Origin: Nannobrachium achirus
Taxonomy: Eukaryota > Chordata > Actinopteri > Myctophiformes > Myctophidae
DNA: 64,000 nucleotides
Reading direction: 5' to 3'
Assembly (NCBI GenBank): GCA_963921795.1
Contig: OY997642.1
Location: forward strand, 118,501-182,500
Of this stretch, positions 1 to 64,000 are shown piece by piece (the first letter of the stretch is position 1; each line of letters starts with the position of its first letter). Made by a program: the position numbers and the translations under genes. The notes under the pieces are model-generated. The model ran no database searches and was not told the origin of the DNA. It was given only the letters and a program-made list of their open reading frames with translations.

Positions 1-3000
1 TCTCCAAGTTTTGAAACTGTAGCCCCTATGGTTTGCGAGAAAAAAAATATTGAATGTGAGTTTTTGCGATTCCCATTATAAGTCAATGGGTAAAATTAAT
101 TCACTAATAAATTAATATCAATTAAACGATACAACTTTTCTCTTAGAAAAGTAATAGCACACCATTCCCGGCCGAGCCGCAAGTTTTGATGTATATATTG
201 CGGTGGTGGCGTAAATCGTGCGGCAGTTATTACGGCTCCAAATTTGTGGGATCATTATTATTAACTAGAAAAGAAAATTTCGAAGAAATTTTAAGTGTGC
301 CTGCAGCTCGCTAAGTGTGTGCAACCTTGTATGTGTTAACATTAGCATCTTTGTTAGCATTAGCATTTGTTAGCATTAGCATGTGTTAGCATTAGCAATA
401 TGGTTTCTTGTTTTTAAGAAATAGGCTCCTCCCACAAGTTCCGCAAGGCGATTACGTTGTCCCGTCGCTCCCGAGATCGTTTGTGTTTCGTTTTGAGAGG
501 GTCGTTCCCCCTGAAAAACACGTTTTGGCATGAAACGGTTACGTTTTGCGCGTTTGTGGTGCCCCCTATGGGTGGAAGTGGAAATGCTTTTGGGTATATG
601 TTCAGTATAGCGCCCCCCACTTGTGGTTAAAATTTGGTGTTGACTGGATGTTTCGTTTGTGATTTATGGCTACTTCTTACAAAACGGGCTCCTCCCGCTA
701 ACTTTGGAACCCTGTTACGGAAGAACGGTATGGACTATCAAAATATCGTTTAAATATGTTTATTGCATGAGTGCATAGATCGTGTGTATCGATTTTTGTG
801 ACATTTGGAGAAAATATGTAGGAAAAGGAGCAAAAAGTGTGTTTTGAAGAAAATTCAAAATGGCGGAAAATCTATCCTGACGCAAATGGGCGTGGCCTAT
901 ATGAGGAGATGCGTCATGACCCAAGGAATCCAGGGAAAAAGGAATTTTAATTTTCCGACCCACGGTTCAAGAGTTACAGGCCGAAAGGTAAAGTGGACTG
1001 TTATAGCGCCACCATGAGGCCAACTGACAAAATTATTTTTTATTTAATCCTTGATATCATTATAAATCTCCTCTCCAAGTTTTGAAACTGTAGCCCCTAT
1101 GGTTTGCGAGAAAAAAAATATTGAATGTGAGTTTTTGCGATTCCCATTATAAGTCAATGGGTAAAATTAATTCACTAATAAATTAATATCAATTAAACGA
1201 TACAACTTTTCTCTTAGAAAAGTAATAGCACACCATTCCCGGCCGAGCCGCAAGTTTTGATGTATATATTGCGGTGGTGGCGTAAATCGTGCGGCAGTTA
1301 TTACGGCTCCAAATTTGTGGGATCATTATTATTAACTAGAAAAGAAAATTTCGAAGAAATTTTAAGTGTGCCTGCAGCTCGCTAAGTGTGTGCAACCTTG
1401 TATGTGTTAACATTAGCATCTTTGTTAGCATTAGCATTTGTTAGCATTAGCATGTGTTAGCATTAGCAATATGGTTTCTTGTTTTTAAGAAATAGGCTCC
1501 TCCCACAAGTTCCGCAAGGCGATTACGTTGTCCCGTCGCTCCCGAGATCGTTTGTGTTTCGTTTTGAGAGGGTCGTTCCCCCTGAAAAACACGTTTTGGC
1601 ATGAAACGGTTACGTTTTGCGCGTTTGTGGTGCCCCCTTTGGGTGGAAGTGGAAATGCTTTTGGGTATATGTTCAGTATAGCGCCCCCCACTTGTGGTTA
1701 AAATTTGGTGTTGACTGGATGTTTCGTTTGTGATTTATGGCTACTTCTTACAAAACGGGCTCCTCCCGCTAACTTTGGAACCCTGTTACGGAAGAACGGT
1801 ATGGACTATCAAAATATCGTTTAAATATGTTTATTGCATGAGTGCATAGATCGTGTGTATCGATTTTTGTGACATTTGGAGAAAATATGTAGGAAAAGGA
1901 GCAAAAAGTGTGTTTTGAAGAAAATTCAAAATGGCGGAAAATCTATCCTGACGCAAATGGGCGTGGCCTATATGAGGAGATGCGTCATGACCCAAGGAAT
2001 CCAGGGAAAAAGGAATTTTAATTTTCCGACCCACGGTTCAAGAGTTACAGGCCGAAAGGTAAAGTGGACTGTTATAGCGCCACCATGAGGCCAACTGACA
2101 AAATTATTTTTTATTTAATCCTTGATATCATTATAAATCTCCTCTCCAAGTTTTGAAACTGTAGCCCCTATGGTTTGCGAGAAAAAAAATATTGAATGTG
2201 AGTTTTTGCGATTCCCATTATAAGTCAATGGGTAAAATTAATTCACTAATAAATTAATATCAATTAAACGATACAACTTTTCTCTTAGAAAAGTAATAGC
2301 ACACCATTCCCGGCCGAGCCGCAAGTTTTGATGTATATATTGCGGTGGTGGCGTAAATCGTGCGGCAGTTATTACGGCTCCAAATTTGTGGGATCATTAT
2401 TATTAACTAGAAAAGAAAATTTCAAAGAAATTTTAAGTGTGCCTGCAGCTCGCTAAGTGTGTGCAACCTTGTATGTGTTAACATTAGCATCTTTGTTAGC
2501 ATTAGCATTTGTTAGCATTAGCATGTGTTAGCATTAGCAATATGGTTTCTTGTTTTTAAGAAATAGGCTCCTCCCACAAGTTCCGCAAGGCGATTACGTT
2601 GTCCCGTCGCTCCCGAGATCGTTTGTGTTTCGTTTTGAGAGGGTTGTTCCCCCTGAAAAACACGTTTTGGCATGAAACGGTTACGTTTTGCGCGTTTGTG
2701 GTGCCCCCTATGGGTGGAAGTGGAAATGCTTTTGGGTATATGTTCAGTATAGCGCCCCCCACTTGTGGTTAAAATTTGGTGTTGACTGGATGTTTCGTTT
2801 GTGATTTATGGCTACTTCTTACAAAACGGGCTCCTCCCGCTAACTTTGGAACCCTGTTACAGAAGAACTGTATGGACTATCAAAATATCGTTTAAATTTG
2901 TTTATCGCATGAGTGCATAGATCGTGTGTATCGATTTTTGTGACATTTGGAGAAAATATGTAGGAAAAGGAGCAAAAAGTGTGTTTTGAAGAAAATTCAA

Positions 3001-3213
3001 AATGGCGGAAAATCTATCCTGACACAAATGGGCGTGGCCTATATGAGGAGATGCGTCATGACCCAAGGAATCCAGGGAAAAAGGAATTTTAATTTTCCGA
3101 CCCACGGTTCAAGAGTTACAGGCCGAAAGGTAAAGTGGACTGTTATAGCGCCACCATGAGGCCAACTGACGAAATTATTTTTCATTTAATCCTTGATATC
3201 ATTATAAATCTCC
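1..3213. repeat. 1,071-bp satellite, three full tandem units
   Basis: Three head-to-tail units begin at 1, 1072 and 2143 (each starts TCTCCAAGTTTTG), giving an exact 1,071-bp period. Units 1 and 2 differ at about one base that I can see; unit 3 differs at roughly eight. Each unit holds a GTTAGCATTAGCAT short repeat near its middle and an ATTTTCATTT-like AT-rich end. The short ORFs recurring at the same place in each unit (about 67-70 codons) are simply carried by the repeat and show no domain. The near identity points to very recent amplification or homogenisation, or to an assembly that collapsed or expanded a longer array. Confidence 0.93.
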
Positions 3214-3545
3214 TCTCCAAGTTTTGAAACTGTAGCCCCTATGGTTTGCGAGAAAAAAAATATTGAATGTGAGTTTTTGCGATTCCCATTATAAGTCAAT
3301 GGGTAAAATTAATTCACTAATAAATTAATATCAATTAAACGATACAACTTTTCTCTTAGAAAAGTAATAGCACACCATTCCCGGCCGAGCCGCACGTTTT
3401 GATGTATATATTGCGGTGGTGGCGTAAATCGTGCGGCAGTTATTACGGCTCCAAATTTGTGGGATCATTATTATTAATTAATTAACTAGAAAAGAAAATT
3501 TCTAAGAAATTTTAAGTGTGCCTGCAGCTCGCTAAGTCTGTGCAA
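3214..3545. repeat. Partial fourth satellite unit
   Basis: The fourth unit follows the third in register but carries only its first ~330 bp. It has a small TTAATTAATTAA expansion and then runs into an A-tract array where the other units have the GTTAGCATTAGCAT block. Confidence 0.85.
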
Positions 3546-3998
3546 CCTTGTGTGAGAGAAAAAAAAAATGAGAAAAAAAAAATTTGAGAAAAAAGAAATT
3601 GAGAGAAAAAAAAATTGAGAAAAAAAAACTTTTTGAGAAAAAAGAATTTTGAGAAAAAAAATGTTGAGGAAAAAAAAATTGAGAAAAAAAAAATTGAGAA
3701 AAAAATTTTTTGAGAAAAAAAATGTTTGAGAAAAAAATATTTTGAGAAAAAAAAAATTTTGAGAAAAAAAAAATTGAGAAAAAAAAATTTGAGAAAAAAG
3801 AAATTGAGAAAAAAAAATTGAGAAAAAGAAATTTTTGAGAAAAAAAATTTTTTAGAAAAAAAAAAATTGAGAAAAAAAATTGAGAAAAAAAAATTTGAAA
3901 AAAAAAAATTGAGAAAAAAAAATTTGAGAAAAAAAGAATTTGAGAAAAAAAAATTGAGAAAAAAAAATTTTGAGAAAAAAAAAATTTGAGAAAAAAAA
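3546..3998. repeat. A-tract array (GAGA8-10 T2-5)n
   Basis: About 30 imperfect repeats of GAG + A8-10 + T2-5, roughly 11-17 bp each, all purine-rich on the plus strand. The long Phe/Ser-rich minus-strand ORF here is an artefact of the repeat. The regular A-tracts are spaced near the helical repeat, so curved DNA is expected. Confidence 0.9.
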
Positions 3999-4800
3999 AT
4001 TATGACACCAGCCGCGAGTCTGTACGATAAACGGTTCATGAGATGTAGAGGCACTTCCTGTTTGGCAAAGGGCACTTCCTGTTATAGTGGGGGCGGGGCT
4101 TAATCAATTACAGCTCATCCCTATTGGCTGGAAAAAGACCAAAGTTGTGTGTGCATTTTAAAGTTTAAATCACGTTGCTAGGCAAAAGTATGGCAGAGTT
4201 ATGTGGCGCCAAAGTTTCTAGTTTTTTTTCAGAGTCCCCCATTCTAAGTCAATGGGGTTTTTGGGCGTCGTTTTTTGCGAATTACATCGCAATCGTATCG
4301 CGGATCGGAAAGAAAAGTAATAGCACACCATTCCCGGCCGAGCCGCACATTTTGATGTATATATTGCGGGGGTGGCGTAAATCGTGCGGCAGTTATTACG
4401 TGCCGAAATTTCCCCCATTCTAAGTGAATGGGGTTTTTTGGCGTCGTTTTTTGCGAATTACGTCGCAATGGTAACGCGGATCGGAAAGAAAAGTAATAGC
4501 ACACCATTCCCGGCCGAGCCGCACGTTTTGATGTATATATTGCGGCGGTGGCGTAAATTGTGCGGCAGTTATTACGGCTCCAAATTTGTGGCGTGATTAT
4601 CATTAAGTATGGCGGATTACAATAAGTGTTTTGCCATTGCTTTGCATGGCAGGCACACTTAATTAAGTATGGGGGAGTACAATAAGTGTTTTGCCATTGC
4701 ATGGCAGGCACACTTAATTAAGTATGGGGGAGTACAATAAGTGTTTTGCCATTGCATGGCAGGCACACTTAACTAGAAAAGAAAATTTCTAAGAAATTTT
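3999..4800. repeat. Satellite-related segment with hairpin-ended 60-bp repeats
   Basis: The segment contains two copies of a block around CCATTCTAAGTcAATGGGG followed by the CGGCCGAGCCGCAC module found in the satellite. It then carries three copies (about 4612-4770) of a ~60-bp unit ending in the near-palindrome TGCCATTGCATGGCA flanked by AAGTGT and ACACTT. A second copy of the whole segment lies at 6640-7170. No gene is supported. Confidence 0.75.
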
Positions 4801-4844
4801 AAGTGTGCCTGCAGCTCGCTAAGTCTGTGCAACCTTGTGTAGCG

Positions 4845-5760
4845 GTTGGTGTTAGTGTTTCGTTTTGAGAGGGTCGTTCCCCCTGAAAAACACGTTTTGG
4901 AATGAAACGGTTACGTTTTGCGCGTTTGTGGTGCCCCCTATGGGTCGAAGTGGAAATGCTTTTGGGTATATGTTCAGTATAGCGCCCCCCACTTGTGGTT
5001 AAAATTTGGTGTTGACTGGATGTTTCGTTTGTGATTTATGGCTACTTCTTACACAACGGGCTCCTCCCGCTAACTTTGGAACCCTGTTACGGAAGAACGG
5101 TATGGACTATCAAAATATCGTTTAAATATGTTTATCGCATGAGTCCATAGATCGTGTGTATTGATTTTTGTGACATTTGGAAAAAATATGTAGGAAAAGG
5201 AGCAAAAAGTGTGTTTTGAAGAAAATTCAAAATGGCGGAAAATCTATCCTGACGCAAATGGTCGTGGCCTATATGAGGAGATGCGTCATGACCCAAGGAA
5301 TCCAGGGAAAAAGGAATTTTAATTTTCCGACCCACGGTTCAAGAGTTACAGGCCGAAAGGTAAAATGGACTGTTATAGCGCCACCATGAGGCCAACTGAC
5401 GAAATTATTTTTTATTTAATCCTTGATATCATTATAAATCTCCTCTCCAAGTTTTGAAACTGTAGCCCCTATGGTTTGCGAGAAAAAAAATATTGAATGT
5501 GAGTTTTTGCGATTCCCATTATAAGTCAATGGGTAAAATTAATTCGATACAGCTTTTCTCTTAGAAAAGTAATAGCACCCCATTCCCGGCCGAGCCGCAC
5601 GTTTTGATGTATATATTGCGGCGGTGGCGTAAATTGTGCGGCAGTTATTACGTGCCGAAATTTTGTGAAGTGATTATTATTATTATACTAGAAAAGAAAA
5701 TTTCTAAGAAATTTTAAGTGTGCCTGCAGCTCGCTAAGTCTGTGCAACCTTGTGTAGCGG
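4845..5760. repeat. Rearranged satellite copy
   Basis: From TTTCGTTTTGAGAGGG onward this follows the internal and right part of the 1,071-bp unit. It then enters a new unit start at about 5446 that has lost an internal AATAAATTAATATC stretch. It is more diverged than the three tandem units at the left edge. Confidence 0.85.
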
Positions 5761-5824
5761 TTGGTGTTAGCATTAGCGTTATTAACATTAGCATTTGTTT
5801 GCATAAACTTTAACATTATTGTTC

Positions 5825-6240
5825 TTCATATGACACCACCCACATGTCTGTACGACAAACGGTTCACGAGAAAACAGCTCACTTCCTGTTTGGTGAGGGG
5901 CACTTCCTGTTTGGCGAAATAGGCCCCAATTAAGTTTAAGGACTCTTAATCTTGTCATTTGACGCAACCCGCGTGTCTGTATGACAAACGGTTCACGAGA
6001 TCAAGGGTCACTTCCTGTTTGGTGAGGGGCACTTCCTGTTTGGCGAAATAGGCCCCAATTAAGGTCATGGACGATTAATGAATTAAAGCTGCAAGCAGCG
6101 ATGACCGGGCCCTCGCAGCTCTACCCACGTCACAAGGCCAGCAGCCAATCAGAAACCAAACAGGAAGTCAGCCATTTCGACTAATTAGTGGCGTTTTGGC
6201 GCATTTTTGGCCGTTATCACGGGTCGCACTTTAACGACAG
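5825..6240. repeat. Two ~125-bp direct repeats and a GCTGCAAGCAGC repeat segment
   Basis: Two copies of a unit with TGTCTGTAYGACAAACGG and CACTTCCTGTTTGG lie at about 5829-5935 and 5957-6065. They are followed by AAAGCTGCAAGCAGCGATG and GGGCCCTCGCAGCTC, a sequence style I know from dispersed fish repeats. No coding potential is visible. Confidence 0.65.
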
Positions 6241-6245
6241 TTTTG

Positions 6246-6637
6246 TGAGAAAAAAAAAGTTTTTTGAGAAAAAAAAAAGTTTTTTGAGAAAAAAAAAATT
6301 GAAAAAAAAATTGAGAAAAACAATTTTTTGAGGAAAAAAAAATTTGAGAAAAAAAAATTTGAGAAAAAAAAAATTTGAGAAAAAAAAAATTGAGAAAAAA
6401 AAATTTGAGAAAAAAAATTTTTTTGAGAAAAAAAAATTTGAGAAAAAAAAAATTGAGAAAAAAAAATTTGAGAAAAAAAAAATGAGAAAAAAAAAATTTG
6501 AGAAAAAAAATTTTTGAGAAAAAAAAATTGAGAAAAAAAATTTTTTGAGAAAAAAAAATTTGAGAAAAAAAAATTTGAGAAAAAAAAAATTTGAGAAAAA
6601 AAAATTTGAGAAAAAAAAATTGAGGAAAAAAAATTTT
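6246..6637. repeat. Second A-tract array (GAGA8-10 T2-6)n
   Basis: This is the same repeat type and strand bias as the array at 3546-3998 and sits next to the same downstream sequence. The pair of arrays therefore belongs to one duplicated block. Confidence 0.9.
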
Positions 6638-6639
6638 AT

Positions 6640-7171
6640 GACACCAGCCGCGAGTCTGTACGACAAACGGTTCATGAATTATAGAGGCACTTCCTGTTTG
6701 GTGAAGGGCACTTCCTGTTATAGAGGGGGCGGGGCTTAATCAATTACAGCTCATCCCTATTGGTCGGAAAAAGACCAAAGTTGTGTGAGCATTTTACATT
6801 TTAAATGACGTTGCTAGGCAAAAGTATGGCAGAGTTATTTGGCGCCAAAGTTTCTGGGTTTTTTTCGGAGTCCCCCATTCAAAGTCAATGGAGTTTTTGG
6901 GCGTCGTTTTTTGCGAATTACGTCGCAATGGTAACGCGGATCGGAAAGAAAAGTAATAGCACACCATTCCCGGCCGAGCCGCACGTTTTGATGTATATAT
7001 TGCGGCGGTGGCGTAAATTGTGCGGCAGTTATTACGTGCCGAAATTTGTGGGATCATTATCATTAAGTATGGCGGATTACAATAAGTGTTCTGCTATTGC
7101 ATAGCAGGCACACTTAATAAGTATGGCGGATTACAATAAGTGTTTTGCCATTGCATGGCAGGCACACTTAA
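6640..7171. repeat. Second copy of the 3999-4770 segment
   Basis: It carries the same order of modules as 3999-4770, including CACTTCCTGTTATAG, the CGGCCGAGCCGCACG block and two TGCCATTGCATGGCA-type hairpin repeats at about 7066-7171. It shows a few differences from the first copy. Confidence 0.8.
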
Positions 7172-7820
7172 CAAGGGGACATGCGGATATATAGAGAGAG
7201 AACTAGGGGCACGGGCGGCCGCCGATCCACTCCTATCCGAAGTGGGCTGCAGTGGCGGGGTCCTCCGCAGCGGCGCGATCCGGAATGATGGTCCCCGGGT
7301 GCTGTGCGTGAGCCACCCCGTTGGAAGGGTCATTTTCCCGGCTACACAGGGTGTAGCGCGGCGCCGCCAGGGCGTCCCCGGAGCTCCGCGATACCTCCAG
7401 GGGTTCCCGGAGGGCGGAGGTGGTCGGCGATACGAGCCACTCGGCCGTCCCACGCTAAGGCTCCAAAGTCGGATAGGAGTGGAACGGCTGCCGCCCCGTG
7501 CCCCTGGTTCTCTCTCTCTCTCTCTCTCTCTATATCCCAATATCCCCTGTTATATCGCCTGGGCATGGGTAACTGGAGGCGGTCCGTGGCCGAGACCCCA
7601 AACCAAACGCAAAGTTGGATGCGAGTGGAGCGGCGAGCCGCTGGTTCTCTCTTTATTATATCCCAGGCCCAGCATTATCGTAGACCTTTTCCCACGCCCG
7701 TTCAAAGAACAAGTAACTCCCATTCGAAGAACTTTCCCCACGCCCCGCAAATCTGCGCGGCAGCACAGAATCGGCCGCCATCTTTGCCTCCAGTTACTCC
7801 TGTCTCCAAATATTGTTTAA
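7172..7820. repeat. GC-rich repeat with 48-bp inverted arms
   Basis: Imperfect inverted arms lie at 7193-7240 and 7469-7516: each has a GA/CT run, AGGGGCACGGG and CACTCCTATCCGA or their complements. A second, diverged copy of the right-arm motif (GGATGCGAGTGGAGCGGC then a CT-rich tract and TATATCCCA) follows at about 7616-7670. I do not recognise the family. Overlapping ORFs on both strands differ in every frame and carry no domain, so no gene is called. Confidence 0.6.
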
Positions 7821-7923
7821 AAAATAAATCTGTCAAACGATGATGTCACTGCCTGGTGGATGGATTTGACCCGCCCACAGCTCTCCTATAAGACCCGGAC
7901 TAGAAACAAAATGCTGCTATTTT

Positions 7924-8660
7924 ATCATGAACATTAGTGAGGACCTGTTATATCATACATGGGCAACTGGCGGCCAGGGGGCCACATGTTATCATGAACA
8001 TTAGTGAGGACCTGTTATATCATACATGGGCAACTGGCGGCCAGGGGGCCACATGTTATCATGAACATTAGTGAGGACCTGTTATATCATACATGGGCAA
8101 CTGGCGGCCAGGGGGCCACATGTTATCATGAACATTAGTGAGGACCTGTTATATCATACATGGGCAACTGGCGGCCAGGGGGCCACATGTTATCATGAAC
8201 ATTAGTGAGGACCTGTTATATCATACATGGGCAAATGGCGGCCAGGGGGCCACATGTTATCATGAACATTAGTGAGGACCTGTTATATCATACATGGGCA
8301 ACTGGCGGCCAGGGGGCCACATGTTATCATGAACATTAGTGAGGACCTGTTATATCATACATGGGCAACTGGCGGCCAGGGGGCCACATGTTATCATGAA
8401 CATTAGTGAGGACCTGTTATATCATACATGGGCAAATGGCGGCCAGGGGGCCACATGTTATCATGAACATTAGTGAGGACCTGTTATATCATACATGGGC
8501 AACTGGCGGCCAGGGGGCCACATGTTATCATGAACATTAGTGAGGACCTGTTATATCATACATGGGCAACTGGCGGCCCGGGGGCCACATGTTATCATGA
8601 ACATTAGTGAGGACCTGTTATATCATACATGGGCAACTGGCGGCCCGGGGGCCACATGCG
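7924..8660. repeat. 67-bp minisatellite, 11 copies
   Basis: The unit runs from ATCATGAACATTAG to GGCGGCCAGGGGGCCAC with a constant 67-bp step (for example 7987 to 8054). Copies are almost identical, varying at AACTGG/AAATGG and CCAGG/CCCGG. Each unit contains the CATGGGCAAC left end of the MITE that follows, so the terminal part of a transposon was amplified together with its flank. Confidence 0.93.
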
Positions 8661-9103
8661 GCCCCACCTTCACTTAATGCGGCCCACAGGTTAATACTGG
8701 AATACTGATATAGTATTTCAGCTGTTGCAATTCCATTTCCAACCATGCAAACATGACCCGCTATAATTACTTCAGTCTATATTAGTAGCTTAATGACTAG
8801 TCTTTTTTATGTCCAATATATTTGTATTTAAGTTCACAAAATGAACATAAGAACATGGAGATGCATTTGAAATTAAATCAAATTGTTACTTTTCAGGATT
8901 CCAATTAAAACATAGCTAAACAAAGTTTGGGATTCCAATTCAAAAATAGCAGATCTACAAGCTTAAAATGCATCGCACTGCGACACGTTTTGAGCTTGTA
9001 GATCAGCTATTTTTGTTATGTTTGACTGTATATGCATTGTGGCCCTCTGGAGTGAGTGTGAAAATATAGTGGCCCTCTCTATAATCAAAGTTGTCCACCC
9101 CTG
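7958..9103 (+). mobile_element. hAT-type MITE, CATGGGCAAC family, end amplified
   Basis: The left end CATGGGCAACTGGCGGCC occurs at 7958 and again in every minisatellite unit; the last is at 8628. The right end AAAGTTGTCCACCCCTG stops at 9103 and is the complementary, slightly better kept terminal repeat. The body lacks an ORF and includes a 73-bp hairpin. A matching 8-bp target duplication is not clear. A second copy of the body, interrupted by two insertions, lies between about 38874 and 44190. Confidence 0.7.
8942..9014. repeat. Hairpin module, copy in CATGGGCAAC MITE
   Basis: The left arm at 8942-8970 and right arm at 8986-9014 are complementary over 29 bp with three mismatches, around a 15-base loop. 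The arm core is AGATCTACAAGCT. Confidence 0.85.
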
Positions 9104-9308
9104 TATTATATGAAGTCCTCCTAAATGTACTGAGTTACTTTACACCACGGTGTGACCAACCTGCATAATGTCATAGAAGATAATGATAATATTAACACTT
9201 TAATTAATACATCTCATGGACAGATAAAGTGACACACTAGTGCAATAATACTGTCAACGCATTTCAAAGTCAGGACTCCCAAAATGATGTAACAAATGAG
9301 CCATCATG

Positions 9309-9500
9309 GTTTAATTACTGTCCGGCTTTGTGTTCTTTAATAAGAAGCCTTTTTATGCGATATGTTTCTGTAATAGAAGATAATAATAATATTAACACTG
9401 TAATTAATACATCTCATGGTTTAATTACTGTCCGGCTTTGTGTTCTTTAATAAGAAGCCTTTTTGTTGATGTTTTCAGTGCATTTCTGGACCCAGTTTAG
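9309..9500. repeat. Left arms of an interrupted foldback element
   Basis: Two direct copies of TTAATTACTGTCCGGCTTTG + TGTTCTTTAATAAGAAGCC lie at about 9311 and 9421. The complement of this sequence is found at 10440-10516, so a foldback element was split by the hAT MITE at 9523-10404. Confidence 0.75.
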
Positions 9501-9549
9501 CAAGGCCACGCCCACAATAGATCAGTGGTTCTCAACCTTTTGTAGCCGC

Positions 9550-10050
9550 AACCCCAAAAATAATCATATTTTAACTGGGGGACCCCCAAAATAATCATAA
9601 CTGGGGGACCTCCAAAATAATCATATTTTAACTGGGGACCCCCAAAATAATCATATTTTAACTGGGGACCACCAGAATAATCATATTTTAACTGGGGGAC
9701 CCCCAGAATAATCCTATTTTAACTTTTCAACTGGGGACCCCCACAATAATTAATCATATTTTAACTATTTTAACTGGGGACCCCCAAATTAATCATATTT
9801 TAACTGGGGACCCCCAAAATAATCCTATTTTAACTGGGGGACTCCCAAAATAATCATATTTTAACTGGGGGACCCCAAGAATAATCCTATTTTAACTTTT
9901 CAACTGGGGACCCCCACAATAATTAATCATATTTTAACTATTTTAACTGGGGACCCCCAAATTAATCATATTTTAACTGGGGACCCCCAAAATAATCATA
10001 TTTTAACTTGGGACCCCCAAAATAATCATATTTTAACTGGGGGACCCCCC
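9550..10050. repeat. ~30-bp minisatellite inside the MITE
   Basis: About 14 copies of GGGGACCCCCAAAATAATCA + TATTTTAACT, with a longer repeated block (about 9700-9780 and 9870-9960). The unit is derived from the element's own subterminal sequence. Confidence 0.88.
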
Positions 10051-10103
10051 ATCCGGACGAGCACTAAGAGTTGAGGCATTACATTTGTGTAACATGGTTC
10101 TAT

Positions 10104-10160
10104 TGTGAAAATATCAGATCTACATGCTCACAACGCGCATGTAGATCTGCTATTTTCACA
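10104..10160. repeat. Hairpin module, copy in CAGTGG MITE
   Basis: Arms 10104-10127 and 10137-10160 pair over 24 bp with one mismatch; the loop is 9 bases. The arm core here is AGATCTACATGC rather than ACAAGC. Confidence 0.88.
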
Positions 10161-10439
10161 ATTTCTGCCTCTATATATTTGACAATTTGGCCAGGGTTTA
10201 ATTTGTCATTTTAGAGGTATTAAAAAGTCCTTAAATTGTCACTTTAGAAATGTGCAGATACCTTCTATACACTTAAACTTTGTGTTGGTTTGTTTACTGT
10301 TGAGAGAGAAAACAATGTTTCACATTAAGTTAATCATCTGGGGACCCCCCAAATTAATGTGGGGACCACCCTGGGGGTCCCGACCCACAAGTTGAGAACC
10401 ACTGCACTAGATGGGGTTGGTGCACATGCGCGGAACACC

Positions 10440-10516
10440 AGGAAATGCATGGGAAAACAGAAACATGTCGGATAAAAAGGCTTCTTATTAAAGAACACAA
10501 AGCTGGACAGTAACTA
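10440..10516. repeat. Right arm of interrupted foldback element
   Basis: This arm is the reverse complement of 9419-9500, including AAAGAACACAAAGC and GGCTTCTTATTA. With the arms joined the element would be about 200 bp. Confidence 0.72.
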
Positions 10517-10798
10517 AACAAAGCCGGCCAGGCTTTCTGACTGGTTGTGACTTTATAAAGCTCTTTGTTTGTGTAATTTGACAGTTTGTTTAGTTTTTAT
10601 TGGTCTTTTTATTCTCCTGCTGCAACGCAGGTGAATCTTCCTCCGTGACGGCCCTACGTCATGTTATCAGCGACCGTCCGTCACGTTTCAGGGCTCAATT
10701 AAAACATTTGACGGCAAATAAACTCCTAAAATAGTTGTTTTAGTCTGCATTGAATGATTTTCTAGCGGCAGTTTGTCCTCTAAATGTCCTCTTCTTAC

Positions 10799-10845
10799 CA
10801 GAATAACGAGTTTCCTTCTTCTGTCCGCCTCGGTGCCGCCGCCAT
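10799..10845 (-). CDS. Probable first coding exon of an unidentified host gene
   Basis: On the minus strand an ATG at 10845 in a GCGGCGGC context opens 15 codons (MAAAPRRTEEGNSLF) plus two bases. It ends at a consensus splice donor, TTCTG|GTAAGA. The exon is CpG-rich unlike the surrounding repeats. A CACGTG box and a CCAAT box lie just upstream, as in housekeeping promoters. No downstream exon was recognised below it, where the DNA is all repeats, so the gene would continue past the left edge or across a long intron. I do not recognise the protein. The call rests on the start, donor and promoter together and could be a chance match. Confidence 0.45.
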
Positions 10846-10930
10846 GTTTGTTTACTGGAAACTTTCTCTCGGAGTGAAGACACCACGTGACACCAAGGAG
10901 GGCTGTGATTGGAGGATTTCAGTTATGATG
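10846..10930 (-). promoter_or_regulatory. Putative promoter of the 10845 exon
   Basis: Read on the minus strand, this has CCAATCACAG, then CACGTGGTG, then GAGAGAAAGTTTCC and the GTTTACA stretch before the start codon. The order of CCAAT box, E-box and ATG within ~80 bp fits a TATA-less vertebrate promoter. Confidence 0.4.
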
Positions 10931-10989
10931 ACCACCAGTAGAGGTCGCTGATGATCTGACTTTTCAGATAACTAGTTACTAGATTACTA

Positions 10990-11312
10990 CAGGGGTCCTC
11001 AACGTTTTCAGGCCAAGGACCCCTTAGAGAGATGAAGCAGGGACCCCTTAGTTGAGAGAGATGAAGCAGGGACCCCTTAGTTGAGAGAGATGAAGCAGGG
11101 ACCCCTTAGCTGAGAGAGATGAAGCAGGGACCCCTTAGTTGAGAGAGAGATGAAGCAGGGACCCCTTAGTTGAGAGAGATGAAGCAGGGACCCCTTAGTT
11201 GAGAGAGATGAAGCAGGGACCCCTTAGTTGAGAGAGAGATGAAGCAGGGACCCCTTAGTTGAGAGAGAGATGAAGCAGGGACCCCTTAGAGAGAGAGATG
11301 AAGCAGGGACCA
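10990..11312 (+). mobile_element. Truncated hAT MITE end, CAGGGGTCCTCAACG family, with 34-36-bp tandem repeat
   Basis: The left terminal repeat CAGGGGTCCTCAACGTTTTC starts at 10990. It is followed by about eight copies of AGAGAGATGAAGCAGGGACC + CCTTAGTTG. No right end follows; the sequence passes into GA-rich and CA-rich simple repeats. Complete members of the family occur at 20772-21243 and 51825-52403. Confidence 0.8.
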
Positions 11313-11354
11313 GGAGAGAGGGAGAAACAAGGGAGAGACAAGGGAAAGACAACA

Positions 11355-11530
11355 AGGGGCACACGCACACACATACACAGGCCCTGCATGCGTGTGTACA
11401 AGAACGAACGAACGAACGAACGAACGAACGCACACACAGGCGCTGCATGCGCATGCGCGTGTAGGGGGAGGGGAAGGGGAGGGGAGGTAAGGGTAGGGGG
11501 GGTGGGGGGAGGAGAGAGAGAACCCGAGCA
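11355..11530. repeat. Simple-sequence cluster
   Basis: CA-rich DNA, then (GAAC)n at 11400-11430, then a G-rich tract (GGGGAGGGGAAGGGGAGGGG at about 11464) that could form G-quadruplexes. The overlapping ORFs are products of these repeats. Confidence 0.85.
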
Positions 11531-12124
11531 GAACCTGTACCTGTGAAGTACCCCCTCGAGAGAACTCGAGTGGATACCTCACAGGCCTGAGGCCCCCACC
11601 CTGAGCAAGCAATTTGCGACAATGGTAACGAAAAACCCCCTCTTAAGGAGGAGGAAACGTCAGGCAGATCCTGACTCTGGGGTGAACAGCCGTGCTGCCT
11701 CGACCGAGTCGGGGGGACAGTAAGGAACAAAGAGAGAGCAAGAGATAGACACAGAGAGATCCAGGCAGGTCCACAGGCGTGCTTCATGGAGGCCCGGTCT
11801 GCTCTTGGTCTGCACTCTTGGTCTGCAGCTGAGTAGTCGGGTTTTAGTAGCAATCCCAGCAGCTGAGTTGTCGAGTTTTAGGTTTTTAGGTTGTCGAGTT
11901 TCCAGGAACTGGAACTGTGGAGTGGGAGACAGAAAAGAAACTCCGGGGATGATCCCCGGAGTTCGAATTAGTGGCAGGCCTTATAATGGCAGGCACAGTG
12001 CTAGTTACAATTGCACCAATGTGACACAAACCCACACAACCAAAAGGGAAGAGAGGGAGGAGGGTTCCCCCTCCCCTCTGACCCATTATTCAGCCCAACC
12101 CAGTAACTTTGTAGGTTGGGATTA
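11530..12124. other. Intergenic stretch with a perfect 25-bp palindrome
   Basis: There is no recognisable gene. A perfect palindrome with 12-bp arms and one central base lies at 11939-11963 (AACTCCGGGGAT-G-ATCCCCGGAGTT). Around 11805-11900 a short GAGTTGTCGAGTTTTAGG motif is repeated three times. Confidence 0.6.
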
Positions 12125-12282
12125 GGAGTGATTGTACGCTGTCTCACAGAGCCACGGCCTTTTGTCAGCCCGGCCATGGTGTCAACATGCACCCGGACAT
12201 GAGTGAACGAACGAAGCAACGAACGAACGAAGCAACGAACGAGTGCACGAACGAACGAACGAACGAACGAACGAACGAACCT
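12125..12282 (-). repeat. LINE fragment and (GTTC)n LINE tail
   Basis: 12126-12172 matches the LINE body at about 14013-14060 (CACAGAGTCACGGCCTTTTG type) and codes the same DTxAGLTKGR peptide on the minus strand. 12200-12280 is (GAAC)n on the plus strand, that is (GTTC)n directly after the ORF2 stop codon, and acts as the 3' tail of the LINE. Confidence 0.8.
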
Positions 12283-15200
12283 AATTATAGGCTTTATCAT
12301 AGAGAAACGTTTTTAATCTAGTCTTAAAAACACAAAGTGTGTCTGCCACACGGACAGAGACTGGGAGGAGGTTCCACAACTGAGGTGCCTGATACTTAAA
12401 AGCTCTGGCTCCTGTTCTGGCCTTAGGTATTTTTTTGGGAACAACAAGCATGTTTGCATATTGTGGACGCACCGGTCTAGTAGTACTGCGAGGCTCAATG
12501 AGCTCTTCGAGGTACTGCGGTGCCAGACCGTGATATGCTTTGTATGTGAGGAGGAGAATTTTAAATTCAATTCTGTATTTAACCGGGAGCCAGTGTAGAG
12601 ATGCCAGGGAAGGAGTGATATGATCACTTCTTCTGGCTCCTGTCAGTACACGAGCGGCAGCATTCTGGACTAGCTGTAGGCTGTTCAGAGACTTACTTGG
12701 GCAGCCTGATAATACTGAGTTGCAGTAGTCCAGCCTAGAGGTAACAAATGCATGGACTAGTTTTTCTGTATCGCTTTGAGACAGGATGCGCCTCACTTTA
12801 GCAATGTTACGCAGATGGAAGAAGGCAATCTTTGAGGTTTGCTTGATGTGAGAATGAAAAGACATATCTTGATCAAACATAACCCCCAGATTCTTCACAG
12901 CAGCCTTAGAGGCCACGGTAATGCCATCCAGAGCAAAGTTCCTATCTGCTAGTTTGTCCCTTAGGTGCTTAGGGCCCAAGACGATAAATTCTGTTTTGTC
13001 AGAGTTGAGGAGTAGGTAGTTACTGGTCATCCAACTCTTTATGTCTTTGAGACATGCTTGCAGATTAGCCAGTTGATCCGTTTCATCTGGCTTCATTGAC
13101 AGATATAATTGAGTGTCATCTGCATAGCAATGGAAGTGTATAAAATGTTTTCTAATGATTTCACCCAGAGGAAGCATATATAGGGTGAATAGTATTGGTC
13201 CAAGCACAGAGCCTTGTGGGACTCCGTATCTGACCTTTTCACGTAGTGAGGATGTATCATTAACGTTTACAAACTGTGATCTGTCCGACAGATAGGACTC
13301 GAACCATCCCAGTGCGGTACCCCGAATACCAACCAGGTGCTCTAGTCGTTGTAACAGAATATGGTGGTCGATAGTGTCAAAAGCGGCACTAAGATCCAGC
13401 AAAACTAACACGGAAAGGAGTCCGTTATCCAGCGCGATCAGGATATCATTTGTTACTTTCACAAGTGCTGTCTCAGTGCTATGGTGTGCTCTGAAACCTG
13501 ACTGGAAGGTCTCAAATAAATTGTTGTTGTGTAAAAAGTCACACAACTGCTTGGCAACTGCCTTCTCAAGGACCTTAGAGAGGAACGGGAGATTCGATAT
13601 AGGTCTATAGTTAGCTAAAAGACCTGGATCGAGAGTAGGCTTTTTGAGAAGAGGTTTGATTACTGCTACCTTAAAGGACTGTGGCACATAGCCTGTCACA
13701 AGAGAGATATTTATCATATTGAGTAAGGAAGGACCGATCTGGGTCAGGACCTCCTTAAGTAATCTAGTGGGGACTGGATCGAGGAGACAGGTCGTTGACT
13801 TGGAGGAAGTGATAATCGAGGTGAATTCAGAGAGCTCGATTTGGGAGAGACTGTCCAAATACACACTAGGCTGCAAAGCCACTCCCGAGGCTGTAAGGTC
13901 CACATGTGGACCAGTAGGAGACAAAAGCAGTAGATCATCGATTTGATCTCTGATTTTCTTAATTTTATCATTAAAAAATCCCATGAAGTCATTACTACTG
14001 AGAGTTAGAGGAATACGCTGTTTCACAGAGTCACGGCCTTTTGTCAGCCCGGCTATGGTGTCAAAAAGGAACTTGGGATTGTTTTTATTTTCCTCTATTA
14101 GGGATGAATAGTAGGCAGTTCGGGCATTGCAAAGGGCCCTTCTATATAGCTTAAGGCTATTCTGCCATGCTATGCAGGATTCGTCCCGTTTGGCTGAGCG
14201 CCATATTTTTTCCAGTTTGCGTGAGGCTTGCTTAAGGCTTCTGGTTTCATTGTTATACCAGGGGGCTAACCTCTGTTGCTTTACTACCTTCTTTTTAAGA
14301 GGAGCAACAGAATCAAGTGTCGTAAGAAGCGAGCTTGTGACACTGTCAACAAGGTGATCAGTCTGAGAGGGACTATAAATATACATATCTTCAACATGGT
14401 TGAAGCATATTGGACTAATGGCTAATGGCAGTTTTTCCTTGAATTTATTTATAGCTTTATCGGATAGACTTCTACCAAGGACATGTGTGTCCAATGGTGG
14501 GTAGTCCAATAGTGTGAACTCAAAGGTGATCAAATAGTGATCGGAGAGTTCCTTATCATGTGGGAAGACCACGAGATGTTCGATTTCAATGCCATACACC
14601 AAAACAAGGTCAAGGGTATGGTTGGCAATGTGTGTAGGTTTATCTACACACTGGGAGAAACCGATAGAGTCGATTAATGAACTGAATGCCTTACCAAGGC
14701 TATCAGTTTCTACATCAATGTGTACGTTCAGATCCCCATTTAAAATAATCTTATTAGAGGCGAGGACCAGACTTGACAAGAATTCTGAGAATTCAGATAG
14801 AAATAGAGTGTAAGCGCCAGATGGGCGGTACACTGTGACAAATAATAGTGGCTGTGATGATTTCCAGCTTGGATGTGAAAGATTAAGAACTAGGCTTTCA
14901 AATGACTTGTAGGTAGGTTTGGCTCCTGGACTAATAGCCAAACTGGAGCTGAAGATGGCTGCAACTCCACCTCCTGTCCGTCCTGTGTCACGAGGGATAT
15001 GTGTATTAGTGTGACTTGGCGGGGTGGCTGTATTGAGACTGACATAGTCGAGCTCACTCAGCCATGTCTCTGTAAGACAGCAAACATCAAGGTGATTGTC
15101 CGATATTATTTCATTTACTGTTACACCTTTTTTGCTTAAAGATCTAATGTTCAGGAGCCCACACTTAATATTTATATTTACTGGCATTACATCATTGGTT

Positions 15201-15316
15201 TTGATCTGTACTAAGTTTGTATGCACAGATCCTTGTCCAGCTGGTATATTACGCCTAACTGGTCGAACAGTTATAATTGTTTTAATTTGGGTAGGTGGCT
15301 GCTCTGGTGGAAGCAC
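12281..15316 (-). CDS. L2-like LINE ORF2: endonuclease-reverse transcriptase
   Basis: This is a 1,011-codon uninterrupted ORF. The N-terminal apurinic-type endonuclease shows NIRSL and LTETWL (about residues 50-85), GDLNVH (~196) and LSDHYLI (~257). The reverse transcriptase follows with [30 protein letters not shown] (~640), [13 protein letters not shown] (~698) and [11 protein letters not shown] (~730). The C-terminus ends FLYDKAYN, right at a (GTTC)n tail, so the 3' UTR is almost absent. Its role is target-primed reverse transcription of the element's own RNA. The frame stays open upstream to the ORF1 stop at 15368, and the codon at 15316 is GTG; the first ATG is near 15187, before the endonuclease. 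All catalytic motifs look intact, so the copy is young. L2/CR1 group placement is by motif style. Confidence 0.93.
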
Positions 15317-15690
15317 AGAGAAGTGTGTAAGACTGCAACTCTGCTTTCTGGTCTCAACTCTGGTTGGTCATAGATTCTTGATAAAGTCATCCATGTTTTT
15401 GGAGATAGTCTGCGCACCATCCCAAGTTGGATGTATGCCGTCTCTCCCCATCAGACCAGATTTCCCCTGGAAGGTTTGCCACTGATCAATAAAGCCCACG
15501 TTATTATCTGGGCACCAACCTGACAACCAGCGGTTGAATGAAGCCATACGACTGTACATTTCATCATTAGTCATATCTGGCAGGGGACCAGAGAAAATTA
15601 CGGAGTCCGACATTGTCTTTGCATATGTGCACACTGACTCAACATTTATCTTAGTGATCTCCGATCTTTTGCGTCGTGTGTCGATGCTTC
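12283..15690 (-). mobile_element. 5'-truncated L2-like LINE
   Basis: The element spans the ORF1 remnant and full ORF2, with its (GTTC)n tail at the low-coordinate side. The 5' truncation is typical of incomplete target-primed reverse transcription. No clear target duplication was found because both flanks are repeats. Confidence 0.88.
15368..15690 (-). CDS. L2-like LINE ORF1 C-terminus, SGNH esterase-like (5'-truncated)
   Basis: The visible peptide has VIFSGPLPDM, then NRWLSGWCPDNNVGFIDQW and DGIHPTWDGAQTI. The DxxH within DGIHP fits the catalytic Asp-His block of SGNH/GDSL esterases found in ORF1 of L2/CR1 LINEs. The N-terminal part, including the catalytic serine block, is missing: upstream of about 15690 the sequence becomes the antisense of another LINE tail. 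It ends in TGA at 15368-15370, and ORF2 continues in the very same frame. It probably binds or processes element RNP at membranes or lipids, though the real role of this domain is not settled. Confidence 0.8.
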
Positions 15691-15760
15691 CTTTAAGAGA
15701 CATCTGAAAACACACCTGTTTTAATTAGGCCTACAAAATGTAGGCCTAATTATAGGCCTA
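15655..15760 (+). repeat. Relic of another LINE 3' end and a GGCCTA palindrome
   Basis: On the plus strand the peptide DASFKRHLKTHLF followed by TAA resembles the C-terminus of an L2-type ORF2, in opposite orientation to the LINE at its left. It is followed by repeated TAGGCCTA motifs that can pair with one another (15726-15760). Confidence 0.6.
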
Positions 15761-16668
15761 CCAGGTATACCTACAATATGTTGGATTGTACCATGGATAT
15801 AGAGGATTAAAGGGCAACATTAGAACCAGTGTACGATAAAACAGTTAAAAAAATCAACTTAGGTGAGTCATAAGTTACAAATACACCACATAGGAACCCA
15901 GTTGAGTAGTTTCTTAAAGCAACTTTAACTTTTTGACTTTAAACCAAGGACAAAAAGGGAAAACAAACAAACACAAACAACAGGCTACGGGTTCGGAGTC
16001 TGATTCAACATATAGACAGTGGTGAAAGTGAGCCGGAACGCCCGGAACTACCGTTCCGGTAAAACATTCGGAGCCGGAACGGCGTTCCGTTAAGACGAGG
16101 AGAAGCCAGCTGCTGTCAAAATCCCATATTAAATAAACTGCCACAAACGCACGTCCAAGAAACAATCTACTAGTAAAGTCAGATTAACATACACAAGTGT
16201 ACTAGTTACATGTTCAAATAAAGTGCTTCTGAATTGTTCCAGTGTTGATCCATGCTGTTGTTTGTGCTTCGTGGCGTTTGTCTGACATGGAGCGTGACGA
16301 GCGTCGCGACACGTCGGGTCCATGTCCACAATGCGAGCATATTAAAAGCAATGAGGATCAGATTACTTTGCAAGTTGGAGATCCTGTTAAGAGCGGATAC
16401 GGAAATGGTATTTGTCAGTGCCTGTGTGTGTGTGCAAATGAACGGATATAGTAGGCGGGCTCTAGGCGGGCTCTGCCATGGTTTACATTTTACCGACGTG
16501 AACATGTTTCTGATTGGCTGACAGATGGGCACGTGTCAGCATCGTTAGCTCTGATTGGTTCAAATCACACATGCTCAACGTTTATGGAAGGAAAAAAAAA
16601 CAACAGCAGGAGAGGGGAAATCAAATGAAGAGACTACCAGCGAACTTTGTTTATGCACAGTTGTCAAA

Positions 16669-16880
16669 ATGCAACGCAAAATAAGTGATTTGTTTAAGAG
16701 AAAAGCTGACAGAGCTGAAGACACTGATTTTGTGGCAAGAGAAAAGGTTAGCAGACCAACGCCCACAGCCCCAGCTGATTCAGAATCAGAACTTGATTTG
16801 GAGGAGGATGAGGCAGAAACAGAGACTGCATGAAGAAGTGACAGGAGGACCAGCAAAAGCAAGCACTGAAGCAAGCACAG
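16669..16880 (+). CDS. hAT transposase exon 1 (one frameshift)
   Basis: The ATG at 16669 opens MQRKISDLFKRK followed by an acidic stretch (SESELDLEEDEAE). QRKISDLF fits a PCNA-interacting (PIP-box) pattern with Leu in place of the first aromatic residue. The opening frame meets TGA at 16831, while the frame that fits the splice junction (EEVTGGPAKASTEAST) is shifted by one base. A single indel is therefore inferred near 16800-16830. The exon ends at 16880 before GTAACA. Joining 16880 to 17244 keeps the second frame (phase 1). Confidence 0.75.
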
Positions 16881-17243
16881 GTAACAATAACAACAATAAT
16901 AATAATAATTCATGGGAATTCAAGAAGAAGAATTAATAATAATAATTAATACATTGAATTTAAATAACGTTTTTCTAAGTAGGCCTACTTAAAGATGCTT
17001 TACATGTGTGTGGGTGGGGGCCAGGGGAGAGGAAAAAAAGAGAGCATGTGATGGGGACTTGACTAGGAGGATGGCATAATGTTATCAGTATAATGTAGGC
17101 TTACTAGGCTATCAGTATTTCTTTCTTTGTTGATGTGCCATGTGTTTATGTGGATATAATGCTATTATAAAAAAAATGTTGTTGTATGTTCCATACAGTG
17201 ACAATAAACATCTTATCTTATGTTATCTTATCTTATCTCATAG

Positions 17244-18074
17244 GTGATGCTGCTGCTAGCCCCGCTTACCCTTCTGTATGGAACACTGAACAATTTGAAG
17301 AGTTCAAGCACAAAAATGAATGGCTCTATGCTCATAATGGCAATCTAGGCTGTACCCCTTGCCATGATGTCAAGCATCTGGGTGTGCAAGCATCCCGTGG
17401 AGTCAGTATTTCTGTTCAGTGGGCTGAAGGAAAGGTAGGCCCCAATGGTAAAACAAGGGAAGCCCAGCTTGGATCATTGCGCAAAAAAATAAAACACAGG
17501 GACTCCGCAGCACATAAAGAAGCAACCAAAATCATTGAGACGGCCAACAAAGATACACTTCTACAGTTGAATGCCAGAAGTCAGGAGTCTGCATTTGAGT
17601 CTACTGCAAAGGTGTTCAGGACCGCTTATTATGTGGCCCAGGAAGATAAGCCGTTCACAGACTTTGAGAGGCTGATAAACATGCAGCAGGCTAATAACAC
17701 TGATTTGGGGCGAATTTTACACAGCAAAACGGTCTGTGTTGACATCATTGATCATGTGTCGTCTCAAATGAAACGGGGAGTTCTTAACAAAATAATTGAG
17801 ACCAGGAGTAAGATCACAGTACTTGCTGATGAGTCAACAACTGTTGGGCACAAATCAACACTCATTGTGTTTCTGAAGACTAGTGTTGATGGAGACACAG
17901 ATCCCATTGCCTTTCCATTGGACCTGGTTGAGCTGGATAGTCTGTCTGCTGCTCACATCAAGGAAAAGCTCATGGATTGTCTGTTGAAGAATGGCTTCAC
18001 CATTGAGTTGCTGCAGGAAGTCTTCATAGGATTCTGCAGTGATGGGGCCAGTGTAATGCTGGGAGTGAAGTCAG
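17244..18074 (+). CDS. hAT transposase exon 2: zinc finger and first catalytic part
   Basis: The exon starts after TCTCATAG and ends before GTAATA; both junctions are phase 1. It codes 277 codons: a TTF/BED-like finger (LGCTPC, then H-x5-H in KHRDSAAHK), a helical part, then VLADESTTVGHKSTLIVFLK and GFCSDGASVMLG. These match the two Asp regions of the hAT RNase-H-like fold. The sequence resembles proteins that fish annotations call E3 SUMO-protein ligase KIAA1586-like, which are hAT transposase relatives. The enzyme would bind the element ends and cut and join DNA in the nucleus. Confidence 0.88.
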
Positions 18075-18249
18075 GTAATAATAAATATTAATAAATATGA
18101 ATAAGTAATAATAAATAACAATACATATTAATACATGTTAATTAATAATGATGAATTATAAATGAGTAATAAATAAGTGCAATATCCCCAAACAATTCTA
18201 CATGCTCATGCTACTGAGGAGTCCTGTTTGGCAATATTTTGTCTCTTAA

Positions 18250-18290
<41 letters not shown>

Positions 18291-18292
18291 AG

Positions 18293-19501
18293 GTGTTGGG
18301 AAGTTGCTCCAGGATGATTTCCCAGGCATTGTGCTCTGGCACTGCCTTAATCACAGACTGGAGCTTGCTGTGGACCAGGCACTAGATGTAACAGGAGGAA
18401 CCAACGACTTTCCTTGATACCCTGTATTCCTTATACAGCCAGTCACCCAAAAACTCACGGGAGCTGAGAGCATGTGCACTTGACCTTGACATCTCCCTCA
18501 GGAGGATTGGACGTGTGTTCAGTGTCCGCTGGGTAGCCTCATCATTCAGGGCAGTCTCTGCAGTTTGGGACTCTTTTCCAGCCCTGGTGAAACATTTCCG
18601 TGATGCTTCTGAAGATGCTACTAGGGACGGCAAAGAGAGGTCCAAATTTAAAGGTCTGCTCTCCAAATTGTGCTCCATTAACTTCCTGCAAAGCCTTGCA
18701 ATTATGGTTGATGTTCTCACTGAACTGAAGAATTTGTCCGAAATTCTTCAGGCCAGGAAGATCACCATTCCAAAAGCTCATGACGTCATGAAAGCCTATG
18801 TCAAGCGCATAGAAAGCATCCATAGGTTCCCAGGGAAACAAGCTGAGGCCAGCCAGGCAGAGCAAGCAATGCAATTCCACGGCGCGCAGTTAAGTGTGGG
18901 AAAGAGTCCCATCATTAACTCTGCTCAGTTCATTCAGGCAGTGGCAGACAACATGAGAGAGAGACTGTTCACAACCACAGCAAACCGAGCACAGGCCAGT
19001 GTCACAGAAAGCCGAAAAGAGGCTTATAATGCTCTTTTGAATCAAATGGCTGTCCTCAACCCTGAAACTTGGGACCACGAAAACCCTCGATATGGAGAAG
19101 AGGAGTTGAGTGCGTTGAGCCGTGCCCTGCATGTTAGTGAACAAGAAGCCCACCTTGGATTCACAGAGTACAAGGCAATTGGAGGAAGAAGAATTCCCAA
19201 CAAGTTGAAGAAGTTGGTCATGGCAGTGGACACTCTGTCCGCAAGCAATGCTGACTGTGAGCGAGGGTTCAGCTCAATGAACAATATCATAACTGCTAAA
19301 AGAAGCAGAATGACAACCAAAAATGCAGCAAACCTCCTCTTCATCAGCACTGTAGGACCACCAGTGGAAAAGTGGAATCCGATGCCCTATGTGATGACTT
19401 GGCTGGGCAAAGGGAGAAGAGCAGCCCACTCAACTAGTTGCATGGCAAGCCGTCCAACAGAAGAGGATAAATACTTCGAGCCACTGTGGAAAATGTTTTA
19501 A
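18293..19501 (+). CDS. hAT transposase exon 3: catalytic C-terminus and hATC dimerisation domain (one frameshift)
   Basis: The exon begins after a (CTGT)n tract ending in AG. Reading on from exon 2 gives VGKLLQDDFPGIVLWHCLNH and RLELAVDQALDVTGGTNDF, then TGA at 18415. One extra T in the run at 18409-18411 explains this: in the next frame the protein resumes with DTLYSLYSQSPKNSREL and runs to TAA at 19499. The C-terminus has the hATC signature (TLSASNADCERGFSSMNNI, then TTKNAANLLFIS). The copy is therefore inactive as a protein source but could be mobilised in trans. Confidence 0.85.
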
Positions 19502-20028
19502 GTGATAATGTGCACATTGTGAGAGACAGACATTTTTGTTAATTTATTTTATTTACTTATTTCCTTTTCATTTAAAAAATAAATGTTTAATTTAATTTTA
19601 GAAGATTTTAATTTGCACATTGGAGGTCATGTTGCCTCTCATCTTAATTTATGTTGTTTTGGAGTTTTGGAGGTGTGTTTGACAGGTGCATTGATAGTTT
19701 GATGTCATTGAGCCAGGTGCAGATACTATCTAGTTCAAAGCTAAGGGCCTTTTCAACCTGCAATATTTTTCCCTGTTTGAGGCAAGGAGAGCCGAGTCAT
19801 CTACAAACAGGAACCTGTTGCAGTCACAAGCAGATGACATGTTGTTATATTAAGAACAATAGAGGCCCTAGCAAAATATGTCCATCATTAAATACATGAG
19901 ACATTCATTTGTTGTGATATTAATCATTATAATTCTTCCCCTTGTCTGAAAGAACACAACTGAGAACATTTACATGTTGCCTGAAGGTGTTTTTTGCTGT
20001 TTCTTTGTTTTCACCTGCAACTGTAGAC

Positions 20029-20233
20029 CAGTGGTTCTCAACCTTTTCAGGACACGACTCCCAAAATAATGATATTTTAACAATTTCTGGTTCTAATATT
20101 TGATAATTTGGACAAAGGTTAATTTGTCATTTTAGAGGAATTAAAAAGTCCTTAGATCCTCACTTTAGAAATGTGCAGACACGGTCACCTTAAACTTTGT
20201 TTTCTCACTCAACAGTAAGGTTGAGAACCACTG
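20029..20233 (+). mobile_element. 205-bp hAT MITE nested in the hAT transposon
   Basis: It starts CAGTGGTTCTCAACC and ends GGTTGAGAACCACTG. Both flanks are CTGTAGAC (20021-20028 and 20234-20241), a perfect 8-bp duplication. It is an internally deleted relative of the MITE at 9523-10404 and lacks the hairpin module. Confidence 0.95.
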
Positions 20234-20771
20234 CTGTAGACCACACAATTCATTTTATTCACTTGACTGTTGTTGTTGTACAAGTGTTAGATTTTGTGTA
20301 TTTATTTGCACAATTGCACCTTGACAAAATAAATCTTTGAATGATAAACTGTTTCTCATGTATGCCTCAAATACAAAACAGATCAAATTCAGGTTATCTA
20401 TCTGGTGCATGGTTAAAGCGTTTCATTTCCTTGTGATTATGGACTGGTCTGGTATGAATAGGACTTACAACAATCATGTTTCATGTTACAGTACAGTGTA
20501 ATGCAGTAGCCTAATGCAGGTGTAAAATCTGTTGTATTTGTATATTGTGCCTGTGTGTTAGTTAAAAGCAGAACTGCCAAAATGCAGTTTTCTGCAGGGT
20601 TTCTGCATCGTTTCTGCATGGGAGGGTTAGACGGTAGACACCCCAATTCATTTTCCGTCTGGTCCGCGACCGCGTATAGGACAGTTCCGGCAAGAATTTC
20701 AAACCACTTTCACCACTGCATATAGAACACATAGTTACAGTACATACAGAGTCAGAGTTTAACCCTTATGC

Positions 20772-21243
20772 CAAGGGTCTTCAACAGGGGGTCCTCCAAA
20801 TCTTTGTGATAGAAACCTTTTTTTTTTCTTCCTGAGAACTTTAACCAAAAATAGCAGATCTACAAGCTCACAACGCCCTACAAGCTCACAACGCCTCGCG
20901 CTGTTGTGAGCTTGTACATCGGCTATTTTAGGCAAAGGGGTTTGGTACGTGTAGAGGTGAAATAGAGTACAGAGTGAAAGGTGAAGTTTATTAAGTATTG
21001 ACGGTTCAAGTGGTTAAATATCTGAAACCACAAATTGACATGAATCCAAAATACACTGATGACCGTGTTGCCAAACAATGAAACTATATGGAATCTATGT
21101 ACAGGTTGTGGGGGTCCCAGTCCCTGCTTCATCTCTCTCTCAACTAAGGGGTCCCTGCTTCATCTCTCTCTCAACTAAGGGGTCCCTGCTTCATCTCTCT
21201 CTCAACTAAGGGGGCCTAGGCCTGAAAACGTTGAAGACCACTG
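20772..21243 (+). mobile_element. hAT MITE, CAGGGGTCTTCAAC family
   Basis: The ends are CAAGGGTCTTCAAC and GTTGAAGACCACTG, with flanks CCTTATGC and CCTTATAC (7 of 8). The interior has a hairpin at 20846-20930, then a short array of TCAACTAAGGGGTCCCTGC + TTCATCTCTCTC near the right end. Confidence 0.88.
20846..20930. repeat. Hairpin module with partial arm duplication
   Basis: The left arm (20846-20875) is followed by a second copy of its inner half, CTACAAGCTCACAACGCC, before the right arm at 20901-20930. The duplicated inner half shows that the arm can copy itself locally. Confidence 0.82.
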
Positions 21244-21251
21244 CCTTATAC

Positions 21252-22297
21252 ACATAGTTACAGTACTTTACCGGGTCAGAGTTAAGGCGTTGGGGACCAC
21301 ACAGAGGGAAATAAAACAAACTATCCTATCACTATAGCTGCAAAGACATGGACATCTACAGGCTATGGGTTTGAGGTCTGATTCAATTCAAACAGTAGGC
21401 CTGTAATCGTTTCAGTTGTTCTCTCATTGAGTGGGCTGAAAAGTGAGAGGGAGAAGCGATATGATACATGAACAGCTTCAATATTGCAGTGTTGCATATT
21501 GCTGGTTCTTGACTTCAGGGTCAACATCAAACGTTAATCTGCAGCGTGTGGCCCTCAAACCATGCATTAACATTTGTCTTTGGGAGAGAGCATCATCTCA
21601 AATGCCAATAGTACCAGTGCCAGTCCAAGGAATCTATGACTGAAAATAGACCATAGTCAAGTGACAAAGTATTAAGTCACCAAGACTGCTGCTTGGCAGG
21701 TGTATATTGACCTACATGTACGACCTTTATAGAATTGTGAGGTTGCGCTTGTCAATTCCCATCCGACCTACGGACGGATGGGTGCTGATAAGGAATGATG
21801 GTCTGATGGACTGACTGATGGATGGACTAATGAACTGACGGTGACTGACTGACTGACTAAACTATGGTAGCGACTACACCACGTTACTGACTAAATGAAT
21901 GAATGATTTATTTTTCGTGTCTGGCTGCCTTTCACAGCCCATCCCTTACGGGATTATTCAGACACAATTTAAATAACAGTTTTTTCCAGTGCCAACATGC
22001 TGACACAAAAATGAATAACTAAATAAACAAACAAAATATAAGTAATGCTGCATACTGTATACTTCTGATCAAAAGTACATCAAGAGTCTGATATTCTGAC
22101 TAAATAAACTATGGCACTGTCCAGGGACATGGAGAAAATGTTGGAGAGGCAGGGTCTGAAATGTTTAAAAGCACCGAAAATAGCAGACCTCCAAGCTCAC
22201 AATGAGACTGACTGTGGTACTACTGACTAGACCAAACAAACTATGATACAGACAAACACTTGTTCCATTCAACACTTTTATAAAACCCAATGAGCAG
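21252..22297. other. Intergenic stretch with diverged repeats
   Basis: CACATAGTTACAGTAC (21252) and CAGGCTATGGGTTTGAGGTC (21359) repeat sequence seen at 20728 and about 15981, on the two sides of the hAT transposon. A run of TGACTGACTGAC lies near 21845. AAATGAATGAATGATTTATT at 21893 may be the tail of a minus-strand LINE. Half of a hairpin module is at 22175-22204. No gene is supported. Confidence 0.5.
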
Positions 22298-22362
22298 GAC
22301 ACTGCGGGGAATTGAACCTCGTCCATAGTCAACCGTGGAACTAGGAGTTCCATACCAGTGTC
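22298..22362 (-). other. tRNA-like 65-nt sequence (pseudogene or SINE remnant)
   Basis: On the minus strand the ends GACACTG and CAGTGTC form a perfect 7-bp acceptor-like stem. CGAGG-TTCAATT-CCCCG forms a T-arm with one mismatch and contains a B-box-like GGTTCAATTCC. The middle folds into TGGAACT-CCT-AGTTCCA and not into normal D and anticodon arms, and the whole is too short for a standard tRNA. It is not called a functional tRNA. Confidence 0.35.
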
Positions 22363-22599
22363 TTTTGCTTTTGGATTTATTTAGGTTGAATGGATCAGTG
22401 TATAGTCTGGTGTTTTACTCTGTTTCAAATGTCACAATATGTAGAATGCATACTGTGTGCTGCATTCCAAGATACTTGTGGTCTTTGTACAGGTGGTGGT
22501 TGTGTTGGAATGGGTGGTTGTTGTTGTCAAGCAGTTTGTTGCGGTTGTAGTGGTTGCAGTGATGGTAGTTGATGTAGTAAACGTTGTGGTGATTGTAGA

Positions 22600-23175
22600 G
22601 ATTGCTGTGTGGAAGATTGAGTTTGATTGCTGCATGGAAGGTTGAGTTAACTGTTGCTGTGGTTCAAGAGATTGCTGCGTGGAAGGTTGAGTTAACCGTT
22701 GCTGTGGTTGTAGAGATTGCTGCGTGGAAGGTTGAGTTAACTGTTGCTGTGGTTGTAGAGATTGCTGTGTGGAAGGTTGAGTTAGCGGTTGCTGTGGTTG
22801 TAGAGATTGCTGTGTGGAAGGTTGACTTAGCGGTTGCTGTGGTTGTAGAGATTGCTGTGTGGAAGGTTGAGTTAATTGTTGCTGTGCTTGTAGAGATTGC
22901 TGCGTGGAAAGTGAACTGTTGCTGTGGTTGTAGAGATTGCTGTGTGGAAGGTTGAGTTAACTGTTGCTGTGGTTGTAGAGGTTGCTGTGTGGAAGGTTGA
23001 GTTAACTGTTGCTGTGGTTGTAGAGATTGCTGTGTGGAAGGTTGAGTTAACTGTTGCTGTGGTTGTAGAGATTGCTGTGTGGAAGGTTGAGTTAACTGTT
23101 GCTGTGGTTGTAGAGATTGCTACGTGGAAGGTTGAGTTAGCGGTTGTTGTGGTAGTGGAGGTTGCTGCGTGGTAG
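22600..23175. repeat. 45-bp minisatellite, array 1
   Basis: About 12 copies of GTTGCTGTGGTTGTAGAGAT + TGCTGTGTGGAAGGTTGAGT + TAACT. The unit is exactly 15 codons long, so every frame stays open; on the minus strand one frame is Gln/Pro-rich (QPQQQLTQPSTQQSL) and another Thr/Ser-rich. Smaller arrays are at 24740-24855, 26075-26415, 27540-27705, 28500-28918, 29530-29823 and 30475-30718. Confidence 0.92.
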
Positions 23176-23900
23176 GTTGGAACTCTTTGGCTTGAGGATT
23201 GAGTGTGACTCACGTTCCTTTAACATGGTTCCTTTCCTGTAGTAGGATTCCATTCCATCTGAATGTGTGAGTGACAGAGCTTGGCGACTGGGGGTTTGTA
23301 ACACTACTGTTTGTGTTTGTAGCTCTCAGTTGTGCATCAAGCTCCACAATTTCCTCTTTTTCAGCATTTCTTCCTCCTCCTCCATGTCCCTTTTCTTTTT
23401 CAGAATGTTTTCCTGCTCCTCCAGAGCATACTTCTCCTTTTTCTCCAGTTCACACATTAAGTTTAAATACTTCATAAACACACATTAAGTTTAAATACTT
23501 CATGAACACACATTGCATCTCATGTTGGGATCCAGTTTGCATTACATCCAGTTCATAAACGTTTAAATACTTCATAAACACACATTAAGTTTGAATACTT
23601 CATAAACACACATTGATTCCGTTTAAACGCCATAATAAATAGAGATGCAAAATACCAACAGTTCAAATATAAAACAGTGCCTTCAGTGAAATCAGAACAA
23701 TGTGCAAAACCCAAACTTAAATCAGTTAAAACCTCAAAACCTTCAGAACAGAGTCAGACCCACGAACAGGTTGCAACCATAACATTGTAACAGTGAACCA
23801 TGAACCCTCGAGCGGGTTACAACCATAAAACTGAAACCATGTGAAAACTGAAACCATGTGAAACCAGTGATTTGAGATTTTGTTGTTCTACTTGTTGTAT

Positions 23901-24640
23901 TCAGTGATGTATCTTGGATGTCTCCAAAGACTGGATCTGAGAGGATTGTGATTGATGCTCAATGAATGTGACGATGTCCATGAATTGTGGTCTGCGATGG
24001 TGGCTTTCCATCATAGAATTTACAGAGACTCTCCAATTTTCTCTTAGCTGATATGGAAGCTTCGAAATCAATGTTCCCTCATGTATTGCACATTCTCCAT
24101 TGCATTGCAACACTGGCGAAGGAAAAGTGCGTAGGCTTGAAGGGATTTGACATCTTCAGTCTTCAGTGGTGGCCAGCCAAGCACCTTCTCCTTACATGCT
24201 GCAGTGATTTTATACTCATCTCCAAAGTGTTGTTCAAGCAGGCATCTTGCCATTTCATAGCCTCTGGCCGGAGCCATGTGCTAACAGCTACGCACAAGCG
24301 CTTGTGGCTGCCCTTTGGTGTACTTTTCCAAATAATACAAACAATCTCCTTTGCTGCTTGCATTCTTCTCCACACAATGTTCAAAGGCTCTGACAAAGCT
24401 TCTGTACTGCAGGGGATCTCCATCAAAACATGGAATCTCTCTTGGTGGCAGTAAGTGAGAAGTTTGTAGCTGTACTAGCATGGCGGTTATGTCATTTAGT
24501 CTTTGTAATAAGTTGAAAATAGCTGAGGTATTGTGGCTTTGTGAAGTTACAGTTGGGTTTGTTTGCTGCACAGCCGGGTTCATGTTTGTATTGTCCTGAA
24601 CATTGTCCTGTGCTGCATTCCAACTTTCCAAGATACATGT
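23901..24640 (-). pseudogene. BEL/Pao-like gag core (fossil fragment)
   Basis: The fragment shows PREIPCFDGDPLQYRSF and a following helical region with KGDCLYYLEKYTKGQ, then further on WPPLKTEDVKSL. These resemble the DUF1759-type gag domain of BEL/Pao elements. It is a broken remnant with no protease or polymerase next to it. Confidence 0.7.
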
Positions 24641-26599
24641 GGTCTTTGAACAGATGATGGTTGTGTTGGAATGGGTGGTGGTTGTTGTCGTCGAGCAGGT
24701 TGTAGTGGTTGCAGTGATGGTAATTGATGTAGCAATAGTTGTGGTGGTTGTAGAGATTGCTGCGTGGAAGGTTGAGTTAGCGGTTGTTGTGGTAGTGGAG
24801 GTTGCTGCGTGGAAGGTTGAGTTAACTGTTTCTGTGGTTGTAGAGATTGCTGCATGGTAGGTTGCAACTCTTTGGCTTGAGGATTGAGTGTGACTGTGGG
24901 TTCCTTTAACATGGTTCCTTTCCTGTAGTAGGATTCCATTCCATCTGAATGTGTGAGTGACAGAGCTTGGCGACTGGGGGTTTGTAACACTACTGTTTGC
25001 TTCGGTAGCTGTCAGTTGTGCATCAAGCTCCATAATTTCCTCTTTAACATTTCTTCCAACTCCTCCATGTCCCTTTTCTTTTTCAGAATGTTTTCCTGCT
25101 CCTCCAGAGCGTACTTCTCCTTTATTGCTGCAGCTTTAATCTCCAGTTCAGCCCTCTCTGCCTCTGCCTGTAGGCAAGCTGATGGTATAGAAGACCTGCT
25201 GGTCCTGCTGTTCCAGACTTTGTCTGACTTCTACGAGCTGATTTACTTTCCACATTAGAATGCTGTTTGGTGGTTTAATTAGATTGTCCACATCATCCTC
25301 CTTTTCGAACCATTTCCACAGCCTTTGTACTTTTTGTCCAAGTATTCACTTCATCCACAAATTCCTTGACATTTATCATTTTTGCATTGAACCATAACTC
25401 ATGTTTTGCCTTCTCCTCCGGGAGCAATACTGGCAACAGAGCCTTCTGAGCATCTCTTGCTTCCTTGATTAAGTTTAAATACTTCATAAATACAGATTGA
25501 TTCAGTTTAAATACTTCATAAACACACATTAAGTTTAAATACTTCATAAACACACATTTCACCTCATGTTTGGATCCAGTTTGCATCCACTCCCAAATGC
25601 TTTTTTTCAGGTTAGATGCCTTGTTCAATTTTGCCTTTCTCTCTTTTAGCAAAGTTTCCAGTTTATCCAGTAGGGCTTTAGGTGTCAATATGCTTTTTCG
25701 TGTCTCCGTTTCGTGTCTCCGTTTCGACAGCACTTTGAGTGGTTTTGGACAGTTTTTCAGCCTCTGGGGACTGTGAACCCTTTACAACAGCCAGCGTGCA
25801 TTGTGTCACCATCAGTAGGCCTATGCCTTCAGTGAAATCAGAACAATGTGCAAAACCCAAACTTAAATCAGTTAAAACCTCAAAACCTTCAGAACAGAGT
25901 CAGACCCTCGAACGGGTTGCAACCATAACATTGTAACAGTGAACCATGAACCCTCAAACGGGTTACAACCATAAAACTGAAACCATGAACCACCAATGCA
26001 TTGGACTTGTACCCGGGTTACAACCATAAAACTGAAACCATGAACCACCAATGCATTGGACTTGTACCCGGTTGTAGACTTGCTGTGGTTGTAGAGGTTG
26101 CTGTATGGAAGGTTGAGTTAACTGTTGCTGTGGTAGTGGAGGTTGCTGCGTGGAAGGTTGAGTTAACTGTTGCTGTGGTTGTAGAGATTGCTGCGTGGAA
26201 GGTTGAGTTAACTGTTGCTGTGGTTGTAGAGATTGCTGCGTGGAAGGTTGAGTTAACTGTTGCTGTGGTTGTAGAGATTGCTATGTGGAAGGTTGAGTTA
26301 ACTGTTGCTGTGGTTGTAGAGATTGCTGCGTGGAAGGTTGAGTTAACTGTTGCTGTGGTTGTATAGATTGCTGCGTGGAAGGTTGAGTTAGCGGTTGCTG
26401 TGGTAGTGGAGGTTGCTGCATGGTATGTTGGAACTCTTTGGCTTGAGGATTGAGTGTGACTGCGGTTTCCTTTAACATGTTTCCTTTCCTGTTGTAGGAT
26501 TCATTTATCATTTTTGCATTGAACCATAAATCATGTTTTGCCTTCTCCTCCAGGGGCAATACTGGCAACAGAGCCTTCTGAGCATCTCTTGCTTCCTTG

Positions 26600-27035
26600 A
26601 TTAAGTTTAAATACTTCATAAACACACATTGATTCAGTTTAAATACTTCATAAACACACATTGATTCAGTTTAAATACTTCATAAACACCCATTGATTCA
26701 GTTTAAATACTTCATAAACACACATTAAGTTTGAATACTACTTAAACACGCATTGATTCAGTTTAAATACTTCATAAACACACATTGATTCAGTTTAAAT
26801 ACTTCATAAACACCCATTGATTAAGTTTAAATACTTCATAAACACACATTAAGTTTGAATACTACTTAAACACGCATTGATTCAGTTTAAATACGTCATA
26901 AACACACATTGATTCAGTTTAAATAAGTCATAAACACACATTGATTCAGTTTAAATACTTCATAAACACACATTGATTCAGTTTAAATACTTCATAAACA
27001 CACATTGATTAAGTTTAAATACTTCATAAATACAC
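26600..27035. repeat. 32-bp minisatellite (largest array)
   Basis: About 13 copies of CAGTTTAAATACTTCATAAA + CACACATTGATT, with AAGTTT and GAATACTACTTAAAC variants. Further arrays lie at 23455-23625, 25470-25562, 27885-28045, 28918-29095, 29825-30018, 30716-30980, 32120-32310, 33000-33350 and 34020-34350, each at the same place in a gag-derived module. Confidence 0.92.
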
Positions 27036-28499
27036 ATTGCACCTCATGTTGGGATCCAGTTTGCATCCACTCCCAAATGCTTTTTTGCAGGTTAGATGCC
27101 TTGTTCAATTTTGCCTTTCTCTCTTTTAGCAAAGTTTCCATTTTATCCAGTAGGGCTTTAGGTGTCAATATGCTTTTTCGTGTCTCCGTTTCGTGTCTCC
27201 GTTTCGACAGCACTTTGAGTGGTTTCGGACAGTTTTTCAGCCTCTGGGGGCTGTGAACCCTTTACAACAGCCAGCGTGCATTGTGTCACCATCAGTAGGC
27301 CTATGCCTTCAGTGAAATCAAAACAATGTGCAAAACCCAAACTTAAATCAGTTAAAACCTCAAAACCTTCAGAACAGAGTCAGACCCACAAACGGGGGCA
27401 ACCATAACATTGTAACAGTGAACCATGAACCCTCGAACGGTTACAACCATAAAACTGAAACAATGAACCACCAATGGATTGGACTTGTACCCCGGGTTGC
27501 AATCAAAAAACTGAAACCATGAACCACCAATGCATTGGACTTGTACCCGGTTGTAGACTTGCTGTGGTTGTAGGGGTTGCTGCGTGGAAGGTTGAGTTAA
27601 CTTTTGCTGTGGTTTTAGAGGTTGCTGCGTGGAAGGTTGAGTTAACTGTTGCTGTGGTTGTAGAGATTGTTGCGTGGAAGGTTGAGTTAGCGGTTGCTGT
27701 GGTAGTGTGTATGTTGGATCTCTTTGGCTTGAGGGTTGAGTGGGACTGCAGTTTCCTTTAACATCTTTCCTTTCCTGTTGTAGGATTCATTTATAATTTT
27801 TGCATTGAACCATAAATCATGTTTTGCCTTCTCTTCCGGGGGCAATACTGGCAACAGAGCCTTCTGAGCATCTCTTGCTTCCTTGATTAAGTTTAAATAC
27901 TTCATAAACACACATTGATTCAGTTTAAATACTTCATAAACACACATTAAGTTTAAATACTTCAAAAACACACATTGATTAAGTTTAAATACTTCATAAA
28001 CACACATTGATTAAGTTTAAATACTTCATAAACACACATTGCACCTCATGTTGGGATCCAGTTTGCATCCACTCCCAAATGCTTTGCGTGTCAATATGCT
28101 TTTTCGTTTCATGACCGGTGTCTCCGTTTCGACAACACTTTGAGTGGTTTCGGACTACTTTTCAGCCTCTGGGGGCTGTGAACCCTTTACAACAGCCAGT
28201 GTGCATTGCGTCACCATCAGTAGGCCTATGCGTTTCAGCCCCACTGGCGGGTAGTTCAACCATTACGCATATTTCATTTTCATCCTGAACACCTTTATCA
28301 GACACCATAATAAATAGCAATGCAAAATACCAACAGTTCAAATATAAAACAGTGCCTTCAGTGAAATCAGAACAACGTGCAAAACCCAAACTTAAATCAC
28401 AGTTAAAACCTCAAAACCTTCAGAACAGAGTCAGACCCACAAAAGGGTTAAAACCATGGGTTGTAGTGTTTGCAGTGATGGTAGTTGCTGTAGTAATGG

Positions 28500-28918
28500 T
28501 TGTGGTGGTTGAGGGATTGCTGCGTGCAAGGTTGAGATAACTGTTGCTGTGGTTGTAGAGATTGCTGTGTGGAAGGTTGAGTTAACTGTTGCTGTGGTTG
28601 TAGAGATTGCTGTGTGGAAGGTTGAGTTAACTGTTGCTGTGGTTGTAGAGTTCGCTGTGTGGAAGGTTGAGTTAACTGTTGCTGTGGTTGTAGAGATTGC
28701 TGTGTGGAAGGTTGAGTTAGCAGTTGCTGTGGTTGTAGAGATTGCTGCGTGGAAGGTTGAGTTAGCAGTTGCTGTGGTTGTAGAGGTTGCTGCGTGGAAG
28801 GTTGAGTTAACTGTTGCTGTGGTTGTAGAGATTGCTGTTTGGAAGGTTGAGTTAACTGTTGCTGTGGTTGTAGAGGTTGCTGTGTGGAAGGTTGAGTTAG
28901 CAGTTGCTGTGGTTGTAA
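28500..28918. repeat. 45-bp minisatellite, array 5
   Basis: About nine copies of the 15-codon unit, with the TAACTG/TAGCAG variants alternating in blocks. It passes without a break into the 32-bp array at its right. Confidence 0.9.
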
Positions 28919-30999
28919 CACACATTGATTCAGTTTAAATACTTCATAAACACACATTGATTAAGTTGAAATACTTCATAAACACACATTGATTAAGTTT
29001 AAATACTTCATAAACAACAAATATTGATTCAGTTTAAATACTTCATAAACACCCAATGATTAAGTTTAAATACGTCATAAACACACATTGCACCTCATGT
29101 TTGGATCCAGTTTGCATCCACTCCCAAATGCTTTTTTGCAGGTTAGATGCCTTGTTCAATTTTGCCTTTCTCTCTTTTTGCAAAGTTTCCAGTTTATCCA
29201 GTTGGGCTTTAGGTGTCAATATGCTTTTGTGTCTCCGTTTCGACAGCACTTTGAGTGGTTTCGGACAGTTTTTCAGCCTCTGTGGGCTGTGAACCCTTTA
29301 CAACAGCCAGCGTGCATTGTGTCACCATCAGTAGGCCTATGCCTTCAGTGAAATCAGAACAATGTGCTAAACCCAAACTTAAATCAGTTAAAAACTCAAA
29401 ACCTTCAGAACAGAGTCAGACCCACGAACGGGTTACAACCATAACATTGTAACAGTGAACCATGAACCCTCGAACGGGTTACAACCATAAAACTGAAACC
29501 ATGAACCACCAATGCATTGGACTTGTACCCGGTTGTAGACTTGCTGTGGTTGTAGAGGTTGCTGCGTGGAAGGTTGAGATAATTGTTGCTGTGGTTGTAG
29601 AGATTGCTGTGTGGAAGGTTGAGTTAACTGTTGCTGTGGTTGTAGAGGTTGCTGCGTGGAAGGTTGAGTTAACTGTTGCTGTGGTTGTAGAGATTGCTGC
29701 GAGGAAGGTTGAGTTAACTGTTGCTGTGGTTGTAGAGGTTGCTGCGTGGAAGGTTGAGTTAACTGTTGCTGTGGTTGTAGAGGTTGCTGTGTGGAAGGTT
29801 GAGTTAGCAGTTGCTGTGGTTGTAACACATTGATTCAGTTTAAATACTTCATAAACACACATTGATTAAGTTGAAATACTTCATAAACACACATTGATTA
29901 AGTTTAAATACACATTGATTAAGGTTAAATACTTCATAAACAACAAACATTGATTCAGTTTAAATACTTCATAAACACACATTGATTAAGTTTAAATACG
30001 TCATAAACACACATTGCACCTCATGTTTGGATCCAGTTTGCATCCACTCCCAAATGCTTTTTTGCAGGTTAGATGCCTTGTTCAATTTTGCCTTTCTCTC
30101 TTTTTGCAAAGTTTCCAGTTTATCCAGTAGGGCTTTAGGTGACAATATGCTTTTTCGTCTCCGTTTCGTGTCTCCGTTTCGACAGCACTTTGAGTGGTTT
30201 CGGACAGTTTTTCAGCCTCTGTGGGCTGTGAACCCTTTACAACAGCCAGCGTGCATTGTGTCACCATCAGTAAGCATATGCCTTCAGTGAAATCAGAACA
30301 ATGTGCTAAACCCAAACTTAAATCAGTTAAAACCTCAAAACCTTCAGAACAGAGTCAGACCCACGAACGGGTGGCAACCATAACATTGTAACAGTGAACC
30401 ATGAACCCTCGAACGGGTTACAACCATAAAACTGAAACCATGAACCACCAATGCATTGGACTTGTACCCGATTGTAGACTTGCTGTGGTTGTAGAGGTTG
30501 CTGTATGGAAGGTTGAGATAACTGTTGCTGTGGTTTTAGAGGTTGCTGCATGGAAGGTTGAGATAACTGTTGCTGTGGTTTTAGAGGTTGCTGCATGGAA
30601 GGTTGAGGTAACTGTTGCTGTGGTTGTAGAGATTGCTGTGTGGAAGGTTGAAGTAACTGTTGCTGTGGTTGTAGAGATTGCTGTGTGGAAGGTTGAGGTA
30701 ACTGTTGCTGTGGTTGTAACACACATTGATTCAGTTTAAATACTTCATAAACACACATTGATTAAGTTGAAATACTTCATAAACACACATTGATTAAGTT
30801 TAAATACTTCATAAACAACAAACATTGATTCAGTTTAAATACTTCATAAACACACATTGATTAAGTGGTTGTAACACACGTTGATTCAGTTTAAATACTT
30901 CATAAACACACATTGATTAAGTTGAAATACTTCATAAACACACATTGATTAAGTTTAAATACTTCATAAACAACAAACATTGCCTAACCCTAACCCTTT

Positions 31000-31285
31000 C
31001 GCCGTGGACTGAAGACTCACCTTTTCAGACTCCACCTAAACCCTTAGCACTACAGTAAAATCAATGACCATACATGAAGCTAGTTAACATTTGTTTGTTA
31101 GGTTTCTTTAGAACTTGATTATATTGTGTTTTTCTCTAGATAGATATCCATTTACATTGTTATATTGCTGTTAATGTACTGACCTATTATCTTGTTTATT
31201 ATTGCGATGTTGTATCTGCTTATTGTAAGTCGCTTTGGATTAAAAGTGTCTGCTAAATGCCTGAACTGTAAACTGTAAACTAAAC
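31000..31285 (+). repeat. L2-type LINE 3' end inserted in the array
   Basis: The plus strand reads GACTGAAGACTCACCTTTTC (LKTHLF, as at the C-terminus of L2 ORF2). It ends with TGTAAGTCGCTTTGGATTAA + AAGTGTCTGCTAAATGCC and short TGTAAAC repeats. This is the conserved tail shared by fish L2-type LINEs and their SINEs. Confidence 0.75.
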
Positions 31286-31899
31286 TGATTAAGTTTAAAT
31301 ACTTCTTAAACACACATTGATTACGTTTAAATACGTCATAAACACACATTGCACCTCATGTTTGGATCCAGTTTGCATCCACTCCCAAATGCTTTTTTTG
31401 CAGGTTAGATGCCTTGTTCAATTTTGCCTTTCTCTCTTTTTGCAAAGTTTCCAGTTTATCCAGTTGGGCTTTAGGTGTCAATATGCTTTTTCGTCTCCGT
31501 TTCGTGTCTCCGTTTCGACAGCACTTTGAGTGGTTTCGGACAGTTTTTCAGCCTCTGTGGGCTGTGAACCCTTTACAACAGCCAGCGTGGCTGGCTCAAC
31601 CTGCGCAGATTCAAGTTCAACCCTTTGAGCGTGCATTGCATCACCATCAGTAGGCCTATGCGTTTCAGCCCCAGTGGCGGGTAGTTCAACCATTACGCAT
31701 AATTCATTTTCACCCTGAACACCTTTATCAGACACCATACTAAATAGCAATGCAAAAATACGAGCAGTTCAAATATATAACCGTGCTTTCAGTGAAATCA
31801 GAACAATGTGCAAAACCCAAACTTAAATCTCAGTTAAAACCTCAAAACCTTCAGAACAGAGTCAGACCCACGAACCGGTTGCAACCATAACATTTTAAC

Positions 31900-34690
31900 A
31901 GTGAACCATGAACCCTCAAACGGGTTACAACCATAAAACATTAGAAATGCTGTCTGTTGGCTTAATTAGATTGTCCACATCATCCTCATTCTCTTGAACC
32001 ACAACCACATTTACACAGCCTTTGTACTTTGTGTCCAAGTATTCACTTCATCCACAAATTCCTTGACATTTATCCTTTTTGCATTGAACCATAACTCATG
32101 TTTTGCCTTCTCCTCCTCCTTTAAATACTTCATAAACAGACATTGATTCAGTTTAAATACTTCATAAACACACATTGCACCTCATGTTTGGATCCAGTTT
32201 GCATCCAGTTCATAAACACACATTGATTAAGTTGAATACTTCATAAACACAGATTAAGTTTAAATACTTCATAAACACACATTGATTAAGTTTAAATACT
32301 TCATTAACACACATTGCACCTCATGTTTGGGCTTTAGGTGTCAATATTCTTTTTCGTTTCGTGACCGGTGTCTCCGTTTCGACAACACTGAGTCATTTCC
32401 GACAGTTTTTCAGCCTCTGGGGGCTGTGAACCCTTTACAACAGCCAGCATGGCTGGCTCAACCTGCGCAGATTCAAGTTCAAGTTCAACCCTTTGAGCGT
32501 GCATTGCATCACCATCAGTAGGCCTATGCGTTTCAGCCCCAGTGGCGGGTAGTTCAACCATTACGCATAATTCATTTTCATCCTGAACACCTTTATCAGA
32601 AGCCATACTAAATAGCAATGCAAAATACCAGCAGTTAAAATATATAACTGTGCCTTCAGTGAAATCAGAACAATGTGCAAAACCCAAACTTAAATCACAG
32701 TTAAAACCTCAAAACCTTCAGAACAGAGTCAGACCCACAAACCGGTTGCAACCATAACATTTTAACAGTGAACCATGAACCCTCAAACAGGTTACAACCA
32801 TAAAACATTAGAAATGCTGTCTGTTGGTTTAATTAGATTGTCCACATCATCCTCATTCTCTTGAACCACAACCACATTTACACAGCCTTTGTACTTTGTG
32901 TCCAAGTATTCACTTCATCCACAAATTCCTTGACATTTATCCTTTTTGCATTGAACCATAACTCATGTTTTGCCTTCTCCTCCTCCTTTAAATACTTCAT
33001 AAACAGACTTCGATTAGGTTTAAATACTTCATAAACACACATTGCACCTCATATGTTTGGATCCAGTTTGCATCCAGTTCATAAACACACATTGATTAAG
33101 TTGAATACTTCATAAACACACATTGATTAAGTTGAATACTTCATAAACACACATTGATTCCGTTTAAATACTTCATAAACACACATTGATTAAGTTTAAA
33201 TACTTCATAAACACATTGATTAAGTTGAATACTTCATAAACACTCATTGATTATGTTTAAATACTTCATAAACACACATTGATTAAGTTTAAATACTTCA
33301 TAAACACACATTAATTAAGTTTAAATACTTCATAAACACACATTGCACTTCATGTTTGGGCTTTAGGTGTCAATATTCTTTTTCATTTTGTGACCGGTGT
33401 CTCCGTTTCGACAACACTTTGAGTGATTTCGGACAGTTTTTCAGCCTCTGGGGGCTGTGAACCCTTTACAACAGCCAGCGTGGCTGGCTCAACCTGCGCA
33501 GATTCAAGTTCAAGTTCAACCCTTTGAGCGTGCATTGCATCACCATCAGTAGGCCTATGCGTTTCAGCCCCAGTGGCGGGTAGTTCAACCATTACGCATA
33601 ATTCATTTTCATCCTGAACACCTTTATCAGAAGCCATACTAAATAGCAATGCAAAATACCAGCAGTTAAAATATATAACTGTGCCTTCAGTGAAATCAGA
33701 ACAATGTGCAAAACCCAAACTTAAATCACAGTTAAAACCTCAAAACCTTCAGAACAGAGTCAGACCCACAAACCGGTTGCAACCATAACATTTTAACAGT
33801 GAACCATGAACCCTCAAACAGGTTACAACCATAAAACATTAGAAATGCTGTCTGTTGGTTTAATTAGATTGTCCACATCATCCTCATTCTCTTGAACCAC
33901 AACCACATTTACACAGCCTTTGTACTTTGTGTCCAAGTATTCACTTCATCCACAAATTCCTTGACATTTATCCTTTTTGCATTGAACCATAACTCATGTT
34001 TTGCCTTCTCCTCCTCCTTTAAATACTTCATAAACAGACTTCGATTAGGTTTAAATACTTCATAAACACACATTGCACCTCATATGTTTGGATCCAGTTT
34101 GCATCCAGTTCATAAACACACATTGATTAAGTTGAATACTTCATAAACACACATTGATTCCGTTTAAATACTTCATAAACACACATTGATTAAGTTTAAA
34201 TACTTCATAAACACATTGATTAAGTTGAATACTTCATAAACACTCATTGATTATGTTTAAATACTTCATAAACACACATTGATTAAGTTTAAATACTTCA
34301 TAAACACACATTAATTAAGTTTAAATACTTCATAAACACACATTGCACTTCATGTTTGGGCTTTAGGTGTCAATATTCTTTTTCATTTTGTGACCGGTGT
34401 CTCCGTTTCGACAACACTTTGAGTGATTTCGGACAGTTTTTCAGCCTCTGGGGGCTGTGAACCCTTTACAACAGCCAGCGTGGCTGGCTCAACCTGCGCA
34501 GATTCAAGTTCAAGTTCAACCCTTTGAGCGTGCTTTGCGTCACCATCAGTAGGCCTATGCGTTTCAGCCCCAGTGGCGGGTACTTCAACCATTACGCATA
34601 ATTCATTTTCATCCTGAACACCTTTATCAGACGCCATACTAAATAGCAATGCAAAATACCAACAGTTCAAATATAAAACATCATTATTCA
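31900..34690. repeat. Three ~1-kb tandem modules of the fossil region
   Basis: AACATTAGAAATGCTGTCTG recurs at about 31937, 32808 and 33836, and the following ~1 kb is nearly identical in the last two copies. Each module ends with its own 32-bp minisatellite, whose length accounts for most of the difference in size. Confidence 0.88.
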
Positions 34691-35590
34691 TTCATTATTA
34701 ATTTTCTAAAACAAAAACATGCCTTCCTTCTCTCTCTCAAGCTCATTAAACGCCAAAAACCTGGCAAGACCATAATTCCATAATTCTTTAGAATCATGAC
34801 ATTGCGTACATGAGTAAATAATAGGACAAAAAGCAACAGGGGCTTTGGGGAAAAAGTGGTTAATAATGAGACATTCCCTCAAAACATCAAACACATCACA
34901 CCCTCCCAGGTTTAAGATACTGCACCATCAAACAGAGGAAATGATTTATATAAGCAAACAGGCTGTGTGAAAGCACACCTGTCTGAGAGGAGCTAGCAGT
35001 CATACAGTAAGATCTAAGAATAAGAAAGATATAACCTATCTAAGTGTCTGCACTGCTTTTACTGAGTGCAGACACAGAAAACATCTTAATCTATGGCCTA
35101 ATTGGGTTGGACAAAATAAGGCAACTGCAAAATCATTAGGGGGTGGCAAACTGGCAAATGATGTGACTTCAACATCCTCTCCATCAGAATGGATCATTTC
35201 CCCATCCTGAGCGAGAGCACGGTCAGACAGTGCATAACCAGCTGTGAGGATCATAGCATACTGGCCTATGAATGACTTCATGAATGAATGGATCACGCAA
35301 CACACCAAGACAGCAAAAAACAACACCAAGACACAGACAAGACAGACTGACCTGCCCTCCCTCTCACAGTTCATTATTCATTTGCTAAAACAAAAACATC
35401 TCTTCCTTCTCTCTCCCAAGCTCATTAAACGCCAAAAACCTTCTCATTCTCACAGCCATAAAACAAAGAGGCACTATGTGATTGGTGACCTTCAGAAACA
35501 CGTGACCATCTTGCAGACTTCACGTAAACATCAACGTCCAAATGCACTGCAAATACATGTTGTTGTTTATTAAACCAGTGCATACTAGCA
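34691..35590. other. Leader-side stretch of the fossil region; no gene
   Basis: A ~70-bp sequence with AAACAAAAACAT and AAGCTCATTAAACGCCAAAA occurs at 34700-34765 and again at 35383-35440, about 680 bp apart in direct orientation. It may be an old terminal-repeat remnant, but TG..CA ends were not found. A TATATAAG box lies at about 34948. Small ORFs here have no recognisable domain. Confidence 0.4.
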
Positions 35591-35640
35591 GAGGTGGAGA
35601 AAGTACTCACATTTTCTACTCTCGGTCGTCCTCAGACGAG
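35589..35640 (+). mobile_element. Isolated hAT-like left end
   Basis: CAGAGGTGGAGAAAGTACTC resembles the terminal sequence of Tol2-like and related hAT elements of fish. No right end follows. Confidence 0.4.
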
Positions 35641-35745
35641 CTTCCATCGGAGTCTCCAATCGTTCCGGTTCTCCATACACCCGGCCAGCTCCGAAGAGCT
35701 TTCAGCTCAGCATGTCACTGAGTTTGAACCACTGTCAGTACAGTT

Positions 35746-35935
35746 GTGCTTATGTGCCTATGCTTATGTGTGCATATGCTTATGTGCATAATATGCTTAT
35801 GTGCATATGCTTATGTGTGCATAGCTTATGTGCATAATATGCTTATGTGCATATGCTTATGTGTGCATATGCTTATGTGCATAATATGCTTATGTGCATA
35901 TGCTTATGTGTGCATATGCTTATGCTATGCTTAAG
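35746..35935. repeat. TGCATATGCTTATGTG minisatellite
   Basis: About 12 copies of TGCTTATGTG with GCATA or CATAATA spacers, arranged in a higher-order repeat of ~58 bp. It ends next to a copy of the 3' end of the 36910-37078 exon. Confidence 0.88.
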
Positions 35936-36009
35936 TGCTTACGTTGACATGTCAGAGTGAGTTTGAACCACTGTCAGTACAGTAAGGAGTTGTGCTTATG
36001 TGCTTACGT

Positions 36010-36035
36010 TGACCTTCTGACATGTCAGAAGGTCA
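36010..36035. other. Perfect 26-bp palindrome
   Basis: The sequence reads TGACCTTCTGACA then its exact complement TGTCAGAAGGTCA. It holds TGACCTT and AAGGTCA, everted nuclear-receptor half-site forms. Whether it binds anything is unknown. Confidence 0.8.
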
Positions 36036-36044
36036 CACCAGTTT

Positions 36045-36790
36045 GAGGAGAGGTTGCACCCCGAAGGGGGTCCTCGCACGGCTGACGTGTGAACGCGGCG
36101 TCCCGTTTGGGCGGAACCTTCGCCCCGGCCCGGGGGCTGTCGGGGAACATTAGGCCACACTCTTGCCCACCCGAGGGGGCACGGCACAAACGATGTCTGA
36201 GATCCCCCGTCACAAGGACGGCGGACCCTAACTCAATGTGCACTTCGAGTGCTTGGCACCTCGTTCCTCCCATCCGCCGTACTCCTCAGCCTAACCGACT
36301 CCCCATGCAACTTCACGCAGACCGCTCCACGCGATAGGGAAGCCGGCAGGCTCTTTCCGCTTGCACTGATGCCCAAGAGGATCAAGAGACTTGATCGGGG
36401 AGAGGGACACCACCGAGGGCCCTCGTATGGCTGAGTAGAGGGATGCGGCTCCCCGTTGACCCGTAGGTCGTTGGGGACGTTATGCTTCGCTCTGCCCACG
36501 AAGGGTGCGGCACAAACGAAACCTGAGATCCCCTGCCCCGGGAGGGACGAGGAGACCCTAGTTCAATGTGCACTTCAAGCGAGAGCACCTCAACCATGCC
36601 TCAGCCACACTCCCCAACGCTCCGACCCCCACCCGTTCCACACGGAGAACGGCTCCACGCAGATAGGAGGCTGGAGTATTCTCTCCATGGCATCACTGCA
36701 ATGCGCCTTAGGACACCGGGAGGGGCACAGGCTTCGCGCCCGTGTCCCTCCTACCGACCCCTGCTGACTCCGCGTCAGGGAGGGCATCGA
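36045..36790. repeat. GC-rich ~330-bp tandem repeat, about 2.2 units
   Basis: CGGCACAAACG occurs at 36182 and 36508, CAATGTGCACTTC at 36234 and 36564, and CGCTCCACGC or GGCTCCACGC at about 36322 and 36650. The step is therefore 326-330 bp, with diverged units and a partial third. CpG is frequent, unlike the AT-rich surroundings. It is not an rRNA or snRNA sequence that I recognise, and ORFs do not keep the same frame in the two units. Confidence 0.65.
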
Positions 36791-36815
36791 ATCTTGAGGT
36801 TGTGGGCCAGTGGAG

Positions 36816-36817
<2 letters not shown>

Positions 36818-36904
<87 letters not shown>
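36818..36904. repeat. (GT)n microsatellite
   Basis: An uninterrupted GT run of about 87 bp beside the splice donor of the minus-strand exon. Confidence 0.97.
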
Positions 36905-36907
<3 letters not shown>

Positions 36908-36909
36908 AC

Positions 36910-37078
36910 ATTGACATGTGAGAGTGAGTTTGGTCCACTGTCCGTCCACACAGATGTGGTAGCTGCTGCCCCCTGCTGGCGCGTATCCGAACTCACTGGA
37001 GCGGACAGGAAACACAGTGGCCTTCTGGGTAATGTAGTTGTCCTGAAGGAGGATGTTGGGCTGGTTGAGGAGCTGCAC
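36910..37078 (-). CDS. Probable internal exon of an unidentified host gene
   Basis: Read on the minus strand, an acceptor TCTATTCTAG leads into an open frame: VQLLNQPNILLQDNYITQK, then VFPVRSSEFGY and SSYHICVDGQWTKLTLTCQC. A possible donor AAT|GTAAAC follows, then a CA-repeat intron. The exon is about 169 bp, phase 0 in and phase 1 out. Codon choice (CTC CTC AAC CAG CCC AAC) is GC-rich at third positions, like host exons and unlike the flanking repeats. The spaced Cys and Trp suggest an extracellular fold, but I do not recognise the protein. Its 3' end is duplicated at 35711-35736 and 35943-35980. Confidence 0.5.
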
Positions 37079-37480
37079 CTAGAATAGACACAGGAATTAA
37101 CCCATTAAGACCGGGAACGCATCATTACTTTAACCATTTTTTTCATGCTTTAACTATTAAAAAGAATAGCAGATGCAAGCTTGTAGATCTGCCATTATTG
37201 AATTTGTATCAATTTGTGCAAGTCTTTGAATATTTGACCCAATTCTATAATCTCTCTTAAATAAGTAAATGTACTTACTAGTTACTTTAAGCCACTGCAT
37301 AGGCCTTCTAGCTTTAACTCTTAATAAGACAGCAGTGATTTGCTTTGGATGTTTGACATCATGTGAAGTCCACAAGATGGACACACATTTTGTCAGGTCA
37401 CCAGTTTCCCCATAACACCGGAGGAGGAGCTAGGCAGAAATGTGAGGCTTGGAATTTGTCTTGAAAAGAACCACAGAAGT
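37079..37480. other. Intronic or intergenic stretch with a collapsed hairpin module
   Basis: At 37162-37199 a shortened hairpin keeps AATAGCAGAT and AAGCTTGTAGATCTGC but has lost most of the loop and left arm. Nothing else is recognisable. Confidence 0.5.
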
Positions 37481-37768
37481 CTTTAGACCAGGGCTCTTCA
37501 GCGTTTTCAGGCCAAGGACCCCTTAATCGAGAGAGAGAGATGAAGCAGGGACCCCCACAACAGATACAGTAGTTTTGTTTGACAGCACAATCATCAGTGT
37601 ATTTTGGATTCATGTCAGTTTGTGTTTTCAGATATTTAACCACTTGACCATCAATACTTAATAAACTTGACCTTTTAGTCATTGACCCACAAGCCCAAAA
37701 GCTCAAGGAATAGGGGTGATACCTGTGATGTCTTTCCATACTTTTTATTTCTGTTTTTTTTATTTTTA

Positions 37769-38500
37769 GCACAGAGTGAAATAGTCAGGGACCCAGTCCC
37801 TGATAATGGGAGAGGACTTGTGATGTTCTGCCGTACTTTTTATTTATATTTTATCTATTAGTTTGGTCATTAAGGTCCACAGAATGACAGGCCTGCTCTG
37901 ACGGAAACATCGTGAAAAAAAGTTATGGCCATTTGTATATTCACTGTCCCATCGACTTCACTATACAGGAAAAGAAAAATATATATTAAAAAAAAAAAAA
38001 AAGTGCTTTAAGTAGCATGTGAGGGGTCAAACTAGGGGTTCTTCATGATTAATCCATTGCAAGCATTTGTTTTGCATGAAAAACATTCCTAGGGCAAATT
38101 ATCAGCCCCCCAAAACTGTGAAAAGTTAATATTTTATGATGACTCTTCACTTTTTACAATTTTGGGGGGCCAAAATTTTGCCCAAGGAATGTTTTTCATG
38201 CAAAACAAATGCTTGCAATGGATTCAGAATCATGAAGAACCCCTAGTTTGACCCCTCACATGCTACTTAAAGCAGATTTATTTTTTGTATTCTTTTCCTG
38301 TATAGTGAAGTTGATGGGACAGTGAATATACAAATGGCCATAACTTTTTTTCCACGATGTTTCCAGCAGAGCAGGCCTCTCATTCTGTGGACCTTAATGA
38401 CCAAACTAATAGATAAAATATAAATAAAAAGTACGGCAGAACATCACAAGTCCTCTCCCATTATCAGGGACTGGGTCCCTGACTATTTCACTCTGTGCTT
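37769..38500. repeat. 730-bp foldback, ~350-bp inverted arms
   Basis: The left arm begins GCACAGAGTGAAATAGTCAG and the right arm ends with its complement at 38500. Pairing continues with few mismatches to the centre near 38135. One arm alone recurs at 54040-54215, so this is a dispersed family. Confidence 0.92.
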
Positions 38501-38536
38501 GGTCTGCTCTTTTCCCCCTCTACACTAAACCTCTTT

Positions 38537-38607
38537 GCCAGAAATAGCCGATCTACAAGCTCACAACGAGGCGTTGCATGTGAGCTTGTAGATCTGCTAT
38601 TTTTGGC
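38537..38607. repeat. Hairpin module, copy F
   Basis: Arms 38537-38568 and 38572-38607 pair over about 30 bp with a few mismatches; the loop is nearly absent. Outer bases GCCAGAAATA and TATTTTTGGC extend the pairing beyond the common core. Confidence 0.85.
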
Positions 38608-39370
38608 TAAAGTTCACAGATTATGTTCAAGTGGTTAATATAAAAGGAGAAAAAAGTTTCTATCATTCAAAGATTTGGAGGACCCCCCTGTAGTAACTCT
38701 GAGGACCCCCTATGGGTCCCGGACCCCCTGTTGAAGACCCCTGCTTTAGACCAGTGGTTCTCAAAGTGTCTGGTTCACCTGTCAGCCTTTAGACCAGTGG
38801 TTCTCACAGTGTGGTCTGAGGACCCCCAGGGGTCCTCTCAACTTATCACCATCAGTATAAACCATACATGGGCAACTGGCGGCCCCCACCTTCACTTACT
38901 GTCTAGCGCCACCCGCAGGTTAATATGGGAATACTGATATTATTGATTTCAGCTGTTACAATTCTAAACATGCAAACATGACGCTGTCACCTGCTCCAAT
39001 AGCCGGGCAGATAACAGAAATAATCGTTCACTTGCGGATACAAGCACCAAAATTGGCACACATACTCCTTAGGGATTGCTCTTTTCATAAAACCATCTGG
39101 CCAAATCAAATTTCAAGATGGCGGCCATTTTTCAAGATGGCCGCCATAAAATACCATAGACCTGTCCTATTTGAATGATCTTGGTGTCAAATCATACATT
39201 TTTCACTATGTAGAATCCAAATTTGGACCCATGGACTTACTCACTGGCTTCCTTGTACCATATATCAGTCCCGGAATCCTAATATTCTGCTAAATTAGAG
39301 GTTTGTGTTATGTCTGACTCGGATAAAATGGGTGGTAGTGTATATCTTAGTATTGTTAGAGGTTTATAGT

Positions 39371-39375
<5 letters not shown>

Positions 39376-39433
<58 letters not shown>

Positions 39434-39438
39434 GGGGG
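39376..39438. repeat. (TG)n followed by a 22-base G run
   Basis: A TG repeat of about 40 bp runs directly into uninterrupted G from about 39417 to 39438, a sequence prone to G-quadruplex formation and to assembly error. Confidence 0.9.
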
Positions 39439-39765
39439 TAATGTAGTAATGTAGTAACTCAACAGAGCGGATTTCAATGCACAGCGGCTGACGTGGCTAA
39501 AATGCATGGTAGATATAATAGCGCCGTGGGATCACTCTTTGTCTAGTCTCTATTCTTCGACCTTTTCGACTTGGGTAACCCTGCCAGGAGTACAGGAGTA
39601 CAAGACTCCTGCCGACATAGCTCTGGGGGTCATGGAGACACGCAAACCGCCTCACCACGATAAGGTGATGATCCCGTCGAGGCAGGAGGTAGTTTTTTTT
39701 TTGTCTTTTCTTTTTTTTTTCTTTTCTAGGGCCTAGGCAGTATAGTACAATAGTATAGTAGGCCC

Positions 39766-40964
39766 AGTGTTGGGCAGTAACAAATTACTAATAATATATT
39801 ACTGTAATATTATTACTTTTTCCAGTAACGAGTAATATAAGGTATTACTCTAAAAAAAATGGTAATATATAACGCTTTACTTCGCAAAATAAAAGCCTCG
39901 CTACTCCGTTACTAGCCATTTTAGCCGATTGCAGAAAAAGAACAGATCTACAAGACATCAACATACATCTACACTTCTACAGAGATGCGATGTAGCTTGT
40001 AGATCAGTCATTTGCGCAGTGCGCACAGTTATGACGTTGCTTATGTCATGAGACCAGTGCATGGACCAGTGCAGTGTCAGCGCTGCCCTCAGTGCCCTGC
40101 CTGTCAGTCACAGAGCGAGCATCAGCGTGCGACGCCGACGCGCTTACAGTACATGGATGGGACATTTACAATCTACAAGCACTCCTCTCGGCCGCGGAGG
40201 GGTCCGCGGGGGTCCGCCGCGGAGGGGTCCGTCGCGGGGGGTCCGCCGCGGACCGTCCGCGGAGCTCAGCGGGACCACCGTGGACTGAGTTGCTGCTGTT
40301 AGCCACTAATAGCCAGTTAGCGTAGCCTCCACTGTCTGAGCCCAATAAGCCTCATGTCTGTTATAAAATGTAAAACTACTCACGGACTCGGAGTCACGGT
40401 TTTAGGGAGTTGAAAGCCTACTTTCCTTAGTGGGAACACCCAAAGCCCCTGCACCTCACGTCTAAAATAGCCTACACTTTTTAGGCAGAAAAGAAAATAT
40501 GTAGCCTATTATTTAAGGATAATTAGGCAGGGGTCTTCAACAGAGCTGAGAGTTTTAAATGTAATAAAAAATAAGCAATGTTTTGTTGGGTTATATATTA
40601 TAAATGTCTTAATTATTAATTGATAAAATCCATTAAAAAAGTTTCTAACTGTTCCCAGGTCAAATATTGATGTGTGATTAAAATGTGATTAATTGAGATT
40701 AATTAATTACAAAGCCTGCAATTATAATTTCTTTAATCACATCCCAGAGACTCTTATTGTTCCAATAAATTGGATTCAGTTCTAAAAGGAGCTGGCTAAA
40801 CAGATTTTGCAGGTAAAAAAAAAAAGGAAAAAAAAGTAATATAACTTAATATATTACATATTACTCTTGATTCCAAGTAATAAGTAATATAATATTATTA
40901 CTTTTTCCAAGGAGTAATAAGTAATAAGTAACGATTACTCTCCTAAGTAATATTGCCCAACACT
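39766..40964 (+). mobile_element. hAT MITE, AGTGTTGGGCA family
   Basis: Ends AGTGTTGGGCA and TGCCCAACACT are flanked by GTAGGCCC and GTAGGCCT (7 of 8). Subterminal regions are rich in GTAATAT/ATATTAC. The interior contains a hairpin module (39931-40017) and a GC-rich GGGGTCCGCCGCGG short repeat at 40190-40280. Confidence 0.88.
39931..40017. repeat. Hairpin module, copy G (diverged)
   Basis: The left arm GCAGAAAAAGAACAGATCTA + CAAG and right arm GTAGCTTGTAGATCAGTCATTTGCG pair imperfectly around a 37-base loop that itself contains ACATCTACAC. Confidence 0.7.
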
Positions 40965-40986
40965 GTAGGCCTATACTACAACGCTT

Positions 40987-41649
40987 CTAAACCTCGCACC
41001 TGCAGCTGCACAGTGCCGTGCAGGTCAGACCAAAGTGGTAGCATTTGCATCGACTGCAGCATTCCAACTTGCATCCACACTTGGTCAGCTGCTGGCAACT
41101 CTCTGCAATGGGTGGGAGCTCAGTCCAATCAATCTGCCACAGATCTCCTTTCTTGGTCCAGCCCCAGTTGTCAGGAGTCTGCATTTCTGGTTGACATACT
41201 GTTGACTGACTCCAGATGCAGGCCGCTTGATAGGAAGCGCGCTTCACATGTTGCTTCAGTGCTGCTTGCGTTGGAGGAATGGCTTCGTATGGCCTCTGCT
41301 TCCGAGCAAACAAGTCCAACCTCGCATCATTGACACCTTCAGCTGTGCTGGATCGGTCGTACATCATGACCACAAACTTCTCCAAGGTTTTCAGGTCTTC
41401 ATCATCCACTACAGGTGGGTAATGGCTGAGTTTGCTGAAGACACCAGAAGCCTCATCACAAACATTCCAGGTTTGCCACGCAGACTTCTTCCCCTTTACG
41501 CGGAATGCTGAAACAACATCGCAGCCAGTGAAGGCATGGAAGAAGAGCATCCCTTTGCTCTTTTCTGCAAGAGTGCAACACAGGTCATGAACAGAATCCA
41601 AGTTCTGTCTTTGGCCAAAGGCAACCCACTGCCCAGCCCTGAGGCTCAT
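40987..41649 (-). CDS. CXC-type Cys-rich protein fragment, mobile-element associated
   Basis: This is a 220-codon ORF. It shows FFHAFTGCDVVSAF (~37-50), KKSAWQTWNV, a conserved helical part with PPTQAALKQHVKRASYQAA, and NWGWTKKGD. The C-terminus is Cys-rich, CGCKLECCSRCKCYHFG then CTALCSCRC, in the style of tesmin/TSO1-like CXC domains. I know this HAFTGCD...CXC arrangement from many uncharacterised fish and invertebrate proteins that look repeat-borne. It lies inside the 4.5-kb inverted-repeat element and is cut at its N-terminus, so it is probably the last exon or a remnant of that element's protein. A function cannot be given; the CXC part would be a zinc-dependent DNA-binding candidate. 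Confidence 0.6.
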   Translation of the reverse strand: MSLRAGQWVAFGQRQNLDSVHDLCCTLAEKSKGMLFFHAFTGCDVVSAFRVKGKKSAWQTWNVCDEASGVFSKLSHYPPVVDDEDLKTLEKFVVMMYDRSSTAEGVNDARLDLFARKQRPYEAIPPTQAALKQHVKRASYQAACIWSQSTVCQPEMQTPDNWGWTKKGDLWQIDWTELPPIAESCQQLTKCGCKLECCSRCKCYHFGLTCTALCSCRCEV

Positions 41650-41789
41650 AGGGCAGGAGTCTATGTCCTGTTTCTGTGAGGCTGCTTGATGTACATTAAG
41701 TACCCCTAGTGGACATGATAATAGTTTGTCACAGGGACATACCCCAATCCAGCCTTTGATGCTGAGGTCATAGATTCAAGATGTATGAC

Positions 41790-42140
41790 AAGGTCCATAT
41801 ATGGAGTTCCCTGATGTCTTCAATATTAAGCCCATATCTAACAGGACTTCATATGGGAATGCCCATATATGGAGGACACATTGGCCACATACCACACTAA
41901 CAGAATCCATATATGGCCAAGACAGATGGCCAAGACAGCCCATATCTGTGTGACTGGTTCTACAGACAGGGATCTCCATGTATGGGCATAAAAGGGTATG
42001 TTGTCAGTTGTCATGGACATCATAGTACTTTCACATAACAAATAACTGAGTAAGCATGTTTGGGCTCTCACAGCATATCTCCATATACAGTACATGGACC
42101 TCCATATATGGGTACCAGGGGGTCTCCATATATGGGTAAA
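41790..42140. repeat. Repeat with five CCATATATGG boxes
   Basis: Perfect CC(A/T)6GG boxes lie at 41795, 41863, 41907, 42102 and 42126, among related ATGGAGATCCCTG and CTTCATATGGGAATGCC segments. Related copies are at 52430-52760 and 53427-53520. Confidence 0.85.
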
Positions 42141-42145
42141 CAGCC

Positions 42146-43110
42146 GTTTGGATGGCCCCCTGTAGTAACGCTGAGGACACCTGGGGGTCCCGGACCCTGT
42201 GGAAGACCCCTGGTATTAGCTACAGAGCCCAGGTACAGGTACAAAAGCTTTTATGCTTCAAGTATGATCTAATTGTTCTGGAGCAGGAGCAGAGCAAGGA
42301 CTGTACTGAGATAGGCTCAGGGGTCATTCCGGGGGTCCCAGGTGAGGAGAGACCCCCACCAAAAGTCATAAAGGTTATTCTGGCTGCTTCAAAAGTGCAA
42401 TATATGGACTTAGAATGTTTTAAAACCTTCAAAACAACTCTAATATTATGAGAATTGGACATTAACTGGCTGACATACTGTTCTGCGAGGTCCTAACATA
42501 GATGACCCCCCAGAAAGGGGGCTGGGGTCAGGAAAATCTGACACCCATCATTTTCTGACAGTTTGGTCCCTATAAATGCCAAAGCAGTAAAAAAATACAT
42601 TTTAGCAAAGAAATCCTTAGAAGTACACTTCTTATCACACTAGGTAGTAACTCCGAGGACCCCCAGGGGTCCCGAAGCCCCTGTGGAAGACCCCTGGTAT
42701 TTGTTACTACTTTTTTTTTGTTTTCAGAAAAAAGGTTTATGCTTCAATTATGATCTAATATGACATTGTTCTGGAGCAGGAGCAGAGCGAGTACTGAGAT
42801 AGGCTCAGGGGTCCATCTGGGGGGGTCCCAGGTGAGGAAAGACCCCAACCAAAAGTCAGAAAGCTTATTCTGGCTGCTTCAAAAGTGTAATAAATGAACT
42901 CAGAATGTTTTAAAACCTACAAAACAACCCTAATATTAAGAAAATTGGACATTAACTGGCTGGCGTACTGTTCTGGCATGCAGGTCCCAAACTAGATGAC
43001 CCCCAGAAAGGGGGTGGGGGTCCGGAAAAGTTGACACCCATCATTTTCTCATAGTTTGGACTCTATAGAACCAGGATCTGCAAAAAGATCAATTTTAGCA
43101 CAAAAATCCT
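42146..43110. repeat. Two ~490-bp direct repeats with hAT right-end sequence
   Basis: GTAGTAACKCTGAGGAC... GTGGAAGACCCCTGGTATT begins both units (about 42160 and 42646). Each then has TTCTGGAGCAGGAGCAGAGC and GGACATTAACTGGCTG. The units differ at many bases, so the duplication is not recent. Confidence 0.82.
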
Positions 43111-43551
43111 ACGGGAGCTGTTTTTTGGACGCATCGCACCACACTATTAGCAGAATATTAAGATTCCGGGACTGATATATGGTACAAGGAAGCCATTGAG
43201 TAAGTCCATGGGTCCAAATTTGGATTCTACATAGTGATAAATGTATGATTTGACACCAAAATTATTCAAATAGGACAAGTCTATGGGATTTTATTGCGGA
43301 ATGCAAGATTACTGTATATTCAATGGCGGCCATCATGAAAATTGGCCGCCATCTTGATTTTTTTTTTGGCCAGATGGTTTTCTGAAAAGAGCAATGCCTA
43401 AGGAGTATGTGTGCCAATTTTGGTGCTTGTATCCGCAAGTGAACGATTCACCTGTAATATGCACTTTATCTGCCTCGCTACAAGTACTTCAGTCTATATT
43501 AGTAGCTTAATGACTAGTATTACATTTGTATTGTCCTTTAAGTTCATACAG

Positions 43552-44159
43552 TTAAAGGGATATTTCACTTTCAAAACAACTTTTTTGTCATTTCATCGTC
43601 TAAGCAGGCTCTTGGGAACACCCAGGACAGCTTTTGAATTTCTTCATTCAGTATTTAGATATTTGATATTCATTTCCCCCTTCCACGACCTTCCTATACA
43701 AACCCATTATAACTTCAAACTCCATTTTAACCATGATAGATTCAATGAAAACAACTGTCCTTTTTTTCTGGTGACTCCTGACACCCTCTGAATATGTGAG
43801 CAGGCCATGTTTTTTCGATAACATTTTTCCTTGATTCCTATTAATCTTTTGAGGAAATGAAAATGATTAAATACAATAAAAGATTATAAAAAAATTAAAG
43901 TTATCAAAAGAAAACACGGCCTGCTCACGTATTCAGAGGGTGTCAGGAGTCACCAGAAAAAAGAACAGTTGTTTTTTATTGAATCTACCATGGTTAAAAT
44001 GGAGTTTGAGGTTATAATGGGTTTGTATAGGAAGGTCCTGGAAGGGGGAAATGAACACGAAATGAATTAACAAATATCTAAATACTGAATGAAGAAATTA
44101 ACTGTCCTGAGTGTTCCCAAAATGACAAAACGTTTTTTGAAAGTGAAACATCCCTTTAA
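43552..44159. mobile_element. Palindromic MITE with TTAA ends
   Basis: It starts TTAAAGGGATATTTCACTTT and ends with the near complement at 44159. Internal GTGACTCCTGACACCCTCTG is mirrored at about 43930, so nearly the whole 608 bp folds back. The TTAA at both ends fits a piggyBac- or Kolobok-type target site. It interrupts the CATGGGCAAC MITE. Confidence 0.85.
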
Positions 44160-44483
44160 CATAAGTATAACTAATAGAAATGTACTTTTCAGGGGGGAAA
44201 AAAACACATTAAGTTAATCATCTGGGGACCCCCCAAAATCATTTGGAGACCCTCCTGGGGGTCCCGACCAACAGGTTGAGAACCTCTGGCCTAAAGAACA
44301 ACCATCGCTATGGAGAAATAAAATACGAATAAAAACTCCTAAAAACTCTTGCACTCTGAGTAGGACCCTTCACTTATTAACTGCCAAAACTCATCATATT
44401 TAAACTCATTACAGTTGGACATTAATTGTGTGAATGCAGTCAAGCACTGACTGGTTTATATAAATATAGCCTACAGGCTAGAT

Positions 44484-47248
44484 CAGGGGTCTTCAACGTT
44501 TTCACGCCAGGGACCCCCCCAAACTGATGGGGAGATTGAGCAGGGACCCCCTACCACCACGTAGGGTCAGGCTACAACACATGTTTTATTTTAAACATAC
44601 ATGTACAAGGTACAGTGAGCAGGGTGGCCGTACCACTGCCATTTCTAAACATACTACTTATTAACTGAGAACTAAAAAGAACTTCTGGGAACTCAGATTA
44701 ACTGAGGACCAATACTATCAACAATCTGACAGTTGCACAGTAATCTAATCATGTATAATGCTCCTGGCAGCGAACACCATGTTCAGGAAGAGAACAGGGA
44801 AGAGATGGACCTTCCGAGACCGAGCCACAAGGCCTGGGGAGCTACCCAGGCTATATCAGTTGGACTATATCCTAGTGAGGCAAAAGTGGAGGAATTCCAT
44901 CCTGAATGCTGAGCCATACAGCACGTTCAGCTCTGTAGGCTCTGATCACCGTGTGGTCTCCATGAGGGTGCGACTGAGCCTCAGGGTCCCCAAGCCAAGC
45001 CCCAAGATTCGGCATGACTGGAAGGCACTCACGACCAATCCGGGCCTCCAAACCAGGTACACGGAGGAAGTCAGGAAGCGCTTTCGGCAGCTGGATAGGG
45101 GAGGAGAGCCCAGCCGTGAATATGGGAGATTCATCACAGCGAATGAGGAGGCGACCAGACTGTGCGTGCCAGTGCTGAACAGAGTAAGAGCACCACCACG
45201 GTCCAGACACCCGAAGGTTGTAGCAGCACGAGGCAGGATGGAGGAAGCACGACTCAACTTTGAGCGTGAACCAACAGAGGAGGGTCGCGAGACACTGAAC
45301 GAAGCCAAACAGTCTCTCTTCAGCACCTACGACACCATCAAAGGGGAGGAAGTGATGGAAAGTGTGCGAAGAGTGCAGGCAGCGCAAGGTGAAAGGCAAT
45401 ACGGGGAGGCCTGGAAGGTAATAAATGAGATGACAGGGCGGAAGAGGGCCAAGGAGGGCCAGGTGGAAGGACACAGCCCAGAGGAGAGGGTGGCAACATG
45501 GTTCGACCACTTCCAGAGGCTCCTGGGAACATCAGTGGAAGAGGGAGAGGAGGAAAATATACCGACAGTCCTCCAGGGCCTGAACATCGACGACGGACCC
45601 TTCACAACCAGCGAGCTCGCCAGGGCAAAATCCACCCTGAGAGAGGGAAAAAGTGCTGGGCCTGATGGCATACCCCCAGAGGTCTTGAAGAACTGCGACC
45701 TAGACAACCTCATCCTAGACTTTTGCAACAATGCTCTACAGCACAACAAGCAACCTGAAATATGGTCTCTGTCTAACATCATCCCGGTGCCTAAAGCTGG
45801 AGACCTCTCAAAGCCAGACAACTACAGAGGCATCAGCCTGACATGTATCACTGCTAAGGTCTTCAACCGAATGATACTGAACAGGATACGGCATGCCATC
45901 GACCCTCACCTGAGAGAGAACCAAAATGGTTTTCGAGAGGAGAGAACAACCGTAGCACAGATCCTGGCATTAAGGAGATTAATAGAGCAGGTGAAAAAGG
46001 ACAACCTAGCAGCTGTACTGTGCTTCATTGACTTCAAAAAAGCTTTTGATTCTATCCACAGAAGCAAGATGGTGAAGATCCTTGAGGCCTACAATGTCCC
46101 TCCCAACATTCTCCGGGCTATCGAGACCATGTACGCAAAAACAAGGGCCAAAGTGGTGACCCCGGATGGCAGCAGTGAGGTGTTTGACATCCGAGCTGGT
46201 GTAATGCAAGGAGACACCCTAGCCCCCTACCTCTTCATCATAGTTCTAGATTACGCGCTCAGGAAAGCCATAGGGGGACGAGAACAAGAGCTTGGCTTCA
46301 CGCTAACACCAAGGAGGTCAAGGCGGCATCCCGCAGTAGTTCTGACAGACCTGGACTATGCGGACGACATCAGCCTGCTCTCCGACAGCATGGAACAAGC
46401 ACAAGAACTCCTGAACAGGGTGGAGATAGAGTGTGCCAAAGTTGGTCTCAGGCTAAATGCTAAGAAAACTGAGGTTATCACCTATAACCTACCTGATCAC
46501 TCACCTCTGACAACAACAGAAGGAGCTGTGTTGAAGGAAGTCAAGGACTTCAAGTACCTGGGCGCATGGGTCGACTCAACTGAGAAAGACCTTAAAGTAA
46601 GGAAGGCACTCGCGTGGAGGGCCCTGAACGGCATGAACAGTGTATGGAACTCTAACCTCCCCCGCCAAATCAAACTTAGCTTCTTCTTTGCAACGGTGGA
46701 GTCTGTTCTCCTCTATGGCAGTGAATGCTGGACCCTGAAGCCAACCCTGCAGAAGTCTCTAGACGGGTGCTACACTAGAATGTTGCGTGCAGTACTCAAC
46801 ATCAACAGGAGTGCACATGTTACCAACAGGAGCCTGTATGAGGGAATACCAAAGGTAAGCGAGAAAATTGCCACCAGAAGAATGAGACTAGCAGGACACT
46901 GCCAAAGACACCAGGAGCTTCCAGCCAGCAAATTGGTACTGTGGGAGCCAACACATGGGCACCGGTCGCAAGGACGTCCCACAAAAACATACGTGGACGT
47001 ACTCAAGGAAGACGTAGGGACACAGAACACCAATGAGCTGGCCAGATGTATGGAGAACCGAGATGACTGGAAACAACGATGGAGGGCTCGTCTGAGGACG
47101 ACCTAGATAGATAAAAGCTATTCAAAATGGGCAAACTCATTGTCATCATATTTAACATACAGTAAATGTGGAAAATGTTAGAATGACCATTTTTGCAGTA
47201 CCTACGCGGACCCCCTAGGGGTCGCGGACCCCCTGTTGAAGACCTCTG
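44484..47248 (+). mobile_element. hAT MITE interrupted by an RTE-like LINE
   Basis: The left end CAGGGGTCTTCAACGTTTTC and right end GTTGAAGACCTCTG are flanked by GGCTAGAT on both sides, with a one-base ambiguity at the right edge. The LINE at about 44758-47140 sits between MITE sequence on both sides. Confidence 0.88.
44758..47106 (+). CDS. RTE-like LINE ORF2, 5'-truncated: endonuclease C-terminus and reverse transcriptase
   Basis: This is a 782-codon uninterrupted frame. The start holds only the end of the endonuclease (LDYILVRQKWR, then SVGSDHRVVSMRV with the SDH motif). The reverse transcriptase shows AGPDGIPPEVLK (~300), PDNYRGISLTCITAKVF, CFIDFKKAFDSIH (~423), GVMQGDTLAPYLF (~481) and LDYADDISLLSD (~532). 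The thumb and C-terminus follow, ending RLRTT with a very short 3' part (TAGATAGATAAAAGC). The given start is simply the first ATG after truncation; the native N-terminus is missing. Such a long intact frame in a dead 5'-truncated copy means a recent insertion. The RTE group is assigned from motif style and the short A/T-GATA tail. Confidence 0.9.
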   Translation: MLLAANTMFRKRTGKRWTFRDRATRPGELPRLYQLDYILVRQKWRNSILNAEPYSTFSSVGSDHRVVSMRVRLSLRVPKPSPKIRHDWKALTTNPGLQTRYTEEVRKRFRQLDRGGEPSREYGRFITANEEATRLCVPVLNRVRAPPRSRHPKVVAARGRMEEARLNFEREPTEEGRETLNEAKQSLFSTYDTIKGEEVMESVRRVQAAQGERQYGEAWKVINEMTGRKRAKEGQVEGHSPEERVATWFDHFQRLLGTSVEEGEEENIPTVLQGLNIDDGPFTTSELARAKSTLREGKSAGPDGIPPEVLKNCDLDNLILDFCNNALQHNKQPEIWSLSNIIPVPKAGDLSKPDNYRGISLTCITAKVFNRMILNRIRHAIDPHLRENQNGFREERTTVAQILALRRLIEQVKKDNLAAVLCFIDFKKAFDSIHRSKMVKILEAYNVPPNILRAIETMYAKTRAKVVTPDGSSEVFDIRAGVMQGDTLAPYLFIIVLDYALRKAIGGREQELGFTLTPRRSRRHPAVVLTDLDYADDISLLSDSMEQAQELLNRVEIECAKVGLRLNAKKTEVITYNLPDHSPLTTTEGAVLKEVKDFKYLGAWVDSTEKDLKVRKALAWRALNGMNSVWNSNLPRQIKLSFFFATVESVLLYGSECWTLKPTLQKSLDGCYTRMLRAVLNINRSAHVTNRSLYEGIPKVSEKIATRRMRLAGHCQRHQELPASKLVLWEPTHGHRSQGRPTKTYVDVLKEDVGTQNTNELARCMENRDDWKQRWRARLRTT

Positions 47249-47389
47249 GCTAGATCATAGACAACCTACTGTATGTGTGGCTGCAGAAAGCCTGGTATGT
47301 GTGGCCCTAAACATCATCAGTACAACACCAAACAGCTCATTCCATCCTAACAACTCATCCTAACAAAATACTTTATAAACATTAAGGAT

Positions 47390-47895
47390 GTCCATAATTA
47401 CAACACCAGAGGCAGCGCCACAGATCACTTTCAACCCAGAGTCAAAACCAACAAAGGGTCAAACTCTTTTTTCTGCTATACCACCAAAATGTGGAAAGCC
47501 TTACCGAAGGCCATAAAGGAGTGTGGATCACTAGCATCCTTTAAAATTGCCCTGAAAAACCACTTACAGGCAGCAGCCGTTCGCAACTGGTAAAAAAAAC
47601 TAACCTAGCCCAACCCTACCCTCCCCTGCCCCTTCTTTGTATATACTTACTGTGTGTTTACTCTTTTATTTTTTTTGTTCTCATTTTCTTTTTCTTTACA
47701 TATCTACTGCATAGTACCGTGTTCTATTCGTCTGTCATTCAATGTTATATGAGATACTTAAATGGTTTCCTGTGGAAATAAGCTTAGTCTTTTCATGGAT
47801 CTCCTTTTAGTAGACCTTGTACCAGTGAACTGTACCGTCATGAAACTGTACCTTTTCCTATGCAAACTTCTAATAAAGTCTTCAATCAATCAATG
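47390..47895 (+). repeat. LINE 3' end with (CAAT)n tail, copy 1
   Basis: The plus strand codes MWKALPKAIKECGSLASFKI and ALKNHLQAAAVRNW with stop at 47591. A ~300-bp 3' UTR follows, with ACTGTACCGTCATGAAACTG, TTCTAATAAAGTCTTC and CAATCAATCAATG. Related copies are at 55640-55755 and 58294-58685. Confidence 0.85.
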
Positions 47896-48689
47896 ACTTT
47901 CAGATCAGATTTAAATCTCTTTAAACTTCACAAAGCTTCAAACACAAATACTCGTTAAATAAACTCATTTAGCTTCTCTTTAGCTCTCTACAATTTGCAG
48001 GCATAATAAATCCACCATAAATAAAGTAGTCCTTCTACAATATAGGCAAGCCTACAACACATTATATGGCAGGAGTCCTCGATCAAATAAACAATTATTT
48101 TAAAAAGCAAATGAATCTCAGTTAAACCAACAAGACAATAAAGGAATAAAGAAACTGTCGGCTCTGATGTTCTCATTTAGGAACTTTGACAAGAGATAAT
48201 CGACCCATCAAAAATTATACTGATTATATAATGATCAAAAGAAAATGGTCTAAATGAAATCATAGTCATTTAAACTAAGCAGAGAATAAATCAATGCAAG
48301 TCGAGGCTCGTTTCAACACAACTAACCCAAGCTGAGACAGAAAGAGAGACAGAACAGTAAATAAACACTGAACAAACATTTCCACACCTTAATGACAGCA
48401 AAGCCTTTAAATTAACAACAGGGACTAATTAATTAATGATAAGTGAATTAAACTCACGCTATCAAAGCAGCAGGACCAAAACATCAAACAGAAAGCAGCA
48501 GAGACAGAGAAATCCACGCATCTCATAACAACAACTTAAAGTGATTTCACTCACGGTATGAAAGCAGCAGGTCCAACACATTCAGACACACCAAACAGTC
48601 AGCTGCGCCACACGGCCGTATGGCCGAATTATAGAACAGCATTTATAGACCTGAGGTAGTTCTTTTACCTCTGCAGGGTTTCTGTAAGG
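47896..48689. other. AT-rich stretch, no gene seen
   Basis: Two related passages (GCTATCAAAGCAGCAGGACC at 48456 and GGTATGAAAGCAGCAGGTCC at 48555) suggest a ~100-bp old duplication. No ORF with a domain and no recognisable transposon end. Confidence 0.5.
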
Positions 48690-49180
48690 CAGTGGTTCTC
48701 AACCTTTTCAGGCCGGGGACCCCCCACAATAATAATATTTTAACCGGGGACCCCCCACAATAATCGTATTTTAACTGGGGACTCCCCCCGCCCCCCCCAC
48801 CCTGACGAGCACTTACAGTTGACTCAACTGTGTTATTTTTGTATAACAGTTCTATTCTGAAAATAGCAGATCTACATGCTCACAACGCATTGCGTTGCGA
48901 GGAATGTAGATGAGATGTGTGAGCATGTAGATCTGCTATTTTCAAAATTTCTGCCTCTAATATTTGACAATTTTGCCAATGTTTAATTTATCATTTCAGA
49001 GGTATTAAAAAATCCTTAAATTGTCACTTCTATACCTTCTATACACTTAAACTTTATGTTGGTTTGTTTACAGTTGAAGAGAGAAAACAATGTTGCAACA
49101 TTAAGTTAATCATCTGGGGACCCCCCAAAATAATGTGGGGACCCCCCTGGGGGTCCCGACCCACAGGTTGAGAACCACTG
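48690..49180 (+). mobile_element. hAT MITE, CAGTGGTTCTCAACC family
   Basis: Ends CAGTGGTTCTCAACC and GGTTGAGAACCACTG; flanks CTGTAAGG and CTGTTAGG (7 of 8). It holds only two of the GGGGACCCCC repeats and a well-kept hairpin at 48858-48944. Confidence 0.93.
48858..48944. repeat. Hairpin module, copy H
   Basis: Arms TGAAAATAGCAGATCTACAT + GCTCACA and the complement at 48917-48944 pair nearly perfectly over 27 bp. The loop of about 30 bases holds an extra ATGTAGATGAG, so the right arm was partly duplicated. Confidence 0.88.
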
Positions 49181-49439
49181 CTGTTAGGCTCACAGTGATG
49201 TGACATGGGGTAGTTATTTTACCTCTGGCTCGGTTTCTGTAAGCTCACAGCTTACAACCACTAATATAGTCTGAACGCGAGAAGTGTGAATGATCTGCCT
49301 AAAATGTAAGGTTTTCTGTGTTTTGTTAAACAGAACAACATTTATAAATAATAGTTTGAAGCTTTATAATCAGGACACAACGCGCTTGCCTTACAGACTC
49401 TAGTCAAGGCATAAAGGTACCTCCCACCTACTGACATAA

Positions 49440-49849
49440 AGTTGAATGAATGGAGATATTTGGGGGTCTCCAGATGTTTCGCTTATATATTGGTTAACAT
49501 TTATTTTCTCACTCAGCAGTAAACAGACCAACATACAGTAGCCTATAAGTGTATACAGGGTATCTGCACATTTCTAAAGTGATCATTTAAGGACTTTTAA
49601 GATCTTTTTAATACCTCTGGTCAAACATTGGCCAAATTGTCAAAAAATATTAAAGGCAATAGCAGATCTACATGCTCAAAACACGAGGCGTTGTGATTAT
49701 GTAGATCTGCTATTTTCACAATAAAACAGATCAAGTCAAACTAATGTAATGCCAACTCCTACAGTTCAAAGTGCTCATCAGGGTGGGGGGTCCCCAGTTG
49801 AAATGTGATTATTTTCAGGGTCGTGGACTGAACAAGTTGAGAACCATTG
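49440..49849 (-). mobile_element. hAT MITE, CAGTGG family, reversed and diverged
   Basis: The element is the family body in reverse orientation, ending GTTGAGAACCATTG at 49849, with the hairpin at 49656-49716. The other end is degraded (GGGGGTCTCCAGATG near 49463). Confidence 0.72.
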
Positions 49850-50639
49850 CTTTAGAGCAACAGCAATAAACCAATGTGGGGGCAGAACTCTATTCAGAAA
49901 CACCCCTACTTAGAAACATCCCAATTCAGAAATACCCCCACTGAGGTTAGGGTTTAGGTTAGGTTTAGGTGACACCTCCATTTAGAATAATGGAAGTCAA
50001 TGTTTCTGAATAGAGATGTGTAACCAGCCTATGTTTGATAGTAAATGCATGTTGGCTCTGGTTTGAGTGTGAAAATCCCCCCTGGCCAAGCTTGGTTAGC
50101 TAGTCCAATAGCTCACATAATGCATCTGGTTAGCCCTCAATACAGATGCATTACATTATACAAAACATAGCAACATGACTCAAATACAACAAAACAGCAA
50201 AACCTACCCAGTCAATACAGTATATTCCAGGATCCCTTTGGATTCCTGGTACAGGCACAGCTCATGCTTCCAGGTCTGCTACAAACACCCAAATGAGAGG
50301 CTTCTGGGCAAACCACTAGGCCGCCCACCTGGCCATGCCTTAAAGGGCCAGCGCTACACAATACAAATGCATAGGCTGTCAATGGTTGCTGTTGCAACTC
50401 TAGATTCAACATTTGTAAAATAATCTAGAGTTGCAATTTGCGGCTTTTAATGTATTTGTGCATCAATGACAGTCTGTTTCTACATTGTGGTATTGATACG
50501 TTTTAATTTAAAGTAAAAAAGAGAAAGGTCTCCGCCAGGTCAGGTAGGTTATTGTTAGCCTGACACTTCAGTCCGCACATCACCCCCCCCTGTTGGTGGG
50601 TGGTTTGTAGTGTGGACTGAAGCTGCACATATTTTAATC

Positions 50640-50850
50640 TATTTCAAACGCGCCTGAAGAGCGGGCGCATTGAATGGGCCAATCAGGGTTGTATGCTTGG
50701 GGCACGTGAACTCTATGCTCCGGTCCCAGCCCCCTCCAAACAGAGCTTTTGAGCTCACGTGAGACTCGCTCGTGGACTCTGATTGGTGTCCTCTGCCCAC
50801 GTGAGAGTCTAGTGGACTCTGATTGGTCCGTGAAAACTGTCATGGCGGAG
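50640..50850 (+). promoter_or_regulatory. Promoter-like block with CCAAT and CACGTG boxes
   Basis: Three CACGTG boxes (50703, 50756, 50798) and three CCAAT boxes, one forward (50679) and two reversed (ATTGG at 50782 and 50822), lie within 150 bp. GTGGACTCTGATTGGT is repeated at 50772 and 50812. CpG density is raised relative to the flanks. An ATGGCGGAGTC start follows at 50842. Confidence 0.5.
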
Positions 50851-50883
50851 TCAGACTCGACTCGTATTATTAATAAACTATGA
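50842..50883 (+). CDS. Possible start of a host gene or a 13-codon ORF
   Basis: TGTCATGGCGGAGTCAGAC gives MAESDSTRIINKL and then TGA. If a donor exists at CTC|GTATTA the first exon would code MAESDST and continue downstream, but that donor is weak and no next exon was recognised. Support is the promoter block only. Confidence 0.25.
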   Translation: MAESDSTRIINKL

Positions 50884-50992
50884 AATAGTGCCGTTTCCTC
50901 ACGTTTTAATACCATTTTGCACTAACGTAAACATGCAGACATATAATATGTTATGAGAAATAACGTATTTTTGCAATGTCACGCCACGTCGC

Positions 50993-51290
50993 GTGTGTGT
51001 GTGTGTATGTGTGTGTGTGTGTGTGTGACGTCAATAGGCTTTAGCCCGCCCACGCCGAAATAGAATCTGCCCTGGTAATCTCAGACTCTCCCGGAGTGAA
51101 ACGTAGTGAACGTAGTGTGAGATGTCTGGCGCTCGCAGTCAGGCAAGGTTAGTGTGGGCCACAACGGACACAACATAACGTTTTACTGGGATGTTTGTGC
51201 TCTGTTGTCTTCTTGCTGCAGTTACAGTATATATATAATATAATATAATATAATATAATATAATATAATATAATATAATATAATATGTTT
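50993..51290. repeat. (TG)n and (TAATA)n microsatellites
   Basis: A TG repeat lies at 50995-51028 and a pure 5-bp TAATA repeat at about 51236-51285. Between them is a CpG-containing single-copy stretch with ATGTCTGGCGCTCGC. Confidence 0.88.
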
Positions 51291-51329
51291 ACATGTCAAC
51301 ATAAACATGAAAAGCCTCAGGCAGCAGCT

Positions 51330-51822
51330 ATAGGTCCATATCACTGATTTAACAGACCATACTGTAGGTTGTCCATACTCCATATCACTGATTTAACAGA
51401 CCATACTGTAGGTTGTCCATACTCCATATCACTGATTTAACAGACCATACGGGTTGTCCATACTCCATATCACTGATTTAACAGACCATACGGGTTGTCC
51501 ATACTCCATATCACTGATTTAACAGACTATACTGTAGGTTGTCCATACTCCATATCACTGATTTAACAGACCATACGGGTTGTCCATACTCCATATCACT
51601 GATTTAACAGACCATACTGTAGGTTGTCCATACTCCATATCACTGATTTAACAGACCATACTGTCGGTTGTCCATACTCCATATCACTGATTTAACAGAC
51701 TATAGGTTGTCCATACTCCATATCACTGATTTAACAGACTATAGGTTGTCCATACTCCACATCACTGATTTAACAGACTATAGGTTGGGTCTATACTCCA
51801 CATCACTGATTTAACAGACTAT
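51330..51822. repeat. 40/44-bp minisatellite
   Basis: About 12 copies of CCATATCACTGATTTAACAG + ACCATACTGTAGGTTGTCCATACT. Long units have CTGTAGG, short units lack TGTA, and the last three shift to GACTATAGG. A hAT MITE inserted at the end of the last unit. Confidence 0.92.
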
Positions 51823-51824
51823 AG

Positions 51825-52403
51825 CAGGGGTCTTCAACAGGGAGTCCGGGACCCCTAGGGGGTCCTCAGAGTTACTACAGGGGGTCCTCCAAATCTTCCA
51901 CTCCTTTTTATATTAACAACTTGAACCCTAGTGACCATATTCTGAGAACTGTAGCCAAAAATAGCAGATCTACAAGCTCACAACGCCTCATGCTGCGAGG
52001 CATTGTGAGCTTGTAGATTGGCTATTTTCAGCAAAGAGGTTTGGTGTAGAGGGGGAAAAGAGCAGACCAAGTACAGAGTGAAAGGTCAAGTTTATTATGT
52101 AGTGACGGTTCAAGTGGTTAAATATCTGAAAACACAAATTTACATGAATCCAAAATACACTGATGATTGTGCTGTCAAACAATGAAACTATATAGAATCT
52201 ATGAACAGGTTGTGGGGGTCCCTGCTTCATCTCTCTCTCAGCTAAGGGGTCCCTGCTTCATCTCTCTCTCAACTAAGGGGTCCCTGCTTCATCTCTCTCT
52301 CAGCTAAGGGGTCCCTGCTTCATCTCTCTCTCAACTAAGGGGTCCCTGCTTCATCTCTCTCTCAACTAAAGGGTCCTTGGCCTGAAAACGTTGAGGACCC
52401 CTG
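51825..52403 (+). mobile_element. hAT MITE, CAGGGGTCTTCAAC family
   Basis: Left end CAGGGGTCTTCAACAGGG, right end CGTTGAGGACCCCTG. Flanks GACTATAG and GACAATGC agree at only 5 of 8. It contains hairpin copy J (51954-52034) and about five 33-bp tandem copies of TAAGGGGTCCCTGCTTCATC + TCTCTCTCAGC at its right. Confidence 0.88.
51954..52034. repeat. Hairpin module, copy J (longest arms)
   Basis: Arms of 35 bp (51954-51988 and 51999-52033) pair with about four mismatches around a 10-base loop. This copy shows the fullest form of the module, GCC-AAAAATAGCAGATCTAC-AAGCTCACAACGCCT. Confidence 0.88.
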
Positions 52404-52429
52404 GACAATGCAAATACATGTCAGTCTAA

Positions 52430-52760
52430 CCAGTGTGACTGGTTCTACAGACAGGGATCTCCATATATGGGCATAAAAGGGATTATGTTAGTGTGGTTCC
52501 CCAGGAACAGGACTTCATATGGGAATGGCCATATATGGAGGCCACATCGGCCACATAGCATCCCTTTTATGCCCATATATGGAGATCCCTGATGTCATCA
52601 ATATTAAGCCCACACCTGTGAATGCCAATATAAACATGTCAGTCTGGTTCTACTGACAGGGATCTCCATGTATGGGCATAAAAGGGAGATTATGTTTGTG
52701 TGGTTCCCCAACTTCCCCTAACAGGACTTCATATGGGAATGCCCATATAGATGCCTTAAT
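52430..52760. repeat. CCATATATGG repeat, second block
   Basis: Perfect boxes lie at 52461, 52529 and 52573, within the same GACAGGGATCTCCATATATG and TTCATATGGGAATGCCCATA segments seen at 41790-42140. Parts occur in both orientations. Confidence 0.85.
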
Positions 52761-53426
52761 GGTCCACGTCACATTGATATAAACCAGTATGCGCACGCCG
52801 GTCGGCACCAAATGAACCCCACCGTTCATAGGATGCAATGGATGGCACTCGTGTTTAAAAATGCATTCCATCAAACTTTCGGATGCCGTTTTTCTCCCAG
52901 TGTGGAGGAAGAATGCTTAGGATTTTTACTGTAAATTCTCACTCTTGAAATATATAATCCTTAGTTTCTGTTGATTGTAAACAATAATAGCGATTCAAAA
53001 CAGTTGTCCTTCAAACCCCACCTCTATTCACCGTCATCAGAACAGAGGGAGCGCTCCTCTTGATCACCCACCCGATCCACTGGATCACCAGAGCGTCTAC
53101 TGCTCGCCCAGCTGCAGTCCATGAAGCCTAATTATGCTCCGTCCTGCGACGGTGTCGCGCGCAGAGCCGCAGACCTCCAAGCTCAGAAGGGTTGCATTGG
53201 TGACGCGATGTGAGTTTGTATATCAGCTACTCGGTTGACGTGGAACACCGTTGCGCAATGAAGTATATGTCTCGATAAGGGCGCACCCATGGGCGCACCT
53301 CACTAGCACACAAGAGGAGGTTGAATAACCAGTGCTCCCCAAAACAACAGGTTTGGGGATCTGTTGGGAATTGATTACATGATACAGTCAGCTGTGCATT
53401 CAGTCTCAATGTTTGTAAACAAATAA
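52761..53426. other. Mostly single-copy stretch, no gene seen
   Basis: A degraded hairpin module lies at 53166-53230 (AGACCTCCAAGCTCAG and TGTGAGTTTGTATATCAGC). The rest has some CpG but no ORF with a recognisable domain. Confidence 0.45.
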
Positions 53427-53536
53427 TTGGCCTATATGGAGGCCACATCGGCCACACACAATCTCTTTTATGCCCATATATGGAGATCCCTGTCTGTAGA
53501 ACCAGCCACACTGGTTAGACTGACAGTCTAAGAACA
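53427..53536. repeat. CCATATATGG repeat, third fragment
   Basis: It has one perfect box at 53474, GGCCTATATGGAGGCCACAT, and CCTGTCTGTAGAACCAGCC, the reverse of the order at 52430. Confidence 0.75.
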
Positions 53537-53861
53537 TCCCACTAAAAAAACTCCCGTTCATTTTCCCCATAGACTTTTGCAAAAATATTTATAACAATTA
53601 TGTTAAGCCTCGAACCAAGCCATCCAGGATGGCAATCATGACCATAAAACCTTTGTTTCTATGAAAAGGACATTTAGAAAATAGCTAAACAAAAAGGGTA
53701 TTTATTACACGTAATATATCAAACAATGAAATTTGAAAATATATTTGTATGGTCATGATTCACTGCCATCCTGGATGGCTTGGTTCGAGGCTTAACATAA
53801 TTCTTATAAATATTTTTGTAAAAGTCTATGGGGAAAATGAATGGGAGATTCTTTAGTGGGA
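53537..53861. mobile_element. 325-bp palindromic MITE, TCCCACTAAA ends
   Basis: TCCCACTAAA at 53537 and TTTAGTGGGA ending at 53861 begin inverted arms of about 120 bp that include AAGCCTCGAACCAAGCCATC and CATCCAGGATGGC. The target duplication could not be fixed, so the superfamily is open (Tc1/mariner is one option). Confidence 0.82.
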
Positions 53862-54039
53862 CCATAGTCAGGGGTCAGGGATATCTTCAGAAATAGTGTA
53901 AAATCCTGGAATAAATTCCTTACCAAAACATTTCTTCACCAATGTGTTTGTAAAGGTGTTTAGTAACACATCTCACAAAGACTGAAATTCAGTTTCCCTG
54001 GGAGAATCCTTGACAGCTGATGAAAGTTGGGGTCCCATT

Positions 54040-54270
54040 AAATTAACTATACAGGATAAAACACACCAAAATAAATATGCTTTAAGTAGCATGTGAGGGG
54101 TCAAACTTTTTTTTTTTTTTTTCATGATTCTGAATCCATTGCAAGCCTTAGTTTTGTACAGAAAACTTTCCTTGGGCTAAAAACGGAACCACAAAACTAT
54201 GGTTTAGTGATGAGCCATCACTTTTTTGTTCGCAGCGAGTTGTGAGCTTGAAGAACTGTTATTCTCACTT
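54040..54270. repeat. Single arm of the 730-bp foldback family, with half hairpin
   Basis: TGCTTTAAGTAGCATGTGAG + GGGTCAAACT and GATTCTGAATCCATTGCAAG match the right arm at 38163-38280. A half hairpin module (GTTGTGAGCTTGAAGAACTG) follows at 54236-54266. Confidence 0.78.
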
Positions 54271-54516
54271 TTTCTAAAACATTTGTTTTGAAATGTATGG
54301 AATTTCTTAGATTTAGGGGGGAATTATATATTACTAGCCCTTACCCGTTCAAAGATATGAGCTCTAAAATGATGTGCAGTGTGTGGGTTATGGGATGTGC
54401 ACTGTGCATACAGTATATGAGGGATGGAAAGTATCTTTAACTGGTGCTTGCATGATAATATGTAGGAGCATCAATGTAAGAAATACCCATTTTGTTTAAT
54501 GGCTACAGAGATACCC

Positions 54517-54567
54517 CCCCAGCCCGCCCGCCCACCCGCCCACCCGCCTGCGCACACACCCGCCTGC

Positions 54568-54650
<83 letters not shown>
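54517..54650. repeat. CCCGCC-rich run and (CA)n microsatellite
   Basis: CCCGCCCACCCGCC repeats pass into a CA repeat of about 78 bp. Confidence 0.95.
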
Positions 54651-54651
<1 letters not shown>

Positions 54652-54867
54652 CTGGTTAAACATGTTGCCTCATGCTAGATGCAGAATGGATTAGCCTCAA
54701 GCTAGATGCAGAATAGATATAGATACAGCATAAAAATGCTAATATACAGCATACGATTTGTGAAAGTGACAAACGGGCTTCACAGTTATGTCAGGTGTGT
54801 TCATATGCTAATGGTGATGCGATTTCAGATCAATTGCTGTAGCCACTGAGGAGAAACGCTGTGACAG

Positions 54868-54944
54868 ACAGACAGACAGACAGACAGACACTCACTCACT
54901 CAGACAGACATTTGCAAAATTATAGTATAGATATAGCTATATCT

Positions 54945-54994
<50 letters not shown>

Positions 54995-55190
54995 CAATCA
55001 ATCAGTCTGTCTATCTATCTATCTATCTTTCTTTCTTTACAGTTTAGGCATTTATCAGAAGCTCTTAGTCCAGAACAATAAGCAGATAATACAGAAAATC
55101 TAGAAAGTATAACCTAGTTAGACAGAGAATCTAATCAGTAAACAACTTAATATAATAATAATAATAATAATATAATAATAATAGTTACCT
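54868..55190. repeat. Microsatellites and a minus-strand L2 tail
   Basis: (CAGA)n at 54868-54890, (AATC)n and (TATC)n at 54946-55030, then at 55034-55110 the complement of the L2 tail (TTTACAGTTTAGGCATTTAT; compare 31235-31280), and (AAT)n near 55150. Confidence 0.75.
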
Positions 55191-55304
55191 ATATTATCCC
55201 ACAGGGGAAATTCAGATATCGCAGCCCAACCCAGCTGCTTTGTTTATCAGCTTTAACCCAGCTGAACTCAACCCAGTGATGCCCACAAGGAGCGTATTAG
55301 TAGG

Positions 55305-55595
55305 CACCACGGTGATAAGCTTTCCACCGTGGTGTAGTCTTTTTAAGTCATAAAACTACAACATTACGTCATTACTCGCGGTGAAAAGCTTTCCACCACA
55401 AACCCCCGACACATCTCTCTGCTTTTACTATCAGACAGATCGGCCCATCACCCCGTTCACTGATTGGTCGATCTAGACCAGTCAGTCACGGTGAATAGGA
55501 CTCCACCGTGACCGACTATGATGGCCTTCACTTATTTTCTGACTTGAGGTGGAAAGCTTTCCACCTAAAATTTGCGGTGGATAGCTCTTCACCGC
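55305..55595. other. Cluster of five GGTG-N10-CACC hairpins
   Basis: Hairpins lie at 55305-55334 (10-bp arms), 55380-55397, 55485-55512 (9-bp arms), 55547-55566 (perfect 20-bp palindrome) and 55574-55595. In each, GGTG and CACC are 10 bases apart and the spacer resembles ATAAGCTTTC. Arm bases outside GGTG/CACC differ among the five but remain complementary within each. It is not a transposon end that I recognise. Confidence 0.75.
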
Positions 55596-55639
55596 GGACT
55601 ATGATAGAGGCTTAAAGCCCGTATCAGAGTCTACGGTGG

Positions 55640-55755
55640 AGATAATAATAAGCCTCGGCTTTCTAGGATCTCCTTTTAGTTGACCTTGTAGCAGTGATTT
55701 GTACTGTCATGAAACTGTACTTTTTTCTATTGCAAACTTCTAATAGATTTTTCAA
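55640..55755 (+). repeat. LINE 3' UTR fragment, copy 2
   Basis: AAGCCTCGGCTTTCTAGGAT to AAACTTCTAATAGATTTTTC matches the 3' UTR of the copies at 47390-47895 and 58294-58685. The coding part is missing. Confidence 0.82.
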
Positions 55756-56245
55756 CCACCTCCCCACCCGGTCTGGGCTGTCTGAAAGTGAGTTAGTCTT
55801 TTTTAGCACCAATATAATAGGAGTCAGGAGAAATCAAATGGCGAAAGTAGGCACGTTCTGAGACATGTCGACCCGTTGATTGTTGTTAATATTTGGGGTT
55901 TTTGATGTTGGAAATTACATAAATGCCTCGCTGGTATGTTTTTTGTGTATTCCACTATTCCTCATCCTACCCCTGCTCTCCATTGCAGAAAGCAACATAA
56001 CGATTGAAGCTTGCACGTTAGAGTAGCGTCCCTCCGTCAACACAATGTTACATGCGTAGGCTATTTAGTTACACCATAGCATTTGCACGTTCGCGAATGT
56101 GTCACTGTGTGCGTTCGGCGTGCGTGCTCTATTAACGCATTATTATGATACACGATCCAGTGGTTATGAAGTGAGGCAATGTTTTTTGTGAACATGGATC
56201 GGAGAGACAGAGAAACAGACAGGTTTTCACTGCAGCGCACGCACG

Positions 56246-56287
<42 letters not shown>

Positions 56288-56508
56288 ACGGAGGACGGTG
56301 TATCTTTCTCTGTCTGTATCCGATCCGAGGCATTTTAACGGTCCGGTCGCGCCCCCCGCCGCCGCCGAAAACCGAAAGAGAAAAAGTGTTTCTAAAAGCT
56401 GTTTATGTGTTTGCAGCGTGTGTGCAGCTTGTGCATTAACAATACTATCCGTGTCCGTGTTGTGTCCAAAAATGCCATACGATTGTCTGCCTGCTGCTGC
56501 TACTGTGT
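55756..56508. other. Single-copy stretch with a (CA)n tract; no gene seen
   Basis: GCACGCACGCACGC passes into (CA)n at 56238-56284. GCCCCCCGCCGCCGCCG at about 56350 and AGAGACAGAGAAACAGACAG at 56203 are simple-sequence-like. ORFs across the tract are products of the repeat. Confidence 0.55.
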
Positions 56509-57029
56509 GAGATATGGGACGTTCGCGAACGAATCAAGTCTTGTGAACGGCTCTTTGAAATGAACGATGGGATCCGGTTCGTAGTAGGGAGCCGTTCCTT
56601 TTGTAAATGAAGAGTGGTGGGAAAAGTACTCAAATTCTTTACTTAAGTCAAAAAAATATCAATACTGCAATCCATGTGGAAATACTCTGCCACAAGTAGA
56701 AACCTGGAATGTTAAGTAAAAGTACAAAAGTATTGGTATCAAAATGTACTGTAAGAATGTCCTGTTTCACAGGTTTTACAATGAATTAAATGTAAAAAAA
56801 GAAAAGAAATAAAACAATAATTTGTGAGCTTGTAGATGGGCTATTTTCAAATAGCAGGTATGTAGGCTACATATGTATGTCAGAAATACATTTATATAGG
56901 GTTGAAGTTATTTGTAATCATAATCAAAATCTACATAGTAAATCAAATGAGTCAGTCTTTTGAACGGCTCTTTGAAAGGAACGGATCCCAGAGATCCGGC
57001 TCACTTCAGAGAGCCATAAATCCCATCTC
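56509..57029 (+). mobile_element. hAT-like MITE, GAGATGGGA ends
   Basis: GAGATATGGGACGTTC at the left and AAATCCCATCTC at the right are flanked by TACTGTGT and TACTTGTG, a partial 8-bp match. AACGGCTCTTTGAAA occurs near both ends. The interior has AAAAGTACTCAAATTCTTTA, typical of Tol2-like subterminal sequence, and a half hairpin module at 56821-56848. Confidence 0.6.
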
Positions 57030-57294
57030 TACTTGTGTGCACTGCAGTCGCACATGCGCAGTAGGGTGGGAGGGGGGTCCTAGCGAGAGGTGGCTAAAAT
57101 ATATGCCTGTATAAAAAATAACGTTTTATATTAATTGTTTGACATTTAAGTACAATCATGGCGGCAAACATAGCTTAGGCCCTTTCCAGAGTATTGAGCA
57201 GTGTACATGCCGAGCGGGGAACCGTGACGTTCACTGGTTTGCTGGGAATAGGCCTTCATGGCGTACATGACCTAGCTCTCCAATTATAATATTA

Positions 57295-57295
<1 letters not shown>

Positions 57296-57344
<49 letters not shown>

Positions 57345-57545
57345 TTTCTATTTTTGAGCGGTGCAAACCGCTCCTATAAGTAGCTGTGCGTGTGTCCGCA
57401 GCCTTTTTCCTCAGCGTTTTGCCATAGTAAAATGTGTGTGCGTAGAATCATGTTTGTCTAGTGATGTCATATGTCGTATGTCTGTAGCCTTTTTCCTCAG
57501 CGTTTTGCCATAGCAAAACGTGTGTGTAGCATAGCCTGTACATCC
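57296..57545. repeat. (AT)n and a two-copy 110-bp duplication
   Basis: (AT)n at 57296-57334 precedes two copies of GCCTTTTTCCTCAGCGTTTT + GCCATAGYAAAA (about 57402 and 57487). Confidence 0.82.
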
Positions 57546-57549
57546 TAGA

Positions 57550-58105
57550 CTCAAATCCTAGTCTGAAGATGTTATGCAAGCACGAACACCGCTCATTTCA
57601 CATTGGGTGTGATTTTTATTCTATATAAATAGAATAATTGAGATATAGCCATTTTAAGCTCCTGGCAGCCATCCTGGGTGCCATCTTGAAAATGCCTTTA
57701 TGGTAAATATATTTTCCTGGATCTGTGTTGTTCTCAAGCATGCCTAAAGGCACCAGAATCAATTGTAAAACCTTTTGTATCAATGTTTAGGGAGGTTTAG
57801 TGGTATTCTTTCATATAGGCATATTGACCTGTCTTTTTCTAATAAAAAGTGGTTGTTTAAGTTAAGGCTGAATTACTGTGGGTAAATTATACATTTCCTG
57901 AATCCTTAGGGTCATGTCTGTATTCTAGTTGTTGTGTTTTGTCTCTCTGATGTTTCTTGATGCCACAGAACTAAAAGAAAATACTAACAGCGGGCTACTC
58001 CAGCTGTCCTGACCAGCGGACCCCCGACGATCACTCGGCGATCGCCCCCGCAGGACCAGCTCGGTACGAGACCAGCAACGTCGACGCAAGTCACGCAACA
58101 CCGGA
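57550..58105. other. No gene seen
   Basis: AT-rich sequence with no transposon ends that I can name. CpG content rises from about 58000, where ACCAGCGGACCCCCGACGAT starts a GC-rich run leading into the LINE fragment. Confidence 0.4.
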
Positions 58106-58685
58106 CCCCGGCGCCCCCCCCCCCCCCCCCCCCCCCGACCTGCAGACGCACCCGGCGGACCCCTTCATGGACCCGGCGGACCCCCTCGTGGACCCAGCAC
58201 CCCAGAACAGAGTCTACATTAACTCTGCTCCACGCTGGTTGACCGCGAAGGCCCGATCACTTTTTTCAACCTGGGTCAAATCAGTCACCACGAATGTGGA
58301 ACGCCCTTCCACAAGCCTTAAAGGAGAGCAAATCCCTAGCCTCCTTCAAAATTGGTATGAAAAGTCACCTTCAGACAGCTGCTACCCGTGACTTGTAAAT
58401 AGACTAAGCCCCCATGCCCCCCCCCTTTTTCTTTTTTTTCTCCCTTTGTATTCGATGTTATGCTTTTGAAACTGATATTATCCTAGATAAAGTACTATGT
58501 TCTATCCGTCTGTCTTTCAATGTTATATGAGAAACTTAAAGTGTGGTTCCTGTGGAAATAAGCCTCGGCTTTCTAGGATCTCCTTTTAGTTGACCTTGTA
58601 CCAGTGATTTGTACTGTCATGAAACTGTACTTTTTTTCTATTGCAAACTTCTAATACATTCTTCAATCAATCAATCAAACAATGG
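58106..58685 (+). repeat. LINE 3' end with (CAAT)n tail, copy 3
   Basis: After a ~22-base C run (58115-58136) and GACCCGGCGGACCCC repeats, the plus strand codes the LINE C-terminus from 58294 (MWNALPQALKESKSLASFKI, then GMKSHLQTAATRDL) with stop at 58396. The 3' UTR and tail match copy 1 at 47390-47895, with about 80-90% similarity by eye. Confidence 0.85.
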
Positions 58686-59005
58686 TTTAGGCGGAAATTG
58701 AGGGAAGATTTGAGTTAAGGTTTTGAAGAGCTCCAGTCCCCACTGTAAGGGCTTGAATTAAAATAATACCAAACATTTAATATAAAACTTTGCAATATGT
58801 CCTGAACATCAGCCAATATCAAGATATGCATGAATGAAAATCCGCCTAAAGAGGAAAATAACAAAATGGCAAAAAATATAAAAAGCTACTCCTATGGAAA
58901 GTCTATCATATTTTAATTTATTTATATTGACCCTAAAAACTATTTAGTATAGGTAAGGTTTTGCCAACTCAGCGGTACCGATATCTTGTCCAGCCCAAGG
59001 ACTAA

Positions 59006-59330
59006 TCTGTGGGTTGTACAGACTAGAGGGTAGCACGGGTCCAAACCCACAGACATAAAACGCCTCTTCCGGCTCTCTGGTACCCGTCTCACATTGATAG
59101 GCATTTTTGATTGACAGGCTTGGAATTCGTAACAGACATGGAAGGTCGGTAGGCAAATCAGAGGCAGGTTTGAATGGAAAAGTCCCGGAAAAGACGCGTT
59201 GTGATTGGCCAGTAGTTTTTTTGAGTGACAGCCTGCCCTCGACGCATCCGCTTTTCTGCCTATCAAGTTGGACGGGTCGCTCCAATCAACTGCGGACGAG
59301 GTATCTAGCTTTTTATATCTGTGGGTTGTA
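59006..59330. other. ~300-bp segment between 13-bp direct repeats
   Basis: TCTGTGGGTTGTA occurs at 59006-59018 and 59318-59330. The DNA between has reversed and forward CCAAT boxes and raised CpG, unlike its flanks. It could be a retroposed insertion with a target duplication or part of the following minisatellite's origin; no coding sequence is recognised. Confidence 0.4.
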
Positions 59331-59336
59331 TGAATG

Positions 59337-60063
59337 ACAACACAGCAACGGCAGCAGGGATTGGTTGTATAAATGAACACAGTAACGGCAGCAGGGATTG
59401 GTTGTATAAATGAACACAGTAACGGCAGCAGGGATTGGTTGTAGGCTATAAATGAAAACACAGTAACGGCAGCAGGGATTGGTTGTAGGCTATAAATGAA
59501 AACACAGTAACGGCAGCAGGGATTGGCTGTAGGCTATAAATGAAAACACAGTAACGGCAGCAGGGATTGGTTGTATAAATGAACACACAGTAACGGCAGC
59601 AGGGATTGGCTGTAGGCTATAAATGAAAACACAGTAACGGCAGCAGGGATTGGTTGTATAAATGAACACACAGTAATGGCAGCAGGGATTGGTTGTATAA
59701 ATGAACACACAGTAACGGCAGCAGGGATTGGTTGTATTAATGAACACACAGTAACGGCAGCAGGGATTGGCTGTAGGCTATAAATGAAAACACAGTAACG
59801 GCAGCAGGGATTGGTTGTAGGCTATACATGAAAACACAGTAACGGCAGCAGGGATTGGCTGTAGGCTATAAATGAACACACAGTAACGGCAGCAGGGATT
59901 GGTTGTATAAATGAACACACAGCAACGGCAGCAAGGATTGGTTGTATAAATGAACACACAGTAACGGCAGCAGGGATTGGTTGTATAAATGAACACACAG
60001 TAACGGCAGCAGGGATTGGTTGTATAAATGAACACACAGTAACGGCAGCAGGGATTGGTTGGT
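59337..60063. repeat. 38/45-bp minisatellite, ~18 copies
   Basis: The unit is ACACAGTAACGGCAGCAGGG + ATTGGTTGTATAAATGA, with a longer form GGTTGTAGGCTATAAATGAA. Every copy has ATTGG and a TATAAATG motif. The Cys-rich minus-strand ORFs are repeat artefacts. Confidence 0.93.
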
Positions 60064-60266
60064 TACACGGTCAGGTTTTATTGGACAGTACAGTGGCAGA
60101 GGGTGAACACCAGGGGGAGCCCTTCCTCACAGGAAGAAAAACAAACAGCCTGCTCTAACACATGATGTCACATGATGTCATACAATGTCTGTTAGTGGTG
60201 GAATCAATGTGATGTCATAAGATGTCTGTTATTGGTGGAATCAATGTGATGTCATAACGATGTCTA

Positions 60267-60679
60267 CAGGGTTCCCACACATTTTTCCAAAACTTTTCCA
60301 ATAATTCAGAGCAACGACGAGTTGCTTACTCCTATCTGTAAAGGGTTAGGGTTAGGGTTAGCCTTGAATTAACCCTAACCCTTACTCCTATCTGTAAAGC
60401 CCAAAGACGGGCAGTGTAGCAAAAATAAAGCGTGCGGGCTGCGAAGGGGCCGTGGCGTGCATGCAGATCGTACGCAACGGACACGCAGATCGTGACAGGG
60501 AACCTCAAAGTGGATTTACGGTGGCAGTAAACAAAATCAATAACCACAAACAATGCATAGCTATTTTTTCCAGGACCTTCCAGGACCCTTGATAAATTCC
60601 AAAACTTTTCCAGTACTTGGAAAATGTTTTTTTCTAATTTCAAAATATTTCCAGGAATTTCATGAACGGGGGAACCCTG
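60267..60679 (+). mobile_element. hAT-like MITE, CAGGGTTCCC ends
   Basis: The left end CAGGGTTCCCACAC and right end GGGGAACCCTG are inverted repeats flanked by TGTCTA on both sides (6 bp). TTTTCCAAAACTTTTCC near the left is mirrored by GGAAAATG and CAAAACTTTTCCAG near the right. It contains three GGGTTA units and their inverted copy at 60347-60385. Confidence 0.75.
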
Positions 60680-60973
60680 TGTCTATTAGTGGTGAAAGAA
60701 TGTGATGTCATAAATTGTACATCAGTGATTCAGTAGTGAATGAAAGCAACGCAACCAGGAGATTTCCTTCTCTTCAACTTCTAATCAACTGCAGCTTTAT
60801 TACATGAGAGGGGGGGGGGGGGCAGTAGAAAAATATTTCAGTCACTAAATTCCCTTCGCTGATCTGGACAGGATAGTTAGTACAGTTCACTGGGTTATGG
60901 GTTACTGGGTTATGGCTCATAACCCTAATTACTGGGTTATGAGCTCTCAGCCGTTCCCAACGCGCCACACATT

Positions 60974-61112
60974 ACTAAACAGGTGCATCGTTACATAACG
61001 TATTAACGTATCGTACTAAACAGGTGCATCGTTACATAACGTATTAACGTATCGTACTAAACGGGTGCATCGTTACATAACGTATTAACGTATCGTACTA
61101 AACGGGTGCATC
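60974..61112. repeat. 41-bp tandem repeat, ~3.3 copies
   Basis: ACTAAACRGGTGCATCGTTA + CATAACGTATTAACGTATCGT repeats with almost no variation. Confidence 0.92.
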
Positions 61113-61239
61113 GTTACAAAAAGAAAAAGGGAAAGAATGAATGCGAATGATAAGGAATGCAAGTCAAAAGAAAATGTACATTATTGTGATTATTGCAGTT
61201 TTAAGGAATCAATTCCGACATGTAGCTGAGATATTCTAT

Positions 61240-61700
61240 GATGTAATAAGAATAAACATATTGTAGAATAATGATGAATGACATCTAGAATATGATGAAC
61301 CCTTTTGATGCACCGGTACATCTGTCTTCTGGTCTACGTTCTGCTTTGAGGAATGCTATGGTGATGGAAAAGACAGTTCACCACACGTCAAAGACTGAGG
61401 GACAGCAATAATACTAATAGTTCAACACACATGTATGCTGTAATAAGAATAAACATATTGTAGCCTATGATGAATCTGGTCTACGTTCTGCTTTGAGGAA
61501 TGCTATGGTGATGGAAAAGACAGTTCACCACACGTCAAAGACTGAGGGACAGCAATAATACTAATAGTTCAACACACATGTATGCTGTAATAAGAATAAA
61601 CATATTGTAGCTGGTCTGGTCTACGTTCTGCTTTGAGGAATGCTATGGTGATGGAAAAGACTGAGGGACAGCAATAATACTAATATAACACACATGGAGA
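61240..61700. repeat. Three ~165-bp direct repeats
   Basis: GGTCTACGTTCTGCTTTGAG begins units at about 61331, 61478 and 61617; the third is shortened. Each contains AAGACTGAGGGACAGCAATA. Confidence 0.88.
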
Positions 61701-61817
61701 CACAAAGAGTCTCCTGTGTGGCTTCCCATCAAATGATTGGCTTAGGAATGCAATAAAGAAAAGAATAATCCATGAATTCAAGTGGGTCAGTAATCCATAG
61801 ATAGGGTGAACTGTGCC

Positions 61818-62259
61818 TTAAAGGACAACTTTGTTTTTTTACAACAAGGGTTCATATTTTAGATTGTAATTAGAGAAAAGAAAAGATGAGTGTTAAAATG
61901 TTTTCATTTACTTCTATCATTTTAGCGATTTTAATGATTTGATTTCAGTGGTTGGGGGCATGCGTACAAGTGGCTAAATATGTCTTTTTAGACACAATAA
62001 GCCCATTTCCAAGATGCACCACAATATTTCATGGGCAGATGTGACTTATGGGGACTGGTAATGTTACTGTTAAGAAATCACCGGCTTACTGTGTCTAAAA
62101 ATACATATTTATCCACTTGCATGCCTGCCCCCAACCACTGGAATCAAGGTAATTAAAATCGCAAGAAAAATAGAAAGTAAATGAGAAGATTTTAACACTC
62201 ATCTTTTCTTTTCCCTAAAATATGAACCCTTGTTGTAAAAAAACAAAGTTGTCCTTTAA
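61818..62259. mobile_element. TTAA MITE, AAGGACAACTTTG ends
   Basis: TTAAAGGACAACTTTGTTTT at the left is mirrored by AAAACAAAGTTGTCCTTTAA at the right. Inverted similarity runs inward through CAAGGGTTCATATTTTAG and CAGTGGTTGGGGGCATGC. Ends and target TTAA resemble the MITE at 43552-44159, but the sequences differ. Confidence 0.88.
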
Positions 62260-62263
62260 CATT

Positions 62264-62605
62264 CAGGTTAAGGTTAACCCATTGACACGGTGATGGGTGG
62301 TGAACTATGGGTTAAGGTTAACCCATTGTGGTGAACTATGGGTTAAGGTTAACCCATTGTGGTGAACTATGGGTTAAGGTTAACCCATTGACACGGTGAT
62401 GGGTGGTGAACTATGGGTTAAGGTTAACCCATTGACACGGTGGTGGGTGGTGAACTATGGGTTAAGGTTAACCCATTGACACGGTGATGGGTGGTGAACT
62501 ATGGGTTAAGGTTAACCCATTGTGGTGAACTATGGGTTAACGTTAACCCATTGACACGGTGGTGGGTGGTGAACTATGGGTTAAGGTTAACCCATTGACA
62601 CGGAC
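62264..62605. repeat. 31/44-bp minisatellite with GTTAAC cores
   Basis: About nine copies of GGGTTAAGGTTAACCCATTG, with or without ACACGGTGATGGG, then TGGTGAACTAT. GGGTTA and TAACCC make each unit self-complementary. Confidence 0.9.
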
Positions 62606-62861
62606 ACCACACCAAAACAAACAAGCAAAAGACAAACAGCTCTGTTCAGAAACCATCGATACTGCTATTACAATGTCTATTTATTTATTTATATCAGAGA
62701 AGAGGAATATCTGGGGATTAAACCATAGCTTCACTCACAACAACAAGAGAATCTTAAATAGAACTACTAAGACATATCAGGATGTTTGGTTCCCATAACA
62801 GACTAGATAGAACGTCAATGTGACAACACAGCCCTAATAGACCCCTTTCTGCCTCCTGGGT

Positions 62862-63080
62862 GGAGTAGTTTAACCTAGTCTAGACTAGAGTTAAACCTAG
62901 TCTAGACCAGAGTTAAACCTAGTCTAGACCAGAGTTAAACCTAGTCTACACCAGAATTAAACCTAGTCTAAACCTAGTCTAGACCAGAGTTAAACCTAGT
63001 CTAGACCAGAGTTAAACCTAGTCTAGACCAGAGTTAAACCTAGTCTAGACCAGAGTTAAACCTAGTCTAGACCAGAGTCG
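62862..63080. repeat. 22-bp minisatellite, ~10 copies
   Basis: AGTTAAACCTAGTCTAGACC + AG; each unit carries TCTAGA and CTAG palindromes. Confidence 0.92.
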
Positions 63081-63488
63081 AACCGGTGAATTATGTTTGG
63101 ACATGGACCTTCATACGGTCACTCAATTCAGCAGGTCACCAACTCCACCGTAACACCGGCGAGGAGGCAGAACTATTGGAGTCTGGAGAAATGCGTCTCC
63201 ACTGACACACAGAGAGGGAGAGAGACCACTGCTGTACTCAGAACACTACGGAGATAAAATACACCATAACAATGCTTCAACATGTTGCATATATCATATA
63301 TATAAAATCATAGATATAATCATATATATATAATCACATATATATATATATATAATCATATAATCAATCACATATATATGATCTATCAACATGTTGCTTA
63401 TATAACGATGTGTCAACATGTTGCATATATCTGTTCTTTTTTTCTTTATTTATGCTTCAACATGTTGCAATGATCCCATTCTCTTCTC

Positions 63489-63494
63489 TTTATT
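63489..63494 (-). promoter_or_regulatory. ap2m1 poly(A) signal candidate
   Basis: AATAAA on the minus strand, 122 bp after the ap2m1 stop codon. A second AATAAA lies at 63445-63450. Confidence 0.6.
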
Positions 63495-63615
63495 TGACTT
63501 CTTTAAACCACATAATTATTAAATCTCAGACAATTACTGAAGGAGGAAAGGGGGAGGAGCAATAATATGAGACAGAGCAAGAGAAGGGGGGGTGGCATGG
63601 GGGCGTGGCCAGACA

Positions 63616-63750
63616 TTAGCAGCGGGTCTCGTAGATCCCCGAGCGGCCGATGTAGCGAACCCATTTGATGACGTCGTGATCGCTGTAGTTCAGCTTGGAC
63701 TCGAACACCTTCAGGTAGCGAACCTTTAGGCCAGAGGGAGCGAACGGAAC
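63616..63750 (-). CDS. ap2m1: AP-2 complex subunit mu, last coding exon
   Basis: On the minus strand, the acceptor TTCTCTCCAG is followed by 44 codons and [47 protein letters not shown]. This is the conserved C-terminus of AP2M1, part of the mu homology domain that recognises YxxPhi sorting signals in clathrin-mediated endocytosis. I recall FEPKLN in vertebrate orthologs; here the codon is TCC (Ser), one base from Pro. The rest of the gene would lie to the right of the window. The exon enters in phase 0. The symbol does not distinguish a from b fish paralogs. Confidence 0.93.
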
Positions 63751-63764
63751 CTGGAGAGAAGAGA

Positions 63765-64000
63765 ACACATTTAGACGTTGCACCACCAATGAGGAGGGCA
63801 GGGGACACATTTAGACGTTGCACCACCAATGAGGAGGGCAGGGGACACATTTAGACGTTGCACCACCAATGAGGAGAGCAGGGGACACATTTAGACGTTG
63901 CACCACCAATGAGCAGGGCAGGGGACACATTTAGACGTTGCACCACCAATGAGCAGGGGACACATTTAGACGTTGCACCACCAATGAGGAGAGCAGGGGA
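63765..64000. repeat. 40-bp minisatellite in the last ap2m1 intron
   Basis: At least six copies of ACACATTTAGACGTTGCACC + ACCAATGAGGAGGGCAGGGG, starting 14 bp from the splice acceptor and running off the window. The last complete units have GAGCAGG, and one is shorter. Confidence 0.92.

What the first reader, a model, noticed from the sequence alone, without database searches (positions are those of the whole stretch)
8942..56848. A small hairpin module shared by unrelated hAT MITEs and also found alone
A 60-90-bp near-perfect hairpin with arm core AGATCTACAAGCTCAC occurs at 8942-9014, 10104-10160, 20846-20930, 38537-38607, 39931-40017, 48858-48944, 49656-49716 and 51954-52034. Halves or damaged copies lie at 22175-22204, 37162-37199, 53166-53230, 54236-54266 and 56821-56848. 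The hosts have four different terminal repeats (CAGTGGTTCTCAACC, CAGGGGTCTTCAAC, CATGGGCAAC, AGTGTTGGGCA), while the hairpin arms are far more alike than the rest of those elements. The arms tolerate paired changes (ACAAGC/GCTTGT versus ACATGC/GCATGT). It could be a minute mobile palindrome, a shared replication or capture signal for hAT elements, or a hairpin RNA source.
Basis: seen in the sequence. Interest (0 to 1): 0.72.

Follow-up and report, generated by a model that had tools for sequence, protein, structure and literature searches.

The report
Shared hairpin inside several MITE families
Several small "jumping" DNA elements with different ends carry the same short hairpin inside them, which is inherited within each family and is probably a kept signal for movement rather than an independent mobile unit.

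Summary
The 18-base arm (up to three mismatches) occurs 20 times in 64 kb against 0.08 expected; all 15 GATCTACA sites lie in the module. Seven of the eight listed hairpins fold far better than shuffles, the eighth (39931) less so. A model from families A and B finds the hairpin in C strongly and in D weakly. With hairpins masked, one representative per family: A and B share only tip sequence; A/C, A/D, B/C and C/D share nothing above shuffles. So A and B are sisters, not unrelated.

Within A and B the hairpin sits at the homologous place and decays like its flanks. None of eight hairpins has a border duplication beyond chance: a mobile palindrome is unsupported, not excluded. My best reading is a palindromic signal kept by active hAT source elements and inherited within families; exchange by repair is the main rival. 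Coral CMITEs are a close published precedent (PMC2872659). The decisive genome-wide search could not be run: the genome search failed in 14 of 14 tries.

The parts
9523..10404 (+). A-family hAT-type MITE (TIR CAGTGGTTCTCAAC, 8-bp duplication CAATAGAT/CACTAGAT), expanded by about 30-bp tandem units
10102..10162 (+). hairpin of A10, loop shortened by a deletion
48690..49180 (+). A-family MITE, duplication CTGTAAGG/CTGTTAGG
48854..48948 (+). hairpin of A48, 25 of 25 core pairs
49440..49849 (-). A-family copy A49, one end not found (start approximate)
49650..49722 (-). hairpin of A49
20029..20233 (+). A-family MITE of 205 bp without hairpin, perfect duplication CTGTAGAC; similarity resumes at the right border of the hairpin
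20772..21243 (-). B-family MITE (CAGGGGTCTTCAAC type), duplication CCTTATGC/CCTTATAC
20842..20935 (+). hairpin of B20, with a duplicated arm piece
37489..38743 (+). B-family MITE with a nested insert at about 37676-38499, perfect duplication CTTTAGAC
38535..38609 (+). hairpin of B38
51825..52403 (-). B-family MITE; 8-bp duplication not recognisable (5 of 8)
51952..52034 (+). hairpin of B51
8624..9103 (+). C-family element (tips CATACATGGGCAAC and CAGGGGTGGACAAC), duplication TGTTATAT/TATTATAT
8937..9019 (+). hairpin of C8, found by the model made from A and B only
39765..40965 (+). D element (tips CAGTGTTGGGCAGTAAC and CAGTGTTGGGCAATATT), 6-bp duplication TAGGCC
39929..40020 (.). divergent hairpin of D39
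22175..22204 (+). single arm, variant GCAGACCTCCAAGCTCA; host unknown
37157..37204 (.). hairpin with its centre lost; host unknown
53166..53230 (.). decayed hairpin, left arm with the same variant as 22175
54236..54266 (-). single arm; host unknown
56821..56867 (.). single arm followed outward by a second, decayed arm (14 of 19), an inside-out arrangement

Best explanation
The hairpin is a palindromic internal module of hAT-type nonautonomous elements. Families A, B, C and, more loosely, D each inherited it in their active source element, at a place about 75-250 bp from the nearer tip. It is kept between families about as well as the tips, or better, while the rest of the interior drifted beyond recognition. 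Its most likely work is as a cis-acting signal for mobilisation: a dyad or cruciform bound by a BED-finger hAT transposase or by a host factor, with the core AGATCTACA...TGTAGAT. After insertion, copies are inert and the hairpin decays like its flanks. Shown here: the sharing, the inheritance within A and B, the loss of similarity elsewhere, the neutral-looking decay. Inferred: the signal function and its binding partner.
For: The model from A and B finds C blind at E 6e-19. Hairpin-masked representatives show no similarity beyond A/B tips and a B tip lying inside D39. Arms are as alike as tips between A and B (p 0.26) and more alike than tips in A/C and B/C (p 0.009 and 0.014). Of six rows of an unbiased scan for tips plus duplications, one simple repeat was dropped and four of the remaining five carry the hairpin (controls 0, 1, 0 rows). 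Arm and flank divergence do not differ in 6 of 6 within-family pairs (p 0.28-0.79). hAT transposases are reported to bind repeats near the tips through the zinc finger (PMC4890040, passages). In coral CMITEs an internal region more conserved than the TIRs is suggested to serve transposition (PMC2872659, sections 10 and 15).
Against: A20 (205 bp, perfect duplication) has no hairpin, so the hairpin may be dispensable, unless the loss came after insertion. Loop length varies, which does not suit a rigid dyad. The three B copies share an arm mismatch, so the B source was already imperfect. Pair changes do not exceed shuffles in number. Arm sub-motifs show no clear excess outside the hairpins, as a subterminal repeat would. 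D shares only about 12 bp per arm. C and D rest on one copy each, D has a 6-bp duplication, and that C and D are hAT elements is partly recalled. No binding or transposition data exist.
Confidence: 0.42

Rival explanations
1. The hairpin has no function. It was present in one element and reached others by recombination or template switching during repair of hAT excision gaps, which palindromes may promote, so that new families formed around the same hairpin.
For: Families with different tips share it. A20 and the C-like piece at 50030 resume similarity at the hairpin border, and the A20 junction shows a short shared TATTTT (by eye). Single arms seem cut at the loop at 22175, 54236 and 56821 (by eye).
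Against: Similarity between families ends at the same outer border on both arms in A, B and C (by eye), whereas conversion tracts should be ragged. None of the four family representatives has one half of one family and one half of another.
Confidence: 0.3
2. It is a minute mobile palindrome that inserted separately into hAT elements and elsewhere.
For: Sharp two-sided borders; copies with no recognised host at 22175, 37162 and 54236; an outer-end to outer-end arm junction at 56821-56867.
Against: 0 of 8 hairpins have a border duplication beyond chance. The six A and B hairpins sit at homologous places in their families. The stem runs on into family-specific sequence in A10 and B38.
Confidence: 0.1
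3. It is a source of hairpin RNA (miRNA- or siRNA-like), kept for regulation.
For: Very stable RNA folds for seven of 13 loci.
Against: No Rfam family at gathering score in the window. Below threshold, searched for 48600-52500 only, the best match has 40.6 bits against a cut-off of 98. Arms decay like flanks.
Confidence: 0.08
4. It is plain inherited sequence from one common ancestor of the families, without function or exchange.
For: A and B tips are related; position is homologous within A and within B.
Against: The rest of the interior is unalignable between families, so unconstrained sequence of that age should not keep 88-94% identity in the arms.
Confidence: 0.1

Closest known systems
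CMITEs of Acropora corals (PMC2872659)
   Same: MITE families with different terminal repeats share an internal region that is more conserved than the terminal repeats; its origin is unknown and a role in transposition is suggested (abstract, sections 10 and 15).
   Different: piggyBac-like with TTAA duplications and a 75-base internal region, which the parts read do not describe as a hairpin; here hAT-type tips with 8-bp (D: 6-bp) duplications and a hairpin of two about 26-bp arms.
Angel element inside Tol2 (figure legend in PMC8151067)
   Same: An inverted repeat lies inside a hAT element of a fish.
   Different: Angel sequence not compared (not held); there one hAT element is described, here several families share one hairpin.
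hAT subterminal repeats (Tgf2, PMC4890040, passages)
   Same: Lie near hAT tips; the transposase zinc finger is reported to act on them.
   Different: Those are 17 and 18 repeats at the two ends; here one palindrome and no clear excess of its sub-motifs outside it.
SPIN elements of tetrapods (recalled, not looked up)
   Same: hAT MITEs with an internal palindrome, as I recall.
   Different: Different palindrome sequence, as I recall; not tested.

Membership tests
hAT MITEs (hosts A and B) | matching terminal inverted repeats of the CAGNGGT...CAAC type (hAT label recalled) | tested here: met
   A49 lacks one end
hAT MITEs (hosts A and B) | 8-bp target site duplication | tested here: met
   A10, A20, A48, B20 and B38 with 7 or 8 of 8; B51 only 5 of 8
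hAT MITEs (hosts A and B) | mobilised by a hAT transposase | not testable with these tools
   A hAT-like fragment lies at 18392-19498 (PF05699 E 0.00055, 20.1 bits, below the cut-off of 21.4); no link to A or B tips shown
hAT element (host C) | 8-bp duplication next to the tips | tested here: met
   TGTTATAT/TATTATAT, 7 of 8; one copy, hAT likeness of the tips recalled
hAT element (host D) | 8-bp duplication | tested here: not met
   only 6 bp, TAGGCC; D is not filed as a hAT element here
Minute mobile palindrome | target duplication at hairpin borders | tested here: not met
   0 of 8 beyond chance
Minute mobile palindrome | insertion-free homologous sites | tested here: inconclusive
CMITE-like families | internal region more conserved than TIRs between families | tested here: inconclusive
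   A/C p 0.009 and B/C p 0.014 with one C copy; A/B p 0.26
CMITE-like families | TTAA duplications, piggyBac-like tips | tested here: not met
microRNA precursor | match to a known family or small-RNA reads | tested here: inconclusive
   no Rfam match at gathering score; no small-RNA data on hand

The most novel reading that the evidence does not exclude
One palindromic signal is shared across transposon lineages with unrelated tips and lets their nonautonomous elements be mobilised or replicated by a common factor, so that tips can be exchanged while the hairpin stays; with 13 loci in 64 kb it may be one of the commonest short modules of this genome.
Probability: 0.2. Interest if true: 0.7.

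Novelty: new variant of a known kind. Interest (0 to 1): 0.42.

Why it matters
If the hairpin is a cis-signal, it would help explain how MITEs with different ends amplify side by side, and would give a testable handle on what besides the tips makes a MITE successful. If it is only exchanged by repair, it shows palindromes acting as joints for building new MITE families.

Tried and rejected
Mobile palindrome: no border duplication beyond chance in 8 hairpins. Selection on pairing after insertion: arms decay like flanks and one pair of 25 changed on both sides. Known RNA family: none at gathering score; below threshold only weak hairpin matches, one stretch searched. Arm motif as a repeated binding site: of 24 heptamers counted outside the hairpins, CACAACG (5 against 2.0 expected), AATAGCA (17 against 11.2) and TCTACAA (45 against 30.8, mostly inside the 45-bp arrays) exceed expectation; I judged this no clear excess. 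Copies in other collections: 0 in viral contigs for the longer pattern; 87 stretches in genome contigs, near what chance would give by my own rough estimate, and 30 in viral contigs for the shorter pattern. A loose text check of the 87 gave two rows with only a short second-arm piece. The model found no match up to E 1 in 40 of the 117 stretches and none in the other 77, with default filters. Sequence strings in papers: none of six strings in the library. Weak model hits at 50386, 35760, 15716 and 52561 were read and look like other palindromes or simple repeats.

Papers: of PMC2872659 I saw the abstract, the outline and sections 10 and 15; of PMC8151067, PMC4890040 and PMC2874221, passages only; of all others, search listings. 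The Tol2 dissection paper is not held.

Errors made: the last Fisher test printed used a mistyped count; the right counts are. In one search the right arm of A10 is read through its loop deletion, which inflates the A10 arm mismatches; A10 and A49 entered that call only in part (from 9950 and from 49440).
Full report
What was checked. The stated sequences are at the stated places. The 18-base arm with up to three mismatches occurs 20 times against 0.08 expected, and all 15 occurrences of GATCTACA or its complement lie inside the module. Of 13 loci folded, seven have z from -6.1 to -10.6, 39931 has -2.9, and the five partial loci fold no better than shuffles.

Hosts. A scan for inverted 14-bp tips (at most 3 mismatches) with 8-bp duplications (7 or 8 of 8) gave six rows. 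One, at 35787, is a simple repeat and was dropped; of the other five, four carry a hairpin. Three block-shuffled controls gave 0, 1 and 0 rows. The four are A10, A48, B20 and B38; the fifth, A20 at 20029-20233, lacks the hairpin and resumes similarity with A48 at the hairpin's right border. Outside the strict criteria lie B51, A49, C8 and D39, all with a hairpin, and a 2.8-kb element with B tips at 44484-47248, with no arm match in it.

Relations. I compared one representative per family with the hairpin masked. The best match of A48 and B51 is their first 33 bp (0 of 200 shuffles as good); their other tips look alike by eye. A/C, A/D, B/C and C/D reach nothing above shuffles (107 to 200 of 200 shuffles as good), and B/D share only a 16-bp B tip that lies inside D39. 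No pair of interior flanks reached the level of 4 or fewer of 200 shuffles.

Hairpin between families. A covariance model of six A and B copies finds C8 at 80.7 bits (E 6e-19), D39 at 26.6 bits (E 2e-4) and 37157 at 23.6 bits (E 0.0015), above the best unrelated palindromes at 17.5 bits. Consensus arms differ at 3 of 50 places between A and B (tip 5 of 33, p 0.26), 6 of 50 between A and C (tips 11 of 28, p 0.009) and 5 of 50 between B and C (tips 10 of 28, p 0.014). C is one copy. By eye, the similarity stops at AAAATAG/CTATTTT on both sides in A, B and C (alignment); in D only about 12 bp per arm are shared.

Hairpin within families. The six A and B hairpins sit at homologous places. In six within-family pairs the arms diverge as the flanks do: A flanks 8.5-15.4% and arms 10-18%; B flanks 6.6-9.6% and arms 4%; p 0.28-0.79. 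The three B copies share one arm mismatch (C for A at arm position 9), so their source already had it. Of 25 stem pairs, one has changes on both sides, fixed between A and B; eight depart only by broken pairs; the covariation score is reached by 24 of 500 shuffles and the number of doubly changed pairs by 476 of 500. In C8 a further paired change (C-G to A-T in the inner stem) can be seen by eye. So copies look inert after insertion, and whatever preserved the hairpin acted on the sources.

Mobility. None of the eight hairpins has a border duplication beyond what random positions give, and I saw no clean empty site in the window. The stem of A10 and B38 extends into family-specific sequence, that of C8 hardly. 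These speak against insertion of a fixed unit. For it speak the sharp borders, the copies without recognised hosts, and the arm at 56821 that is followed outward by a second decayed arm, 14 of 19.

Mechanism. I favour a palindromic signal kept in active hAT sources, with the core AGATCTACA. hAT transposases are reported to act on subterminal repeats by a zinc finger (PMC4890040, passages), and coral CMITEs show the same pattern of a kept interior with changing tips (PMC2872659). The hairpin-less A20, the B mismatch and the varied loop weaken this. Exchange by repair is the main rival.

Limits. The collections that I could scan are of viral contigs and of bacteria and archaea. That the window is from a teleost is my inference from the kinds of repeats, not a tool result. 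Papers were searched eight times; in the rows listed, which for six of the eight were only the top of the list, I saw no paper on this hairpin. Most subscription journals and the repeat libraries were not searched.

Noticed in passing
7954-8660: A 67-bp tandem array whose unit contains the left tip of the C element plus its flanking target sequence; nine exact tips at multiples of 67 bp from 7954 to 8624.
   Followed up: partly
44484-47248: Element with B-family tips and duplication GGCTAGAT (one base overlap, by eye) that holds a reverse transcriptase reading frame (44749-47103, PF00078) in place of the usual B interior.
   Followed up: partly
56821-56867: Two hairpin arms joined by their outer ends with a one-base spacer, inside-out relative to the full hairpins; the second arm matches at 14 of 19.
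   Followed up: partly
22183-22200 and 53169-53186: Two contexts without other similarity share the arm variant GCAGACCTCCAAGCTCA, pointing to another lineage of the module.
   Followed up: partly
37676-38499: Insert inside B38 containing long inverted repeats (37992-38286, 86-95% complementary); related pieces at 54032-54181.
   Followed up: no
about 52416-53540: Element with long inverted ends (CAGGGATCTCCATATATGGGCATAAAAGG) that encloses the decayed hairpin at 53166; superfamily unclear.
   Followed up: partly
17171-19498: Two separate reading frames; the second (18392-19498) has a weak hAT dimerisation match below the cut-off (PF05699, E 0.00055), the first none.
   Followed up: partly
1-3513: 300-bp stretches recur at 1071-bp spacing, identical in three copies and 91% in the fourth.
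   Followed up: no
22541-30824: 45-bp tandem arrays that recur in blocks.
   Followed up: no
40171-40184: A further arm-like stretch (ATCTACAAGCACTC) inside D39, outside its hairpin.
   Followed up: no
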